From Ruminococcus sp. (GTDB lineage: Bacteria; Bacillota; Clostridia; Oscillospirales; Ruminococcaceae), in NCBI GenBank assembly GCA_017542475.1, contig JAFXXD010000025.1, forward strand, positions 1 through 41,239: 41,239 nucleotides of DNA. The letters are read 5' to 3'. Below are positions 1-41,239 of this stretch, in pieces. Every line of letters begins with the position of its first letter. Position 1 is the stretch's first letter. The translations under genes were made by a program, and so were the position numbers. The notes under the pieces were generated by a model. It was not told the DNA's origin. It was given only the letters and a program-made list of their open reading frames with translations, and made no database searches.

Positions 1-330
1 CAGCAGGAAGCATAGTATGTAGCTGACAGGTCCCGTGAAGAGCGCGAAAACTATCGTCACGCGTATGGACTTGACGAATATCTTGTCCGAGAGGAAGAGA
101 GTCGTGTAGTTCGAGAGCCCGACAAATTTCGGAGCCTGCGCCATATTGAAGTCGGTGAAGCCCATAGGGAGGGACATCACAACAGGCACTATCGTGAATA
201 CGAAGAAGAATATCATAAAGGGCGCGAGCATGAGGTAGGCAGACTTGTTCTGCCTGAACGACCGCCACAGCATGGCGCGTTCCTCACGCTTTGTCCTCTT
301 ACCGATATCCTCCGCTGATATCTGAGCCAA
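1..330 (-). CDS. Sugar ABC transporter permease (N-terminal 110 residues; runs off the window)
   Basis: This is the start of an inner-membrane permease of a carbohydrate ABC importer (MalF/UgpA type). About 110 residues are visible before the window edge. The N-terminus is a charged cytoplasmic tail (MAQISAEDIGKRTKREER), followed by a first membrane segment beginning AYLMLAPFMIFFFVFTIVP and the typical periplasmic FVGLSNYTTLF stretch of the MalF/UgpA class. The start is a TTG at 328-330, chosen because a GGAGG ribosome site lies 8 bases upstream; the next ATG has none. It lies directly downstream of the substrate-binding protein gene, so the two form one transcription unit. The sugar is unknown. 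Confidence 0.85.
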   Translation of the reverse strand, partial: MAQISAEDIGKRTKREERAMLWRSFRQNKSAYLMLAPFMIFFFVFTIVPVVMSLPMGFTDFNMAQAPKFVGLSNYTTLFLSDKIFVKSIRVTIVFALFTGPVSYILCFLL

Positions 331-348
331 GAGACGTTCCTCCTTCCG

Positions 349-3279
349 TTATTTTTCGTCGGTACTCAGACCGAGATTCTTTCGCTTGCGGGTAATTTCG
401 TCGTTGATGTCGCGGTTGTACCAGATGAGCGTGTCGCGCGGGTTGCCGAGCTCATTGACCGTCTCTCTGAAGGCGTTCATAATGTTGCGCGTTACCGCAT
501 ACGACGAGGGTATCACGGGTATCTCGACGAGCTCCGCCTGCTGAGCGGCGAGCCTGTCGTATTCTCCGTGCGACCACGACAGCTGTGCGAGAGCCTCGGT
601 GTTGGCGGTGTCGAATCTGCCCATAGTTCCGAGAAGTCCCTCTATCTGCGTGCCGTAGCGCACCTGCGTGTCGGTGTCGGTGAACCACTTGATGAATTCC
701 CACGCGTTCTCCTTGTTGCTGACCTTCTTGAAGATGACAGCTCCCGCGCCGTTGGAGTTGGCAGCGTGAGATACCGTGCCGTCCTCGCGGAGAGTGCCGG
801 GCACGGGGCAGAAGTCCCACAGCCCCTTTATCTCGGGGGAGGCAACTGTCAGCTGATTGAAGAAGGTGTAGTTGTTGATGACTATCGGGTACTCGCCCGT
901 CCTGAAGCGGCTGAAGGCGTCGTACTGCTGTACGAAGCTGTACTTGGTGTAGAAGTCCGTCCACTCCTCGAAGGACTGCACAGCCTCGATGGAGTTGAAC
1001 GTAGACGCGGTCTGCTCGTCGTTGTAGTAGTTGATGCCCTTTTGCAGCAGAAGCATCGCGAAGGTGTGACCTGTCTCGGTCGCGGGAGATATATTCGTCG
1101 GCGGGAGCACAAGTCCCACGTTCATATACTTGCGCTGGAGCGCGGGGAGCATATCTATCAGCTCCGTCCACGTTTCGGGCGGCGAGTCGTAGCCGAGCTC
1201 CGTGAGGACGTCCGTGCGGTAGAACATCATCGGGAAGGTCTGGCTTATCGGCAGACCGTATGTGCCGCCGTTGTACTGATAGGGCGTCATCGCGTTCTGC
1301 TGGAATCTGCCCTGTACATCACCGAAATCGGAGAATTCCGACAGGTCTACGAGGAGGTCGCGCGCGGCGAGGTTCACGGGGAACTCTCCGCCGAGGAAGA
1401 GCGCCACATCGGGACCCTTTCCCGCGAGCGTAGCCTCAACTACGCCGCCGACAACGAGGTTGACAGCGATAGGGATATCGTACTCCTGCATAAACTCGTT
1501 CTCGGTCATCTCCTTGACTACCTGAGCCTGATCGCGTCCGAGCGATACCCACACGTTGATAGCGTCCTCGCCCGTGACATCGGAGAGGGTGGTGTAGTCC
1601 TCGAAGAACGAGCCCACGAAGGACTTCACGCTGAAGGTTATCGACTTGCCGAGCTTTTCCTTGGCGCTCGTGAACTGCTTGCCCTCGGTCGCGAACTCGA
1701 TGTAATCGACCTCAAGCGGCTGGTCGCGGTAGTCGCGCTCCCACGCGGAGATTGAAGCTATGCTGTCCTTTATCTGCGAGAGGTAATTGGGTATCCTCAG
1801 CGGCTTTTCTACGCACTTGTCGAGTATGACCGCCATTGTTTCGAGGGAAGCCGCCTCCGAGCCCGCTGTGCCCGAAAGCCCTTCTATCTCGCCCTGTATA
1901 TCCTTGAGCTCCTGCGAGATGCGCGAGAAATTGCTGACGAGGTCGGGTATCTTCTCGTGCACGTAGTAGTCGGTGTACTTGTCGGGCGACGGACCCGTTA
2001 TCATCAGTATCTTGCGGTAGTAGGTGTTGAGGTCGGTAACGCACTCGTCGAGCCTGCGGAGCGAGTTGCCTATCTCGCCCGGTACGCACTCCATAGTTAT
2101 CGAGTGGTCGCGGTCGGCTGTGAGGTAGACGTAAACGTCCCCGCCGTCCTCAGCCTTGGGAGTGACGACGCTCCAGTCGGTATCGTAGAAGAATTTGACC
2201 TGGTCGAGCTCCGCGCACGGCACCTCGCCGTCGATGTATATGCGCCTGTTGGAGTAGAAGCCGCGCATCTGGTTCTGGCGCGACTTTATGCCTATCCTGT
2301 ACCAGCCGTCCGCGCCTATCTCGTCTGCGGGGATAGTCCACGTCACGGACTGGAGAGCCTTCTTCCAGTTGCCCGAGCCGAGGGTGTTGTACACGACCTT
2401 GCGCGGGTCGGAGGGCGATACGAGGTAATTGGTATTGTCGTAGGTCGGGTAGAGCGTGGAGTCGGACTTGAGCTCCGCGTTCTCGCCCTCAATGCGGAAG
2501 ATGTTGGGCTCGGAGGAGGCGGAGGCGTCAACGGAAGCCCTGTACTCCTCGTACGTGGGGAGCTCCTCGGGGTTGAAGAAGCGCAGGCTCTCTATCACGA
2601 GCTGTGCGCGCTCGGAGGTGAAGCTTATCTCGTGCCTGCCCTTTTCGAGGTAGAAGAACAGCGGCTCACCGAAGAGCCCGTCGATGTCGCCGAAGGTGCA
2701 CTCCTGCCACATACCCTTCTGTACCTGCGAGGGGCGCACCTGATTCCCGCGGGAATCGGTGTGGATATCCGTCTCGTTGACCCACACGCGGTTGAGCGTG
2801 AGGCGGGTCGCGGTATCATACGGCGACCTGCCGTCTATCTGCATTGACAGCTCTATCTGCGAGCTGTTCGATTCGATGGGGAAATAGCTTATCCCGAGGC
2901 AGTATATTCCCGTTTCCTCGACGTCGATGTCGTAGGAGAGCTCGCCGTCGGCGCTCTCCCATACGAGGACGTTATTGCGGAAGTCGTCGTCAGCGCCGTA
3001 GCTTCCCGTCGGGGATATGTCGCCCTTCGCGGACTTGTACGCCGTCACATTTATCGGTATCTCCCTGTCGGGACGCTTTTCGCCGCTGTACATATCGTAG
3101 TAGTCACTGTACGAGGGAATGTCCGTATCTACGGGCTCGATGGCGAAGTAGCCGTCGCCGGAGACTGCGGAGGGAGTGTCAGCTGCGGCGGCGGTCATAA
3201 CGCCCGAGAGGCTCCATACTGCTGTCAGACAGGATAATACGCCGAAGGAGAGCCTTCGGCAGAGGGTTCTTATCTTCAA
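349..3279 (-). CDS. Very large extracellular sugar-binding protein of an ABC importer, with N-terminal beta-sandwich-like region
   Basis: This is a secreted solute-binding component of a carbohydrate ABC transporter, 976 aa if started at the TTG at 3277-3279. That start follows an AAAGGTGG site by 6 bases and gives a clean Sec signal peptide (residues 1-33, ending TAAAA). A longer reading frame upstream would put non-signal sequence first. Residues about 575-960 are a family-1 binding protein (GKGPDVALFLGGEFPVNLA; NGGTYGLPISQTFPMMFYR; a late GAGAVIFKKVSNKENAWEFIKW-like segment, split here by description). Residues about 35-430 look like two carbohydrate-binding beta-sandwich modules, and 440-540 is helical. 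Ordinary members of the family are about 420-450 aa, so more than half of this protein is extra. No lipobox is evident, so how it stays at the cell surface is unclear. It is followed by the permease gene. Confidence 0.85.
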   Translation of the reverse strand: MKIRTLCRRLSFGVLSCLTAVWSLSGVMTAAAADTPSAVSGDGYFAIEPVDTDIPSYSDYYDMYSGEKRPDREIPINVTAYKSAKGDISPTGSYGADDDFRNNVLVWESADGELSYDIDVEETGIYCLGISYFPIESNSSQIELSMQIDGRSPYDTATRLTLNRVWVNETDIHTDSRGNQVRPSQVQKGMWQECTFGDIDGLFGEPLFFYLEKGRHEISFTSERAQLVIESLRFFNPEELPTYEEYRASVDASASSEPNIFRIEGENAELKSDSTLYPTYDNTNYLVSPSDPRKVVYNTLGSGNWKKALQSVTWTIPADEIGADGWYRIGIKSRQNQMRGFYSNRRIYIDGEVPCAELDQVKFFYDTDWSVVTPKAEDGGDVYVYLTADRDHSITMECVPGEIGNSLRRLDECVTDLNTYYRKILMITGPSPDKYTDYYVHEKIPDLVSNFSRISQELKDIQGEIEGLSGTAGSEAASLETMAVILDKCVEKPLRIPNYLSQIKDSIASISAWERDYRDQPLEVDYIEFATEGKQFTSAKEKLGKSITFSVKSFVGSFFEDYTTLSDVTGEDAINVWVSLGRDQAQVVKEMTENEFMQEYDIPIAVNLVVGGVVEATLAGKGPDVALFLGGEFPVNLAARDLLVDLSEFSDFGDVQGRFQQNAMTPYQYNGGTYGLPISQTFPMMFYRTDVLTELGYDSPPETWTELIDMLPALQRKYMNVGLVLPPTNISPATETGHTFAMLLLQKGINYYNDEQTASTFNSIEAVQSFEEWTDFYTKYSFVQQYDAFSRFRTGEYPIVINNYTFFNQLTVASPEIKGLWDFCPVPGTLREDGTVSHAANSNGAGAVIFKKVSNKENAWEFIKWFTDTDTQVRYGTQIEGLLGTMGRFDTANTEALAQLSWSHGEYDRLAAQQAELVEIPVIPSSYAVTRNIMNAFRETVNELGNPRDTLIWYNRDINDEITRKRKNLGLSTDEK

Positions 3280-3426
3280 TTCTATCCACCTTTCGTGAAC
3301 TGAGGGGGAGCGGCAGACCTGCAAAGAGGGCGCAGGCAAGCCGTTTAGTGAGATGTGTGGCAGACTGCCCAAAGTCTGCTGATATACGAAGCAGAATTGC
3401 GAAAACTGCATAAAACCTTACAAATA

Positions 3427-3455
3427 ATTATAACTAAATTATAAAGAATTGTCAA
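3427..3455 (-). promoter_or_regulatory. Promoter of the sugar ABC operon
   Basis: On the minus strand TTGACA (3450-3455) and TATAAT (3427-3432) are both perfect and separated by 17 bases. Transcription would begin near 3420, leaving a leader of about 140 nt before the TTG start at 3279. That leader contains a 7-bp stem-loop at 3360-3379 (GCAGACT/AGTCTGC). Confidence 0.85.
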
Positions 3456-3576
3456 GACAAATTGCTATATATAATAGGTACAATGCTATAGTGCACATCA
3501 ATGAGACATATGTGGACGAAAGTGCACTCTTCCATTGTGCAAAGTGCCGAATTTGCAAAGTTTGCTTGGCGGGCTC

Positions 3577-3605
3577 TTGACAAGTGAACTTGGCAGTGCT
3601 ATAAT
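3577..3605 (+). promoter_or_regulatory. Promoter of the small-peptide/DUF6442/Xre operon
   Basis: TTGACA (3577-3582), 17 bases, TATAAT (3600-3605). The spacer contains the first of two near-palindromic operator-like sequences. The remainder of the 3456-3576 gap shows no gene. Confidence 0.85.
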
Positions 3606-3637
3606 GCAAGCATAGAGATGTGACAAGTTCACTTGGC
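3579..3637 (+). promoter_or_regulatory. Paired operator-like palindromes (Xre repressor sites?)
   Basis: CAAGTGAACTTG at 3581-3592 and CAAGTTCACTTG at 3624-3635 share the palindromic frame CAAGT-NN-ACTTG and flanks (GA before, GCA after). Their centres are 43 bp apart, about four helical turns. One lies in the promoter spacer and the other just after the start site. They are probably operators, most plausibly for the Xre-type protein encoded at 4133-4339 in the same operon; that link is inference. Confidence 0.65.
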
Positions 3638-3671
3638 ATACATCTCCCGAACGATAAGTGAGGTGCTGTAT

Positions 3672-3797
3672 ATGAAAAATTATGAAGCAAACAATTTCAC
3701 TGATCTCAGCCTGCTGAGCATACTCCTCTCGCGTCCCGTGAGAATGATAGCTGCGCTCGCTGTTACGATGACAGCGGCGTATCTCCTCGGTAAATAA
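3672..3797 (+). CDS. Small membrane peptide (41 aa), first gene of an Xre operon
   Basis: This reading frame of 41 codons starts MKNYEANNF and ends AAYLLGK. It has a polar N-terminal third and a hydrophobic C-terminal segment (about 23-40, MIAALAVTMTAAYLL), so it should be a single-pass membrane peptide. It lies between the promoter at 3577 and the next gene, whose AGGAGG site begins just after this stop codon, so all three genes share one transcript. Its own ribosome site is weak (AGGTG at 3661-3665). Function is unknown. It could also be a leader peptide that sets translation of the downstream gene. Confidence 0.55.
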   Translation: MKNYEANNFTDLSLLSILLSRPVRMIAALAVTMTAAYLLGK

Positions 3798-3810
3798 AGG
3801 AGGGGCAGCT

Positions 3811-4128
3811 ATGAACAAGGAAGAGATACTCGCTAAAAGCCGAAAGGAAAACAATTCCGAATACGAGCAGAATACCTACAAGCTCGCGGGAAGCATCGCA
3901 CGTATCGTCGGCGGTATGCTTTGCGCGCTGCTCCTGATCGCCGAACAGTTCATCACGGGGCACTTCAACTGCGGCTACTACCTGATTTTCTGCGTTATGC
4001 AGCTGATACACGACGGCTACATCTTCTTGCGGACAAAGTCAAAGCTGCACCTATTCAGCGCTCTCTGTTTCGTCGGAGTAGCCGCTGTGATGACGTACGG
4101 CTACGTTACAGACCTGATAAGCAGGTGA
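3811..4128 (+). CDS. DUF6442-like small integral membrane protein
   Basis: This 105-residue protein has a charged N-terminal tail (MNKEEILAKSRKENNSEYEQN) and three hydrophobic segments at about 27-47, 52-68 and 80-100. It resembles the DUF6442 family, which in Firmicutes is typically encoded next to a small Xre regulator, exactly as here. A strong AAGGAGG site precedes the ATG. The next gene starts 4 bases after its stop, so the two are probably translationally coupled. The biochemical role of the family is not known to me; the pairing suggests that the Xre protein controls its own operon. Confidence 0.7.
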   Translation: MNKEEILAKSRKENNSEYEQNTYKLAGSIARIVGGMLCALLLIAEQFITGHFNCGYYLIFCVMQLIHDGYIFLRTKSKLHLFSALCFVGVAAVMTYGYVTDLISR

Positions 4129-4132
4129 GCCT

Positions 4133-4339
4133 ATGGACGATAAGCTCATACTGCGCAACAGGCTGAAGGAGGCGCGTACCGAGGCGAAGCTCTCGCAGGC
4201 ACAGCTCGCGGAGATGGTCGGCGTGTCGCGCAATACCATCAGCTCGATAGAGACGGGACAGTATCAGCCGACGGCGAAGCTCGCGCTGATAATCTGCATT
4301 GCCCTCGACAAGAAGTTCGAGGAGCTGTTCTATTTCTGA
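4133..4339 (+). CDS. Small Xre-family transcriptional regulator
   Basis: This 68-residue protein is almost entirely one helix-turn-helix domain of the Xre/Cro/C1 class: LRNRLKEARTEAKLSQAQLA, then VSRNTISSIETGQYQP as the recognition helix, ending FEELFYF. Length and ending match the free-standing YozG-like regulators of Firmicutes. It is the last gene of the operon starting at the 3577 promoter, and paired palindromes in that promoter are plausible targets. It binds DNA in the cytoplasm, probably as a dimer. Confidence 0.88.
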   Translation: MDDKLILRNRLKEARTEAKLSQAQLAEMVGVSRNTISSIETGQYQPTAKLALIICIALDKKFEELFYF

Positions 4340-4343
4340 TTTT

Positions 4344-4460
4344 TTAGCCATTAGCCGTTAGCCATTAGCTAATGGTGTCGCCTTGCGGCGACAATATTTT
4401 AATATGTCCGAGTCAGCGGACACCGCGAGCTAACGGCTAAAGGCTAACAGCTAACGGCTC
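4344..4460. repeat. TTAGCC/GGCTAA palindromic repeat block upstream of the ABC promoter
   Basis: The block opens with TTAGCC motifs (4344-4374) and ends with their complements, GCTAACGGCTAA and variants (4428-4458), so the whole can fold on itself. Inside are a TGTCGCC/GGCGACA hairpin and a degenerate GTCCG-AGTC-AGCGGAC hairpin followed by ACCGCGAGCTAACGGCT. The last part recurs at 23808-23856 and 38213-38252. It ends 7 bases before the -35 box of the downstream promoter and might also terminate the upstream operon. Confidence 0.7.
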
Positions 4461-4466
4461 AAACTA

Positions 4467-4495
4467 TTGATTTTTACGGCGATATATGCTACAAT
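4467..4495 (+). promoter_or_regulatory. Promoter of the NatAB-like ABC operon
   Basis: TTGATT (4467-4472), 17 bases, TACAAT (4490-4495), about 32 bases before the ATG at 4528. Confidence 0.7.
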
Positions 4496-4527
4496 ATTTA
4501 CATCTTTTTACTTGGAGGGATAAAACT

Positions 4528-5268
4528 ATGGAAAAGGTACTGGAAGTCAAGGAGCTGTCCAAGCAGTACACTAAGGTGCTCGCGGCGGACAAGGTCAGCT
4601 TCGATATCGAAAAGGGCGAGATATTCGCGCTCATCGGTCCCAACGGTGCGGGCAAGACCACCACTATCCGTATGATATCGACCCTGCTCAAGCCCACCTC
4701 GGGCGACGCGGTGGTCGCGGGCAACAGCATTGTCAGGGACGCGGCAAAGGTGCGCGAGTGCATAACCTACCTCCCCGATGAGGCGGGCGCATACAAGAAT
4801 ATGACGGGCAAGAGCTACCTGCGCTTCATGGCGGGGCTCTTCTCCACCGACATCGACACGATAAACCGCTACGTCGAGCGCGCGGAGCGTATCTGCGGGC
4901 TCGGGGACAGACTAAAGGACAAGATAGGCACGTACAGCCGCGGTATGATAAGAAAGCTCCTGCTCGCGCGTGCTGTCATGACCGAGCCCAAGCTCGCCAT
5001 TCTCGACGAGCCCACGAGCGGTCTCGACGTGCTGAACGCCATAGAGATACGCAAGATGATAAAGCAGCTCGCCGCGGAGGAGGGTATGTCCTTCCTGCTG
5101 TCGTCGCACAATATGCTCGAGATTGAGTTCGTCTCCGACCGCGTGGGTATCATCTCCAAGGGTCACCTCCTCGTTACGGGCAGGGCTGACGAGCTGAAGC
5201 AGCGCTACAGTGCGCAGAACCTTGAGGAAGTATTTGAAAGGGTGGTGAACGGCAATGAAATTCTTTAA
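4528..5268 (+). CDS. ABC transporter ATP-binding protein, NatA-like
   Basis: This is the cytoplasmic ATPase subunit (246 aa) of a two-component ABC exporter. Visible motifs are the Walker A GPNGAGKTT at 37-45, a degenerate signature YSRGM at 136-140 in place of LSGGQ, Walker B LAILDEP at 156-162, the D-loop SGLD and the switch histidine in SSHNM at about 194. The YSRGM-type signature and the partner gene match the NatA/CcmA group of drug or sodium exporters. The ATG at 4528 follows a GGAGGG site; in-frame codons further upstream lack one. It overlaps the membrane subunit gene by 14 bases, so the two are co-translated. The substrate cannot be read from the sequence. Confidence 0.9.
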   Translation: MEKVLEVKELSKQYTKVLAADKVSFDIEKGEIFALIGPNGAGKTTTIRMISTLLKPTSGDAVVAGNSIVRDAAKVRECITYLPDEAGAYKNMTGKSYLRFMAGLFSTDIDTINRYVERAERICGLGDRLKDKIGTYSRGMIRKLLLARAVMTEPKLAILDEPTSGLDVLNAIEIRKMIKQLAAEEGMSFLLSSHNMLEIEFVSDRVGIISKGHLLVTGRADELKQRYSAQNLEEVFERVVNGNEIL

Positions 5269-6580
5269 TCTGCTGAAAAAGGAGCTCGGCGAGCTCATCA
5301 CGCCGCAGACCATCATCAGTCTTGTCGCTATCTCCGCGATGCTGATGCTTATGGGCAACCTTATGAAGAGCACGATAAAGGAGGCGGTCGAGAACGAGTA
5401 CAGCATAACCCTCAGCGACCGCGACGACACCGAATTCACCCACAAGCTCGCGAAGGCTCTCGAAGCGAGCGGTGCCAAGCTGAAAACAGTCGATACCACG
5501 GGCGACGACTACTCCGCGATACTGAAGGAGGCGGACGCTGAAGCCCTCGTCATCATACCCGAGGGCTTCACCGAGAAGCTCGAAAACGGCGAGCGTCCCG
5601 AGATAATCAGCGTTGCGGGAATGAAGTCCGCGGCGGCGATGTCGAACGTGATGAACAGCAACAGCGGCGCTATCGGGCTCATATCCGACTGCATATCCGC
5701 TACCTTCGCCGAAAAGGCGGGACTTACCACCGAGCAGGTCGAGCTCTTACAGCTCCCCGTGGATGTCACCGAGCAGACAGTAGTCAAGGACAAGAACGCT
5801 CCCGTCAGCACATCGAGCGTGATGAGCAGTCTGATGATGAAGAATATGATACTTCCCATTATCGTGTTCATACTCATAATGTTCACGTCGAATATGCTTA
5901 TGAGTGCCATCAGCAACGAAAAGATAGACAAGACCCTCGAAACGCTTCTCTCCGCACCTGTGTCGAGAACGGCTATACTGGGCGCGAAAATGCTTGCGGC
6001 GGCGATAATCGCACTGCTCAATGCGGTGGTTTATATGTTCGGCTTCTCGTCGTTTATGACGGGAGCGACCGACAGCGTCACCGAGGAAATGGGCACACAG
6101 CTCGTAACGCAGTATATTTCCGTGGACGAGGCTCTTGAAAGGCTCGGGCTTACCCTCGGCGTGACCGACTACATCCTCATCGGAGCTCAGCTCTTCCTGA
6201 CGATAATGATATGCCTGTCCGTATCGCTTATGCTCGGCGCACTGGTCAGCGATTCCAAGCAGTCGCAGACGATGATGATGCCGATGATGATAATGGCAAT
6301 GGTGCCGTACCTCATCTCGATGATGGCGGACATCAACACCCTCCCCACGGCGATAAAGCTCATCGTGTACGCGATACCCTTCACGCATACATTCTCGGCG
6401 GTGAACAACCTGATGTTCGGCAATTACACGATATTTGTCGGCGGACTCATCTACCAGTTCATCGTGTTCGCGATATGTATGTTCTTCGCACTGAGGCTGT
6501 TCAACTCGGACAAGATACTCACAGCGTCGCTCAACTTCGGGCAGAAGTCGAAGTTCAAGAAGCGCGCGGATAACGAATAA
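5255..6580 (+). CDS. ABC-2 type permease, NatB-like
   Basis: This 441-residue membrane subunit pairs with the ATPase encoded immediately upstream. It has one N-terminal membrane helix (about 15-35), a roughly 150-residue extracytoplasmic loop (ALVIIPEGFTEKLENGERP is typical of the family), then five or six helices between about 200 and 425, including a methionine-rich MMMPMMIMAM segment. The layout is that of NatB/ABC2 membrane proteins. A GGTGG site lies inside the upstream gene. After the stop there is no clear intrinsic terminator, only GTAG-foot hairpins at 6588 and 6617. Confidence 0.87.
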   Translation: MKFFNLLKKELGELITPQTIISLVAISAMLMLMGNLMKSTIKEAVENEYSITLSDRDDTEFTHKLAKALEASGAKLKTVDTTGDDYSAILKEADAEALVIIPEGFTEKLENGERPEIISVAGMKSAAAMSNVMNSNSGAIGLISDCISATFAEKAGLTTEQVELLQLPVDVTEQTVVKDKNAPVSTSSVMSSLMMKNMILPIIVFILIMFTSNMLMSAISNEKIDKTLETLLSAPVSRTAILGAKMLAAAIIALLNAVVYMFGFSSFMTGATDSVTEEMGTQLVTQYISVDEALERLGLTLGVTDYILIGAQLFLTIMICLSVSLMLGALVSDSKQSQTMMMPMMIMAMVPYLISMMADINTLPTAIKLIVYAIPFTHTFSAVNNLMFGNYTIFVGGLIYQFIVFAICMFFALRLFNSDKILTASLNFGQKSKFKKRADNE

Positions 6581-6587
6581 GCGGGGT

Positions 6588-6641
6588 GTAGGGGACGGCG
6601 TCCTCGACGTCCCGCTGTAGGGACGGCGTTCCGCCGCCCGC
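6588..6641 (+). repeat. Two tandem GTAG-foot hairpins (REP-like)
   Basis: At 6588-6614 a GTAGGGG foot leads into a GGGACG/CGTCCC hairpin; at 6617-6641 a second GTAGGG foot leads into a hairpin around GGCG-TTC-CGCC. Both point the same way. They follow the natB-like stop codon directly. Confidence 0.75.
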
Positions 6642-6752
6642 GAATTCCCAAACCTACTGCGGGCGCACGGATAAGCAGCACACCAAATCTTTGATTTGAT
6701 TTGATTTGTGATGCTATATGCAGCTATGCTGTAATGCGCCACTACAAATGCA

Positions 6753-6786
6753 AAAAGGCGAACCCGAATAAATGGGTTCGCCTTTG
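6753..6786 (-). terminator. Rho-independent terminator-like hairpin 1 downstream of groEL
   Basis: The stem AAAGGCGAACCC/GGGTTCGCCTTT surrounds an 8-nt loop and is followed on the minus strand by a T run. It repeats almost the same stem as the groEL terminator 130 bp away. The rest of the gap 6642-6942 holds a GGACGCTCG element copy (6814-6876) and a GATTT tandem (about 6690-6710), but no gene. Confidence 0.6.
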
Positions 6787-6813
6787 CGCGGTGTCCGCGC
6801 CGCCGATTCGCGG

Positions 6814-6876
6814 GGACGCTCGTAAACTCGCTCACCTTCTACAAGACGGCAGTCTGCTTTCGCGGACGTTACAAAT
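6814..6876 (+). repeat. GGACGCTCG element, copy 1
   Basis: GGACGCTCGTAAACTCGCTC at 6814-6833, followed by GACGGCAGTCTGCTTTCG and GTTACAAATA, recurs near 28345-28415 and 34139-34200 with the same order of motifs. It is not coding in any copy. Confidence 0.6.
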
Positions 6877-6892
6877 AATGAATAACAAAAAA

Positions 6893-6918
6893 GAAAGGCG
6901 AACCAAACGGTTCGCCTT
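6893..6918 (-). terminator. Terminator of groESL
   Basis: AAGGCGAACC-AAAC-GGTTCGCCTT is a perfect 10-bp stem followed on the minus strand by CTTTTTTG. It lies 25 bases past the groEL stop codon. Confidence 0.85.
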
Positions 6919-6942
6919 TTCATTATAGATTTGCGCAGCAAA

Positions 6943-8589
<1,647 letters not shown>

Positions 8590-8605
8590 TCATAATTTCA
8601 ATGCT

Positions 8606-8672
8606 GTAGGGGCGCATTCCGTGCGCCCGAAAGCAATAATCGAACTGACGGGCGAGCGGAACTCGCCCCTAC
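8606..8672. repeat. REPIN-like inverted hairpin pair inside the groESL operon
   Basis: A GTAGGGG foot with a GCGCA-TTCCG-TGCGC hairpin (8606-8629) faces an inverted hairpin GCGAG-CGGAA-CTCGC ending CCCCTAC (8649-8672). The total is 67 nt, the same length as the element at 30629-30695, which is this element in the opposite orientation. It is transcribed as part of groESL mRNA and could affect the groES:groEL ratio. Confidence 0.8.
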
Positions 8673-8683
8673 AAACTGAGTTC

Positions 8684-8977
<294 letters not shown>

Positions 8978-8991
8978 TTATATGCAACGGT

Positions 8992-9018
8992 TTAGCACTC
9001 TCTTTCTCTGAGTGCTAA
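8992..9018 (-). promoter_or_regulatory. CIRCE operator of groESL (HrcA site)
   Basis: TTAGCACTC-N9-GAGTGCTAA is a perfect match to the CIRCE inverted repeat. It lies 36 bases upstream of the groES start. On the minus strand a TTGATT-N16-TAAAAT promoter lies just upstream of it (about 9024-9051), so HrcA bound here would block transcription start. Confidence 0.97.
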
Positions 9019-9122
9019 TTATATTTTACCACCTTTTTCTAATAAATCAAGACATACGCGTCAAAACTGTGAATGTGTACAAAAATATAGCAATATAGTT
9101 GATAACGTGTTGGTGCTTATTT

Positions 9123-9147
9123 GTAGGGGCGCATTCCGTGCGCCCGC
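9123..9147 (+). repeat. GTAG-foot hairpin (REP-like)
   Basis: GTAGGGG foot with the common GCGCA-TTCCG-TGCGC hairpin. It begins a long repeat region that reaches the end of spoVFB. Confidence 0.75.
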
Positions 9148-9167
9148 AAAAAACGGGAGCTGACTTG

Positions 9168-9344
9168 TTCGCAAACAATTCACTGGATTGTTTGCGAAGG
9201 GCGGCTTTTGTTTTAAAGCGTCTGTTTCGCCTCCATAGGAGGCGACCAAGGGCTCTGCCCTTGGAACCCGCAAGGGCGCCGCCCTTGAACCGCGGGGCTC
9301 TGCCCTCGACCCGCAAGCCTTTGAAAAGGCTTGAGCGAAACTTT
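9168..9344 (+). repeat. Multi-hairpin array A
   Basis: In order: a 14-bp stem at 9168-9198 around CACTGG, a CGCCTCC-ATA-GGAGGCG hairpin, CAAGGGC-TCT-GCCCTTG, CAAGGGC-GCC-GCCCTTG, GGGC-TCT-GCCC, and the CAAGCCTT-TGAA-AAGGCTTG hairpin followed by GAGCGAAACTTT. The same series, with different stem sequences, occurs at 26466-26712 and 32149-32434. It ends 10 bases from the spoVFB stop. The 9019-9354 gap otherwise has no gene. Confidence 0.75.
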
Positions 9345-9354
9345 TGGTTGTGTG

Positions 9355-9960
9355 TCAGCCGGTTCCTTCCGTGCGGTGGTAGATAATCGGTCTGAGCTGC
9401 ACGCCGCGCAGAGCCGCGTCAACGGCGTCGGGCAGGAGCTCGAACTCCGCCACCAGCGAGGCAGGCTTGCGCTCGATGTCGTCCTGTAACATCGGCACGA
9501 AGTAGTAGTTTTTGCGGTTGAAGAGCTCGCCGATATTCTTCGCCGAGCCGAGCAGCGAGTCGTTCGAGGCTATCGCGAGCACTACGGGCTTGCCGCTCCG
9601 AAGGTGCGACTTCACCGCCATTGTAGCGGCTCCGTCGGTGATGCCCGCCGCGAGCTTCGCCGCCGTATTCGACGTGCACGGCGCGACCACCATAATATCC
9701 GTCATATCCTTCGGACCTATGGGCTCGGCGGCGGATATGTCCGTGATGACCTCCCGCCCGCATATCTCCGCGAGGCGTGCGATGTTTTCCTCACTTGTGC
9801 CGAACCGCGTCGAGAACGAGGCGGCGTGCTCCGACATCACGGGGACGAGCTCCGCACCCATTTCCCGCAGCTTCACTGCCTGCGCGAAGCTCCGCCCGAA
9901 CGTGCAGAACGAGCCCGTCATCACGTAGCCTATCCTGATACCGATGAAGTTAGTTTTCAT
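9355..9960 (-). CDS. spoVFB: Dipicolinate synthase subunit B
   Basis: This is the flavoprotein-family subunit (201 aa) of dipicolinate synthase, which makes the spore-core chelator dipicolinic acid from the lysine-pathway intermediate in the mother cell. It opens MKTNFIGIRIGYVMTGSFCT, the signature start of SpoVFB/DpaB, and contains VVAPCTSNTAAKLAAGITD (flavin-family motif) and the MLQDDIERKPASLVAEF ending of the family. The ATG at 9960 follows a GGAGG site; an in-frame GTG/ATG 7 codons earlier is less well placed. It overlaps the end of subunit A by 11 bases. It indicates an endospore-forming ancestry. Confidence 0.93.
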   Translation of the reverse strand: MKTNFIGIRIGYVMTGSFCTFGRSFAQAVKLREMGAELVPVMSEHAASFSTRFGTSEENIARLAEICGREVITDISAAEPIGPKDMTDIMVVAPCTSNTAAKLAAGITDGAATMAVKSHLRSGKPVVLAIASNDSLLGSAKNIGELFNRKNYYFVPMLQDDIERKPASLVAEFELLPDAVDAALRGVQLRPIIYHRTEGTG

Positions 9961-10819
9961 AGCCGCCGCCTCCTTCCTCAATAATAGCTGCGACCGCGTC
10001 GGCGATAATCTCGCCCGCGGTCACGGGAGCAGTCTTGCCGGGGAGCCCGTTCGCGCGTATCAGCCGAGCTCCGAGTGCTTCCGCGGCTTCCGTGCTGAAG
10101 CCGCCCGCGTCCGAAGCAAGCTCGATAAACAATGTATCATCGCGGAATCTGCCGATATTATCAGGAGTGAACACCTCCGCGGGAGCCGTGTTGAAAACGA
10201 GGGTATAGTCCCCGCCGAGAGCGTCCGTGCGCACCGACTTCACGCCGAGCATTCGCGCCTTAGCCTCAGCCTGCGAACTGCGCACAGCGGCGGTGATGTC
10301 CGCTCCGAAGCCGCGCAGTATCAGCGCGAGAGCCGTGCCTATCCTGCCGAGCCCGACTATCAGCACGGGCAGCCCGTTCAGCGCTACGTCGAGCCTTTCG
10401 AGCGCGAGCTGTACCGCTCCCTCTGCGGTGAGGACGGCGTTTCTCAGCTGCAGCTCCTCGCGCCCAAGATAGCTTATCAGTCTGTGCTGCGGGAAGAGCT
10501 CCGCGAGGCGTGAGTCGCCGCGTCCCGTGAAGATGATGCCGCCGTCCCTGACCGCCGAGGCGACTGTCTCCGCGGAGAGAGAGCCGCTGTAAAAGGACGC
10601 GGAGATGTCCCCGTTCTCATCGAGTGCAAGCACAGGCAGTACCGCGCAGTCATAGCTGTCCGCCGCTGGGAGCGGATCTGCGAGTGCTCTTACAGCGGAG
10701 GGGAGAGCACTGCTGTCGAAGCCTGTTATCGCCGTACCGTATCTCTGCGCGAGCCGCGCGGCGCAGTAAACCTGCCGCATATCGCCGCCCGCGATAAGTA
10801 TATTTATATCATTTCTCAT
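9950..10819 (-). CDS. spoVFA: Dipicolinate synthase subunit A
   Basis: This is the NAD(P)-dependent subunit (289 aa) of dipicolinate synthase. A Rossmann fold is visible as VLIVGLGRIGTALALILRGF at residues 152-171, and the ending (GKTAPVTAGEIIADAV) is typical of DpaA. The ATG at 10819 is preceded by GGAGAAC and gives the usual length; the frame stays open far upstream, but that extension is not DpaA-like. The genes are in the order spoVFA-spoVFB as in Bacillus, but without the aspartokinase and dapA genes that follow there. Expression would be expected in the mother cell under SigK; I did not find a convincing SigK promoter. Confidence 0.9.
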   Translation of the reverse strand: MRNDINILIAGGDMRQVYCAARLAQRYGTAITGFDSSALPSAVRALADPLPAADSYDCAVLPVLALDENGDISASFYSGSLSAETVASAVRDGGIIFTGRGDSRLAELFPQHRLISYLGREELQLRNAVLTAEGAVQLALERLDVALNGLPVLIVGLGRIGTALALILRGFGADITAAVRSSQAEAKARMLGVKSVRTDALGGDYTLVFNTAPAEVFTPDNIGRFRDDTLFIELASDAGGFSTEAAEALGARLIRANGLPGKTAPVTAGEIIADAVAAIIEEGGGGYEN

Positions 10820-10936
10820 ATTGTTCTCCGTTCTGCCGAATGACGGCAATTGAATCAGAACTGCCGCCCTCATGCGGAGGAAGCGGCGATCTCTGTACAT
10901 TATATGGAGAACACGGGAAAGACGTGAGAACTCAGT

Positions 10937-11018
10937 GTAGGGGTCGATGCCCACATCGACCCGACATTCCGATACAATGTGAATCATCACCGTGTAGGGG
11001 CGCCCTTTGGGCGTCCGC
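10937..11018 (+). repeat. Two GTAG-foot hairpins upstream of the RING-like gene
   Basis: 10937-10963 has the foot plus a GGTCGATG/CATCGACC hairpin; 10994-11018 has the foot plus GGCGCCC-TTT-GGGCGTC. Stems differ from each other and from other copies, but remain paired. The 10820-11099 gap otherwise shows no gene. Confidence 0.7.
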
Positions 11019-11099
11019 AGAATCTGAACACGGTGAAGGTTACGTAATTGACGGACCGCCGCCACTACATCTGAGTCCTGAGCTCTGATAGCTGAAGGC

Positions 11100-11128
11100 T
11101 TGATATTCTGAAAAATATGTGGTATAAT
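11100..11128 (+). promoter_or_regulatory. Promoter of the zinc-ribbon membrane protein gene
   Basis: TTGATA (11100-11105), 17 bases, TATAAT (11123-11128), 43 bases before the ATG at 11171. Confidence 0.8.
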
Positions 11129-11170
11129 AGCTTTGAATACAAAAGCCGTTTCGGGCGGAAGGGAGGAAAT

Positions 11171-12112
11171 ATGAACTATATCGGTGAAAAATGTGTCGCC
11201 TGCGGTGAGGCCTTCAAGGACGGCGACGATATCGTGGTCTGCCCCGAGTGCGGTTCTCCGCACCACAGAGCCTGCTACAGGGCTGAGAACAAATGCGCGA
11301 ACTCGGCGCTCCACGGCACGGACGAGAGCTGGCACAGCTCCGCTGAGGAAAAGCAGGAGACAGAAGCCGAGGAGAAAAAGTTCGTGATATGCTCTGCCTG
11401 CCACTTCCCGAACAGCCTCGAAGCCGAGACCTGTGTAAGGTGCGGCGCCGACCTGACCTCGGATGACGGCTGTGACGAGGACAGCGAGGCTTCATTCGGC
11501 GTGCCGAGACCGTATCTCGGCTTCAATCCCGACGAGGATATGGGCGGCTCTCCGCTGAGGGACGTCGCGGACTTCGTGCGGACGAACACCATTTATTATA
11601 TCCCCATATTCAAGCGTATGAAGGACACGGGCAGAAGCATTTCCTTCAACCTGATAAGCTTCATATTCCCGCCCGTCTACTTCGCGAACAGGAGAATGTG
11701 GTTCTGGGCGCTGCTGTCGCTCGTAGCATTCGTTATACTTTCTATGCCGCTGGCGGTGAGCTACCTCATCGCGGACGGGCTCGAGAGCAGCTACACCATC
11801 TTCCCCGAAGAGCTGATACAGAAGCTCTACGACAACCGCCACACTCTCTCGATGCTTGTGGACGTGTGCAACGTGGCGGATATGTTCATACGCATAACGT
11901 TCTGTCTGTTCAGCAACAAGCTTTACTACCGCTTCGTGCTGAGGTCGCTGAAACGCCTGAAGGCACACGCCTCGGGCGAGCTCAGGCGCGAGGAGATACT
12001 CGCGGCGGGCGGAGTGAGGATACTCAACACCGTGCTTGTTATGGTGCTGTCGCTGGCGCTGACCTTCGCGGCTATGTACGGCACGTATCTGCTGCTGTCA
12101 AGTCTGCTGTAA
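11171..12112 (+). CDS. RING/zinc-ribbon membrane protein (DUF2628-like)
   Basis: This 313-residue protein carries two zinc-binding modules at its N-terminus. The first is a RING-like cluster (C8, C11, C24, C27, H32, C35), as in the prokaryotic RING family that reads CxxCG..CPxCGxPHHRxCY. The second is a zinc ribbon (C74, C77, C88, C91). A membrane region follows, with hydrophobic segments near 160-200 and 283-313 and the phenylalanine-rich FPPVYFANRRMWFWAL typical of DUF2628. The GGGAGG site before the ATG at 11171 fixes the start. The gene is monocistronic between its own promoter and a shared terminator. Such proteins are common in gut Clostridia; their role is not established. Confidence 0.75.
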   Translation: MNYIGEKCVACGEAFKDGDDIVVCPECGSPHHRACYRAENKCANSALHGTDESWHSSAEEKQETEAEEKKFVICSACHFPNSLEAETCVRCGADLTSDDGCDEDSEASFGVPRPYLGFNPDEDMGGSPLRDVADFVRTNTIYYIPIFKRMKDTGRSISFNLISFIFPPVYFANRRMWFWALLSLVAFVILSMPLAVSYLIADGLESSYTIFPEELIQKLYDNRHTLSMLVDVCNVADMFIRITFCLFSNKLYYRFVLRSLKRLKAHASGELRREEILAAGGVRILNTVLVMVLSLALTFAAMYGTYLLLSSLL

Positions 12113-12118
12113 ACAATA

Positions 12119-12150
12119 AAAAGCCCGAAAGCATATGCTTTCGGGCTTTG
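12119..12150. terminator. Bidirectional terminator between convergent genes
   Basis: AAGCCCGAAAGC-ATAT-GCTTTCGGGCTT (12121-12148) is a perfect palindrome with A/T runs on both sides. It serves the gene ending at 12112 and the convergent one ending at 12161. Confidence 0.85.
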
Positions 12151-12160
12151 CTGTTGAATA

Positions 12161-12697
12161 TTACTTTCTCTTTGTAGTTGCAGCGGGAGTGTCCTGCAAT
12201 ACGGACTGCTGAACAGATGTCGGGTTCTGGGTGAGAGCGGGAGAGTTCTTGAGCGTGTGCTGGAGCTTCTCCTTTGTGCGCTTGATGTCGAGGAGAGACT
12301 TGTTGTGAGTAGCCTCTGCGTCGTTGAGCATCTGAGCCACCGACAGAGCCGCATTCTTCTGGAGTGTAACGGAAGATGTCTGAGCCTTCTGGAGGATATC
12401 CACAGCCTTCTTCTTAGCCTCGGTGACGATAGCCTCCTGCGAAACTATCTGCTGAGCTCTTTCCTCTGCCTTGCGGATAATGCCCTCTGCGTTGAGCTTA
12501 GCCTCGTTGAGGATACGCTGGCAGTCGAACTCTATCTTCTTAGCCTCCTTGAGCTCGTGAGGCATATTCAGGCGGATATCGTTGATAAGCTCGCGCATAC
12601 GCTCGCCGTCAACTATCTTCTTGTGTGAAACGAAGGGGACGGAGGTGGACTTGTCCAGCAGCTCGTCCATTTCCTCAAGGATCTCATCAATACTCAT
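12161..12697 (-). CDS. Coiled-coil protein of the coaD operon, DivIVA/ATP synthase B-subunit-like
   Basis: This 178-residue protein is nearly all predicted coiled coil from about 50 to 150 (rich in Ala, Glu, Lys, e.g. RILNEAKLNAEGIIRKAEER), with a low-complexity Pro/Thr/Gln tail. In Clostridia a similar protein commonly follows coaD and is often labelled as ATPase or ATP-synthase B-like, which probably reflects only the coiled coil. It starts 7 bases after coaD ends, so it is the third gene of the rsmD-coaD operon. A role in cell-division or envelope scaffolding is possible but unproven. Confidence 0.75.
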   Translation of the reverse strand: MSIDEILEEMDELLDKSTSVPFVSHKKIVDGERMRELINDIRLNMPHELKEAKKIEFDCQRILNEAKLNAEGIIRKAEERAQQIVSQEAIVTEAKKKAVDILQKAQTSSVTLQKNAALSVAQMLNDAEATHNKSLLDIKRTKEKLQHTLKNSPALTQNPTSVQQSVLQDTPAATTKRK

Positions 12698-12703
12698 AAT
12701 ACT

Positions 12704-13195
12704 TTACCTCTCCTTTATTAGTCGTGACTGTATATCGTCAAGAATTTCGTTGGGAACAAAATGGCTTATATCGCCGCCGAAGTAGGCTATCTGCTTTACC
12801 ACGCTCGAGCTGAGGTACATATTCTCCGCCGCCGTGGTGAGGAACACCGTCTCCGCGTTTGCGTAGAGCTTCTTGTTCGCGAGCGCCATCTGGAACTCGT
12901 ACTCGAAGTCGCTGACGGCGCGCAGACCCTTCACGATAGCGACTGCCCCTACGTTGCGGACGTAATCCGCGAGCAGTCCGTCGAGGATGTCTATGACCAC
13001 GTTGTCGAGGTCCTTCGTGACGGCTTGTATCATCAGCATACGCTCGGTAGCGGTGAAGCTCGGCTGAGCCTTGCCCGCATTTCGGGATATAAGCACGATG
13101 ACCTTATCAAACAGCTTTGAAGCTCTCGTGATGATATCGAGGTGACCCAGCGTAACGGGGTCGAAGCTTCCGGGACAAACAGCTATCCTTCTCAT
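12704..13195 (-). CDS. coaD: Phosphopantetheine adenylyltransferase
   Basis: This enzyme joins 4'-phosphopantetheine and ATP to give dephospho-CoA, the fourth step of coenzyme A synthesis, in the cytoplasm. It has 163 residues (standard length). The nucleotidyltransferase motif CPGSFDPVTLGHLDII is at 7-22 with the TxGH signature, and ENMYLSSSVVKQIAYFGGD (the ISSSxVK-like loop) is near 125-143. It overlaps the end of rsmD by 4 bases (ATGA), so the two are translationally coupled. Confidence 0.97.
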   Translation of the reverse strand: MRRIAVCPGSFDPVTLGHLDIITRASKLFDKVIVLISRNAGKAQPSFTATERMLMIQAVTKDLDNVVIDILDGLLADYVRNVGAVAIVKGLRAVSDFEYEFQMALANKKLYANAETVFLTTAAENMYLSSSVVKQIAYFGGDISHFVPNEILDDIQSRLIKER

Positions 13196-13746
13196 TCTTC
13201 ATCCTCCTCTGAGGGCTTGGTGAAAACGGCGACGTTTATCTTGCCGTAGCTGTATACCTTTTTCAGCGCCATACCCTCGGGAGCCTCGGGCGTGCCTGCT
13301 TCCTTCTCATACTCGCATATGATGGAGCCGCCGTCCCTGAGCTTAGCCGCCGCCATTGGCAGGAGCTTGGGGATATGTCCGCACCTGTAGGGCGGGTCGA
13401 GGACGATGATGTCGAAGCTCTGCGAGGTGAGCCTGATGTAGTCGTAGCTGTCGCGGGTGATGACCTCGGCGAGCTTGTCCAGCTTGGTGCCCTTCAGGTT
13501 CTCGTTCACGCACTTTACCGCCTTTGCGGAGCTGTCCACGAAAACGGCGTGAGCCGCGCCGCGGCTGAGAGCCTCAATGCCCATCTGACCGCTTCCCGCG
13601 AAGAGGTCGAGCACATACGCGCCCTCTATCTCGAACTGTATCGAGGAGAAAACGCCCTCCTTGACCTTATCGCTCGTGGGGCGGGTGTCGAGCCCCTCGG
13701 GAGCGGCGAGCCTGTGACCTCGTGCAATACCTGTAATAACTCTCAT
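13192..13746 (-). CDS. rsmD: 16S rRNA (guanine(966)-N2)-methyltransferase
   Basis: This 184-residue methyltransferase modifies G966 of 16S rRNA using S-adenosylmethionine. It opens MRVITGIARGHRLAAPEGLD, has RPTSDKVKEGVFSSI, the SAM-binding DLFAGSGQMGIEALSRGA and the catalytic DPPY motif (VLDPPYRCG). The rsmD-coaD order is standard in Firmicutes. An AGGAA site precedes the ATG. Confidence 0.96.
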   Translation of the reverse strand: MRVITGIARGHRLAAPEGLDTRPTSDKVKEGVFSSIQFEIEGAYVLDLFAGSGQMGIEALSRGAAHAVFVDSSAKAVKCVNENLKGTKLDKLAEVITRDSYDYIRLTSQSFDIIVLDPPYRCGHIPKLLPMAAAKLRDGGSIICEYEKEAGTPEAPEGMALKKVYSYGKINVAVFTKPSEEDEE

Positions 13747-13812
13747 TTAGTAAAATTCCTCATAATACGGATATATCTGTCCGACTGACTGTCGAAATCC
13801 ATATACAAAGAC

Positions 13813-13841
13813 ATTATAACACACAAACTCGGAAAAAGCAA
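13813..13841 (-). promoter_or_regulatory. Promoter of rsmD-coaD
   Basis: On the minus strand TTGCTT (13836-13841), 17 bases, TATAAT (13813-13818), about 65 bases before rsmD. Bases 13842-13996 show no supportable gene. Confidence 0.7.
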
Positions 13842-13996
13842 TAGCCGCGGGAATATTTTTCGTGCTTCTTCGGCAATTATTTTCACAAACAGGGCAATTT
13901 CCACAAATACCGACCTTTTCTTTTTTGCACATTGCCCTTATCCGAGCACAAAAGCGTTACATTTCGGCTGTAAATGTTACGACTTTAATGTTTGTA

Positions 13997-14025
13997 TTGA
14001 TTAATTGACGGATTTAATGTATAAT
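13997..14025 (+). promoter_or_regulatory. Promoter of the lipoprotein genes
   Basis: TTGATT (13997-14002), 17 bases, TATAAT (14020-14025). The transcript would include the inverted hairpin pair at 14041-14106 in its roughly 170-nt leader. Confidence 0.7.
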
Positions 14026-14040
14026 GTTGTTATAGGAATC

Positions 14041-14143
14041 GTAGGGGCGCATTCCGTGCGCCCGAAGACAAACGCCAAATGACGGGCGAGCGGAACTCGC
14101 CCCTACACAATGTTGATTTATGCTATGGGACGCCGTCCCCTAC
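14041..14143. repeat. REPIN-like element in a 5' leader, plus a truncated third hairpin
   Basis: 14041-14064 has the GTAGGGG foot and GCGCA-TTCCG-TGCGC hairpin; 14083-14106 is the inverted GCGAG-CGGAA-CTCGC hairpin ending CCCCTAC. Together they span 66 nt. A shorter inverted copy ending CCCCTAC lies at 14127-14143. After it (14150-14180) come ATTCCG-type short tandem repeats. Confidence 0.8.
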
Positions 14144-14206
14144 AATAATTCCGAATTCCGCATTCCGAATTAATAATCACGCATTCAGCCAAGGAGGTGC
14201 GGCAGA

Positions 14207-15145
14207 ATGAACATCGTGAAAAGGCTTGCGGCGGCAGTGACCGCGGCGGGGATATTGTCTGCCGCGATGACGTCCTGCGGGCTCACAACGGAAACATACA
14301 ACATTAACATAACAGTCCCTCTCGATGACATCGACTTCACAGACGGGAGCTGTCACGGAATTTCGTTCAGCAGTGACATAAACGGCACTGTGGTCGTCAC
14401 CTGCGATGACGTTGAAGAGCCCGAGATACGCGTGAGGGTGGACTTCGGCGGAGGTACGAAGGGCAGCCGCAAGGCGGAAAGGCGCAAGCTCGAGCGGGAC
14501 AGCCTCACCGTAACACACGAGCTCAATGACGAGGGCTTGCTCGTGATAGACTTCAAGGACAAGACCACGGGGCAGTCCGCGAAGTCGTCCTACAACCCGA
14601 TGAAGCAGGAGTTCAGCGGCGTGCTGTTCAGCCACGCGGACTCCTGCGTGGAGATGACACTGCCGCGGAGCTTCGACAGCTTCAATATCAGCAACTACGG
14701 CGGCGACATCGCCGCGAAGGAGCTCTGCGGACACGTCGAGCTCTATACCTACGACACCCTCACGGCTGAGAATATCGCCTTCAATGCTGACGACGAAAAT
14801 ATGGCTGTCGGGGAAAAGGGCGTCATCATCAGTACCGCGCGCTATAAGGGGAAGCGTGCGGATGCACTCATTATGTCGCGGGACGGCGACATCGTCTGCG
14901 TCCTGCCCGAGCCTGCCGACCTGACGGGACGCTCCAAAGCTGACACCATTCAGATACTCTGCTCGGGAGGCACGGTCACTGTAGACCTCAACGGCAGCGA
15001 GTGCGGAGATACGTATCAGGTCGATAAGGAGAAGAACAGGCAGTATGACTATTCCGTCGCGCACGGAGCTGCTCTGCTCGATATAGAAGCCTACGGAAAT
15101 GGCGTAACATTCACCAATGGCACCTACAAGCCCGACAGGGACTAA
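14207..15145 (+). CDS. Lipoprotein of unknown function (DUF4097-like beta-strand repeats)
   Basis: This 312-residue protein has a lipoprotein signal (positively charged MNIVKR, hydrophobic core, cysteine 24 in MTSCG). The mature part alternates short beta strands with glycine and aspartate turns (for example FNISNYGGDIAAKELCGHVE), which resembles the beta-helix adhesin-like DUF4097 family. It would be anchored to the outer face of the membrane. A very strong AAGGAGG site precedes the ATG. It is the first of three consecutive lipoprotein genes spaced 9-11 bases apart. The function cannot be assigned. Confidence 0.75.
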   Translation: MNIVKRLAAAVTAAGILSAAMTSCGLTTETYNINITVPLDDIDFTDGSCHGISFSSDINGTVVVTCDDVEEPEIRVRVDFGGGTKGSRKAERRKLERDSLTVTHELNDEGLLVIDFKDKTTGQSAKSSYNPMKQEFSGVLFSHADSCVEMTLPRSFDSFNISNYGGDIAAKELCGHVELYTYDTLTAENIAFNADDENMAVGEKGVIISTARYKGKRADALIMSRDGDIVCVLPEPADLTGRSKADTIQILCSGGTVTVDLNGSECGDTYQVDKEKNRQYDYSVAHGAALLDIEAYGNGVTFTNGTYKPDRD

Positions 15146-15154
15146 GGAGGATAT

Positions 15155-15772
15155 ATGAAAGGCATATTCAGAAAGCTTGCGGCGCTGTCTCTGACCGCCG
15201 TTACCATACTCGCGGGCTGCGGAGCCTATGAGGAGACGATAGAAAGACCGCAGGAGCCCACATATTCGACATTGCAGATATTCACCGACCCCGTCACCAC
15301 TCAGCCGACAACTACTGCTACCACGGCGACTACAGCCAAGCAGACCACGGTAAAGGCGACTACAGCGAAGCAGACCACCAAGTCCGCGAAGACGACTGCG
15401 AAGACCACGACCAAGTCCGCCAAGACTACGGTAAAGACAACGGCGGCTACTACTGCCGCTCCCACGACTGCGACCTCAAGCGACAGCTATGTTGAGTATC
15501 ACTTCCGCAGCAAGAAGCTCCTGAATCAGCACTTCGAGAAGCACGGCGGCGAGTTCACGAAGGATTTCGGCTACAAGGATGCCTCGGAGTACGAGCAGGG
15601 CGCGAGCGACGTCATCAACAACCCCGACGCTCTCCACAAGACCGAGAAGGAGGACGGCGACGGCATCTACTACATCGAGGCGACCAACGAGTTCGTGGTG
15701 CTGTCCACGGACGGCTATATAAGGACGTATTTCCGCCCCGATTCGGGCAAGAAGTACTACGACAAGCAATAA
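15155..15772 (+). CDS. Lipoprotein with threonine-rich linker and possible BECR-fold RNase-like C-terminal domain
   Basis: This 205-residue protein has a perfect lipobox (ILAGC, cysteine 22), a threonine/lysine/alanine-rich linker at about 45-108 made of TTAKQTT and KSAKTT units, and a compact C-terminal domain at 110-205. That domain contains HFEKHG (H126, H130), SEYEQGA, NEFVVLSTDGYIRTYFRP (T191) and a final YYDKQ. The order His, then charged residues, then a dG-I-x-T-x-F strand near the end resembles BECR-fold ribonuclease toxins of the barnase/EndoU type found at the C-termini of polymorphic toxins. This fold call is inference. No obvious cytosolic immunity protein is encoded beside it; the neighbours are two other lipoproteins. 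Confidence 0.7.
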   Translation: MKGIFRKLAALSLTAVTILAGCGAYEETIERPQEPTYSTLQIFTDPVTTQPTTTATTATTAKQTTVKATTAKQTTKSAKTTAKTTTKSAKTTVKTTAATTAAPTTATSSDSYVEYHFRSKKLLNQHFEKHGGEFTKDFGYKDASEYEQGASDVINNPDALHKTEKEDGDGIYYIEATNEFVVLSTDGYIRTYFRPDSGKKYYDKQ

Positions 15773-15783
15773 GGAGGAGTGCT

Positions 15784-16470
15784 ATGAAAAGGCTGACAGC
15801 TCTGCTTGCGGCGGCTGCCGCGGTATGCACGGTGTCTGTTGGGTGCTCGTCGGGCGGCACGGACAGCAGTGCGCCTGTTCCGCGCGTCAATACTCTGTCC
15901 GAGCTCGACATCGCAAAGCTCAACGGCGGAGATATGCCGCCCACATCGTATTATTACGATTCCGACCGCATACGCGAGATAGACGGCAGGGTCAGCAGCA
16001 CCCTTGTAAAAAACAAGGACGACGCGCTCACCGTGATAAGGGAGCTCGCGGACATCATCGGCTGTCACGACCCGCTCAACGAGCTGAAATACAGCGAGAT
16101 GAATCTGATGGACGGCGGCTTCAACTACGTGTTTGAGCAGTATTACAGGGATATTCCCGTGAGGAGAGGCTATGTATCCATAGCGGCTGACGCGGACGGC
16201 AATACCACACGCCTGCACAACTGCTTCATCAAGAACGTAAACATCGCGACCGAGCCCAAGCTGTCCGCAGAGGACGCGGTGAAGCTCGCGAAGAACAAGT
16301 ACAGCTGCGACACGAGGGACGAGCCCGAGCTCATTATCATCGAGACGGGCAGGGACGGCATTTATCTTACGTGGGACGTGAAGCTGGACAGGAACAATTA
16401 TCCCGACGAAGCCTACATCGACGCTCAGGTCGGCGCGGTGCGGGCGGAAGACGGTCCCATTGAAGATTGA
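15784..16470 (+). CDS. Lipoprotein with PepSY/FTP-like C-terminal region
   Basis: This 228-residue protein has a lipoprotein signal (SVGC, cysteine 21). The C-terminal half reads like peptidase-propeptide (PepSY/FTP) domains: YYRDIPVRRGYVSIAADADG, then LSAEDAVKLAKNKY, then LTWDVKL and a final YIDAQVGAV. Such domains usually hold secreted proteases inactive or sense the envelope. There is no protease attached here. It is the third of the lipoprotein genes, with a strong AAGGAGG site, and uvrC starts 8 bases after it, so all four are probably on one transcript. Confidence 0.7.
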   Translation: MKRLTALLAAAAAVCTVSVGCSSGGTDSSAPVPRVNTLSELDIAKLNGGDMPPTSYYYDSDRIREIDGRVSSTLVKNKDDALTVIRELADIIGCHDPLNELKYSEMNLMDGGFNYVFEQYYRDIPVRRGYVSIAADADGNTTRLHNCFIKNVNIATEPKLSAEDAVKLAKNKYSCDTRDEPELIIIETGRDGIYLTWDVKLDRNNYPDEAYIDAQVGAVRAEDGPIED

Positions 16471-16478
16471 GGTGAACA

Positions 16479-18302
16479 ATGAACCCGAGACTTCCGTACC
16501 TCCGCGAAAAGACCTCGAAGCTGACCTCGTCGGCGGGCGTCTACCTGATGAAGAACAGGGAGGGCGCCATCATCTACATCGGCAAGGCTAAGAACCTAAA
16601 AAACCGCGTGACGAGCTACTTCCGCGAGAACCCAGACCACACGCCGAAGGTCGCGGCAATGGTAGCGAACGTGCATGACTACGACTACATCGTCGTGGAC
16701 AGCGAATACGAGGCTCTGCTGCTGGAGTGCTCGCTGATAAAGCAGCACAAGCCCAAGTACAATATCCTGCTCAAGGACGACAAGGGCTACCACTATATCC
16801 GCATTTCCGACGAGGACTACCCCCGCATAACCAACGTCAAGAACACCAAGGCGGGCGGGACCTACCTCGGACCGTATACGAGCGGCTCGGTCACGAAGGA
16901 GGCAGTCAACGAGGCTAACCGCGTGTTTATGCTCCCGACGTGCAGACGGCGTTTCCCGCAGGATTTCGGCAGGGAGCGCCCCTGCCTCAACTACCACATC
17001 AAGCTCTGTATGGGCGTCTGCCGCGGAAAAATTGACAGGGAGACCTACCGCTCGGCTGTGGACGAGGCGGTGGAGTTCATCAAGTCAGGCAGCGCACAGT
17101 CCGTCGAGCGTATGGCTCAGGAGATGAACGAGGCGGCGGAGGCTCTCGACTTCGAGAAGGCGGCAATGCTCCGCGACAGGATAGCTGCCGTGAAAAAAGC
17201 CGCCGAGAAGCAGAAGATAATCAACAGCGGCGTCGATTCCACCGACGTGATAGGCATTGCCGAGGCTCACGACGGCATATTCGTTTCCGTGCTGATGTAC
17301 CGCGAGAACAGGCTCTACGACAAGGCAGTCTTCGAGTTTGACAAGCCCGATGACGGCGAGGATATCCTCAGCCTCTTCCTTGCGCAGTTCTACCACGGGC
17401 GGAGCGATGTCCCCAAGACCGTCACCGTTGACCATATCCCCGAGGACGGCGCTCTCGTAGAGGAAATGCTCACCAAGCAGGCGGGCAGGAACGTGAAGCT
17501 CCACCAGCCGCAGAGGGGAAGGCTGCCCGAGCTGATGAGGCTCGCCAAGAGCAATTCCGCGGAGTACGCCGCACTGAGGAATGACCGCACGGGCAAAGAG
17601 GTCATCGCGCTGGAGCAGCTCGCGAAAAGCCTCGGGCTGGAGCGCCCGCCGCGCTATATCGAGGCATACGACATCTCGAACCTGTCGTCGGAATCAATGG
17701 TGGCGGGAATGGTCGTATTCGAGGACGGCAGACCGCTCAAAAAGGCGTACAAGCGCTTCAACATCAAGGAGCAGGAGTACCAGAACGACTACGGCAGTAT
17801 GCGCGAGGTGCTGAAACGCCGCCTGACCCATCTCGTGAATCAGGACGGCGACGAATACTTCAACCGCAAGCCCGACCTCATTCTCCTTGACGGAGGTACG
17901 GGTCACGTGCACGCGGTGGAGCCCCTCCTGCGGGAGCTCGGGCTCGATATACCTCTGTTCGGAATGGTCAAGGACGACAGGCACCGCACCCGTGCCATAG
18001 CCGAGGGCGGACGTGAGATACAGATAAACGAGCTGAGAGCGGTCTTCGACCTCGTGACGCGCATACAGGACGAGGTGCACCGCTATTCCGTGAGCTTTAT
18101 GCACCAGAAGCACAAGAAGAAAACGTACAGCTCGGAGCTCCTGACCGTGAAGGGCGTGGGCGAGAAGAAAGCGGCGAAGATAATGATACGCTACAAGACG
18201 AAGGCGAACCTGCTGAAAGCGACTCCCGAGGAGCTTGCCGCGACAGCGGGCGTAAGCCTCGATACAGCCCGTCAGCTGTGGGAGGTCATACAGGAAATGT
18301 AG
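16479..18302 (+). CDS. uvrC: Excinuclease ABC subunit C
   Basis: UvrC makes the two incisions around UvrB-bound DNA lesions in nucleotide excision repair. The 607-residue length is normal. An N-terminal GIY-YIG nuclease is visible (AGVYLMKNREGAIIYIGKAK, about 19-38), then a cysteine-containing middle part (PCLNYHIKLCMGVC), the UVR UvrB-binding motif near 200-230 (EALDFEKAAMLRDRI), the RNase H-like C-terminal nuclease (YDISNLSSESMVAGMVVF; LILLDGGTGHV) and a helix-hairpin-helix ending (LLTVKGVGEKKAAKIM). The TAG stop codon lies inside the GTAG foot of a hairpin repeat that starts at 18299. Confidence 0.97.
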   Translation: MNPRLPYLREKTSKLTSSAGVYLMKNREGAIIYIGKAKNLKNRVTSYFRENPDHTPKVAAMVANVHDYDYIVVDSEYEALLLECSLIKQHKPKYNILLKDDKGYHYIRISDEDYPRITNVKNTKAGGTYLGPYTSGSVTKEAVNEANRVFMLPTCRRRFPQDFGRERPCLNYHIKLCMGVCRGKIDRETYRSAVDEAVEFIKSGSAQSVERMAQEMNEAAEALDFEKAAMLRDRIAAVKKAAEKQKIINSGVDSTDVIGIAEAHDGIFVSVLMYRENRLYDKAVFEFDKPDDGEDILSLFLAQFYHGRSDVPKTVTVDHIPEDGALVEEMLTKQAGRNVKLHQPQRGRLPELMRLAKSNSAEYAALRNDRTGKEVIALEQLAKSLGLERPPRYIEAYDISNLSSESMVAGMVVFEDGRPLKKAYKRFNIKEQEYQNDYGSMREVLKRRLTHLVNQDGDEYFNRKPDLILLDGGTGHVHAVEPLLRELGLDIPLFGMVKDDRHRTRAIAEGGREIQINELRAVFDLVTRIQDEVHRYSVSFMHQKHKKKTYSSELLTVKGVGEKKAAKIMIRYKTKANLLKATPEELAATAGVSLDTARQLWEVIQEM

Positions 18303-18390
18303 GGGACGCCGCAGCTAACGGCTGCCCGTCCCCTTTGTCAGCTTCGCTGACATCTCCCCACACTGTGGGGAGTCACCCGGCGTCCCGCAT
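18299..18390 (+). repeat. Composite hairpin repeat at the uvrC stop codon
   Basis: A GTAGGGGACG foot (18299 on) pairs with CGTCCCC, and its loop holds GCAGCTAACGGCTGC, the GCTAACGGCT motif of another repeat family. It is followed by TGTCAGC-TTC-GCTGACA and CTCCCCACAC-TGTGGGGAG hairpins and ends GGCGTCCCG. It looks like one repeat nested in another. Confidence 0.7.
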
Positions 18391-18397
18391 ACAAGAA

Positions 18398-18422
18398 AGA
18401 GCACCCCGAAGGGTGCTCTTCT
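18398..18422. terminator. Bidirectional terminator between uvrC and the GH74 gene
   Basis: AGAGCACCC-CGAA-GGGTGCTCT is a perfect stem with T-rich flanks on both strands, between two convergent genes. Confidence 0.8.
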
Positions 18423-18426
18423 CGTT

Positions 18427-21201
18427 TTACTTGGTTGTTTCGGGGAGACTGTCTATCTCGTGCGCGTCGAGCTTCTGTATTGCGAGGGCGTCCTTGGCGG
18501 TAATGCCGTCGCCGACGTCGCAGCAGTCAGCGTTGGCTGCTCCCTGCGGCTTGAGCGCGTACTTGTCCTTGTTTGCGATGGACTGGAGGATAGCCACAGC
18601 GTCCGCAACAGTCACCTTTCCGTCAACGTTGGCGTCGCCGAGGAGTGTAACAGCGGGGAGAGAAGCAGCCGTGCCGCTTTGAGTGACTGTAGTTGTGGCG
18701 GCAGTCGCAGTCTTTGTGGTCGTGGCAGTCTTAGTGGCAGTAGTTGTGGTCTTGGTAGTGGTCACGCTCGGAGTGCTGCCCGCTATCTGTCCGTAGACGA
18801 TACCGCAGCCTACCGTGGACATATACACCTTGCCGAACTCGTCCATATCACCTACGAGGTAGTTGCCGTTGCCCGTACCGCCGTAGAGGTGGTCGGTGTT
18901 TATGCAGACCCACGTCTTGCCCGCGTCAGTTGAGCGGTAGATGCCCTCGGGGTCGCTCTCCTCGGGCTTGCCGTACATATAGAGCGTATTGGGGCTGCCC
19001 GACTTCTCGGGAGCGCCGTAGCCCACGCACTTCGCATAAGCGACGCTGTCGAGCTTGGTAACGGTCTTGCCCTTGTCGGAGATGATGAACATACCCTGAT
19101 TAGCGCCTGCGAAAGCGATGGTGCCGTTTCCGAGGTAAGCGGGGTCGCCCGTCTCCTCGAATTTCCACGTGAGCTCCCAGTTATAGGGGCAGATGCGTGT
19201 TTCTGTGAAGGTAGCGCCGTAGTCCTCGCTGATGTAGAAGGAGTAATGCGCCTCGTCGTAGGTAGGCTCCTTCTTGGACATATCTGACGACCAGTACTCG
19301 TTGTACTGAGCGCCTACAGCGTATACGGTCTTGGCGTCATCGGGGTCAACGAGGGTATAAACGCCCTTGGTAGCCTGAATGCCGCTGCACTTGTTCCACG
19401 TCTCGCCCCAGTCGTCGGAGTAGGAGGCAGCGCCCTTGGCGCTTGTATTTATGACTCTGTAGCCCTTGGCAGTCTTGGTTATCGAGAGCTTGCCGCCTGT
19501 GCACGCGGGCTTGAAGGTTTTCCACGTCTTGCCGCGGTCGAGGGTATAGTAGCCGCTGCCTGTGTTATTGCCGTCGCCGTTAGCTGTTCTTGCCCAGACG
19601 TCGGTATTCTGGGGGCAGACTGTGATAGCGGAGGTAGAGCCCATATTGGGCTTGTACTGCTCGGGGATAGTGTAGGTGTTCTCGTGGATGAAGCCGTCGT
19701 AGTCGCCGATAGCCGAGAGGTCGAGACCGTCGGCGGTGCTGTAGAAGTCGAGGCTTACGCACTCCTCCACGCCGTCGGGCTGGAAGTAGAACTGTATGCC
19801 TGTTTCGTCCCACGCGTTATCGCAGGCGAAAACGCCGTTGCCCGATGTGAGGAGGATACGGTCGCCCTCGGGGTCACGCGGGTCGATGAGGATACCGCTT
19901 CCCCAGTGGCAGGCTTTGCCGTATATCCAGTCATAGCCGTTGGTATCGAGCGGCAGTGACTTGAACTTCTTCACGCCCGTGCCTGTCGAGTAGTCGGTCG
20001 GACCCTCGCCGGGGGTGATATTCTCCCAAGTCTTGCCGCCGTCAGCCGAGCGGTAGAAGTAGTCGCCCCACGCGATAGTGCCCTCATTTTCGGGAGTTGA
20101 GGGGTCGTCCTGCACCCACTCGTCGCCGCACCACTGAGCCGACCATACGCCGCAGGTACGTGCGAACAGCTTGTTCGGGTCGTTCCTGTCAGCCTCTATC
20201 ATACCGATGGCGTTGTCGGCAACGGAGAGCTTCTCAGCCTTGCCCGAAGCGATATCGTACTTGTATGCGCCGCCCTTGCCGCCTGCGAAGGCGAGTCCGC
20301 CTATGTAAGTGAAGAAGAGGCTGCCGTTGTGGTCGCTGGTGATGGAGAGCGGATAATTTTCATTGGGGAGAGCCTTGATGGGCTCGAACTTGTCGTCCTT
20401 GACGCTTGCAACGTGGATATTTGCCTGTCCCGTTACAGATGTGCCGACGTACACCTTGCCGCCCTCGATGTATACGCAGCCGATACCGTTCTGCTCGTTG
20501 TAGAGCTTGCTGGGCTCGGTGCCGCGTACCATATGGTTGGTCCACGAGGGGTACTTGAGCTCGCCGCTGAAGAGACCGAGCTCGTCATAGCCCTCAACGG
20601 GCTTCCACGACTTGCCGCCGTCGGTGGACTTGATGAGAGCGGACTTGCCGCCTGTAACGTCGCCGCCCGCGTATATGGTATCGGGGTTGTCGGGGTCAAC
20701 GGCAATGGGCTCGATGCACTCACGTCCGTCGCCGTTTCCGTGTACCTGTATATGCTCTGTAACATCCACAGAGGTGAAGGTCTTACCGCCGTCGGTGGTC
20801 TTGAAGATGACGGTCTTTGCGTCAGAGAAGTAAGCACAGCCGCAGAGGAAGTAGGCTGTCATATCGTCGGTGGGGTCGATAGCGATGCCCTTGCAGCTGA
20901 GGAGACCTCTGTCGTCCTCATTGATGAAGCCGAAGAGCTGTACCCATCTGCTCTGGTCGTAGTCGTATCTGTAGGCTCCGCCTACGTCGGTACGGAGATA
21001 CATTTCCTCCTTGCCCGTAACAATGCCCGAAACGAAGCCCGCTCCGCCCATTCTGAGCGTGTCCCATTCGTAGCCTGAGGAGATGTCCTTGGTGGCGGCG
21101 TAAGCCTTGTCGGTGCCGCCCGAGTAGCTCGCCTGAGCCGCGCAGGCAGCTGTGATGCCTAAAGCACAGACGCCTGCAAGAGTTTTCTTGAATAAATGCA
21201 T
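18427..21201 (-). CDS. GH74 xyloglucanase with C-terminal type I dockerin (cellulosomal)
   Basis: This secreted enzyme (924 aa) should cut the glucan backbone of plant xyloglucan. The start is the ATG at 21201, 8 bases after GGAGGG, giving a Sec signal (MHLFKKTLAGVCALGITAAC). The catalytic part, about 45-820, is a pair of seven-bladed propellers marked by Asp-box repeats (KTTDGGKTF, KSTDGGKSW, RSADGGKTW, RSTDAGKTW) and opens with the GH74 WDTLRMGGAGFVSGI motif. A threonine-rich linker (about 825-860) leads to a dockerin with two duplicated calcium loops (GDANVDGKVTVADAVAIL and NADCCDVGDGITAKDAL). The dockerin would plug it into a cohesin of a cellulosome scaffoldin. Its spacing resembles R. 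flavefaciens dockerins. Confidence 0.95.
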   Translation of the reverse strand: MHLFKKTLAGVCALGITAACAAQASYSGGTDKAYAATKDISSGYEWDTLRMGGAGFVSGIVTGKEEMYLRTDVGGAYRYDYDQSRWVQLFGFINEDDRGLLSCKGIAIDPTDDMTAYFLCGCAYFSDAKTVIFKTTDGGKTFTSVDVTEHIQVHGNGDGRECIEPIAVDPDNPDTIYAGGDVTGGKSALIKSTDGGKSWKPVEGYDELGLFSGELKYPSWTNHMVRGTEPSKLYNEQNGIGCVYIEGGKVYVGTSVTGQANIHVASVKDDKFEPIKALPNENYPLSITSDHNGSLFFTYIGGLAFAGGKGGAYKYDIASGKAEKLSVADNAIGMIEADRNDPNKLFARTCGVWSAQWCGDEWVQDDPSTPENEGTIAWGDYFYRSADGGKTWENITPGEGPTDYSTGTGVKKFKSLPLDTNGYDWIYGKACHWGSGILIDPRDPEGDRILLTSGNGVFACDNAWDETGIQFYFQPDGVEECVSLDFYSTADGLDLSAIGDYDGFIHENTYTIPEQYKPNMGSTSAITVCPQNTDVWARTANGDGNNTGSGYYTLDRGKTWKTFKPACTGGKLSITKTAKGYRVINTSAKGAASYSDDWGETWNKCSGIQATKGVYTLVDPDDAKTVYAVGAQYNEYWSSDMSKKEPTYDEAHYSFYISEDYGATFTETRICPYNWELTWKFEETGDPAYLGNGTIAFAGANQGMFIISDKGKTVTKLDSVAYAKCVGYGAPEKSGSPNTLYMYGKPEESDPEGIYRSTDAGKTWVCINTDHLYGGTGNGNYLVGDMDEFGKVYMSTVGCGIVYGQIAGSTPSVTTTKTTTTATKTATTTKTATAATTTVTQSGTAASLPAVTLLGDANVDGKVTVADAVAILQSIANKDKYALKPQGAANADCCDVGDGITAKDALAIQKLDAHEIDSLPETTK

Positions 21202-21299
21202 AAAATTTCCCTCCATTTGGATTCTGACCCGTTTGCCTATATGGGTCGTCAAACATATTAACTTAATGTTATATGTTCTTCATGTTTTCCTGCAAGTAT

Positions 21300-21328
21300 A
21301 TATTATCATCATTTGCCCTGTTTGTCAA
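21300..21328 (-). promoter_or_regulatory. Promoter of the GH74 gene
   Basis: On the minus strand TTGACA (21323-21328), 17 bases, TAATAT (21300-21305). The leader is about 95 nt and contains GACCC...GGGTC close to the ribosome site (21223-21244). No gene is seen in 21329-21464. Confidence 0.75.
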
Positions 21329-21464
21329 TGGAGTTTTTGGAGATTTTTACGAATAAATCGTAACGATTCTATGAACTCGGAGACTATATTACATATGCAC
21401 AAGATTATATTCACTACATGGCGTCTGTCGAACTGTTAAAAATGTGAAATATATCAGCAGGCTC

Positions 21465-21493
21465 TTGACTTTTGGAAACGGATGTTCTATAAT
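21465..21493 (+). promoter_or_regulatory. Promoter of the sigma-like gene pair
   Basis: TTGACT (21465-21470), 17 bases, TATAAT (21488-21493). A degenerate LexA-like half-palindrome (AAAC-GGAT-GTTC, 21476-21487) fills the end of the spacer. Confidence 0.8.
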
Positions 21494-21510
21494 AAGCTTA
21501 CAAGGAAAGA

Positions 21511-21522
21511 GAACAAATGTTC
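21511..21522 (+). promoter_or_regulatory. LexA-like SOS box
   Basis: GAAC-AAAT-GTTC is a perfect copy of the core of the Gram-positive LexA (DinR) operator, GAAC-N4-GTTC. It lies 17 bases after the -10 box, where a bound repressor would block elongation. Confidence 0.6.
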
Positions 21523-21606
21523 CTAACGCTGTAAAACGCTTCCATTGCCCCAGTGAAGAAGCGGCGGGTCGAAAAAATCTCCCTAAGAGACAGGAGGCTA
21601 TGATAT

Positions 21607-21840
21607 ATGGATAATATGATAAACGGCTATGTGGAAAGCTGTGCGCTCGTGAAGGCTCGTATAGGCGAGCTTACGCTGCAAAGGAGCTCGCTCGAGCGGC
21701 AGGGTGATACCTGCACGATAAAGGAGCTCGACCTCGACAGAAGGATAAAGCTGCTTTACTGCGAGTACGGTCAGATGCAGGAGGTGCTCTTCGCTCTGAG
21801 AGGTTACGCAAGGAGGCGCGAGCAGAGTGCCGAGACGTGA
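21607..21840 (+). CDS. Small helical protein co-transcribed with a sigma-region-4 protein
   Basis: This 77-residue, highly charged, probably all-helical protein starts MDNMINGYVESC and has heptad-like leucines (ELTLQRSSLERQ, ELDLDRRIKLL). I do not recognise the family. An AGGAGG site lies upstream and it overlaps the next gene by 14 bases, whose own AAGGAGG site is inside this one. The pair is headed by a LexA-like box, which suggests expression after DNA damage. It may be a partner or anti-factor of the downstream protein. Confidence 0.65.
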   Translation: MDNMINGYVESCALVKARIGELTLQRSSLERQGDTCTIKELDLDRRIKLLYCEYGQMQEVLFALRGYARRREQSAET

Positions 21841-22117
21841 AAGCTACAGCGATACATTTACAGGCGAAGCCGACAAGGAAATACGCGGCATACTCTGCGG
21901 CGGCAATGATGACCGTGTGCGGCTGAGAGGAGTGCTGTTAAAAGTTATAAATAATGAGCTTACTCCGAGACAAAAGGAGATAATTATGCTATACTATTTT
22001 AAGGATAAGGATACCACCGAGATAGCGGAGCTCCTCGGGGTCAGTCCGCAGGCTGTCAGCGCAGCCCGCGCAAGGGCAAGGCTGAGGCTCGCGAGGATAC
22101 TGCGATACTATTTGTGA
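21827..22117 (+). CDS. Stand-alone sigma-70 region 4-like DNA-binding protein
   Basis: This 96-residue protein starts with GTG (21827), 10 bases after AAGGAGG. Residues about 45-93 are a sigma region 4 / LuxR-type helix-turn-helix: LTPRQKEIIMLYYFKDKDTT then EIAELLGVSPQAVSAARARA. The N-terminal 40 residues are polar and there is no region 2, so it cannot melt a promoter as a normal sigma factor would. It may bind -35 elements or act as a phage-type late activator. It is coupled to the gene before it, under the SOS-like promoter at 21465. Confidence 0.75.
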   Translation: MPRRESYSDTFTGEADKEIRGILCGGNDDRVRLRGVLLKVINNELTPRQKEIIMLYYFKDKDTTEIAELLGVSPQAVSAARARARLRLARILRYYL

Positions 22118-22148
22118 GGCAAAGGAGAACTGAGTTTTTTGCGGTCAA

Positions 22149-22268
22149 GGCGTTCGCAATTGCTTATTATATCACAAACACAAATTCAGTCAAGACTAAA
22201 ACAAGCGCCATAAATGGCGGTCTTGACAGAATCCGTGTTTGTGATTTGGGGGCAATTACGCAAACGCC
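22149..22268. repeat. 120-bp nested inverted repeat
   Basis: The inner arms, 26 bp at 22171-22196 and 22220-22245 (ATCACAAACAC...GTCAAGAC), match at 23 of 26 positions. The loop holds its own CGCC-ATAAAT-GGCG hairpin. The outer arms, GGCGTTCGCAATTGC (22149-22163) and GCAATTACGCAAACGCC (22252-22268), also pair, with 2 extra bases on the right. It fills the gap between the sigma-like gene and the decarboxylase gene. Confidence 0.8.
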
Positions 22269-22313
22269 CATAAACTGACGAACGCATAAAAAGTTATTTG
22301 ATTGAGGTATGAT

Positions 22314-23639
22314 ATGGATACACCGATATATGATTTTCTGAAAAACTACGCCGCTTCGGGAGCCCTGCGCTGTCATATGCCGGGGCATAAGGGCAGGGAG
22401 ATATTCCCCGACGCCCTGAGCTCCGCCCTCGACATCACCGAGATATGCGGCGCCGACAGCCTTTTCGAGGCAGGCGGCATTATACGCGATAGCGAGCGCG
22501 GGATGTCCGCACTCTACGGCACCGCCGATACCTTCTACTCGGCGGGCGGCTCTACCCTGTGCATACAGGCTATGCTCACCGCTATGGCGCAGGAGGGCAG
22601 GACTGTCATCGCCGTCCGCAGCGTGCACCGCGCCTTCCTTAATGCGGCGGCTCTGCTCGACCTCGACGTGGAATGGGTGATGCCCGACTACACCGACGGC
22701 ATACTCTCGGGCGAGACAGACCCCGCCGACATAGAGGCAAGGCTCGCGGCGATACCCAACGCCTGCGTGTACATCACCTCGCCCGACTACACGGGCAGAA
22801 TGGCTGATATACAGGGCATAGCAGCTATATGCCGCAGGTACGGAGCGCCCCTCCTCGTGGATAACGCCCACGGAGCTCACCTGCACTTCCTGCCAGTCAG
22901 TCACCACCCGATAGCTCTCGGGGCTGATATCTGCTGTGATTCCGCGCATAAGATGCTCCCCGCACTGACGGGCGCGGCTATGCTGCACACCTCTTCGGAG
23001 CACTACGCGGGCGTGCTGAGGCAGTGTATGAGCCTCTTCGCGTCAACGAGCCCGTCCTACCTGATAATGGCGTCGCTCGACCTCTGCCGCCCGTATATAG
23101 CCGAGCGCATACGCGGCGATTTAGCGCTGAACATCACGGAGGCTGACAGGCTCCGCCGCACATTCGCGGGCAGGCTCATTTTCGCGGAGGGCGACCCGCT
23201 CCACATCACGGTGAAGGCTGCGGAGAGCGGCTATGACGGCAGCGAGCTTGCGGAGCTCCTGCGGCGCGGCGGAGTTGAGTGCGAGTACGCGGACAGCTCG
23301 CTTGTGATACTGCTGATGTCGCCGATGAATACGCCCGATGATTATGCAAGGCTGACGGCGGCGCTCGGCGGAGCGCTTGCGGCGTCGAAAAAACACGAGC
23401 CGCATAAGGACTTCATAGACCTCGCGCTCCCGCGGCGCGTAATGAGCATACGCGGGGCGGCTTTCTCGCCGAGCGAGGAGATACCCGTCGAAGCGGCTGA
23501 GGGACGTATCTGCGCGGCTGTGAAGGTGCCGTGTCCGCCCGCAGTGCCGATAGCGGCAAGCGGCGAGGTCATAGACCGCGACTGCATAGACATCTTCAAG
23601 AGGTACGGTATAGCGACGGTGAATGTCGTAAGCCGTTAG
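22314..23639 (+). CDS. Orn/Lys/Arg decarboxylase family PLP enzyme
   Basis: This 441-residue protein belongs to the fold type I decarboxylases (SpeA/YaaO/LdcC-like, short Firmicutes form). The N-terminal RCHMPGHKG motif is at 20-27, an aspartate and histidine pocket is at VDNAHGAHLHF, and the PLP lysine is K213 in CDSAHKMLPALTGAAML. The C-terminal domain ends with PCPPAVPIAASGEVID, typical of the family. It would convert lysine, arginine or ornithine to the diamine, the first step of polyamine synthesis; which substrate cannot be read. The ATG at 22314 has GAGGT 5 bases upstream; a TTG 4 codons earlier is less likely. In Firmicutes this gene often precedes tmk and holB; here holB follows after a repeat-filled gap and tmk is absent. 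Confidence 0.92.
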   Translation: MDTPIYDFLKNYAASGALRCHMPGHKGREIFPDALSSALDITEICGADSLFEAGGIIRDSERGMSALYGTADTFYSAGGSTLCIQAMLTAMAQEGRTVIAVRSVHRAFLNAAALLDLDVEWVMPDYTDGILSGETDPADIEARLAAIPNACVYITSPDYTGRMADIQGIAAICRRYGAPLLVDNAHGAHLHFLPVSHHPIALGADICCDSAHKMLPALTGAAMLHTSSEHYAGVLRQCMSLFASTSPSYLIMASLDLCRPYIAERIRGDLALNITEADRLRRTFAGRLIFAEGDPLHITVKAAESGYDGSELAELLRRGGVECEYADSSLVILLMSPMNTPDDYARLTAALGGALAASKKHEPHKDFIDLALPRRVMSIRGAAFSPSEEIPVEAAEGRICAAVKVPCPPAVPIAASGEVIDRDCIDIFKRYGIATVNVVSR

Positions 23640-23657
23640 CGTAATACGTAATTGAAT

Positions 23658-23787
23658 GTAGGGGCGCATTCCGTGCGCCCGCACCATAACAGAACGACCA
23701 CCTGAAACGATTTGTAGGGGGCGATGCCTACATCGCCCCGTCGGGTCGCACAAAATATCACGGGCTGATGTGGGCGTCAGCCCCTAC
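23658..23787. repeat. Three GTAG-foot hairpins (two forward, one inverted)
   Basis: 23658-23681 has the GCGCA-TTCCG-TGCGC stem; 23714-23740 has GGGGCGATG-CCTA-CATCGCCCC; 23761-23787 is inverted (GGGCTGA...TCAGCCC, ending CCCCTAC). Each has a different paired stem. Confidence 0.75.
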
Positions 23788-23807
23788 AATGCTTTCAGAT
23801 TCGTCCG

Positions 23808-23856
23808 CGTCAGCGGACACCGCGAGCTAACGGCTAACGGCTAAAGGCTAATAGCT
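23808..23856 (+). repeat. GTCCGC hairpin plus GCTAACGGCT repeats upstream of holB
   Basis: GTCCGC-GTCA-GCGGAC, then ACCGCGAGCTAACGGCTAA with three imperfect GCTAACGG/GCTAAAGG units. It ends 13 bases before the -35 box of the holB promoter. It is near-identical to 38213-38252. Confidence 0.75.
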
Positions 23857-23868
23857 CGACTCCGCATC

Positions 23869-23897
23869 TTGCTATTTTCGCTGCGATGTGATATACT
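23869..23897 (+). promoter_or_regulatory. Promoter of holB-ricT-queH
   Basis: TTGCTA (23869-23874), 17 bases, TATACT (23892-23897). A start site near 23904 rules out the ATG at 23903 as the holB start and supports the ATG at 23930. Confidence 0.65.
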
Positions 23898-23929
23898 GGT
23901 AAATGACTGAACTTGATAGGGTGAAGACT

Positions 23930-24913
23930 ATGAAAAAAATATACGGAAACAGACAGCTGCTCGCCACACTGGCGGGTATGCGCGAGAGCGGACGCACCGC
24001 TCACTCGCTGATATTCTACGGTGAAAAGGGAAGCGGCAGGAAGCTTATTGCCGACCACTACGCGGCTCAGCTTATGTGCGAGGCTCCCGTCGGCGGCGAG
24101 CCCTGCGGCAAGTGCGCGGCGTGCAGGAACGTGAGCACGATGTCCCACCCCGACGTGATATACGTCCCGACCGAGGGCAAGCTCGAGGGCTATACCGTCA
24201 AGATAGCGCGCTCCGTGATAAGGGACGCCGCCGTAATGCCGAACAACGCCACAGGGCGCAAGGTCTACATCTTCCGCGACTGCCGCAAAATGAGCACCGT
24301 GACGCAGAATATGCTCCTCAAGCTCATCGAGGAGCCGCCCGACCACGCCTACTTCATATTCACGGCGGAGTCGAAGTACGAGTTCCTGCCGACCATAATC
24401 TCGCGCTGTGTGTGCTTCGGAGTCTCTCCCTGCACCGAGGAGGAAGCCGAGCAGTCGCTCATAGAGAGCGGTCACGCGGGCAGCGAGGTAAAGGCGGCGG
24501 TGAGATGCTTCCACGGGAATATCGGTATGTGCACAAGCTACATCGTTGACCCCGAGCTCCGCAAACGCGTCGATTTGACAAAAAGGCTCGCCGATAGTAT
24601 AATAGGTAAGGACGAGTACGGTCTGAATCAGGCGCTGTTCTCACTGGGCAGCAGCAGGAACGATATACGCGAGGTGCTTTCCATGACGGACAAGCTCGTG
24701 CGCGACTGTGCCGTACTCAACCGCAGCTCCGACTCTGCTTTGATAGGCTGCTACCGGGAGGGAGCAGAAAGGCTCGCAGGAATGGTCACGCCTTATCAGG
24801 CTGTGCATATCCATAAGAGTATCGAAAAGGCGTGGGGAGCTATGGAGGCAAATGTTACTCCGCCGCTCGTGCTTGCGGCTCTGAGCGCGGAGATGATAGA
24901 AATAGTCCGCTGA
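23930..24913 (+). CDS. holB: DNA polymerase III delta' subunit
   Basis: This 327-residue AAA+ family clamp-loader subunit helps load the sliding clamp. It has HSLIFYGEKGSGRKLIA (P-loop), the four-cysteine zinc module CGKCAACRNVSTMSHPDV, and the LLKLIEEPP motif followed by PTIISRC (SRC sensor). It begins MKKIYGNRQLLATLAG. The ATG at 23930 follows AGGGTG. The next gene (ricT) starts 23 bases later; holB followed by ricT/yaaT is the standard Firmicutes order. Confidence 0.92.
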   Translation: MKKIYGNRQLLATLAGMRESGRTAHSLIFYGEKGSGRKLIADHYAAQLMCEAPVGGEPCGKCAACRNVSTMSHPDVIYVPTEGKLEGYTVKIARSVIRDAAVMPNNATGRKVYIFRDCRKMSTVTQNMLLKLIEEPPDHAYFIFTAESKYEFLPTIISRCVCFGVSPCTEEEAEQSLIESGHAGSEVKAAVRCFHGNIGMCTSYIVDPELRKRVDLTKRLADSIIGKDEYGLNQALFSLGSSRNDIREVLSMTDKLVRDCAVLNRSSDSALIGCYREGAERLAGMVTPYQAVHIHKSIEKAWGAMEANVTPPLVLAALSAEMIEIVR

Positions 24914-24936
24914 AACGGACGGGCAAGGAGCTTTTT

Positions 24937-25803
24937 ATGAAAGAGATAGTGGGTATCCGCTTCAAGAGCGTCGGGAAGGTGTATTACTTCTCGCCGGGCG
25001 ATATCAGGGCAAATGTGGGCGACCGCGCCATAGTCGAGACCGTGAGGGGCGTCGAGTGCGGAGAGGTAGTCATCGCCAACAGGCAGATAGACGACAACGC
25101 TATAAATTCGCCGCTGAAGCCGATAATCAGGCTCGCGGACGCAAACGACCTCAAGACCGTCGAGAAGAACAAGCAGCGCGAGAAGGAGGCCTTCCGCATA
25201 TGCGAGGAGAAGATAGCTCTCCGCAAGCTGAAAATGAGCCTTGTGGACGTCGAGTGCACCTTTGACAACAACAAGATGCTGTTCTACTTCACAGCCGAGA
25301 ACCGCGTTGACTTCCGTGAGCTGGTAAAAGACCTCGCGGCGGTGTTCCGCACACGTATAGAGCTGCGCCAGATAGGCGTCCGCGACGAGGCGAAGATACT
25401 CGGCGGACTGGGCATATGCGGCAGGGAGTTCTGCTGCAAGGCGCATATGGGCGACTTCAACCCCGTATCCATAAAAATGGCAAAGGAGCAGGGGCTCTCG
25501 CTGAACCCGACAAAGATATCGGGCACCTGCGGCAGACTGATGTGCTGCCTCAAAAACGAGCAGGCAGCGTATGACTCGCTGCTGAAGATAACGCCGAAGG
25601 TGGGCGCTATCGTGGTAACTCCCGACGGAGACAAGGGCAGAGTAGAGGACGCCAACCTCATCACGGGCAAGCTCAGGGTCAAGACCGAGAAGTCCGAAAT
25701 GCCCGTGACCCTCGACAGGAGCGAGGTGAAGCTCCTCAAGGACGTTGAGGTCAAGCTCAGCAAGGAGGAGCTGAAGGCTCTGAAAAACCTCGAGGATAAG
25801 TAA
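24937..25803 (+). CDS. ricT: PSP1-domain protein RicT (YaaT)
   Basis: RicT is part of the RicA-RicF-RicT iron-sulphur complex that helps RNase Y mature mRNAs and is needed for sporulation and competence in Bacillus. The protein has 288 residues. The PSP1 C-terminal domain is at about 60-145, and the two cysteine clusters GICGREFCCK and GTCGRLMCCL are at about 160-210. The ATG has CAAGGAGC upstream. Its stop codon overlaps the queH start by one base (TAATG). Confidence 0.93.
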   Translation: MKEIVGIRFKSVGKVYYFSPGDIRANVGDRAIVETVRGVECGEVVIANRQIDDNAINSPLKPIIRLADANDLKTVEKNKQREKEAFRICEEKIALRKLKMSLVDVECTFDNNKMLFYFTAENRVDFRELVKDLAAVFRTRIELRQIGVRDEAKILGGLGICGREFCCKAHMGDFNPVSIKMAKEQGLSLNPTKISGTCGRLMCCLKNEQAAYDSLLKITPKVGAIVVTPDGDKGRVEDANLITGKLRVKTEKSEMPVTLDRSEVKLLKDVEVKLSKEELKALKNLEDK

Positions 25804-26426
25804 TGCAGAAGCCGAATTATGGGAAAATGCTCGACGACAGGCTCGCGGAGCTGGAGAAAAACGGCGAAAAGCCGCGGCTTATGCTCCACGCGTGCTGTGC
25901 TCCGTGCAGCAGCCATACCTTGCTGTACCTGTACGGGCACTTCGGGATAACGGTGTACTTCTGCAACCCGAATATAGCTCCCGAGGAGGAGTACCTTTAC
26001 CGCAAGAGCGAGCTCAAACGGCTGATAGCGGAGCTCGGGCTCGATGTCGCGGTGATAGACGAGGACTACGACCCCGCGCCGTTCTATGAGCTGGCAAGGG
26101 GGCTTGAGGACCTGCCCGAGCGCGGCGAGCGCTGTCAGAAGTGCATAGCCTACCGCCTGCGCAGAACAGGCGAAAAGGCGCGGGAGCTCGGGTGCGACTA
26201 CTTCACGACCACGCTGACGATAAGCCCGCATAAGGACTGCGCATTCATCAACGAATGCGGCGGCGCGATAGCCGAGGAGTGCGGCGTGGCATATCTGTAC
26301 TCCGACTTCAAGAAGCATGACGGCTACAAGCACTCGATAGAGCTCTCGCGGCAGTACGGGCTCTATCGTCAGAATTACTGCGGGTGCGTTTATTCGCGGC
26401 GAGCCGCGGATAGAGCTCAGAGCTAA
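25803..26426 (+). CDS. queH: Epoxyqueuosine reductase QueH
   Basis: QueH is the cobalamin-independent enzyme that reduces epoxyqueuosine to queuosine in tRNA, replacing QueG. The protein has 207 residues (family DUF208). Cysteine motifs are HACCAPCSSH near residue 30, ERCQKC near 115 and the C-terminal YCGCVYS. The Tyr/Asp-containing YDPAPFYELARGLEDLPE is conserved in the family. It overlaps ricT by one base, so the two are probably co-translated. Repeats begin 11 bases after its stop. Confidence 0.93.
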   Translation: MQKPNYGKMLDDRLAELEKNGEKPRLMLHACCAPCSSHTLLYLYGHFGITVYFCNPNIAPEEEYLYRKSELKRLIAELGLDVAVIDEDYDPAPFYELARGLEDLPERGERCQKCIAYRLRRTGEKARELGCDYFTTTLTISPHKDCAFINECGGAIAEECGVAYLYSDFKKHDGYKHSIELSRQYGLYRQNYCGCVYSRRAADRAQS

Positions 26427-26437
26427 GAACTCAGATT

Positions 26438-26461
26438 GTAGGGGCGGCGTTCCGCCGCCCG
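26438..26461 (+). repeat. GTAG-foot hairpin at the head of array B
   Basis: GTAGGGGCGGCG-TTC-CGCCGCCCG. It directly precedes multi-hairpin array B, just as a different GTAG-foot hairpin (32121-32144) precedes array C. Confidence 0.75.
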
Positions 26462-26465
26462 AAGC

Positions 26466-26712
26466 AAACGGCATTGTTGTCGCGTGCGGAGATAACTCCG
26501 CAGGCAGGCAATTCCGGAGCGGTAGTAGGGGAGGCTCTCTCTTGCAGAGCCTCCCCTCTTTCAAAACAGTCCACCGGACTGTTTTGAAATTCATCCCCTT
26601 GCAGAGCGCCCTTCGGATTGCAGGGACGCTGTCCCTGCACCCTGCAAGCCTTTGAAAAGGCTTGAGCGAAACTTTCAGCTTCGCGCTGTAGTTTATCCGA
26701 TACGGAAGTTCT
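26466..26712 (+). repeat. Multi-hairpin array B
   Basis: In order: TGCGGAG-ATAA-CTCCGCA; a GTAG-foot hairpin GGGGAGGCTC...GAGCCTCCCC (26525-26557); the stem CAAAACAGTCC-ACC-GGACTGTTTTG; TGCAGGGAC-GCT-GTCCCTGCA; CAAGCCTT-TGAA-AAGGCTTG; then GAGCGAAACTTTCAGCTTCGC. Compared with array C, the first and fourth stems have changed on both sides so that pairing is kept. The gap 26427-26740 has no gene. Confidence 0.8.
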
Positions 26713-26740
26713 CTCCGCGCAACATACAAAGGAGGTAAAT

Positions 26741-27826
26741 ATGTCCAAGAGATTCAGTATCAACATCAAAGCAAGATATGCAGTATTAGTCCTGTCAGCG
26801 GTGGCGGCGATGGCACTGTGCGCGTGCGGAGCAGAGCCGCAGGAGAGCATAATCAAGCCCGACCCGCCCGTCACATACGCGCCAATGACTACCGAGCCTG
26901 TGCAGACTACCACGGCTAAGCCCGTCACGACTGCCAAGGTCACGACCACTGTCACCACCACGACCAAGCCCAAGAGCTTCGACGTCAAGATAGACGACGT
27001 GCTCGCCCTCGACGTCAACGAGCTCTGCCCCGATTCGCGCAGAAGGTCGGGTGTGTGCGTGCTGACCGAGAGGTACGGCGACACGAGCACCTACCTCACA
27101 ACGCGGTACGAGTTCGCCATTGACGACGATCTGCAGGCAGGCTGGTACTTCGGTCAGAGCCTCAACGAGGACGGCGAGGTCGTGAGGGAGGATTTCGACT
27201 TCGAGAAGAGCATCTACTTCATCGAGGGCGGGGGAAGCTACGCCGCTTATGACCGCGAAACGAAGACGTGGTCGCCGCTGGACGAGCCAAGGAAGACCTG
27301 TGCCGCCTATGACCACTTCGCCGCCTATTGCTACGACGTTGTGCCGGTCCAGCTTTTGTACGACGTCTTTCAGGAGAGCGCCTGCGAGCGCAATATCACG
27401 GTTTTCGACGACTGCACGATAGTCGATGTCAAGACCGTGGATGGTAAAAAGATAATTTGCCTTAGCTTTGAAACGAATAAGGACAATGCAAGCTTCTACA
27501 GGAAATACTACTGGGAGCTCGACGCCGAAACGGGTCTGTGCCTTGTTTACAGGATCTACGATATAGACGATACTCTGACGATGGAAAGGTTGTATGAGGA
27601 CATAAAATTCGGCGACGAGGCGACACCTCCGCTCACACAGCAGGAGGTCAAGGACTTCATACTTGACAATAACTACAAGACGGATATGCTGGGAAATCAT
27701 CCCTACCCGATAATCCTCGACGAGGAAATAACCCTTATGCCCGATGTTTACAGGGAAGTGCTCGGCGACGAGGAGTACAACAAGATAATGGAGAATATGA
27801 AGAATGCCCAAGGAACCGAAGACTAA
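26741..27826 (+). CDS. Lipoprotein with threonine-rich linker, unknown function
   Basis: This 361-residue protein has a long lipoprotein signal (cysteine 29 in ALCACG), a threonine/lysine/valine-rich linker at about 45-75 (TTAKPVTTAKVTTTVTTTTK) and a globular domain at 80-361 rich in Asp, Tyr and Phe. I do not recognise the domain. Features include YFGQSLNEDGEVVREDFDF and a late ELDAETGLCLVYRIYD strand pair, loosely like the outer-membrane-lipoprotein-carrier (LolA/RseB-like) half-barrel fold; that is a weak guess. AAAGGAGG precedes the ATG. It overlaps the following deacylase gene by 23 bases. Confidence 0.7.
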   Translation: MSKRFSINIKARYAVLVLSAVAAMALCACGAEPQESIIKPDPPVTYAPMTTEPVQTTTAKPVTTAKVTTTVTTTTKPKSFDVKIDDVLALDVNELCPDSRRRSGVCVLTERYGDTSTYLTTRYEFAIDDDLQAGWYFGQSLNEDGEVVREDFDFEKSIYFIEGGGSYAAYDRETKTWSPLDEPRKTCAAYDHFAAYCYDVVPVQLLYDVFQESACERNITVFDDCTIVDVKTVDGKKIICLSFETNKDNASFYRKYYWELDAETGLCLVYRIYDIDDTLTMERLYEDIKFGDEATPPLTQQEVKDFILDNNYKTDMLGNHPYPIILDEEITLMPDVYREVLGDEEYNKIMENMKNAQGTED

Positions 27827-28298
27827 CGCGATGCGCTTCCTCGACAGGAGCAAAATTGCCTATACCGTGCAGACCTACGAGTGCGAGGAGTTCATCGACG
27901 GCATACATACGGCGGAGGCTCTTGGTCAGCCCGCGGAGGAGACCTTCAAGACACTTGTCGCACACGGAAAGTCGGGGAGCTATTACTGCTTCCTTCTGCC
28001 CGTAGCCGAGGAGCTCGATCTCAAAAAAGCCGCGAAGAGCGTGGGCGAGAAGTCGGTGGAGCTGCTGCACGTGAAGGACATCACCGCAGTGACGGGCTAC
28101 GTCCGCGGAGGCTGTACGCCCATCGGTATGAAGAAGCAGTTTATGACCGTGGTGCACTCCACCGCCGAGGCTATGGAGCTCTTCTACATCAGCGGCGGAC
28201 GCATAGGCACGCAGATACGCCTCTCGCCCGCAGAGCTCGTAAAGGCGATACGAGGTAAATTCGATGATATTGTGATGACGCAAGGGCTCTGCCCTTGA
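27804..28298 (+). CDS. ybaK: Cys-tRNA(Pro)/Cys-tRNA(Cys) deacylase, YbaK family
   Basis: This 164-residue editing enzyme hydrolyses Cys mischarged on tRNA-Pro. Features are KIAYTVQTYE, FKTLVAHG, the catalytic lysine region in LPVAEELDLKKAAKSVG, VTGYVRGGCTPIGMKKQ and the late YISGGRIGTQIRLSPAEL. It overlaps the lipoprotein gene and lacks a strong ribosome site, so it is probably translated by coupling. The last six codons (TQGLCP) and the TGA are contributed by a hairpin repeat (28281-28297), so its original C-terminus has been overwritten. Confidence 0.9.
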   Translation: MPKEPKTNAMRFLDRSKIAYTVQTYECEEFIDGIHTAEALGQPAEETFKTLVAHGKSGSYYCFLLPVAEELDLKKAAKSVGEKSVELLHVKDITAVTGYVRGGCTPIGMKKQFMTVVHSTAEAMELFYISGGRIGTQIRLSPAELVKAIRGKFDDIVMTQGLCP

Positions 28299-28345
28299 CC
28301 CGCTGGGACTCTGTCCCAGACCCTGCAAAGGGGCATAGCCCCTTT
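28281..28345 (+). repeat. Multi-hairpin array D
   Basis: CAAGGGC-TCT-GCCCTTG (28281-28297), CTGGGAC-TCT-GTCCCAG (28303-28319) and AAAGGGGC-ATA-GCCCCTTT (about 28327-28345), joined by ACCCG and ACCCTG linkers. It is followed (28346-28420) by a GGACGCTCG-type element with GCTCGCAAGCTCGCTCA and CTGCTTTCGGCGGGTAACAA. The first hairpin overlaps the end of ybaK. Confidence 0.75.
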
Positions 28346-28472
28346 CCAACTACGTTGCCGCTCGCAAGCTCGCTCAGTTTGCACGTAAGGCATAGCCTGC
28401 TTTCGGCGGGTAACAATTGCGGGAAAAAGCTTCCGTCACGTGATTGCAATGCCTTTTGTTGGCGGATATTGG

Positions 28473-28499
28473 CGGGCGCACACACGGGTGCGCCCCTAC
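28473..28499 (-). repeat. Inverted GTAG-foot hairpin
   Basis: GGGCGCAC-ACACGG-GTGCGCCC ending CCCCTAC, reading as a GTAGGGG-foot hairpin on the minus strand. Confidence 0.7.
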
Positions 28500-28521
28500 A
28501 AATGTCCTGTATGAGAACAAA

Positions 28522-28551
28522 AAAGGCTGCAAGTTTGACCTTGCAGCCTTT
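28522..28551 (-). terminator. Terminator of the hsp20 operon
   Basis: AAAGGCTGCAAG/CTTGCAGCCTTT is a perfect 12-bp stem around a 6-nt loop, followed on the minus strand by TTTTG. It lies just after the hsp20 stop codon. Confidence 0.9.
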
Positions 28552-28555
28552 CGTA

Positions 28556-28978
28556 TTATTTTATTTCAAGCCTCTTTGCAACGGGCTCGGCGGGCTTCTT
28601 CTTGGGAAGCTCTATCGTGAGGATACCGTTCCTGTACTCGGCAGAGATAGCCTCTGCGTCCACATCGGAGATGTCGAAGCTCCTCTTATACGAGCCGAAC
28701 CTTCTCTCGCGGCGGATATAATTGGTCTTGTCGTCCTTCTCCTCGGACTCGGCTGTGTGCTCGGCAGAGATAACGAGGAACTCGCCGTTGATGTCGAGCT
28801 TGATGTCCTCCTTCTCGAAGCCGGGGAGCTCGGACTCCATCACGTACTTGTCACCCGCGTCTATGATATCGGTCTTGCAGGCGTTGACAGGCATACTGTC
28901 GTAGTTTTTATCGAGATCGTTCCAGATATTGAAAAGGTCAAAAGCGTTTCTTCCAAAGGGTGTCATTCCGTACATCAT
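28556..28978 (-). CDS. hsp20: Hsp20/alpha-crystallin small heat-shock protein
   Basis: This 140-residue ATP-independent chaperone holds unfolding proteins in the cytoplasm. The alpha-crystallin domain runs from about 35 to 130 (YVMESELPGFEKEDIKLDI, FGSYKRSFDISDVDAEAISA, AEYRNGILTIELPKKKP). GGAGGT lies upstream of the ATG. It is the second gene after a CIRCE operator at 29569, behind a DUF6483-like gene. It is therefore expected to be under HrcA repression together with groESL. Confidence 0.95.
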   Translation of the reverse strand: MMYGMTPFGRNAFDLFNIWNDLDKNYDSMPVNACKTDIIDAGDKYVMESELPGFEKEDIKLDINGEFLVISAEHTAESEEKDDKTNYIRRERRFGSYKRSFDISDVDAEAISAEYRNGILTIELPKKKPAEPVAKRLEIK

Positions 28979-29092
28979 AATTCATACCTCCAAATTCTTT
29001 GCGGTCTGATTCAGACCTGTGCTCATAGTGTGTGCGTCATTCGGTCGGATATACGTGTTCCATCGGGATCAGTCCTTTCACTGACTTGTCTT

Positions 29093-29479
29093 TCAATCCT
29101 TTGAATGTGTCACAAGGTCAACTACCTCGGGGGAGATGTAACGCGAAAAGAAGCGCTTCATCTCGCCTTCGATCTCGGAGTACTTCAGCCCGTACTGCTC
29201 AAGGTAATCGTCGTCCTTCTGACAGAGGTGAGTGTAGAATCTGTAGCCGACGATGAGGTCGTCCTGCGACCCGTCAGCCGCTGCGCAGTCCAGCTCGGAT
29301 ATTGCGTCCCTGACCTTGCCGCGGTCGAGCATATCGGTCAGCTTAAGGACAAGCTCCTCCTTCTGCTGGTCCTTCAGCACCAGCATTGCGGGAGATTCGA
29401 CATTCACGTGAAACAAAAGCCTCATCGCCGCGTCGAGACATTCCTTTATCTGGCGCATAATGTAATCCTGTTCAAACAT
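29093..29479 (-). CDS. DUF6483-like protein co-transcribed with hsp20
   Basis: This 128-residue protein begins MFEQDYIMRQIKECLDAAM, the start typical of DUF6483 proteins of Clostridia. It is predicted to be mostly helical and has no signal or membrane segment. Its function is not known. It lies between a CIRCE operator and hsp20, with 114 bases between the two genes, so it is probably a heat-shock gene. AAGGAG lies 11 bases before the ATG. A role as a partner or regulator of Hsp20 is inference from position only. Confidence 0.75.
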   Translation of the reverse strand: MFEQDYIMRQIKECLDAAMRLLFHVNVESPAMLVLKDQQKEELVLKLTDMLDRGKVRDAISELDCAAADGSQDDLIVGYRFYTHLCQKDDDYLEQYGLKYSEIEGEMKRFFSRYISPEVVDLVTHSKD

Positions 29480-29568
29480 AGGGGAGTGAGCTCCTTTCGT
29501 TTCATTGACTGTATGATACAGCCGTTATGTGTTGGGATTATTATGATTATGTGAAAGAAAGATGAAAT

Positions 29569-29595
29569 TTAGCACTCTCTGCGTACGAGTGCTAA
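29569..29595 (-). promoter_or_regulatory. CIRCE operator of the DUF6483-hsp20 operon
   Basis: TTAGCACTC-N9-GAGTGCTAA is a perfect CIRCE, 89 bases upstream of the ATG at 29479. An extra half-site GAGTGCTAA lies at 29610-29618, 14 bases away in the same register of motif, so HrcA may bind more than one site. The exact promoter hexamers are unclear; CATAAT at about 29541-29550 on the minus strand is a candidate -10. Confidence 0.93.
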
Positions 29596-29631
29596 CACTT
29601 GCCGAAAAAGAGTGCTAATCAAAGAGCAAAT

Positions 29632-29682
29632 GTAGGGGCGCCCATTGGGCGTCCGTGGGACGTCGAGGACGCCGTCCCCTAC
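29632..29682. repeat. Inverted pair of GTAG-foot hairpins
   Basis: 29632-29655 (GGGCGCCCATTGGGCGTCC) faces an inverted GGGACGTC...GACGCCGTCCCC hairpin ending at 29682. The two are directly abutted with no middle segment. ATTACG/AATTACG short tandem repeats (29686-29715) and another inverted hairpin (29721-29743) follow. Confidence 0.75.
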
Positions 29683-29720
29683 AATAATTACGCATTACGA
29701 ATTACGAATTACGCATTGTT

Positions 29721-29743
29721 CGGGCGGGGAACGCCACCCCTAC
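29721..29743 (-). repeat. Inverted GTAG-foot hairpin next to nadC
   Basis: GGGCGGGGAACGCCACCC ending CCTAC. The stem is imperfect (one mismatch). It ends 22 bases before the nadC stop codon. Confidence 0.6.
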
Positions 29744-29765
29744 ATTCTGAGCTCTCGTCAAGCTC

Positions 29766-30605
29766 TCATTTGCGAATTTTCATCGAGATGTCGAAGCACT
29801 TTACGGAGTGGGTGAGTGCTCCGAGGGATATGATGTCCACGCCCGTTTCCGCAACGGAGCGGATATTCTCGGCAGTGACATTGCCCGAAGCCTCGAGCAG
29901 AGCAGCTCCCGCTGTAATCTCCACAGCCTGCTTCATCTCGTCGCAGCTCATATTGTCGAGCATTATTATCTCTACCTTGTTGGCGAGCGCCTCGCGGAGC
30001 TCGTCGAGCGTGCGCACCTCTACCTCTATCTTCACCGTGTGACCTATCTTCTCGCGCAGAGCCGTTACAGCCGCGGTTATGCCGCCGTAAGCGTCGATGT
30101 GGTTGTCCTTGAGCATAGCCGCATCAGAGAGGTTGAAGCGGTGGTTCTTTCCGCCGCCGACCGTCACCGCGTACTTCTGTATTGCGCGAAGTCCTGGGAG
30201 AGTCTTTCTCGTGTCGGTGACTGCGGCTTTAGTGCCCGCGACGAGCTCCACGCACTTGTTCGTAGCGGTAGCAATGCCCGACATATGCTGGAGCAGGTTC
30301 AGAGCCGTTCTCTCGCCCTTGAGCAGGGTGAGGGTGCTGCCCTCGAGCTCGGCGATGATGTCGCCCTTGCTGACCTTCGTGCCGTCCTGAAGGAGTATGC
30401 GGAAGTCAACTTCTCCGCCCGCGAGGTCGAACACGCGCTTTGCGACCTCTATGCCGCACACGACGCCGCTGTCCTTTGCCACGTAGTACGCGGAGCTGCG
30501 GTGCTCGGGGGGGATGAGGTTATCGGCTGCGGCGTCGATGTAGTTGATGTCCTCCATCAGAGCCGTGGTGATGATATTGTCAATGTAGCACTGTAATAAT
30601 TTCAT
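29766..30605 (-). CDS. nadC: Quinolinate phosphoribosyltransferase
   Basis: This 279-residue enzyme turns quinolinate and PRPP into nicotinate mononucleotide, the third step of de novo NAD synthesis. Features are LEGSTLTLLKGERTALNLLQ, DTRKTLPGLRAIQKYAVTVG, GGKNHRFNLSDAAMLKDNH and the final LEASGNVTAENI and DIISLGALTHS (phosphate-binding end of the barrel). AAAGG precedes the ATG. The partner gene nadB lies 1.9 kb upstream on the same strand, with a dockerin-VanY gene and repeats in between. nadA is not in the window. Confidence 0.97.
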   Translation of the reverse strand: MKLLQCYIDNIITTALMEDINYIDAAADNLIPPEHRSSAYYVAKDSGVVCGIEVAKRVFDLAGGEVDFRILLQDGTKVSKGDIIAELEGSTLTLLKGERTALNLLQHMSGIATATNKCVELVAGTKAAVTDTRKTLPGLRAIQKYAVTVGGGKNHRFNLSDAAMLKDNHIDAYGGITAAVTALREKIGHTVKIEVEVRTLDELREALANKVEIIMLDNMSCDEMKQAVEITAGAALLEASGNVTAENIRSVAETGVDIISLGALTHSVKCFDISMKIRK

Positions 30606-30628
30606 AGCAGTTACCTTTCTTTAAATAT

Positions 30629-30695
30629 GTAGGGGCGAGTTCCGCTCGCCCGTGAAAAAACGAAATATCGGCGGGCGCACGGAATGCGCCCCTAC
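30629..30695. repeat. REPIN-like inverted hairpin pair between vanY and nadC
   Basis: 67 nt: GTAGGGGCGAG-TTCCG-CTCGCCC on the left, GGGCGCA-CGGAA-TGCGCCCCTAC on the right. It is the same element as 8606-8672, inserted the other way round. Confidence 0.8.
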
Positions 30696-30712
30696 ATTCG
30701 TCCCATTTTATG

Positions 30713-32041
30713 TTAGTACGAATACTTGGAATCTATGCAGAGGTACTCCTCCAGCGTCAGCCCCGAATCGTAGACGAGCTTTGCGAGCTCCTCGCCGAGA
30801 TAGCGGACGTGCCAGCCCTCGTACTTGTAGCCCGTGATGTCCTCCTTGCCCTTGGGGTAGCGGATAATGAAGCCGTACTTATAGCAGTTCTCCGCGAGCC
30901 ATTTCGCCTCGGGAGTGGTGTTGAAATAATCGCTTGCGTAGTTGATATCAGCCGCAAGACCCGTCTGGTGCTCGGAGTGTCCGGGGCGTGCGGAGTAGGT
31001 ATCGGCGGCAGCCTTGCCGTCGCGTGCGACGTAGTTGTTGTAGAGCTGCGACTGGTAGCTGTATGAGCGGTAGCCCGAGCATATTTCGAGCTTTCTGCCG
31101 TCAGCCTTCGCGGCAGCCTGCATTTTCGCGAACGCCGTGTTGAACTCGGCTGTCAGTCCGCCCGGAGCATAGGTCGAGGGCAGAGCGTAGGTCTTGTTCG
31201 CGATGAGTATGCCGTTCACGTAGGTTATGCCGTCCTTTACGGTTATCTCGCGGCGGGTGAAGCTCTCGGCCGTGCCGTCCTCCCATCTGAGGGTGAAGTG
31301 GTACTTGTCCGTGCGCGAGAAATCTCCCGTTTTAGCCGTGCCGTCTGAGTAGATGAACTGCGCCTGCGTGCCCATCGGCAGCACGAGGAAGTCCTCGCCG
31401 CCGCTTGTGCCCGTATAGCCGCTGAGCTTGTAGGTTTTGCCCGCGTCGGAGACGTATTCGCCCGCAACAGACGGTCCGTTGTAGTAGGGCACGTCGCTCT
31501 TGTGGGTGAACAGCTCGGGCGCTGAATCGCTCCATTTCAGGTAGAAGTGCTCGTCATCGAGCCACGCTATCGTGGAGGAGAGCTCGTCTCCCGAGGAGAG
31601 CGTGAAGTCGATACTGTCGCCCCATTTGCTCATAGAGAAGGCGGCGGAGGTGTTCTCCGCGAGGTCGGCGAAGGAGCCCTCTCTGCCCTTGTTGAACCAG
31701 CAGAAGCGCATTCCCTCAGAGCTCTCGCCTATCCACGTTCCCTGCGGGACTGTCGTGGCATTGCGCACGAATGACCGCCGCATACCGAGCAGGTCGAAGG
31801 TGTCGATGACGCCGTCGCTGTCGAAGTCGGCGCGTTCGGCTTGCTCGGCGGTGAGCTCTCCCGAACCGAGCAGGAACTTGTTCAGCAGCACCATATCCTG
31901 CGAGTTGATGATGTAGTCGCCGTTGACGTCCGCCTTCAGGACGGGCATATCATCGGTGTCAGCCGCCGCCGTGTGCAGCGGTGAGGTCGGCAGCACAGCC
32001 GCAGCAAGAGCAGCTGCTGCCGCAATTTTCAGTAATTTCAT
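30713..32041 (-). CDS. Secreted VanY-type D,D-carboxypeptidase with N-terminal dockerin
   Basis: This 442-residue exported protein has a Sec signal (1-27, ending TAAAD). A dockerin-like pair of calcium loops follows at 35-93 (ADVNGDYIINSQDM and ADFDSDGVIDTFDLLGM). Residues about 95-285 hold small repeated beta modules (two WEDG/WSDS-type segments), and a VanY/D-alanyl-D-alanine carboxypeptidase domain occupies about 290-425. Zinc-site motifs are SARPGHSEHQTGLAADI and the later EGWHVRYLG. It should trim peptidoglycan stem peptides, at the cell wall or in a cellulosome. A dockerin on such a wall enzyme is unusual. It lies between nadB and nadC, flanked by hairpin repeats on both sides. Confidence 0.9.
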   Translation of the reverse strand: MKLLKIAAAAALAAAVLPTSPLHTAAADTDDMPVLKADVNGDYIINSQDMVLLNKFLLGSGELTAEQAERADFDSDGVIDTFDLLGMRRSFVRNATTVPQGTWIGESSEGMRFCWFNKGREGSFADLAENTSAAFSMSKWGDSIDFTLSSGDELSSTIAWLDDEHFYLKWSDSAPELFTHKSDVPYYNGPSVAGEYVSDAGKTYKLSGYTGTSGGEDFLVLPMGTQAQFIYSDGTAKTGDFSRTDKYHFTLRWEDGTAESFTRREITVKDGITYVNGILIANKTYALPSTYAPGGLTAEFNTAFAKMQAAAKADGRKLEICSGYRSYSYQSQLYNNYVARDGKAAADTYSARPGHSEHQTGLAADINYASDYFNTTPEAKWLAENCYKYGFIIRYPKGKEDITGYKYEGWHVRYLGEELAKLVYDSGLTLEEYLCIDSKYSY

Positions 32042-32061
32042 CCCTTTTGCCTTTCTTTTTC

Positions 32062-32144
32062 GTAGGGGACACCGCCATTGGCGTCCCGTGTCTTGCGAAA
32101 TCGATTCGATTCAACGAAATGTAGGGGCGGATATTATCCGCCCG
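32062..32144 (+). repeat. Two GTAG-foot hairpins upstream of the vanY-like gene
   Basis: 32062-32088 (GGGACACCGCCATTGGCGTCCC) and 32121-32144 (GGGCGGAT-AT-TATCCGCCC). The second heads multi-hairpin array C. Confidence 0.75.
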
Positions 32145-32148
32145 CCAA

Positions 32149-32434
32149 CAAACGGCATTGATGTATTACGCGGAATAATTCCGCGGGCATATAAATGCGG
32201 AGCGGTAGCAGGGGAGGCTCTCTCTTGCAGAGCCTCCCCTCTTCAAAAACAGTCCACTGGACTGTTTTTGAATTCATCCCCTCTCAGAGCGCCCTTCGGT
32301 TTTTGTGGGGCTCTGCCCCACGCCCTGCCAAAGGCTCTGCCTTTGGAATCCGCAAGCCTTTGAAAAGGCTTGAGCGAAACTTTCAGCTTCGCGCGGCAGT
32401 CTGTTCAAAACGGAAGCGATCTCCGCGGACGTTA
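32149..32434 (+). repeat. Multi-hairpin array C
   Basis: In order: CGCGGAA-TAA-TTCCGCG; the GTAG-foot GGGGAGGCTC...GAGCCTCCCC hairpin (32205-32241); CAAAAACAGTCC-ACT-GGACTGTTTTTG; GTGGGGC-TCT-GCCCCAC; CAAAGGC-TCT-GCCTTTG; CAAGCCTT-TGAA-AAGGCTTG; then GAGCGAAACTTTCAGCTTCGC. It has one more tandem hairpin than array B. The gap 32042-32466 has no gene. Confidence 0.8.
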
Positions 32435-32438
32435 GTTT

Positions 32439-32465
32439 GTAGGGGACGGCGTCCTCGACGTCCCG
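32439..32465 (+). repeat. GTAG-foot hairpin abutting nadB
   Basis: GTAGGGGACG foot and CGTCCCG end, nearly identical to 6588-6614. It ends one base before the nadB stop codon. Confidence 0.75.
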
Positions 32466-32466
32466 A

Positions 32467-33924
32467 TTATTGCATAACCTCGCCGAGGATTATATAAGCG
32501 ACAGTCACTATCGACTTCGCGAGCACGAAGTCCGCGTCCACGAGATAGCCGCCGCTCAGCAGGTCCTCGCGTATCTCCTTCACGCGCTTGAAGCCTGCCG
32601 CTGCTGCCTTCTTGTCGGGGATAACGAAGTGGCTCTCCTGCATTATCCTGCGGGTCTCGGTGCGGATACCCTTGGGTATGCGGTCAGCGCCGAGGTGAGC
32701 GTCGAACTGCGCCTCCTCGAATTCCTTGGGAGCATTCGCCATCTTTGAGGCTATATCCAGCGCGGCGTGGCGCGAGAACACGAGAGCCTCCAGAAGCGAG
32801 TTGCTGGCGAGACGGTTGCCGCCGTGTACGCCCGTGTGCGAGCACTCGCCGCACGCGTACAGATTCGGGAGCGTTGTCTCGGAGTTCTTGTCAACGTCGA
32901 TACCGCCCATAAGATAGTGCTGGCAGGGGAATATCGGTACGGGTCCCTTTGTGAGGTCCCAGCCCTGATCGAGCAGGTTCTTGTATATCATCGGGAAGCG
33001 CTTTTTGAGGAATTCGCTGTCCTTGTAGCTGATGTCGAGGTAGAAGTCGGTGGACTTCTGCTTGCGCGATTCAAGGATTATCGAGTGCGATACGACATCA
33101 CGCGGAGCGAGCTCGAGGCGCTCGTCGTAGTTGTGCATAAAGCGCTCCTTGTTGCAGTTGAGGAGGTAAGCTCCCTCGCCGCGGACAGCCTCGGAGATGA
33201 GGAAGCACTCGCGTGTGGCGCGGTTGTTGAAGGCTGTCGGGTGGAACTGCACGTAGCTGAGGTTCTTTATCTTCGCGCCCATTTCGTAGGCGAAGGTGAT
33301 ACCGTCGCCTGTGGCTATGGCAGAGTTGGTCGTGAACTGGTACACTCTGCCGATACCGCCTGTCGCGAGTATCATATAGTGGCAGTTGGCGGTGATGTAC
33401 TCGTCGTCAATGGTCTTGAGGAAAGCCGAATAGCCCGTGGAGGTCTGCTTGACCGCGCACATAATGGTATTCTCCATAATGGTCACGTTCGGGAGCTTCT
33501 TCACGGTGTCAAGCAGGGTGGTCGTGATAGCCTTGCCCGTTGAGTCGGCATGGTGGAAGATACGGTGGTGGCTGTGACCGCCCTCAAGCGTGCGGTGGTA
33601 GGTGCCGTCGGGGTTCTTGTCGAAGTCAACGCCGAGCTCGATGATGCGCTCGATGTCCTCAGCTGCTTCGCTGACGAGGGTGTGTACGGCGTCAACGTTG
33701 TTCTTGAAGCCGCCTGCTATCATCGTGTCGTTCTGGTGGTACTGTATGTTGTCGGTGGGCGAGTTGTAAACGCCCGCGATACCGCCCTGAGCGAGCATGG
33801 AGTTGCACAGCGGCAGCTCGCGCTTGCAGAGGATGAGGATATTGAGCTCCGAGGGCAGGTTGATGGCTGCGTAGAGTCCCGCAGCACCGCAGCCTGCGAT
33901 TATAACGTCATAGTTTACAGACAT
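32467..33924 (-). CDS. nadB: L-aspartate oxidase
   Basis: This 485-residue flavoprotein oxidises L-aspartate to iminoaspartate, the first step of de novo NAD synthesis. The FAD-binding VIIAGCGAAGLYAAINLP lies near residues 7-24. Other marks are LAQGGIAG, EGGHSHHRIFHHADSTGKA, YVQFHPTAF, FLISEAVRGEGAYL and GECSHTGVHGGNRLASNSLL. The ATG at 33924 has AAAGGA 10 bases upstream; a GTG three codons earlier sits too close to it. The C-terminal helical domain is shorter than in E. coli. nadC lies downstream after an intervening dockerin-vanY gene. Confidence 0.93.
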   Translation of the reverse strand: MSVNYDVIIAGCGAAGLYAAINLPSELNILILCKRELPLCNSMLAQGGIAGVYNSPTDNIQYHQNDTMIAGGFKNNVDAVHTLVSEAAEDIERIIELGVDFDKNPDGTYHRTLEGGHSHHRIFHHADSTGKAITTTLLDTVKKLPNVTIMENTIMCAVKQTSTGYSAFLKTIDDEYITANCHYMILATGGIGRVYQFTTNSAIATGDGITFAYEMGAKIKNLSYVQFHPTAFNNRATRECFLISEAVRGEGAYLLNCNKERFMHNYDERLELAPRDVVSHSIILESRKQKSTDFYLDISYKDSEFLKKRFPMIYKNLLDQGWDLTKGPVPIFPCQHYLMGGIDVDKNSETTLPNLYACGECSHTGVHGGNRLASNSLLEALVFSRHAALDIASKMANAPKEFEEAQFDAHLGADRIPKGIRTETRRIMQESHFVIPDKKAAAAGFKRVKEIREDLLSGGYLVDADFVLAKSIVTVAYIILGEVMQ

Positions 33925-33973
33925 AGCTGGCACGTCCTTTACCTAAATTTTGCCAAAATGGGTATACACATAT

Positions 33974-34002
33974 ATTATAGCACACATTTATGGATATGTC
34001 AC
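33974..34002 (-). promoter_or_regulatory. Promoter of nadB
   Basis: On the minus strand GTGACA (33997-34002), 17 bases, TATAAT (33974-33979). The sequence around it is AT-rich with ACACAT/ATGTGT words that could be a nicotinate-repressor site, which I cannot confirm. Confidence 0.65.
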
Positions 34003-34034
34003 TACTTTTTTATAAATTTATACAATGTCTTTGG

Positions 34035-34125
34035 CAAGGGCTCTGCCCTTGACCCGCCAAGGACTCTGTCCTTGGATCCTGCCGGGACTCTGTCCCAGAC
34101 CCTGCCAAAGGGCGCAGCCCTTTGG
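34035..34125 (+). repeat. Multi-hairpin array E
   Basis: Four tandem hairpins: CAAGGGC-TCT-GCCCTTG (34035-34051), CCAAGGAC-TCT-GTCCTTGG (34057-34075), GGGAC-TCT-GTCCC (34084-34096) and CCAAAGGGC-GCA-GCCCTTTGG (34105-34125), separated by ACCCG, ATCCTGCC and AGACCCTG. Stems differ throughout while pairing and linkers persist. Confidence 0.8.
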
Positions 34126-34138
34126 AATCCAACTACGA

Positions 34139-34267
34139 GGACGCTCGCAAGCTCGCTCACTCTGTACAAACGGCTCAGTCTGCTTTCGGCGGGTAACAAA
34201 TATGGAGCGGTAAGGCACGCGGAGACAAACTTGCGGTCTGTACAGGTGAGCGAGTTTACGAGCGTCC
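34139..34267. repeat. GGACGCTCG element in inverted duplicate
   Basis: The left arm (34139-34168) and right arm (34239-34267) are reverse complements over 29 positions, with two mismatches and one extra base. Between them lie CTGCTTTCGGCGGGTAACAA and TATGGAGCGGTAAGG. The motif order matches the copies at 6814 and 28346. Confidence 0.75.
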
Positions 34268-34279
34268 GCGTGAACCGAA

Positions 34280-34323
34280 AGAACCGCAGACCCGACTGAA
34301 GTGGCAATCGGGTCTGCGGCTCT
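34280..34323 (-). terminator. Probable terminator of the CAP-dockerin gene
   Basis: A 16-bp stem (AGAACCGCAGACCCGA at 34280-34295 with 34308-34323) contains one G-T pair and a 12-nt loop. The T run after it on the minus strand is short (TTCTTTCGG). It lies 30 bases past the stop codon. Confidence 0.6.
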
Positions 34324-34352
34324 TCTATGAACACACCTTTTCAATTAGTTTC

Positions 34353-35348
34353 CTATGAGAATTCGTATGGCAGAGTCTTTACCTCACCGAGTATGAACTT
34401 CTGCAATACCTTTGCGTCGTTGATATTGATGACGCCGTCCTTGAAGCAGTCCGCCGCCTCTATCTGGAGCGCGTTGAAGCTTATGGGGCGGTTTATCAGT
34501 GCCTCGTCGTATTCCTTGCCTGCCCTCATCTTATTTAGAGCGTCCTGATACTCGATGTACTGGAGTATCGTGATGTAATCGAACGAATCGACGACTCCGT
34601 CGCCCGAGAGGTCACCCGTGGATTCGGGGACTATCTCATACAGCGTCGGCAGATACTGTCCGTCGAGCTCAAGGTCTGTGGTGTAGACTCTCATCTTCTT
34701 GCCAGGCTCGTCGGGATTATCGACCAGCAGTGCGTGGTCGGGATCCTTCTCGACCTGTATCATCAGCAGCTCCCAGTACCACTCGTACGGGTCTTCCCTG
34801 AATTCTTCGGAATCGTGGTCCTTGTGCTCGAATGTCACAGCGACGCCCATATGAGTCATATCGGGGTCGAGGATAGCCTCCCAGTGCCCCTCTTCGGAGT
34901 TGCGCCACTGACTGAATGCGTCATAGGCTGTACACGGGTCCTCGGCAGCCGCGAGGTTCTCCTTTGCGGATAGATAGGGGTAATTCTCGTCCATCAGGTA
35001 CTGGTCGAAGTTATCGCCCGATTCCTTGTCGATTATGCCCGTTGAAAGCTCCTCGGCTGTCGGGCGGTTGTGGCTGAATTTGCGAATGGATTCTCTCACG
35101 CGGACGTGCGAGTAGTCGGAGAGGTGGGGGACGATATAGAGCGGCTTCAAGCCGTTCTCGACTCTTGCCTCGTTGACCATAACGGCTATTTCGCGTTCGA
35201 GCTGTCGGAGGTCTTCCTCAGTCACCATCGGGGAATTATCGCCGTTGACGGAGGATGTCAGAAATGCCAGAGGGGATACACAGCACACGATGGACAGTGC
35301 CAGAGCAAGTGAATAAGTTTTCTTGAAAAATCGCTTTATTCCAAGCAT
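34353..35348 (-). CDS. Secreted CAP/SCP-domain protein with C-terminal dockerin
   Basis: This 331-residue exported protein has a signal sequence (1-36, ending SSVNGDN). A CAP (SCP/PR-1-like) domain spans about 48-190 (LEREIAVMVNEARVENGLKP; RVRESIRKFSHNRP; SAKENLAAAEDPCTAYDAF; QWRNSEEGHWEAILDPDMTH). C-terminal dockerin loops follow at 244-328 (TGDLSGDGVVDSFDYITILQ and AADCFKDGVININDAKVLQ). The dockerin should carry it onto a cohesin. CAP domains have varied roles (binding, protease-like); none can be assigned. AAGGAGGTG precedes the ATG. The 35349-35640 gap shows no gene. Confidence 0.92.
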   Translation of the reverse strand: MLGIKRFFKKTYSLALALSIVCCVSPLAFLTSSVNGDNSPMVTEEDLRQLEREIAVMVNEARVENGLKPLYIVPHLSDYSHVRVRESIRKFSHNRPTAEELSTGIIDKESGDNFDQYLMDENYPYLSAKENLAAAEDPCTAYDAFSQWRNSEEGHWEAILDPDMTHMGVAVTFEHKDHDSEEFREDPYEWYWELLMIQVEKDPDHALLVDNPDEPGKKMRVYTTDLELDGQYLPTLYEIVPESTGDLSGDGVVDSFDYITILQYIEYQDALNKMRAGKEYDEALINRPISFNALQIEAADCFKDGVININDAKVLQKFILGEVKTLPYEFS

Positions 35349-35641
35349 TGTACCGCACCTCCTTCCACGCGTCTGAGCCTGCCGCTTCTTAAGCTTATTC
35401 TATCACACATACAATATATTTAAAAGGGCAAATGGCAAAGTTTGGCGTTTTACACAACAAAAATCTACGTTTTGTACAACGGATTTTATTACATTGCGTA
35501 GTATTTTGCGTGGATTATCAGCTCTGTATTATGAAAAAATGAGGATAATTAAAAGAAATGCTACTTTCAGTAAAATGCCCGTGAGAATACAAAAGAGAAT
35601 ATTTCAGCGGCATAATACAGTACGTAATATAGCGGCAGCGG

Positions 35642-35670
35642 TTGACACAAAGCCGCAACAGTGGTATAAT
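35642..35670 (+). promoter_or_regulatory. Promoter of the Xre-cupin-synthetase gene
   Basis: TTGACA (35642-35647), 17 bases, TATAAT (35665-35670), both perfect. The roughly 95-nt leader contains the palindrome CGCTTTAAAGCG (35698-35709) and a hairpin AAGTCCCG-AAGA-ACGGGCTT (35731-35750). Either could be the target of the encoded Xre domain or an attenuator. Confidence 0.85.
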
Positions 35671-35774
35671 TATTTGTATCTAAGCACAAACGGAAACCGC
35701 TTTAAAGCGCTGAATATCAAATAGGCTTTAAGTCCCGAAGAACGGGCTTTATCTGAGAAAGGAGCAGGCTTGCA

Positions 35775-38084
35775 GTGAGCAGTACAATGAATCCCGAGTT
35801 TAAAATAAGAGAGGTCGCGGAGCGAATCAGGCTCACGCGCGAATCGGTGGGTCTGACTCCCGAGGAAATGGCTGAAAAGGTCGGTATTTCCACCTATGAG
35901 TACCTCGCCTACGAGGGCGGAGCGAAGGATTTCAGCTTCACATTCATCTACAAATTCGCGAACGTATGCGGCGTCGAGATCGCAGATCTTATGGAGGGTG
36001 AATCTCCGCGTATCAACAGCTTCGATATCACGAGAGCGGGCGAGGGACTTCCCATCGCAAGAAGAAAGGGTCTGAGCTACCTCCGTCTTGCTCCGAAATT
36101 CCGCAATAAGATAGGCGAGCCCTTCCTCGTTACCATTCCCTACGTTGACGAGAAGTTCCGCGTGCCGCACCCGCACACCCACGAGGGTCAGGAGCTCGAC
36201 ATCATCATCAGCGGACAGCTTAAGGTACAGGTCGGCGACAACGTTGAGGTGCTCGGCGAGGGAGACTCCATCTACTATGACAGCTCCGAGCCTCACGACG
36301 AGTGGGCGGTAGGCGGTCACGAGTGCCGATTCTACGCTGTTGTGTTCGGTCAGAACGAGAAGCCCACACACGCTATCTCGAACCTTGAGCCTGTAATACT
36401 CCCGGGCGTTACCAACTTCGACCTCGCCAATATCAAGGAGCCTGTCGCCGATAAATTCGTCGAGTGCGAGACCGACGAGAACGGCGCGCTCACGAGCATA
36501 AAGTTCAAAAACGAGGCGACCTTCAACTTCGGCTTCGACGTTGTTGACGCTCTGGCGGCGAAATGTCCCGACAAGACCGCTCTTATCTACGTCTCCAACG
36601 AGATGGAGGAGCGCCGTTTCACATTCGCCGATATCAGGAAATACTCCAATATGACCGCGAATTACTTCAAGTCCAAGGGCATAAAGAAGGGCGACAGGGT
36701 AATGCTTGTCCTGAAGAGACACTACCAGTTCTGGTTCTCGATAATCGCGCTCCACAAGCTCGGCGCTATCGTTATACCCGCGACAAATCAGCTCGTCCAG
36801 CACGATTTCACCTACCGCTTTAAGGCGGCGGGCGTGAAGGCTATCGTCTGCACCGGCGACGGCGATGTTGCGCATCAGGTAGACCTCGCCATTGACGAGT
36901 GCGGTATGGATATCACTAAGATGATGGTTCACGGCGAGCGCGAGGGCTGGGACGGCTTCGACAAGGGCATTGCCGCTCAGAGCGACGTATTCGAGCGCCC
37001 GACCGACCCCGAGCTCCTCTCCTGCGGCAGAGAGCCCAACCTTATGTTCTTTACCTCGGGCACGACAGGCTACCCGAAGATAGCCACGCACTGCCACCTC
37101 TACGCGCTCGGACACTTCATCACTGCGCGCTACTGGCACAACGTTGATCCGAACGGCATACATTTCACTATATCCGATACAGGCTGGGGCAAGGCTCTGT
37201 GGGGCAAGCTCTACGGACAGTGGCTCAGCGAGACCTGCGTTTTCGTCTACGACTTCGACCGCTTCGACGCGAACAAGATACTACCGATGTTCAAGAAGTA
37301 TAACATCACGACGTTCTGCGCACCGCCTACGATGTACCGCTTCTTTATAAAGGAGGACCTCAGCAAGTACGACCTCAGCAGTATAAAGTATGCCACGGTC
37401 GCGGGCGAGGCTCTCAACCCCGAGGTCTACAACCAGTTCCTCAACGCTACGGGCGTGAAGCTCATGGAGGGCTTCGGACAGACCGAAACCACGCTGTCTA
37501 TCGGCAATTTCGTCGGCATGACCTGCCGTCCCGGTTCTATGGGCAAGCCGAGCGTTATGTACGACGTTGACATCGTTGACCCTGACGGCAAGCCCTGCAA
37601 GACGGGTGAGACGGGCGAGATAGTTATCCGCCTCGACAAGGGAACTCCCGCGGGACTTTTCCTCGGCTACTACAACGACGACGAAAAGACCAAGGAGGTA
37701 TGGCACGACGGTATGTACCACACGGGCGATACCGCGTGGAAGGACGAGGACGGCTACTTCTGGTACGTCGGACGTGTTGACGACGTTATCAAGTCGTCGG
37801 GCTACCGCATAGGACCGTTCGAGATAGAGAGCGTCATCATGGAGCTTCCCTACGTGCTCGAATGCGGTGTCAGCGCTGCTCCCGACCCTGTAAGAGGTCA
37901 GGTGGTGAAGGCTTCGATAGTGCTCGTCAAGGGCACTGAGGGCACCGACGAGCTCAAGAAGGAGATCCAGGACTACGTCAAGAAGCACACCGCGCCTTAC
38001 AAGTACCCGCGAATAGTCGAGTTCCGCGACGAGCTCCCCAAGACTATCAGCGGCAAGATAAGACGTGTAGAGCTGAAAGGATAA
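35775..38084 (+). CDS. Xre-cupin regulator fused to an AMP-forming acyl-CoA synthetase
   Basis: This single 769-residue protein joins a sugar/acid-sensor type regulator to an enzyme. Residues 1-70 are an Xre helix-turn-helix (RLTRESVGLTPEEMAEKVGI). Residues about 110-195 are a cupin with the metal motif HPHTHEGQE and a second SSEPHDEW motif. Residues about 225-769 are an acetyl-CoA-synthetase-like ligase, with the ATP loop FFTSGTTGYPK near 423, GEGFGQTE-like MEGFGQTETT, YHTGDTAWKDEDGYFWYVGR, IKSSGYRIGPFEIE and the catalytic K761 in SGKIRR. It would activate a short or aromatic carboxylic acid with ATP and CoA. The GTG start follows AAAGGAG by 10 bases. No stop or frameshift separates the parts. 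Confidence 0.9.
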   Translation: MSSTMNPEFKIREVAERIRLTRESVGLTPEEMAEKVGISTYEYLAYEGGAKDFSFTFIYKFANVCGVEIADLMEGESPRINSFDITRAGEGLPIARRKGLSYLRLAPKFRNKIGEPFLVTIPYVDEKFRVPHPHTHEGQELDIIISGQLKVQVGDNVEVLGEGDSIYYDSSEPHDEWAVGGHECRFYAVVFGQNEKPTHAISNLEPVILPGVTNFDLANIKEPVADKFVECETDENGALTSIKFKNEATFNFGFDVVDALAAKCPDKTALIYVSNEMEERRFTFADIRKYSNMTANYFKSKGIKKGDRVMLVLKRHYQFWFSIIALHKLGAIVIPATNQLVQHDFTYRFKAAGVKAIVCTGDGDVAHQVDLAIDECGMDITKMMVHGEREGWDGFDKGIAAQSDVFERPTDPELLSCGREPNLMFFTSGTTGYPKIATHCHLYALGHFITARYWHNVDPNGIHFTISDTGWGKALWGKLYGQWLSETCVFVYDFDRFDANKILPMFKKYNITTFCAPPTMYRFFIKEDLSKYDLSSIKYATVAGEALNPEVYNQFLNATGVKLMEGFGQTETTLSIGNFVGMTCRPGSMGKPSVMYDVDIVDPDGKPCKTGETGEIVIRLDKGTPAGLFLGYYNDDEKTKEVWHDGMYHTGDTAWKDEDGYFWYVGRVDDVIKSSGYRIGPFEIESVIMELPYVLECGVSAAPDPVRGQVVKASIVLVKGTEGTDELKKEIQDYVKKHTAPYKYPRIVEFRDELPKTISGKIRRVELKG

Positions 38085-38088
38085 TTCT

Positions 38089-38195
38089 GTAGGGGCGGAT
38101 ATCATCCGCCCTTTTCAATTCGTAATTCGTAATTCGTAATTGTTGTGTCAGGCAGTCGGGCGGTGGATTTGCGGGCGAGCGGAACTCGCCCCTAC
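38089..38195. repeat. GTAG-foot hairpin pair with AATTCGT tandem insert
   Basis: 38089-38112 (GGGCGGATA-TCA-TCCGCCC) and the inverted 38172-38195 (GCGAG-CGGAA-CTCGC ending CCCCTAC) enclose four AATTCGT units (38116-38141). The right hairpin is the same as in the 8606 and 14041 elements. Confidence 0.75.
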
Positions 38196-38212
38196 ATAGC
38201 TATTCAGATACG

Positions 38213-38252
38213 TCCGCGTCAGCGGACACCTTGAGCTAACGGCTAACGGCTG
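38213..38252 (+). repeat. GTCCGC hairpin plus GCTAACGGCT repeats upstream of the tRNA promoter
   Basis: GTCCGC-GTCA-GCGGAC, then ACCTTGAGCTAACGGCTAACGGCT. It is the third copy of the element found at 4344-4460 and 23808-23856. A T-rich stretch (38288-38311) separates it from the promoter. Confidence 0.75.
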
Positions 38253-38319
38253 TCGGCGGGCTACAAAACGGCGTAATATCGGGACAAAAAAATTTTTTGG
38301 ATTTTTTTGAAAAAAGTGC

Positions 38320-38348
38320 TTGACAAATCCGTGAAGCTGTGTTATAAT
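38320..38348 (+). promoter_or_regulatory. Promoter of the tRNA cluster
   Basis: TTGACA (38320-38325), 17 bases, TATAAT (38343-38348), with a roughly 60-nt leader before tRNA-Val. Confidence 0.88.
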
Positions 38349-38415
38349 TAATTTTGTCGTCAGGGGACTGATAGTCAACAGACAGCGTTCGGCTGACGGA
38401 ATAAAAGGCATTAGT

Positions 38416-38491
38416 GGGGGTTTAGCTCAGCTGGGAGAGCATCTGCCTTACAAGCAGAGGGTCATAGGTTCGAGCCCTATAGTCCCCACCA
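38416..38491 (+). tRNA. tRNA-Val (anticodon TAC)
   Basis: The full cloverleaf is visible: acceptor GGGGGTT with AGTCCCC, D arm GCTC...GAGC, anticodon loop CTTACAA on a TCTGC/GCAGA stem, T arm with GGTTCGAGCC, and an encoded CCA. Confidence 0.97.
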
Positions 38492-38497
38492 ATTTTT

Positions 38498-38574
38498 GGC
38501 CCGGTAGTTCAGTTGGTTAGAACGCTAGCCTGTCACGCTAGAGGTCGTGAGTTCGAGCCTCATCCGGGTCGCCA
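38498..38574 (+). tRNA. tRNA-Asp (anticodon GTC)
   Basis: Acceptor GGCCCGG with CCGGGTC, anticodon loop CTGTCAC on a CTAGC/GCTAG stem, T loop GTTCGAGCC, discriminator G and encoded CCA. Confidence 0.97.
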
Positions 38575-38579
38575 TCTGT

Positions 38580-38655
38580 GCTTCTGTAGCTCAGTCGGTA
38601 GAGCAGGGGACTGAAAATCCCCGTGTCGTTGGTTCGATTCCGACCGGAAGCACCA
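38580..38655 (+). tRNA. tRNA-Phe (anticodon GAA)
   Basis: Acceptor GCTTCTG with CGGAAGC, anticodon loop CTGAAAA on a GGGGA/TCCCC stem, T loop GTTCGATTC, discriminator A and encoded CCA. Confidence 0.97.
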
Positions 38656-38659
38656 CAAT

Positions 38660-38735
38660 GCGGATTTAGCTCATCTGGTAGAGCGCCACCTTGCCAAGGT
38701 GGAGGTAGCGAGTTCGAGCCTCGTAATCCGCTCCA
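38660..38735 (+). tRNA. tRNA-Gly (anticodon GCC)
   Basis: Acceptor GCGGATT with AATCCGC, anticodon loop TTGCCAA on a CCACC/GGTGG stem, T loop GTTCGAGCC, discriminator T and encoded CCA. Confidence 0.97.
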
Positions 38736-38765
38736 TAGTGCTGGGGTAATAACCTTGGCATTAAC

Positions 38766-38800
38766 AAATCCCGAAGCTTTCAGCATCGGGATTTTTTCTT
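38766..38800 (+). terminator. Terminator of the tRNA cluster
   Basis: AAATCCCGA and TCGGGATTT around an 11-nt loop, followed by TTTTCTT. Confidence 0.88.
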
Positions 38801-38851
38801 ATACATTGATATTTGGAGAATTAAGATATATCAGACGCTTGGGGAAATAGA

Positions 38852-39301
38852 ATGTACATTGTCAAAGCAGAAGAAAAACAGGTAAAAACGATTGTAGGTA
38901 TGTCTGTCAGAGCATTTGAAACAGACGTAAGTGTCGGCGGAACAAAAGGTGACTGTCCGCCCGGATATGATTCGGCAGAATGGCATAAACAGATGGCTCG
39001 GGCGGGACATTTGTACCAAGCGATGACAGGGAAAGACATTGTGGGAGCAGCCGTCATATTTTCGGATGAAACAAAAAATACCGTGTACATTGGCAGGATC
39101 TTTATTGACAGCGTCTATCATAGAAAAGGCTATGGAATTCGTTTAATGGAGTGCATAGAAAAGAACTACCCATTTGCTGAAGAGTTTGATCTGGACACTC
39201 CAAGCTGGAATGTGCGGACAAAAGCCTTTTACGAAAAATTAGGGTATCAAATCGTAAAAAAAGAGGACGGTTTTGTTTTTTACAGGAAGACGAGAAAGTG
39301 A
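38852..39301 (+). CDS. GNAT-family N-acetyltransferase
   Basis: This 149-residue protein has the acetyl-CoA binding motif A (YIGRIFIDSVYHRKGYGIRL, about 85-105) and the ending ...WNVRTKAFYEKLGYQIVKKE typical of GNAT enzymes. The substrate is unknown. GGGGAA lies upstream of the ATG. Its base composition is clearly more AT-rich than most neighbouring genes (AAAA-rich codons, GAA/AAA preferred), and it sits directly after a tRNA cluster, a common landing site for transferred DNA. Transfer is inference. Confidence 0.85.
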   Translation: MYIVKAEEKQVKTIVGMSVRAFETDVSVGGTKGDCPPGYDSAEWHKQMARAGHLYQAMTGKDIVGAAVIFSDETKNTVYIGRIFIDSVYHRKGYGIRLMECIEKNYPFAEEFDLDTPSWNVRTKAFYEKLGYQIVKKEDGFVFYRKTRK

Positions 39302-39368
39302 ACTTCGTTTAATCCTGATTTATATAAGGCAGATAATGATTTAGCGAAAAATTGAACAGAGGTGGAAA

Positions 39369-39941
39369 ATGGAAGTTCGGGAATACCTGAATATATTACA
39401 TATCGCCGAAAGGCTGAAGGACACTCCGCGGCATTGTACGACCTCGCGCGGCAGGACTGAAAGCGTTGCAGAGCACAGCTGGAGGATATCCCTTATGGCG
39501 CTTCTTCTGCGGAACGAGTTTCACGATGCAGATATTGATAAAGTCGTGGATATGTGCCTTATCCACGACCTCGGGGAATGCTTTACGGGCGATATCCCGA
39601 CCTTTCTGAAAACGGATTCACAGAGGGAAACAGAGGATTCCCTTTTGCGGGAATGGGGCGGCTTAATGCCGAAGGAATTGTCGGAATACCTTTCTGCGCT
39701 GTATGACGAAATGGAAGCTCAAAAAACGGTTGAATCCAAAATATACAAGGCGCTCGATAAGCTCGAGGCGCTGATACAGCACAATGAATCGCCTCTTGAT
39801 ACGTGGTCAGAAAACGAATTTGAGCTGAATAAGACCTACGCATTTGATACGGTCGCTTTTTCGGAGTGGCTTACCGAGCTGAGAAAGGCGATCCTTGAAG
39901 ATACGATGAACAAAATTAACGCAGAGGTGGAAAATGGCTAA
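39369..39941 (+). CDS. HD-domain phosphohydrolase (YfbR-like)
   Basis: This 190-residue metal-dependent hydrolase resembles the YfbR 5'-deoxynucleotidase group. Motifs are TTSRGRTESVAEHSWRISLM (H36 as the first metal ligand), the HD pair in LIHDLGE (66-67) and a late aspartate in YKALDKLEALIQHNE. It probably removes phosphate from nucleoside monophosphates. GAGGTGGAAAATGG spans its ribosome site and start, and the same 16-base word recurs at its own end (39923-39938), where it forms the ribosome site and start of the next gene. It overlaps that gene by 8 bases. Codon use is AT-richer than the next gene's. Confidence 0.88.
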   Translation: MEVREYLNILHIAERLKDTPRHCTTSRGRTESVAEHSWRISLMALLLRNEFHDADIDKVVDMCLIHDLGECFTGDIPTFLKTDSQRETEDSLLREWGGLMPKELSEYLSALYDEMEAQKTVESKIYKALDKLEALIQHNESPLDTWSENEFELNKTYAFDTVAFSEWLTELRKAILEDTMNKINAEVENG

Positions 39942-40854
39942 CGAAATGAGATACGCCGTGCTTATCGACGCCGATAATGTCGCGGCAAAGTACACGAAAA
40001 ATATCCTCGACGAGCTGTCAAACTACGGTATCGTCACCTACAAGCGCGTTTACGGCGACTGGACGCGCCCGAATCTTGCGGGCTGGAAGAATATGGCTCT
40101 CGACAACGCTATCACGCCCGTTCAGCAGTACAGCTACACCACGGGCAAGAACGCGACCGACTCCGCAATGATAATCGACGCGATGGATATCCTCTACTCG
40201 AACAACGTGGACGGCTTCTGCATTGTGTCGAGCGACAGCGATTTTACGCGCCTTGCGATACGTCTCAGGGAGTCGGGCAAGCACGTCATCGGCATGGGCG
40301 AGAAGAAGACTCCGAAGCCTTTCAGCACCGCGTGCAATGCCTTCAAGTACCTCGAAGTCCTCGCGGAGGAGGAGATTCAGCCTACCGCCGAGAACGAGAT
40401 AGTCGAGATGAAGATGCTCGAGCCCGCTATTATCCGAATCATCGCGGAAAATGCCAACCTCGAGGACGAGATAAACATCGGCGAGCTCGGCAGCCGCCTG
40501 CAGGGACGCTATCCCGATTTCGACGTCAGAAACTACGGTTACTCGAAGTTTTCGCAGTTCCTGAAGGATTTCGACTGCCTCAGCTTCCGTCAGGTGGGCA
40601 GCAGTATACTTGTTTCGCTCAAAACGAAGGCGACCGACCTCGAGAGGGTGGAGAGCGCGCTGGCGGCTGTTGTCCGCACGAACGGCACGAAGGGCTACAA
40701 CCTCGGCGAGCTGAAAAAGCAGCTCTGCGCGAAGCTGCCCGATTTCGACGTCAAGACCTACGGTTATTCTAAGTTCAGCAAGTTTGTTGAAAACCTGCCC
40801 GAGTTTAAAATAAAGAATAACACTGTGTACTTTGTGGGTGAGGAAAGGAACTGA
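39934..40854 (+). CDS. NYN-domain ribonuclease with two OST-HTH/LOTUS domains
   Basis: This 306-residue protein opens with an NYN (LabA/DUF88, PIN-like) nuclease domain at about 5-150, with acidic residues in LIDADNVAAKY, ATDSAMIIDAMD and the catalytic-type SSDSDFTRLAIRLRE. Two OST-HTH (LOTUS) domains follow at about 163-235 and 238-305, each ending in the YGYSKFSQFL / YGYSKFSKFV motif. LOTUS domains bind RNA (often G-quadruplex RNA), so the protein is expected to be an RNA-targeted endonuclease in the cytoplasm. A paired NYN plus double LOTUS layout is found across bacteria, but its targets are unknown. Confidence 0.92.
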   Translation: MANEMRYAVLIDADNVAAKYTKNILDELSNYGIVTYKRVYGDWTRPNLAGWKNMALDNAITPVQQYSYTTGKNATDSAMIIDAMDILYSNNVDGFCIVSSDSDFTRLAIRLRESGKHVIGMGEKKTPKPFSTACNAFKYLEVLAEEEIQPTAENEIVEMKMLEPAIIRIIAENANLEDEINIGELGSRLQGRYPDFDVRNYGYSKFSQFLKDFDCLSFRQVGSSILVSLKTKATDLERVESALAAVVRTNGTKGYNLGELKKQLCAKLPDFDVKTYGYSKFSKFVENLPEFKIKNNTVYFVGEERN

Positions 40855-40856
40855 AA

Positions 40857-40961
40857 ATGGAGAATAATACCGGATGCGCGCTCTCTTTGGCTGCCGCCGC
40901 TTTTATCATGGCTGCTATGGCTGTTCTTGTGAGGGCTTTTAGAAAGAAAACGGCAGCCTGA
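40857..40961 (+). CDS. 34-residue membrane peptide
   Basis: This tiny reading frame starts MENNTGCALSLAAAAF and ends FRKKTAA. Residues about 8-26 form one hydrophobic helix, and a positively charged tail would stay inside. AAAGGA lies upstream, overlapping the last codons of the NYN gene, and the ATG is 3 bases from that stop, so it is probably co-translated. The function is unknown; it might tether or modulate the NYN protein. Confidence 0.5.
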   Translation: MENNTGCALSLAAAAFIMAAMAVLVRAFRKKTAA

Positions 40962-41047
40962 GGGCAAGTTTTAAACAATTATATACGTCTATATGCTGAT
41001 TGTTGAAAATTGCTAAAACGCAGACAAAAATCACGGTAAAATTTGAG

Positions 41048-41076
41048 TTGACAACTCTGTTTATCCGTGCTATAAT
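41048..41076 (+). promoter_or_regulatory. Ribosomal RNA operon promoter
   Basis: TTGACA (41048-41053), 17 bases, TATAAT (41071-41076), both perfect. Confidence 0.85.
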
Positions 41077-41239
41077 AATTAAGTCGCCGCGAGAGAGCGA
41101 CGGCACAGCATCTTGAAAATTGAACAATGCTAAGAAAAAGTAACGACCCTTGAGATTCTTTTGAGGGATCAGAAGAATGAACTCAAGCAAAGAGTAAAAA
41201 ATGCGCAGTAATAACGCAAGCGTTATTGAACAGGATTGA
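41077..41239 (+). other. rRNA operon leader, ending just short of 16S rRNA
   Basis: The leader contains CTTGAAAATTGAACAATG (41113-41130), typical of Firmicutes rRNA leaders and spacers. A stem (CTTGAG...CTCAAG, 41151-41187) and an AATAACGC-AA-GCGTTATT hairpin (41210-41227) follow. The final ACAGGATTGA fits the bases just before a 16S gene start. The 16S gene itself is not in the window. Confidence 0.7.

Follow-up and report, generated by a model that had tools for sequence, protein, structure and literature searches.

GTAG-foot hairpins of a Ruminococcus genome and the RAYT-like genes that carry matching hairpins in frame

The GTAG-foot hairpins dispersed along a 41,239-nucleotide stretch of Ruminococcus sp. 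DNA (contig JAFXXD010000025.1, the window) are REPs, and their inverted pairs are REPINs: a GTAG foot stands beside a palindrome of 20-40 nt in many copies, mostly intergenic and partly arranged as inverted pairs. Very probably they are the REPs and REPINs of RAYT enzymes akin to TnpAREP subclass 2.4, which carry their own REP twice, in frame, within the transposase gene, and which would spread the dispersed copies by the mechanism proposed below.

Hairpin families of the window

On both strands together the window contains 33 GTAGGG sites, 22 of which head a hairpin scoring at least 6; in 40 shuffled first-order Markov sequences the count averaged 0.1 and never exceeded 1. One of the 22, at 26525, is part of a different, 128-nt repeat. 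The remaining 21 good elements and four weaker relatives (6617, 29722, 32062 and the truncated 14122) make 25, and a doubtful element at 18299 makes 26. This agrees with the roughly 26 hairpins of a preliminary description, every listed site of which was found. Its statement that stem pairing is always kept does not apply throughout: the stems of 6588, 29657 and 32439 have a mismatch in common, those of 32062 and 6617 contain one mismatch each, those of 10994 and 29632 include a G.T pair, and the element at 14122 is truncated while that at 29722 has decayed.

Three pairs of 66-67 nt join a GCATTCCGTGC hairpin to a GAGTTCCGCTC hairpin in either orientation, just as first described, and fold as DNA with z between -6.4 and -7.7. 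In REPIN 8606-8672, directly upstream of groEL, GCATTCCGTGC forms the left half (8606..8628, +) and GAGTTCCGCTC the right (8650..8672, -), an arrangement repeated in REPIN 14041-14106 (14041..14063, +; 14084..14106, -) and reversed in REPIN 30629-30695 upstream of nadC, with GAGTTCCGCTC on the left (30629..30651, +) and GCATTCCGTGC on the right (30673..30695, -). The remaining pairs, such as 6588/6617, 10937/10994, 23658/23714 and 32062/32121, belong to other families or run head-to-tail. GCATTCCGTGC also occurs singly at 9123..9145 (+), and a further GAGTTCCGCTC element lies at 38173..38195 (-). The GCATTCCGTGC core of 8606 is found inside RAYTs L152 and L153 as well.

Family A (GACGGCGTCCTCGACGTC) at 6588..6613 (+) has a core identical to that in the genome's own RAYT between recF and gyrB (L041). 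Further members lie at 32439..32464 (+) and at 29657..29682 (-), the latter inverted relative to a CGCCCATTGGGCG element at 29632..29654 (+), and a truncated copy that has lost its good hairpin lies at 14122..14143 (-). Family B is defined by the core inside the thrS-linked RAYT (L046), so that cores A and B sit in the two RAYTs of this genome. It is represented by a variant (GTCGATGCCCACATCGAC) at 10937..10962 (+), followed head-to-tail by a CGCCCTTTGGGCG element (10994..11016, +), and by two members of a three-member cluster that opens with a GCATTCCGTGC element at 23658..23680 (+): a copy one base off the L046 core (23714..23739, +) and an inverted variant (23762..23787, -). For several other window families, the core was found only in RAYTs of sister species. 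The GGATATTATCC core at 32121..32143 (+) recurs in sister-species recF-gyrB RAYTs (L136, L157, L158) and the GGATATCATCC core at 38089..38111 (+) in L141; a core related to the single GCACCCGTGTGTGC element at 28474..28499 (-) is in L162, and the GGCGTTCCGCC element at 6617..6639 (+), head-to-tail with 6588, shares its loop with a hairpin embedded in L164. The GAGTTCCGCTC core was found inside none of the RAYTs examined. The list is completed by a single GGCGTTCCGCC element (26438..26460, +), a GACACCGCCATTGGCGTC element with an imperfect stem (32062..32087, +), a decayed REP (29722..29743, -) and the doubtful 18299..18327 (+), whose hairpin is poor and whose GTAG supplies the TAG stop codon of uvrC.

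RAYT genes and their embedded hairpins

The genome possesses two divergent RAYT genes, L041 and L046, the second lying before thrS. Searched with PF01797 (Y1_Tnp), it yields no gene at E<=0.001; the conclusion that it lacks a Y1 gene was overturned at E<=10, where the weak matches turned out to be RAYTs with internal hairpins. PF01797 gives all seven RAYTs scored only 11-21 bits, below its gathering cut-off of 23 bits, and the available text of PMC6006769 describes it as aligning just partially with most class 2 proteins. NF047646 (REP_Tyr_transpos) matches the same seven at E 2e-11 to 8e-21, but its 44-74 bits fall under the curated equivalog cut-off of 80 bits, making these RAYTs relatives rather than equivalogs of that family. 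The sole PDB sequence match of a RAYT is 4er8 (E 0.01), which is also the top Foldseek match (E 4e-7) of a predicted model (pLDDT 86.6) of the R. flavefaciens homologue L166, suggesting that this homologue adopts the HUH/Y1 fold of TnpAREP. Across a set of 18 proteins (A3), H85, H87, W133, Q134, Y154 and N158 are invariant and P159 nearly so; N or D stands before HUH, and with variation at other motif residues the NH[IFV]H, WQ and YIxNNP consensus is followed for the most part but not at every letter. On the strength of these motifs and of their internal REPs, the RAYTs appear to resemble TnpAREP subclass 2.4, which PMC6006769 equates with RAYT group 4. Relatives are present in the named strains R. 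flavefaciens SAb67 and R. bicirculans 80/3.

The embedded hairpins follow a strict layout. Among 126 distinct RAYT ORFs of at least 130 aa, drawn from 144 loci (80 of them the best 80 of 503), 109 hold at least one hairpin and 17, for example L075, hold none. In 78 ORFs a + copy precedes the HUH motif and a - copy follows it, the reverse order occurring in 2, and the left copy is in phase 0 in 77 of the 78. Altogether, 86 of 205 copies lie in + orientation in one loop and 99 in - orientation in another, the two loops flanking HUH. Left and right copies agree at 0.95, compared to 0.26 when permuted (a value as high was reached in 0 of 5000 permutations), and despite being 95% identical they encode unrelated peptides. 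Hairpins are 60-fold denser here than in neighbouring ORFs (205 in 70 kb against 17 in 352 kb); none occurs in 29 IS200 TnpA ORFs or in 30 ORFs at the top-ranking NF047646 matches across the phylum, 26 of which show an [NDE]HxH motif. Mean hairpin identity, with unequal lengths scored as 0, is 0.43, 0.77 and 1.00 for gene pairs whose proteins are 0.5-0.6, 0.6-0.7 and 0.7-0.8 identical, and in the last bin 91% of pairs (n=22) have identical hairpins. These bins replaced a comparison of 60 same-family pairs (hairpins 0.96, rest of the gene 0.64), which was set aside as partly circular because the pairs had been picked at a hairpin identity of at least 0.85.

Conceivably, the embedded hairpins could be ordinary neutral REP insertions in permissive RAYT loops, comparable to insertions in repair genes, with no role. 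Their loop positions would suit such an origin, as would the remark in the available text of PMC6006769 that internal REPs are located at a distance from the active site and could be of little consequence, and GTAG REPs are reported from other genes of other bacteria in the portion of PMC3733652 consulted. Nonetheless, this origin is unlikely: fixed sites, polarity and phase together with matching copies are not expected from random insertion and decay, and both the identical hairpins of the 22 gene pairs and the 60-fold lower density in neighbouring ORFs speak against it. That REPs occur in frame inside RAYT genes was known earlier (PMC6006769, as far as its available text goes). As far as searches show, what appears new is the inverted pair housed by two fixed loops on either side of HUH, with mutually matched copies, two chromosomal loci and block-wise differences; among titles and abstract openings, nothing was found on paired internal REPs bracketing HUH, on RAYT block exchange or on Ruminococcus REPs.

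Allelic blocks and a possible specificity cassette

Within the genus, 33 of 36 examined RAYT genes occupy the recF-gyrB or the thrS locus (the survey covers 36 of 37 loci, L156 being without an ORF, and places L145-L149, L164 and L165 outside it). In three gene pairs the tyrosine tail matches, but the segment containing the two hairpins, HUH and the recognition helix differs as a block; identity resumes abruptly at ORF nt 403-422 and reaches 0.92-0.99 thereafter. The core is 0.64 identical between L124 and L125, whose flanks are 0.98 identical, and 0.52 between L154 and L161, with flanks at 0.95; for the pair L122/L123, tail identity is just 0.76. In a comparison made without L132, where no WQ was found, similarity of the tail follows that of the flank (Mantel 0.73 and 0.37 at the two loci), whereas similarity of the core does so weakly at locus A (0.26; 69/2000) and not at the other (-0.05). 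In the tree, divergent cores cluster with those of other species, L124 with L131 and L122, and L125 with L126 and L166. Sister species thus appear to swap the hairpin-bearing piece of RAYT as a unit, in which case the target of the enzyme could change in one step. Rapid divergence in place, under strong selection and without recombination, could also produce divergent cores beside the conserved flanks of L124/L125 and L154/L161, and the weak link of the locus A core to its flank fits it. It is nevertheless an improbable account of cores that group with those of other species, of the abrupt return of identity in three pairs, and of a tail that tracks the flank where the core does so little or not.

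Subject to a length filter, and with broken RAYTs excluded from the resident list (G177, G180), dispersed copies match the resident RAYT at 0.150 versus 0.075 for the RAYTs of other genomes (135 of 20000 permutations). Sampled dispersed hairpins match it exactly in 15% and at 85% identity or more in 23%; in G155 (24 hairpins) and G177 (1 hairpin) none do. Embedded hairpins of other genera are matched exactly by 28 of 157 dispersed hairpins, and at 85% or more by 62 of 157, so the cores are not private to one genus. The dispersed unit is 24 or 27 nt long, a multiple of three, in 152 of the 157; as a sign of a coding source this was judged weak, because few families are independent and 10 of 78 embedded units measure 25 or 26 nt.

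The proposed link between the hairpins and a RAYT-class enzyme stands in so far as the gene is present, carries cognate hairpins and co-occurs with the elements across the genus; that it mobilises the window REPs we infer from the E. coli, Stenotrophomonas and Marinomonas enzymes, for which the available text of PMC8266576 reports measured activity. By this analogy, RAYT would nick and rejoin single-stranded GTAG hairpins using HUH and the tyrosine, spreading REPs between genes, while the two embedded copies would act as a reference copy that holds target and enzyme together. Exchange of the hairpin-bearing block by homologous recombination would then change stem-loop specificity and target together, upon which a new REP family would begin and older families would persist as fossils. 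The evidence tips modestly toward a broader proposal, in which the RAYT loci of Ruminococcus-like bacteria are cassettes of specificity that can be exchanged and that contain their own target, and REP families are the record of past alleles. The swapped part would consist of the stem-loop reader and two copies of the stem-loop that it reads, whereas the catalytic tyrosine and the principal residues in contact with GTAG would remain with the chromosome. Each swap would found a genome-wide REP family and strand the previous one, so that the REP families of a genome would record its past RAYT alleles, and a target embedded in the gene would preserve enzyme-target linkage through recombination.

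Distribution, mobility and known systems

Genome-wide, GTAGGGG occurs 583 times compared to 118 in a reversed control, and GTAGGGGCG N6-12 CGCCCG 150 times compared to 0. Fifteen of the 48 hairpins of this genome (G000) fall within an ORF: four in RAYTs, three in L281 and L283, and eight in the window, the last comprising a false match, the separate 128-nt repeat, and six interpreted as lying in ORFs that overlap named genes on the opposite strand or in a long N-terminal extension. Across 60 genomes of the genus, at least five strict elements are present in 27 of 28 with a RAYT and in 2 of 32 without (p=1e-13, though the p-values overstate independence because the genomes, most of them probably metagenome bins, are related). 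At the family level, four of nine element-rich genomes (G046, G092, G111, G136) have no RAYT match at E<=1e-5, and G021, G038, G070, G071, G105 and G144 have a RAYT match and no strict element. Element densities in G166, G190 and G155 are biased, several stretches having been picked where elements were listed; the stretches of G000 C2, G183, G203, G177, G195 and G180 were placed independently of listed elements.

The preliminary description would have yielded to carrier genomes devoid of a Y1 transposase, or to identical positions everywhere with no empty sites; instead, there are two RAYT-class genes with hairpins inside them, and relatives do have empty sites. Hairpins are missing from the collinear stretches of G156 and G198, as is the 30629-30695 pair from the nadC gap of L094, L096, L098 and L101; G151, the closest relative by NadC, has this pair. 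The collinear blocks compared are 71-96% identical in DNA. The empty sites come from comparisons of species rather than of strains. Such gaps count against reading the hairpins as immobile host regulatory RNAs, for instance transcription terminators or attenuators. Some are suggestively placed, 6588 and 38089 directly after genes and others adjoining groEL and nadC, but a T tract is absent after the hairpins inspected, both orientations are present, identical cores lie inside RAYT genes, and an Rfam search of the window at gathering thresholds returned four tRNAs only, leaving a regulatory role very improbable. Least credible of all is mobilisation by an ordinary IS200/IS605 transposase, rejected despite IS200-type Y1 genes in 63 of 148 family genomes, since this genome has none at E<=0.001, PF01797 matches are unlinked to the elements (2/9 vs 61/139, p=0.30), and IS200 TnpA ORFs contain no hairpins. 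Of the 38 PF01797 matches in G033, the majority are fragments located at contig ends or close to them, which looks like an ordinary IS.

These observations bear on how REP families arise, stay paired with one enzyme and turn over. The embedded pairs argue against regarding internal REPs as neutral passengers, and the survey records both REPs and RAYTs across a Clostridia genus; in the genome studied, an ordinary Pfam search at E<=0.001 fails to detect the enzyme. With enzyme and target united in a single gene that sits mainly at two named loci, and with relatives in named strains, many alleles and natural block differences, the co-evolution of a single-strand transposase and its target becomes directly testable.

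Among known systems, IS200/IS605 elements share the Y1 HUH fold and hairpin recognition, but no transposon unit is seen here, and there are two genes in this genome, with 33 of 36 in the genus at two loci. Small palindromes in frame inside protein genes also link the present elements to the Rickettsia palindromic elements and intragenic REPs, which in the available text of PMC3733652 occupy unrelated host genes and carry CGTC or GTAG, whereas here they occupy fixed sites in the gene of their own enzyme. The REPtrons of E. coli, S. maltophilia and Marinomonas (RAYT groups 2 and 3), as presented in the accessible part of PMC8266576, likewise combine GTAG with a hairpin, one enzyme per REP family, and HUH with one tyrosine; their REPs lie beside the gene, here inside it too, and enzymatic activity was measured for those enzymes. 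Closest is TnpAREP subclass 2.4 (Quentin et al. 2018, PMC6006769), which, to the extent of its available text, shares HUH, WQ and a YIxxNP-type tyrosine motif, a GTAG foot on G-C pairs, in-gene REPs that leave the frame intact, and a distribution scattered across phyla. The paper names Cyanobacteria, Bacteroidetes and various phyla, whereas the present case is a genus of Clostridia. According to that text, internal REPs as a rule lie between HuH and Y, in contrast to the inverted pair bracketing HUH seen here, where, also unlike its description, the copies are mutually matched, the genes mostly occupy two chromosomal loci, and species differ block by block.

Hairpin repeats of the window and their probable enzyme

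The GTAG-foot hairpins of the window are, in nearly all details, what the preliminary description took them to be: 22 of its 33 GTAGGG sites head a hairpin of score at least 6, whereas 40 shuffled sequences averaged 0.1. Genome-wide (2.66 Mb in 57 contigs, 94% complete, the window being contig C44), GTAGGGG occurs 583 times and the reversed word 118 times, and the strict form of the element, GTAGGGGCG-N6-12-CGCCCG, 150 times versus none for its control. The 14 REPs of score at least 5 between 12.2 and 36.2 kb lie in a region covered, with gaps, by collinear blocks of the relative G198; blocks of a second relative, G156, cover 18.4-36.0 kb, again with gaps, and the compared stretches of both contain no hairpin of score at least 5. 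At nadC, upstream of which the window carries an inverted hairpin pair (30629-30695), a hairpin is present in 12 of the 30 loci fetched, the genome's own among them, frequently from a different family. The pair itself is present in the relative G151 and absent at four loci (L094, L096, L098 and L101), where the gap is nearly closed; divergence blurs the exact insertion ends.

Other repeats share the window. A second family of about 128 nt, distinct from the GTAG REPs, has copies 88% identical at 26492-26619 and 32175-32302 and shared parts at 9246-9344 and 34034-34085; it bears hairpins of its own (CTCTGCCCTTGG type), with a CAAGCCTTTGAAAAGGCTTG motif close by. A 55-nt repeat, GTCCGCGTCAGCGGACACC (4406-4460, 23803-23857 and 38212-38266), is followed by GCTAACGG-type tandem units, and AATTCGTAATTCG tandem tracts lie near REPs at 29681-29710 and 38117-38146. 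The GTAG of an element also supplies the TAG stop codon of uvrC in the window (18299-18302), as it does for both RAYT genes of a locus in the relative G033 (L068, 3459-3462 and 7946-7949).

A PF01797 profile search of the genome returned no match at E<=0.001, and in 148 family genomes such matches showed no association with the elements (2 of 9 element-rich genomes vs 61 of 139 others, p=0.30). At E<=10, weak matches emerge at two loci of the genome, L041 (between recF and gyrB) and L046 (linked to thrS), and in the relatives G036, G122 and G033. These ORFs, 156-201 aa long, carry MP[ND]HxH and WQ, and six of seven a YIxxNP motif; NCBIfam assigns them to the REP-associated tyrosine transposases at 44-74 bits, under the 80-bit cut-off (E 2e-11 to 8e-21). 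Among PDB sequences, L046 matches E. coli TnpAREP (4er8) alone (E 0.01), and the same structure is the best fold match for the model of an R. flavefaciens homologue (mean pLDDT 86.6). The window hairpins are best described as the REPs of a RAYT that resembles subclass 2.4, as PMC6006769 delineates it. Most PF01797 matches in G033 and at loci L039, L044 and L047-L067 are fragments of genes located at contig ends or close to them, probably from an ordinary high-copy IS200 that interrupts the assembly.

Elements and enzyme co-occur. In a sample of 60 genus genomes, drawn from a larger group, 28 have a RAYT, and at least five strict elements are found in 27 of these 28 vs 2 of the 32 without (p=1.2e-13). 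Across the 148 family genomes, a RAYT is present in 5 of 9 with at least 10 elements vs 8 of 139 others (p=2.4e-4).

Hairpins embedded in the transposase gene

Both L041 and L046 hold an inverted GTAG hairpin pair within the ORF, one copy either side of HUH. The L041 pair shares its core with the window REPs at 6588, 29657 and 32439; the L046 core differs from that of the REP at 23714 by one base. RAYT loci collected from the family, the genus and 80 named loci of a GTDB collection (best 80 of 503) numbered 144 and yielded 126 distinct ORFs with a length of 130 aa or more. Internal hairpins, one or more per ORF, occur in 109 of the 126; this is no rate for RAYTs at large, because the members of the search alignments mostly carry hairpins. 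The + copy precedes HUH and the - copy follows it in 78 ORFs, 77 of which read the left copy in phase 0, as GTA GGG (Val-Gly); the order is reversed in 2. When proteins were aligned after removal of hairpin-encoded residues, one loop, at consensus columns 39-46, contained 86 + copies, and a second, at columns 87-99, contained 99 - copies; 20 of the 205 copies lie elsewhere or have the opposite polarity. In the R. flavefaciens model, the left copy encodes the segment between strands 34-37 and 48-51; the loop encoded by the right copy, leading from strand 83-90 to helix 112-127, is modelled with low confidence (pLDDT ~60). These 205 hairpins lie in 70 kb of RAYT ORFs, vs 17 in 352 kb of neighbouring ORFs; none was found in 29 control ORFs of IS200 TnpA or in 30 ORFs, mostly longer proteins, at the best phylum-wide NF047646 matches.

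The left and right copies match at a mean identity of 95%, with 35 of 78 pairs identical and all 78 equal in length; redealing the right copies lowers the mean to 0.26, and the observed value was reached in 0 of 5000 shuffles. The two copies, being read from opposite strands, yield peptides that bear no relation to each other (VGDGVLDVP and GTSRTPSPT, for instance), so selection on the protein does not account for the match. Between genes, hairpin similarity tracks protein similarity (Mantel r 0.39, 0/2000); among the 22 gene pairs whose proteins are 0.7-0.8 identical, 91% have identical hairpins. Together, the counts argue that the embedded hairpins are kept, at fixed sites, with fixed polarity and matched sequence.

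Internal hairpins with GTAGGGA feet, outside the strict pattern, occur at the RAYT loci L160 (genome G179) and L087, L090 and L091 (G105), the last three with one copy in a third loop, ahead of the WQ motif. RAYT ORFs of other phyla also contain palindromes, some with a "double foot" (GTAG...CTAC): L206, L228, L237 and L241, from Deltaproteobacteria, Nitrospirae, Anaerolineales and Nitrosomonadales MAGs, and L245 from Mucilaginibacter, where GTAGAGACG-type REPs lie in and around the gene.

Outside RAYTs, 157 dispersed hairpins were taken from stretches of 10 genomes. An embedded copy of some genus RAYT matches 73 exactly and 114 at 85% or above; for copies from the other named loci (best 80 of 503), the counts are 28 and 62. 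The resident RAYT matches 15% of the hairpins on average, and RAYTs of other genomes 7.5% (135/20000 permutations). Most dispersed hairpins thus lack a matching RAYT at home, and for many of them a sister species carries one. Two genomes, G162 and G186, have elements and no RAYT match, and their short, RAYT-free recF-gyrB gaps (300 and 335 nt) fit RAYT loss.

Two chromosomal loci and a proposed exchange within the gene

Flanks common to one of two groups surround 33 of 36 examined genus RAYT loci: locus A, recF-RAYT-gyrB (18 loci), and locus B, RAYT-thrS (15 loci). The gene lies elsewhere at L143, L160 and L162. NCBIfam names the neighbours in the window's genome RecF, GyrB and ThrS, GyrB scoring below cut-offs because the locus end truncates it. 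Upstream of gyrB, 30 loci have a RAYT or pieces of one in 15 cases, a 269-339 nt gap without RAYT in 8, a longer gap without recognised RAYT in 6 and a contig end in 1. In a tree of 45 proteins, hairpin residues removed, the genes of locus A group together with two from R. flavefaciens, and those of locus B, in a separate clade, with one (local support 0.99 for each); hairpin families follow sub-clades. The RAYTs of G189 and G191 form a tight group with the R. flavefaciens SAb67 protein, which suggests that the genus is Ruminococcus. At locus A, 10 of 16 genes differ in hairpin family from the relative with the most similar flank, and at locus B 12 of 15 do, even with one-base variants scored as the same. 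G193 and G191 share a gyrB flank 98% identical around RAYTs of 62% identity with different hairpins; for G195 and G166, the thrS flank is 95% identical and the RAYT 61%.

Pairwise identity, scanned in 60-nt windows, confines such differences to a block in three gene pairs. In L124/L125 it runs at 0.93-1.0 upstream, drops to 0.52-0.77 in the block and returns to 0.98-1.0 after it. In L154/L161, values of 0.80-0.97 upstream and 0.88 over the first 60 nt give way to 0.30-0.67 inside the block and 0.92-1.0 after (L161 has an apparent frameshift near its start). In L139/L152, identity is 0.77-0.88 upstream and 0.34-0.65 inside the block, reaches 1.0 across the gene tail and is 0.87-0.92 downstream. 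The same-hairpin pairs L129/L132 and L125/L126 show no such low-identity block in these windows; L122/L123, with a tail identity of 0.76, is ambiguous. The 3' border falls at ORF nt 415, 422 and 403 in the three pairs, 71-90 nt past the right hairpin and directly after the WQ codons. Lying well past the hairpin, these borders are not where a misassembly at the repeat would put them. The compared genomes, one per species, mostly look like metagenome bins, with ~20-40 contigs each in G155, G166, G183, G193 and G195 and ~210 in G191.

Over all pairs, the tail tracks the flank (Mantel 0.73 at A, 0/2000; 0.37 at B, 25/2000); the core tracks it weakly at A (0.26, 69/2000), and core and flank are uncorrelated at B (-0.05, 1435/2000). 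The block contains both hairpins, HUH and the counterpart of the E. coli REP-stem-binding helix. In the tail lie the tyrosine and the residues equivalent to E100 and R104 of the E. coli enzyme, and Q95 falls at the border between the two; the contacts are those given in PMC8266576, and the correspondence comes from the L046-4er8 alignment.

A possible role for the embedded pair

The embedded pair may serve as a reference copy by which enzyme and target stay together on a single piece of DNA. Homologous recombination would swap this hairpin-bearing piece between species, and such a swap could found new REP families. That the RAYT moves the REPs, what its embedded copies do and in which order things happened are inferences from these patterns. 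PMC6006769 had already described in-frame REPs in these genes and considers that they may have little impact, whereas the counts of sites, polarity and match speak for retention. In subclass 2.4, as described there, internal REPs generally lie between HuH and Y; here, in contrast, they lie either side of HUH.
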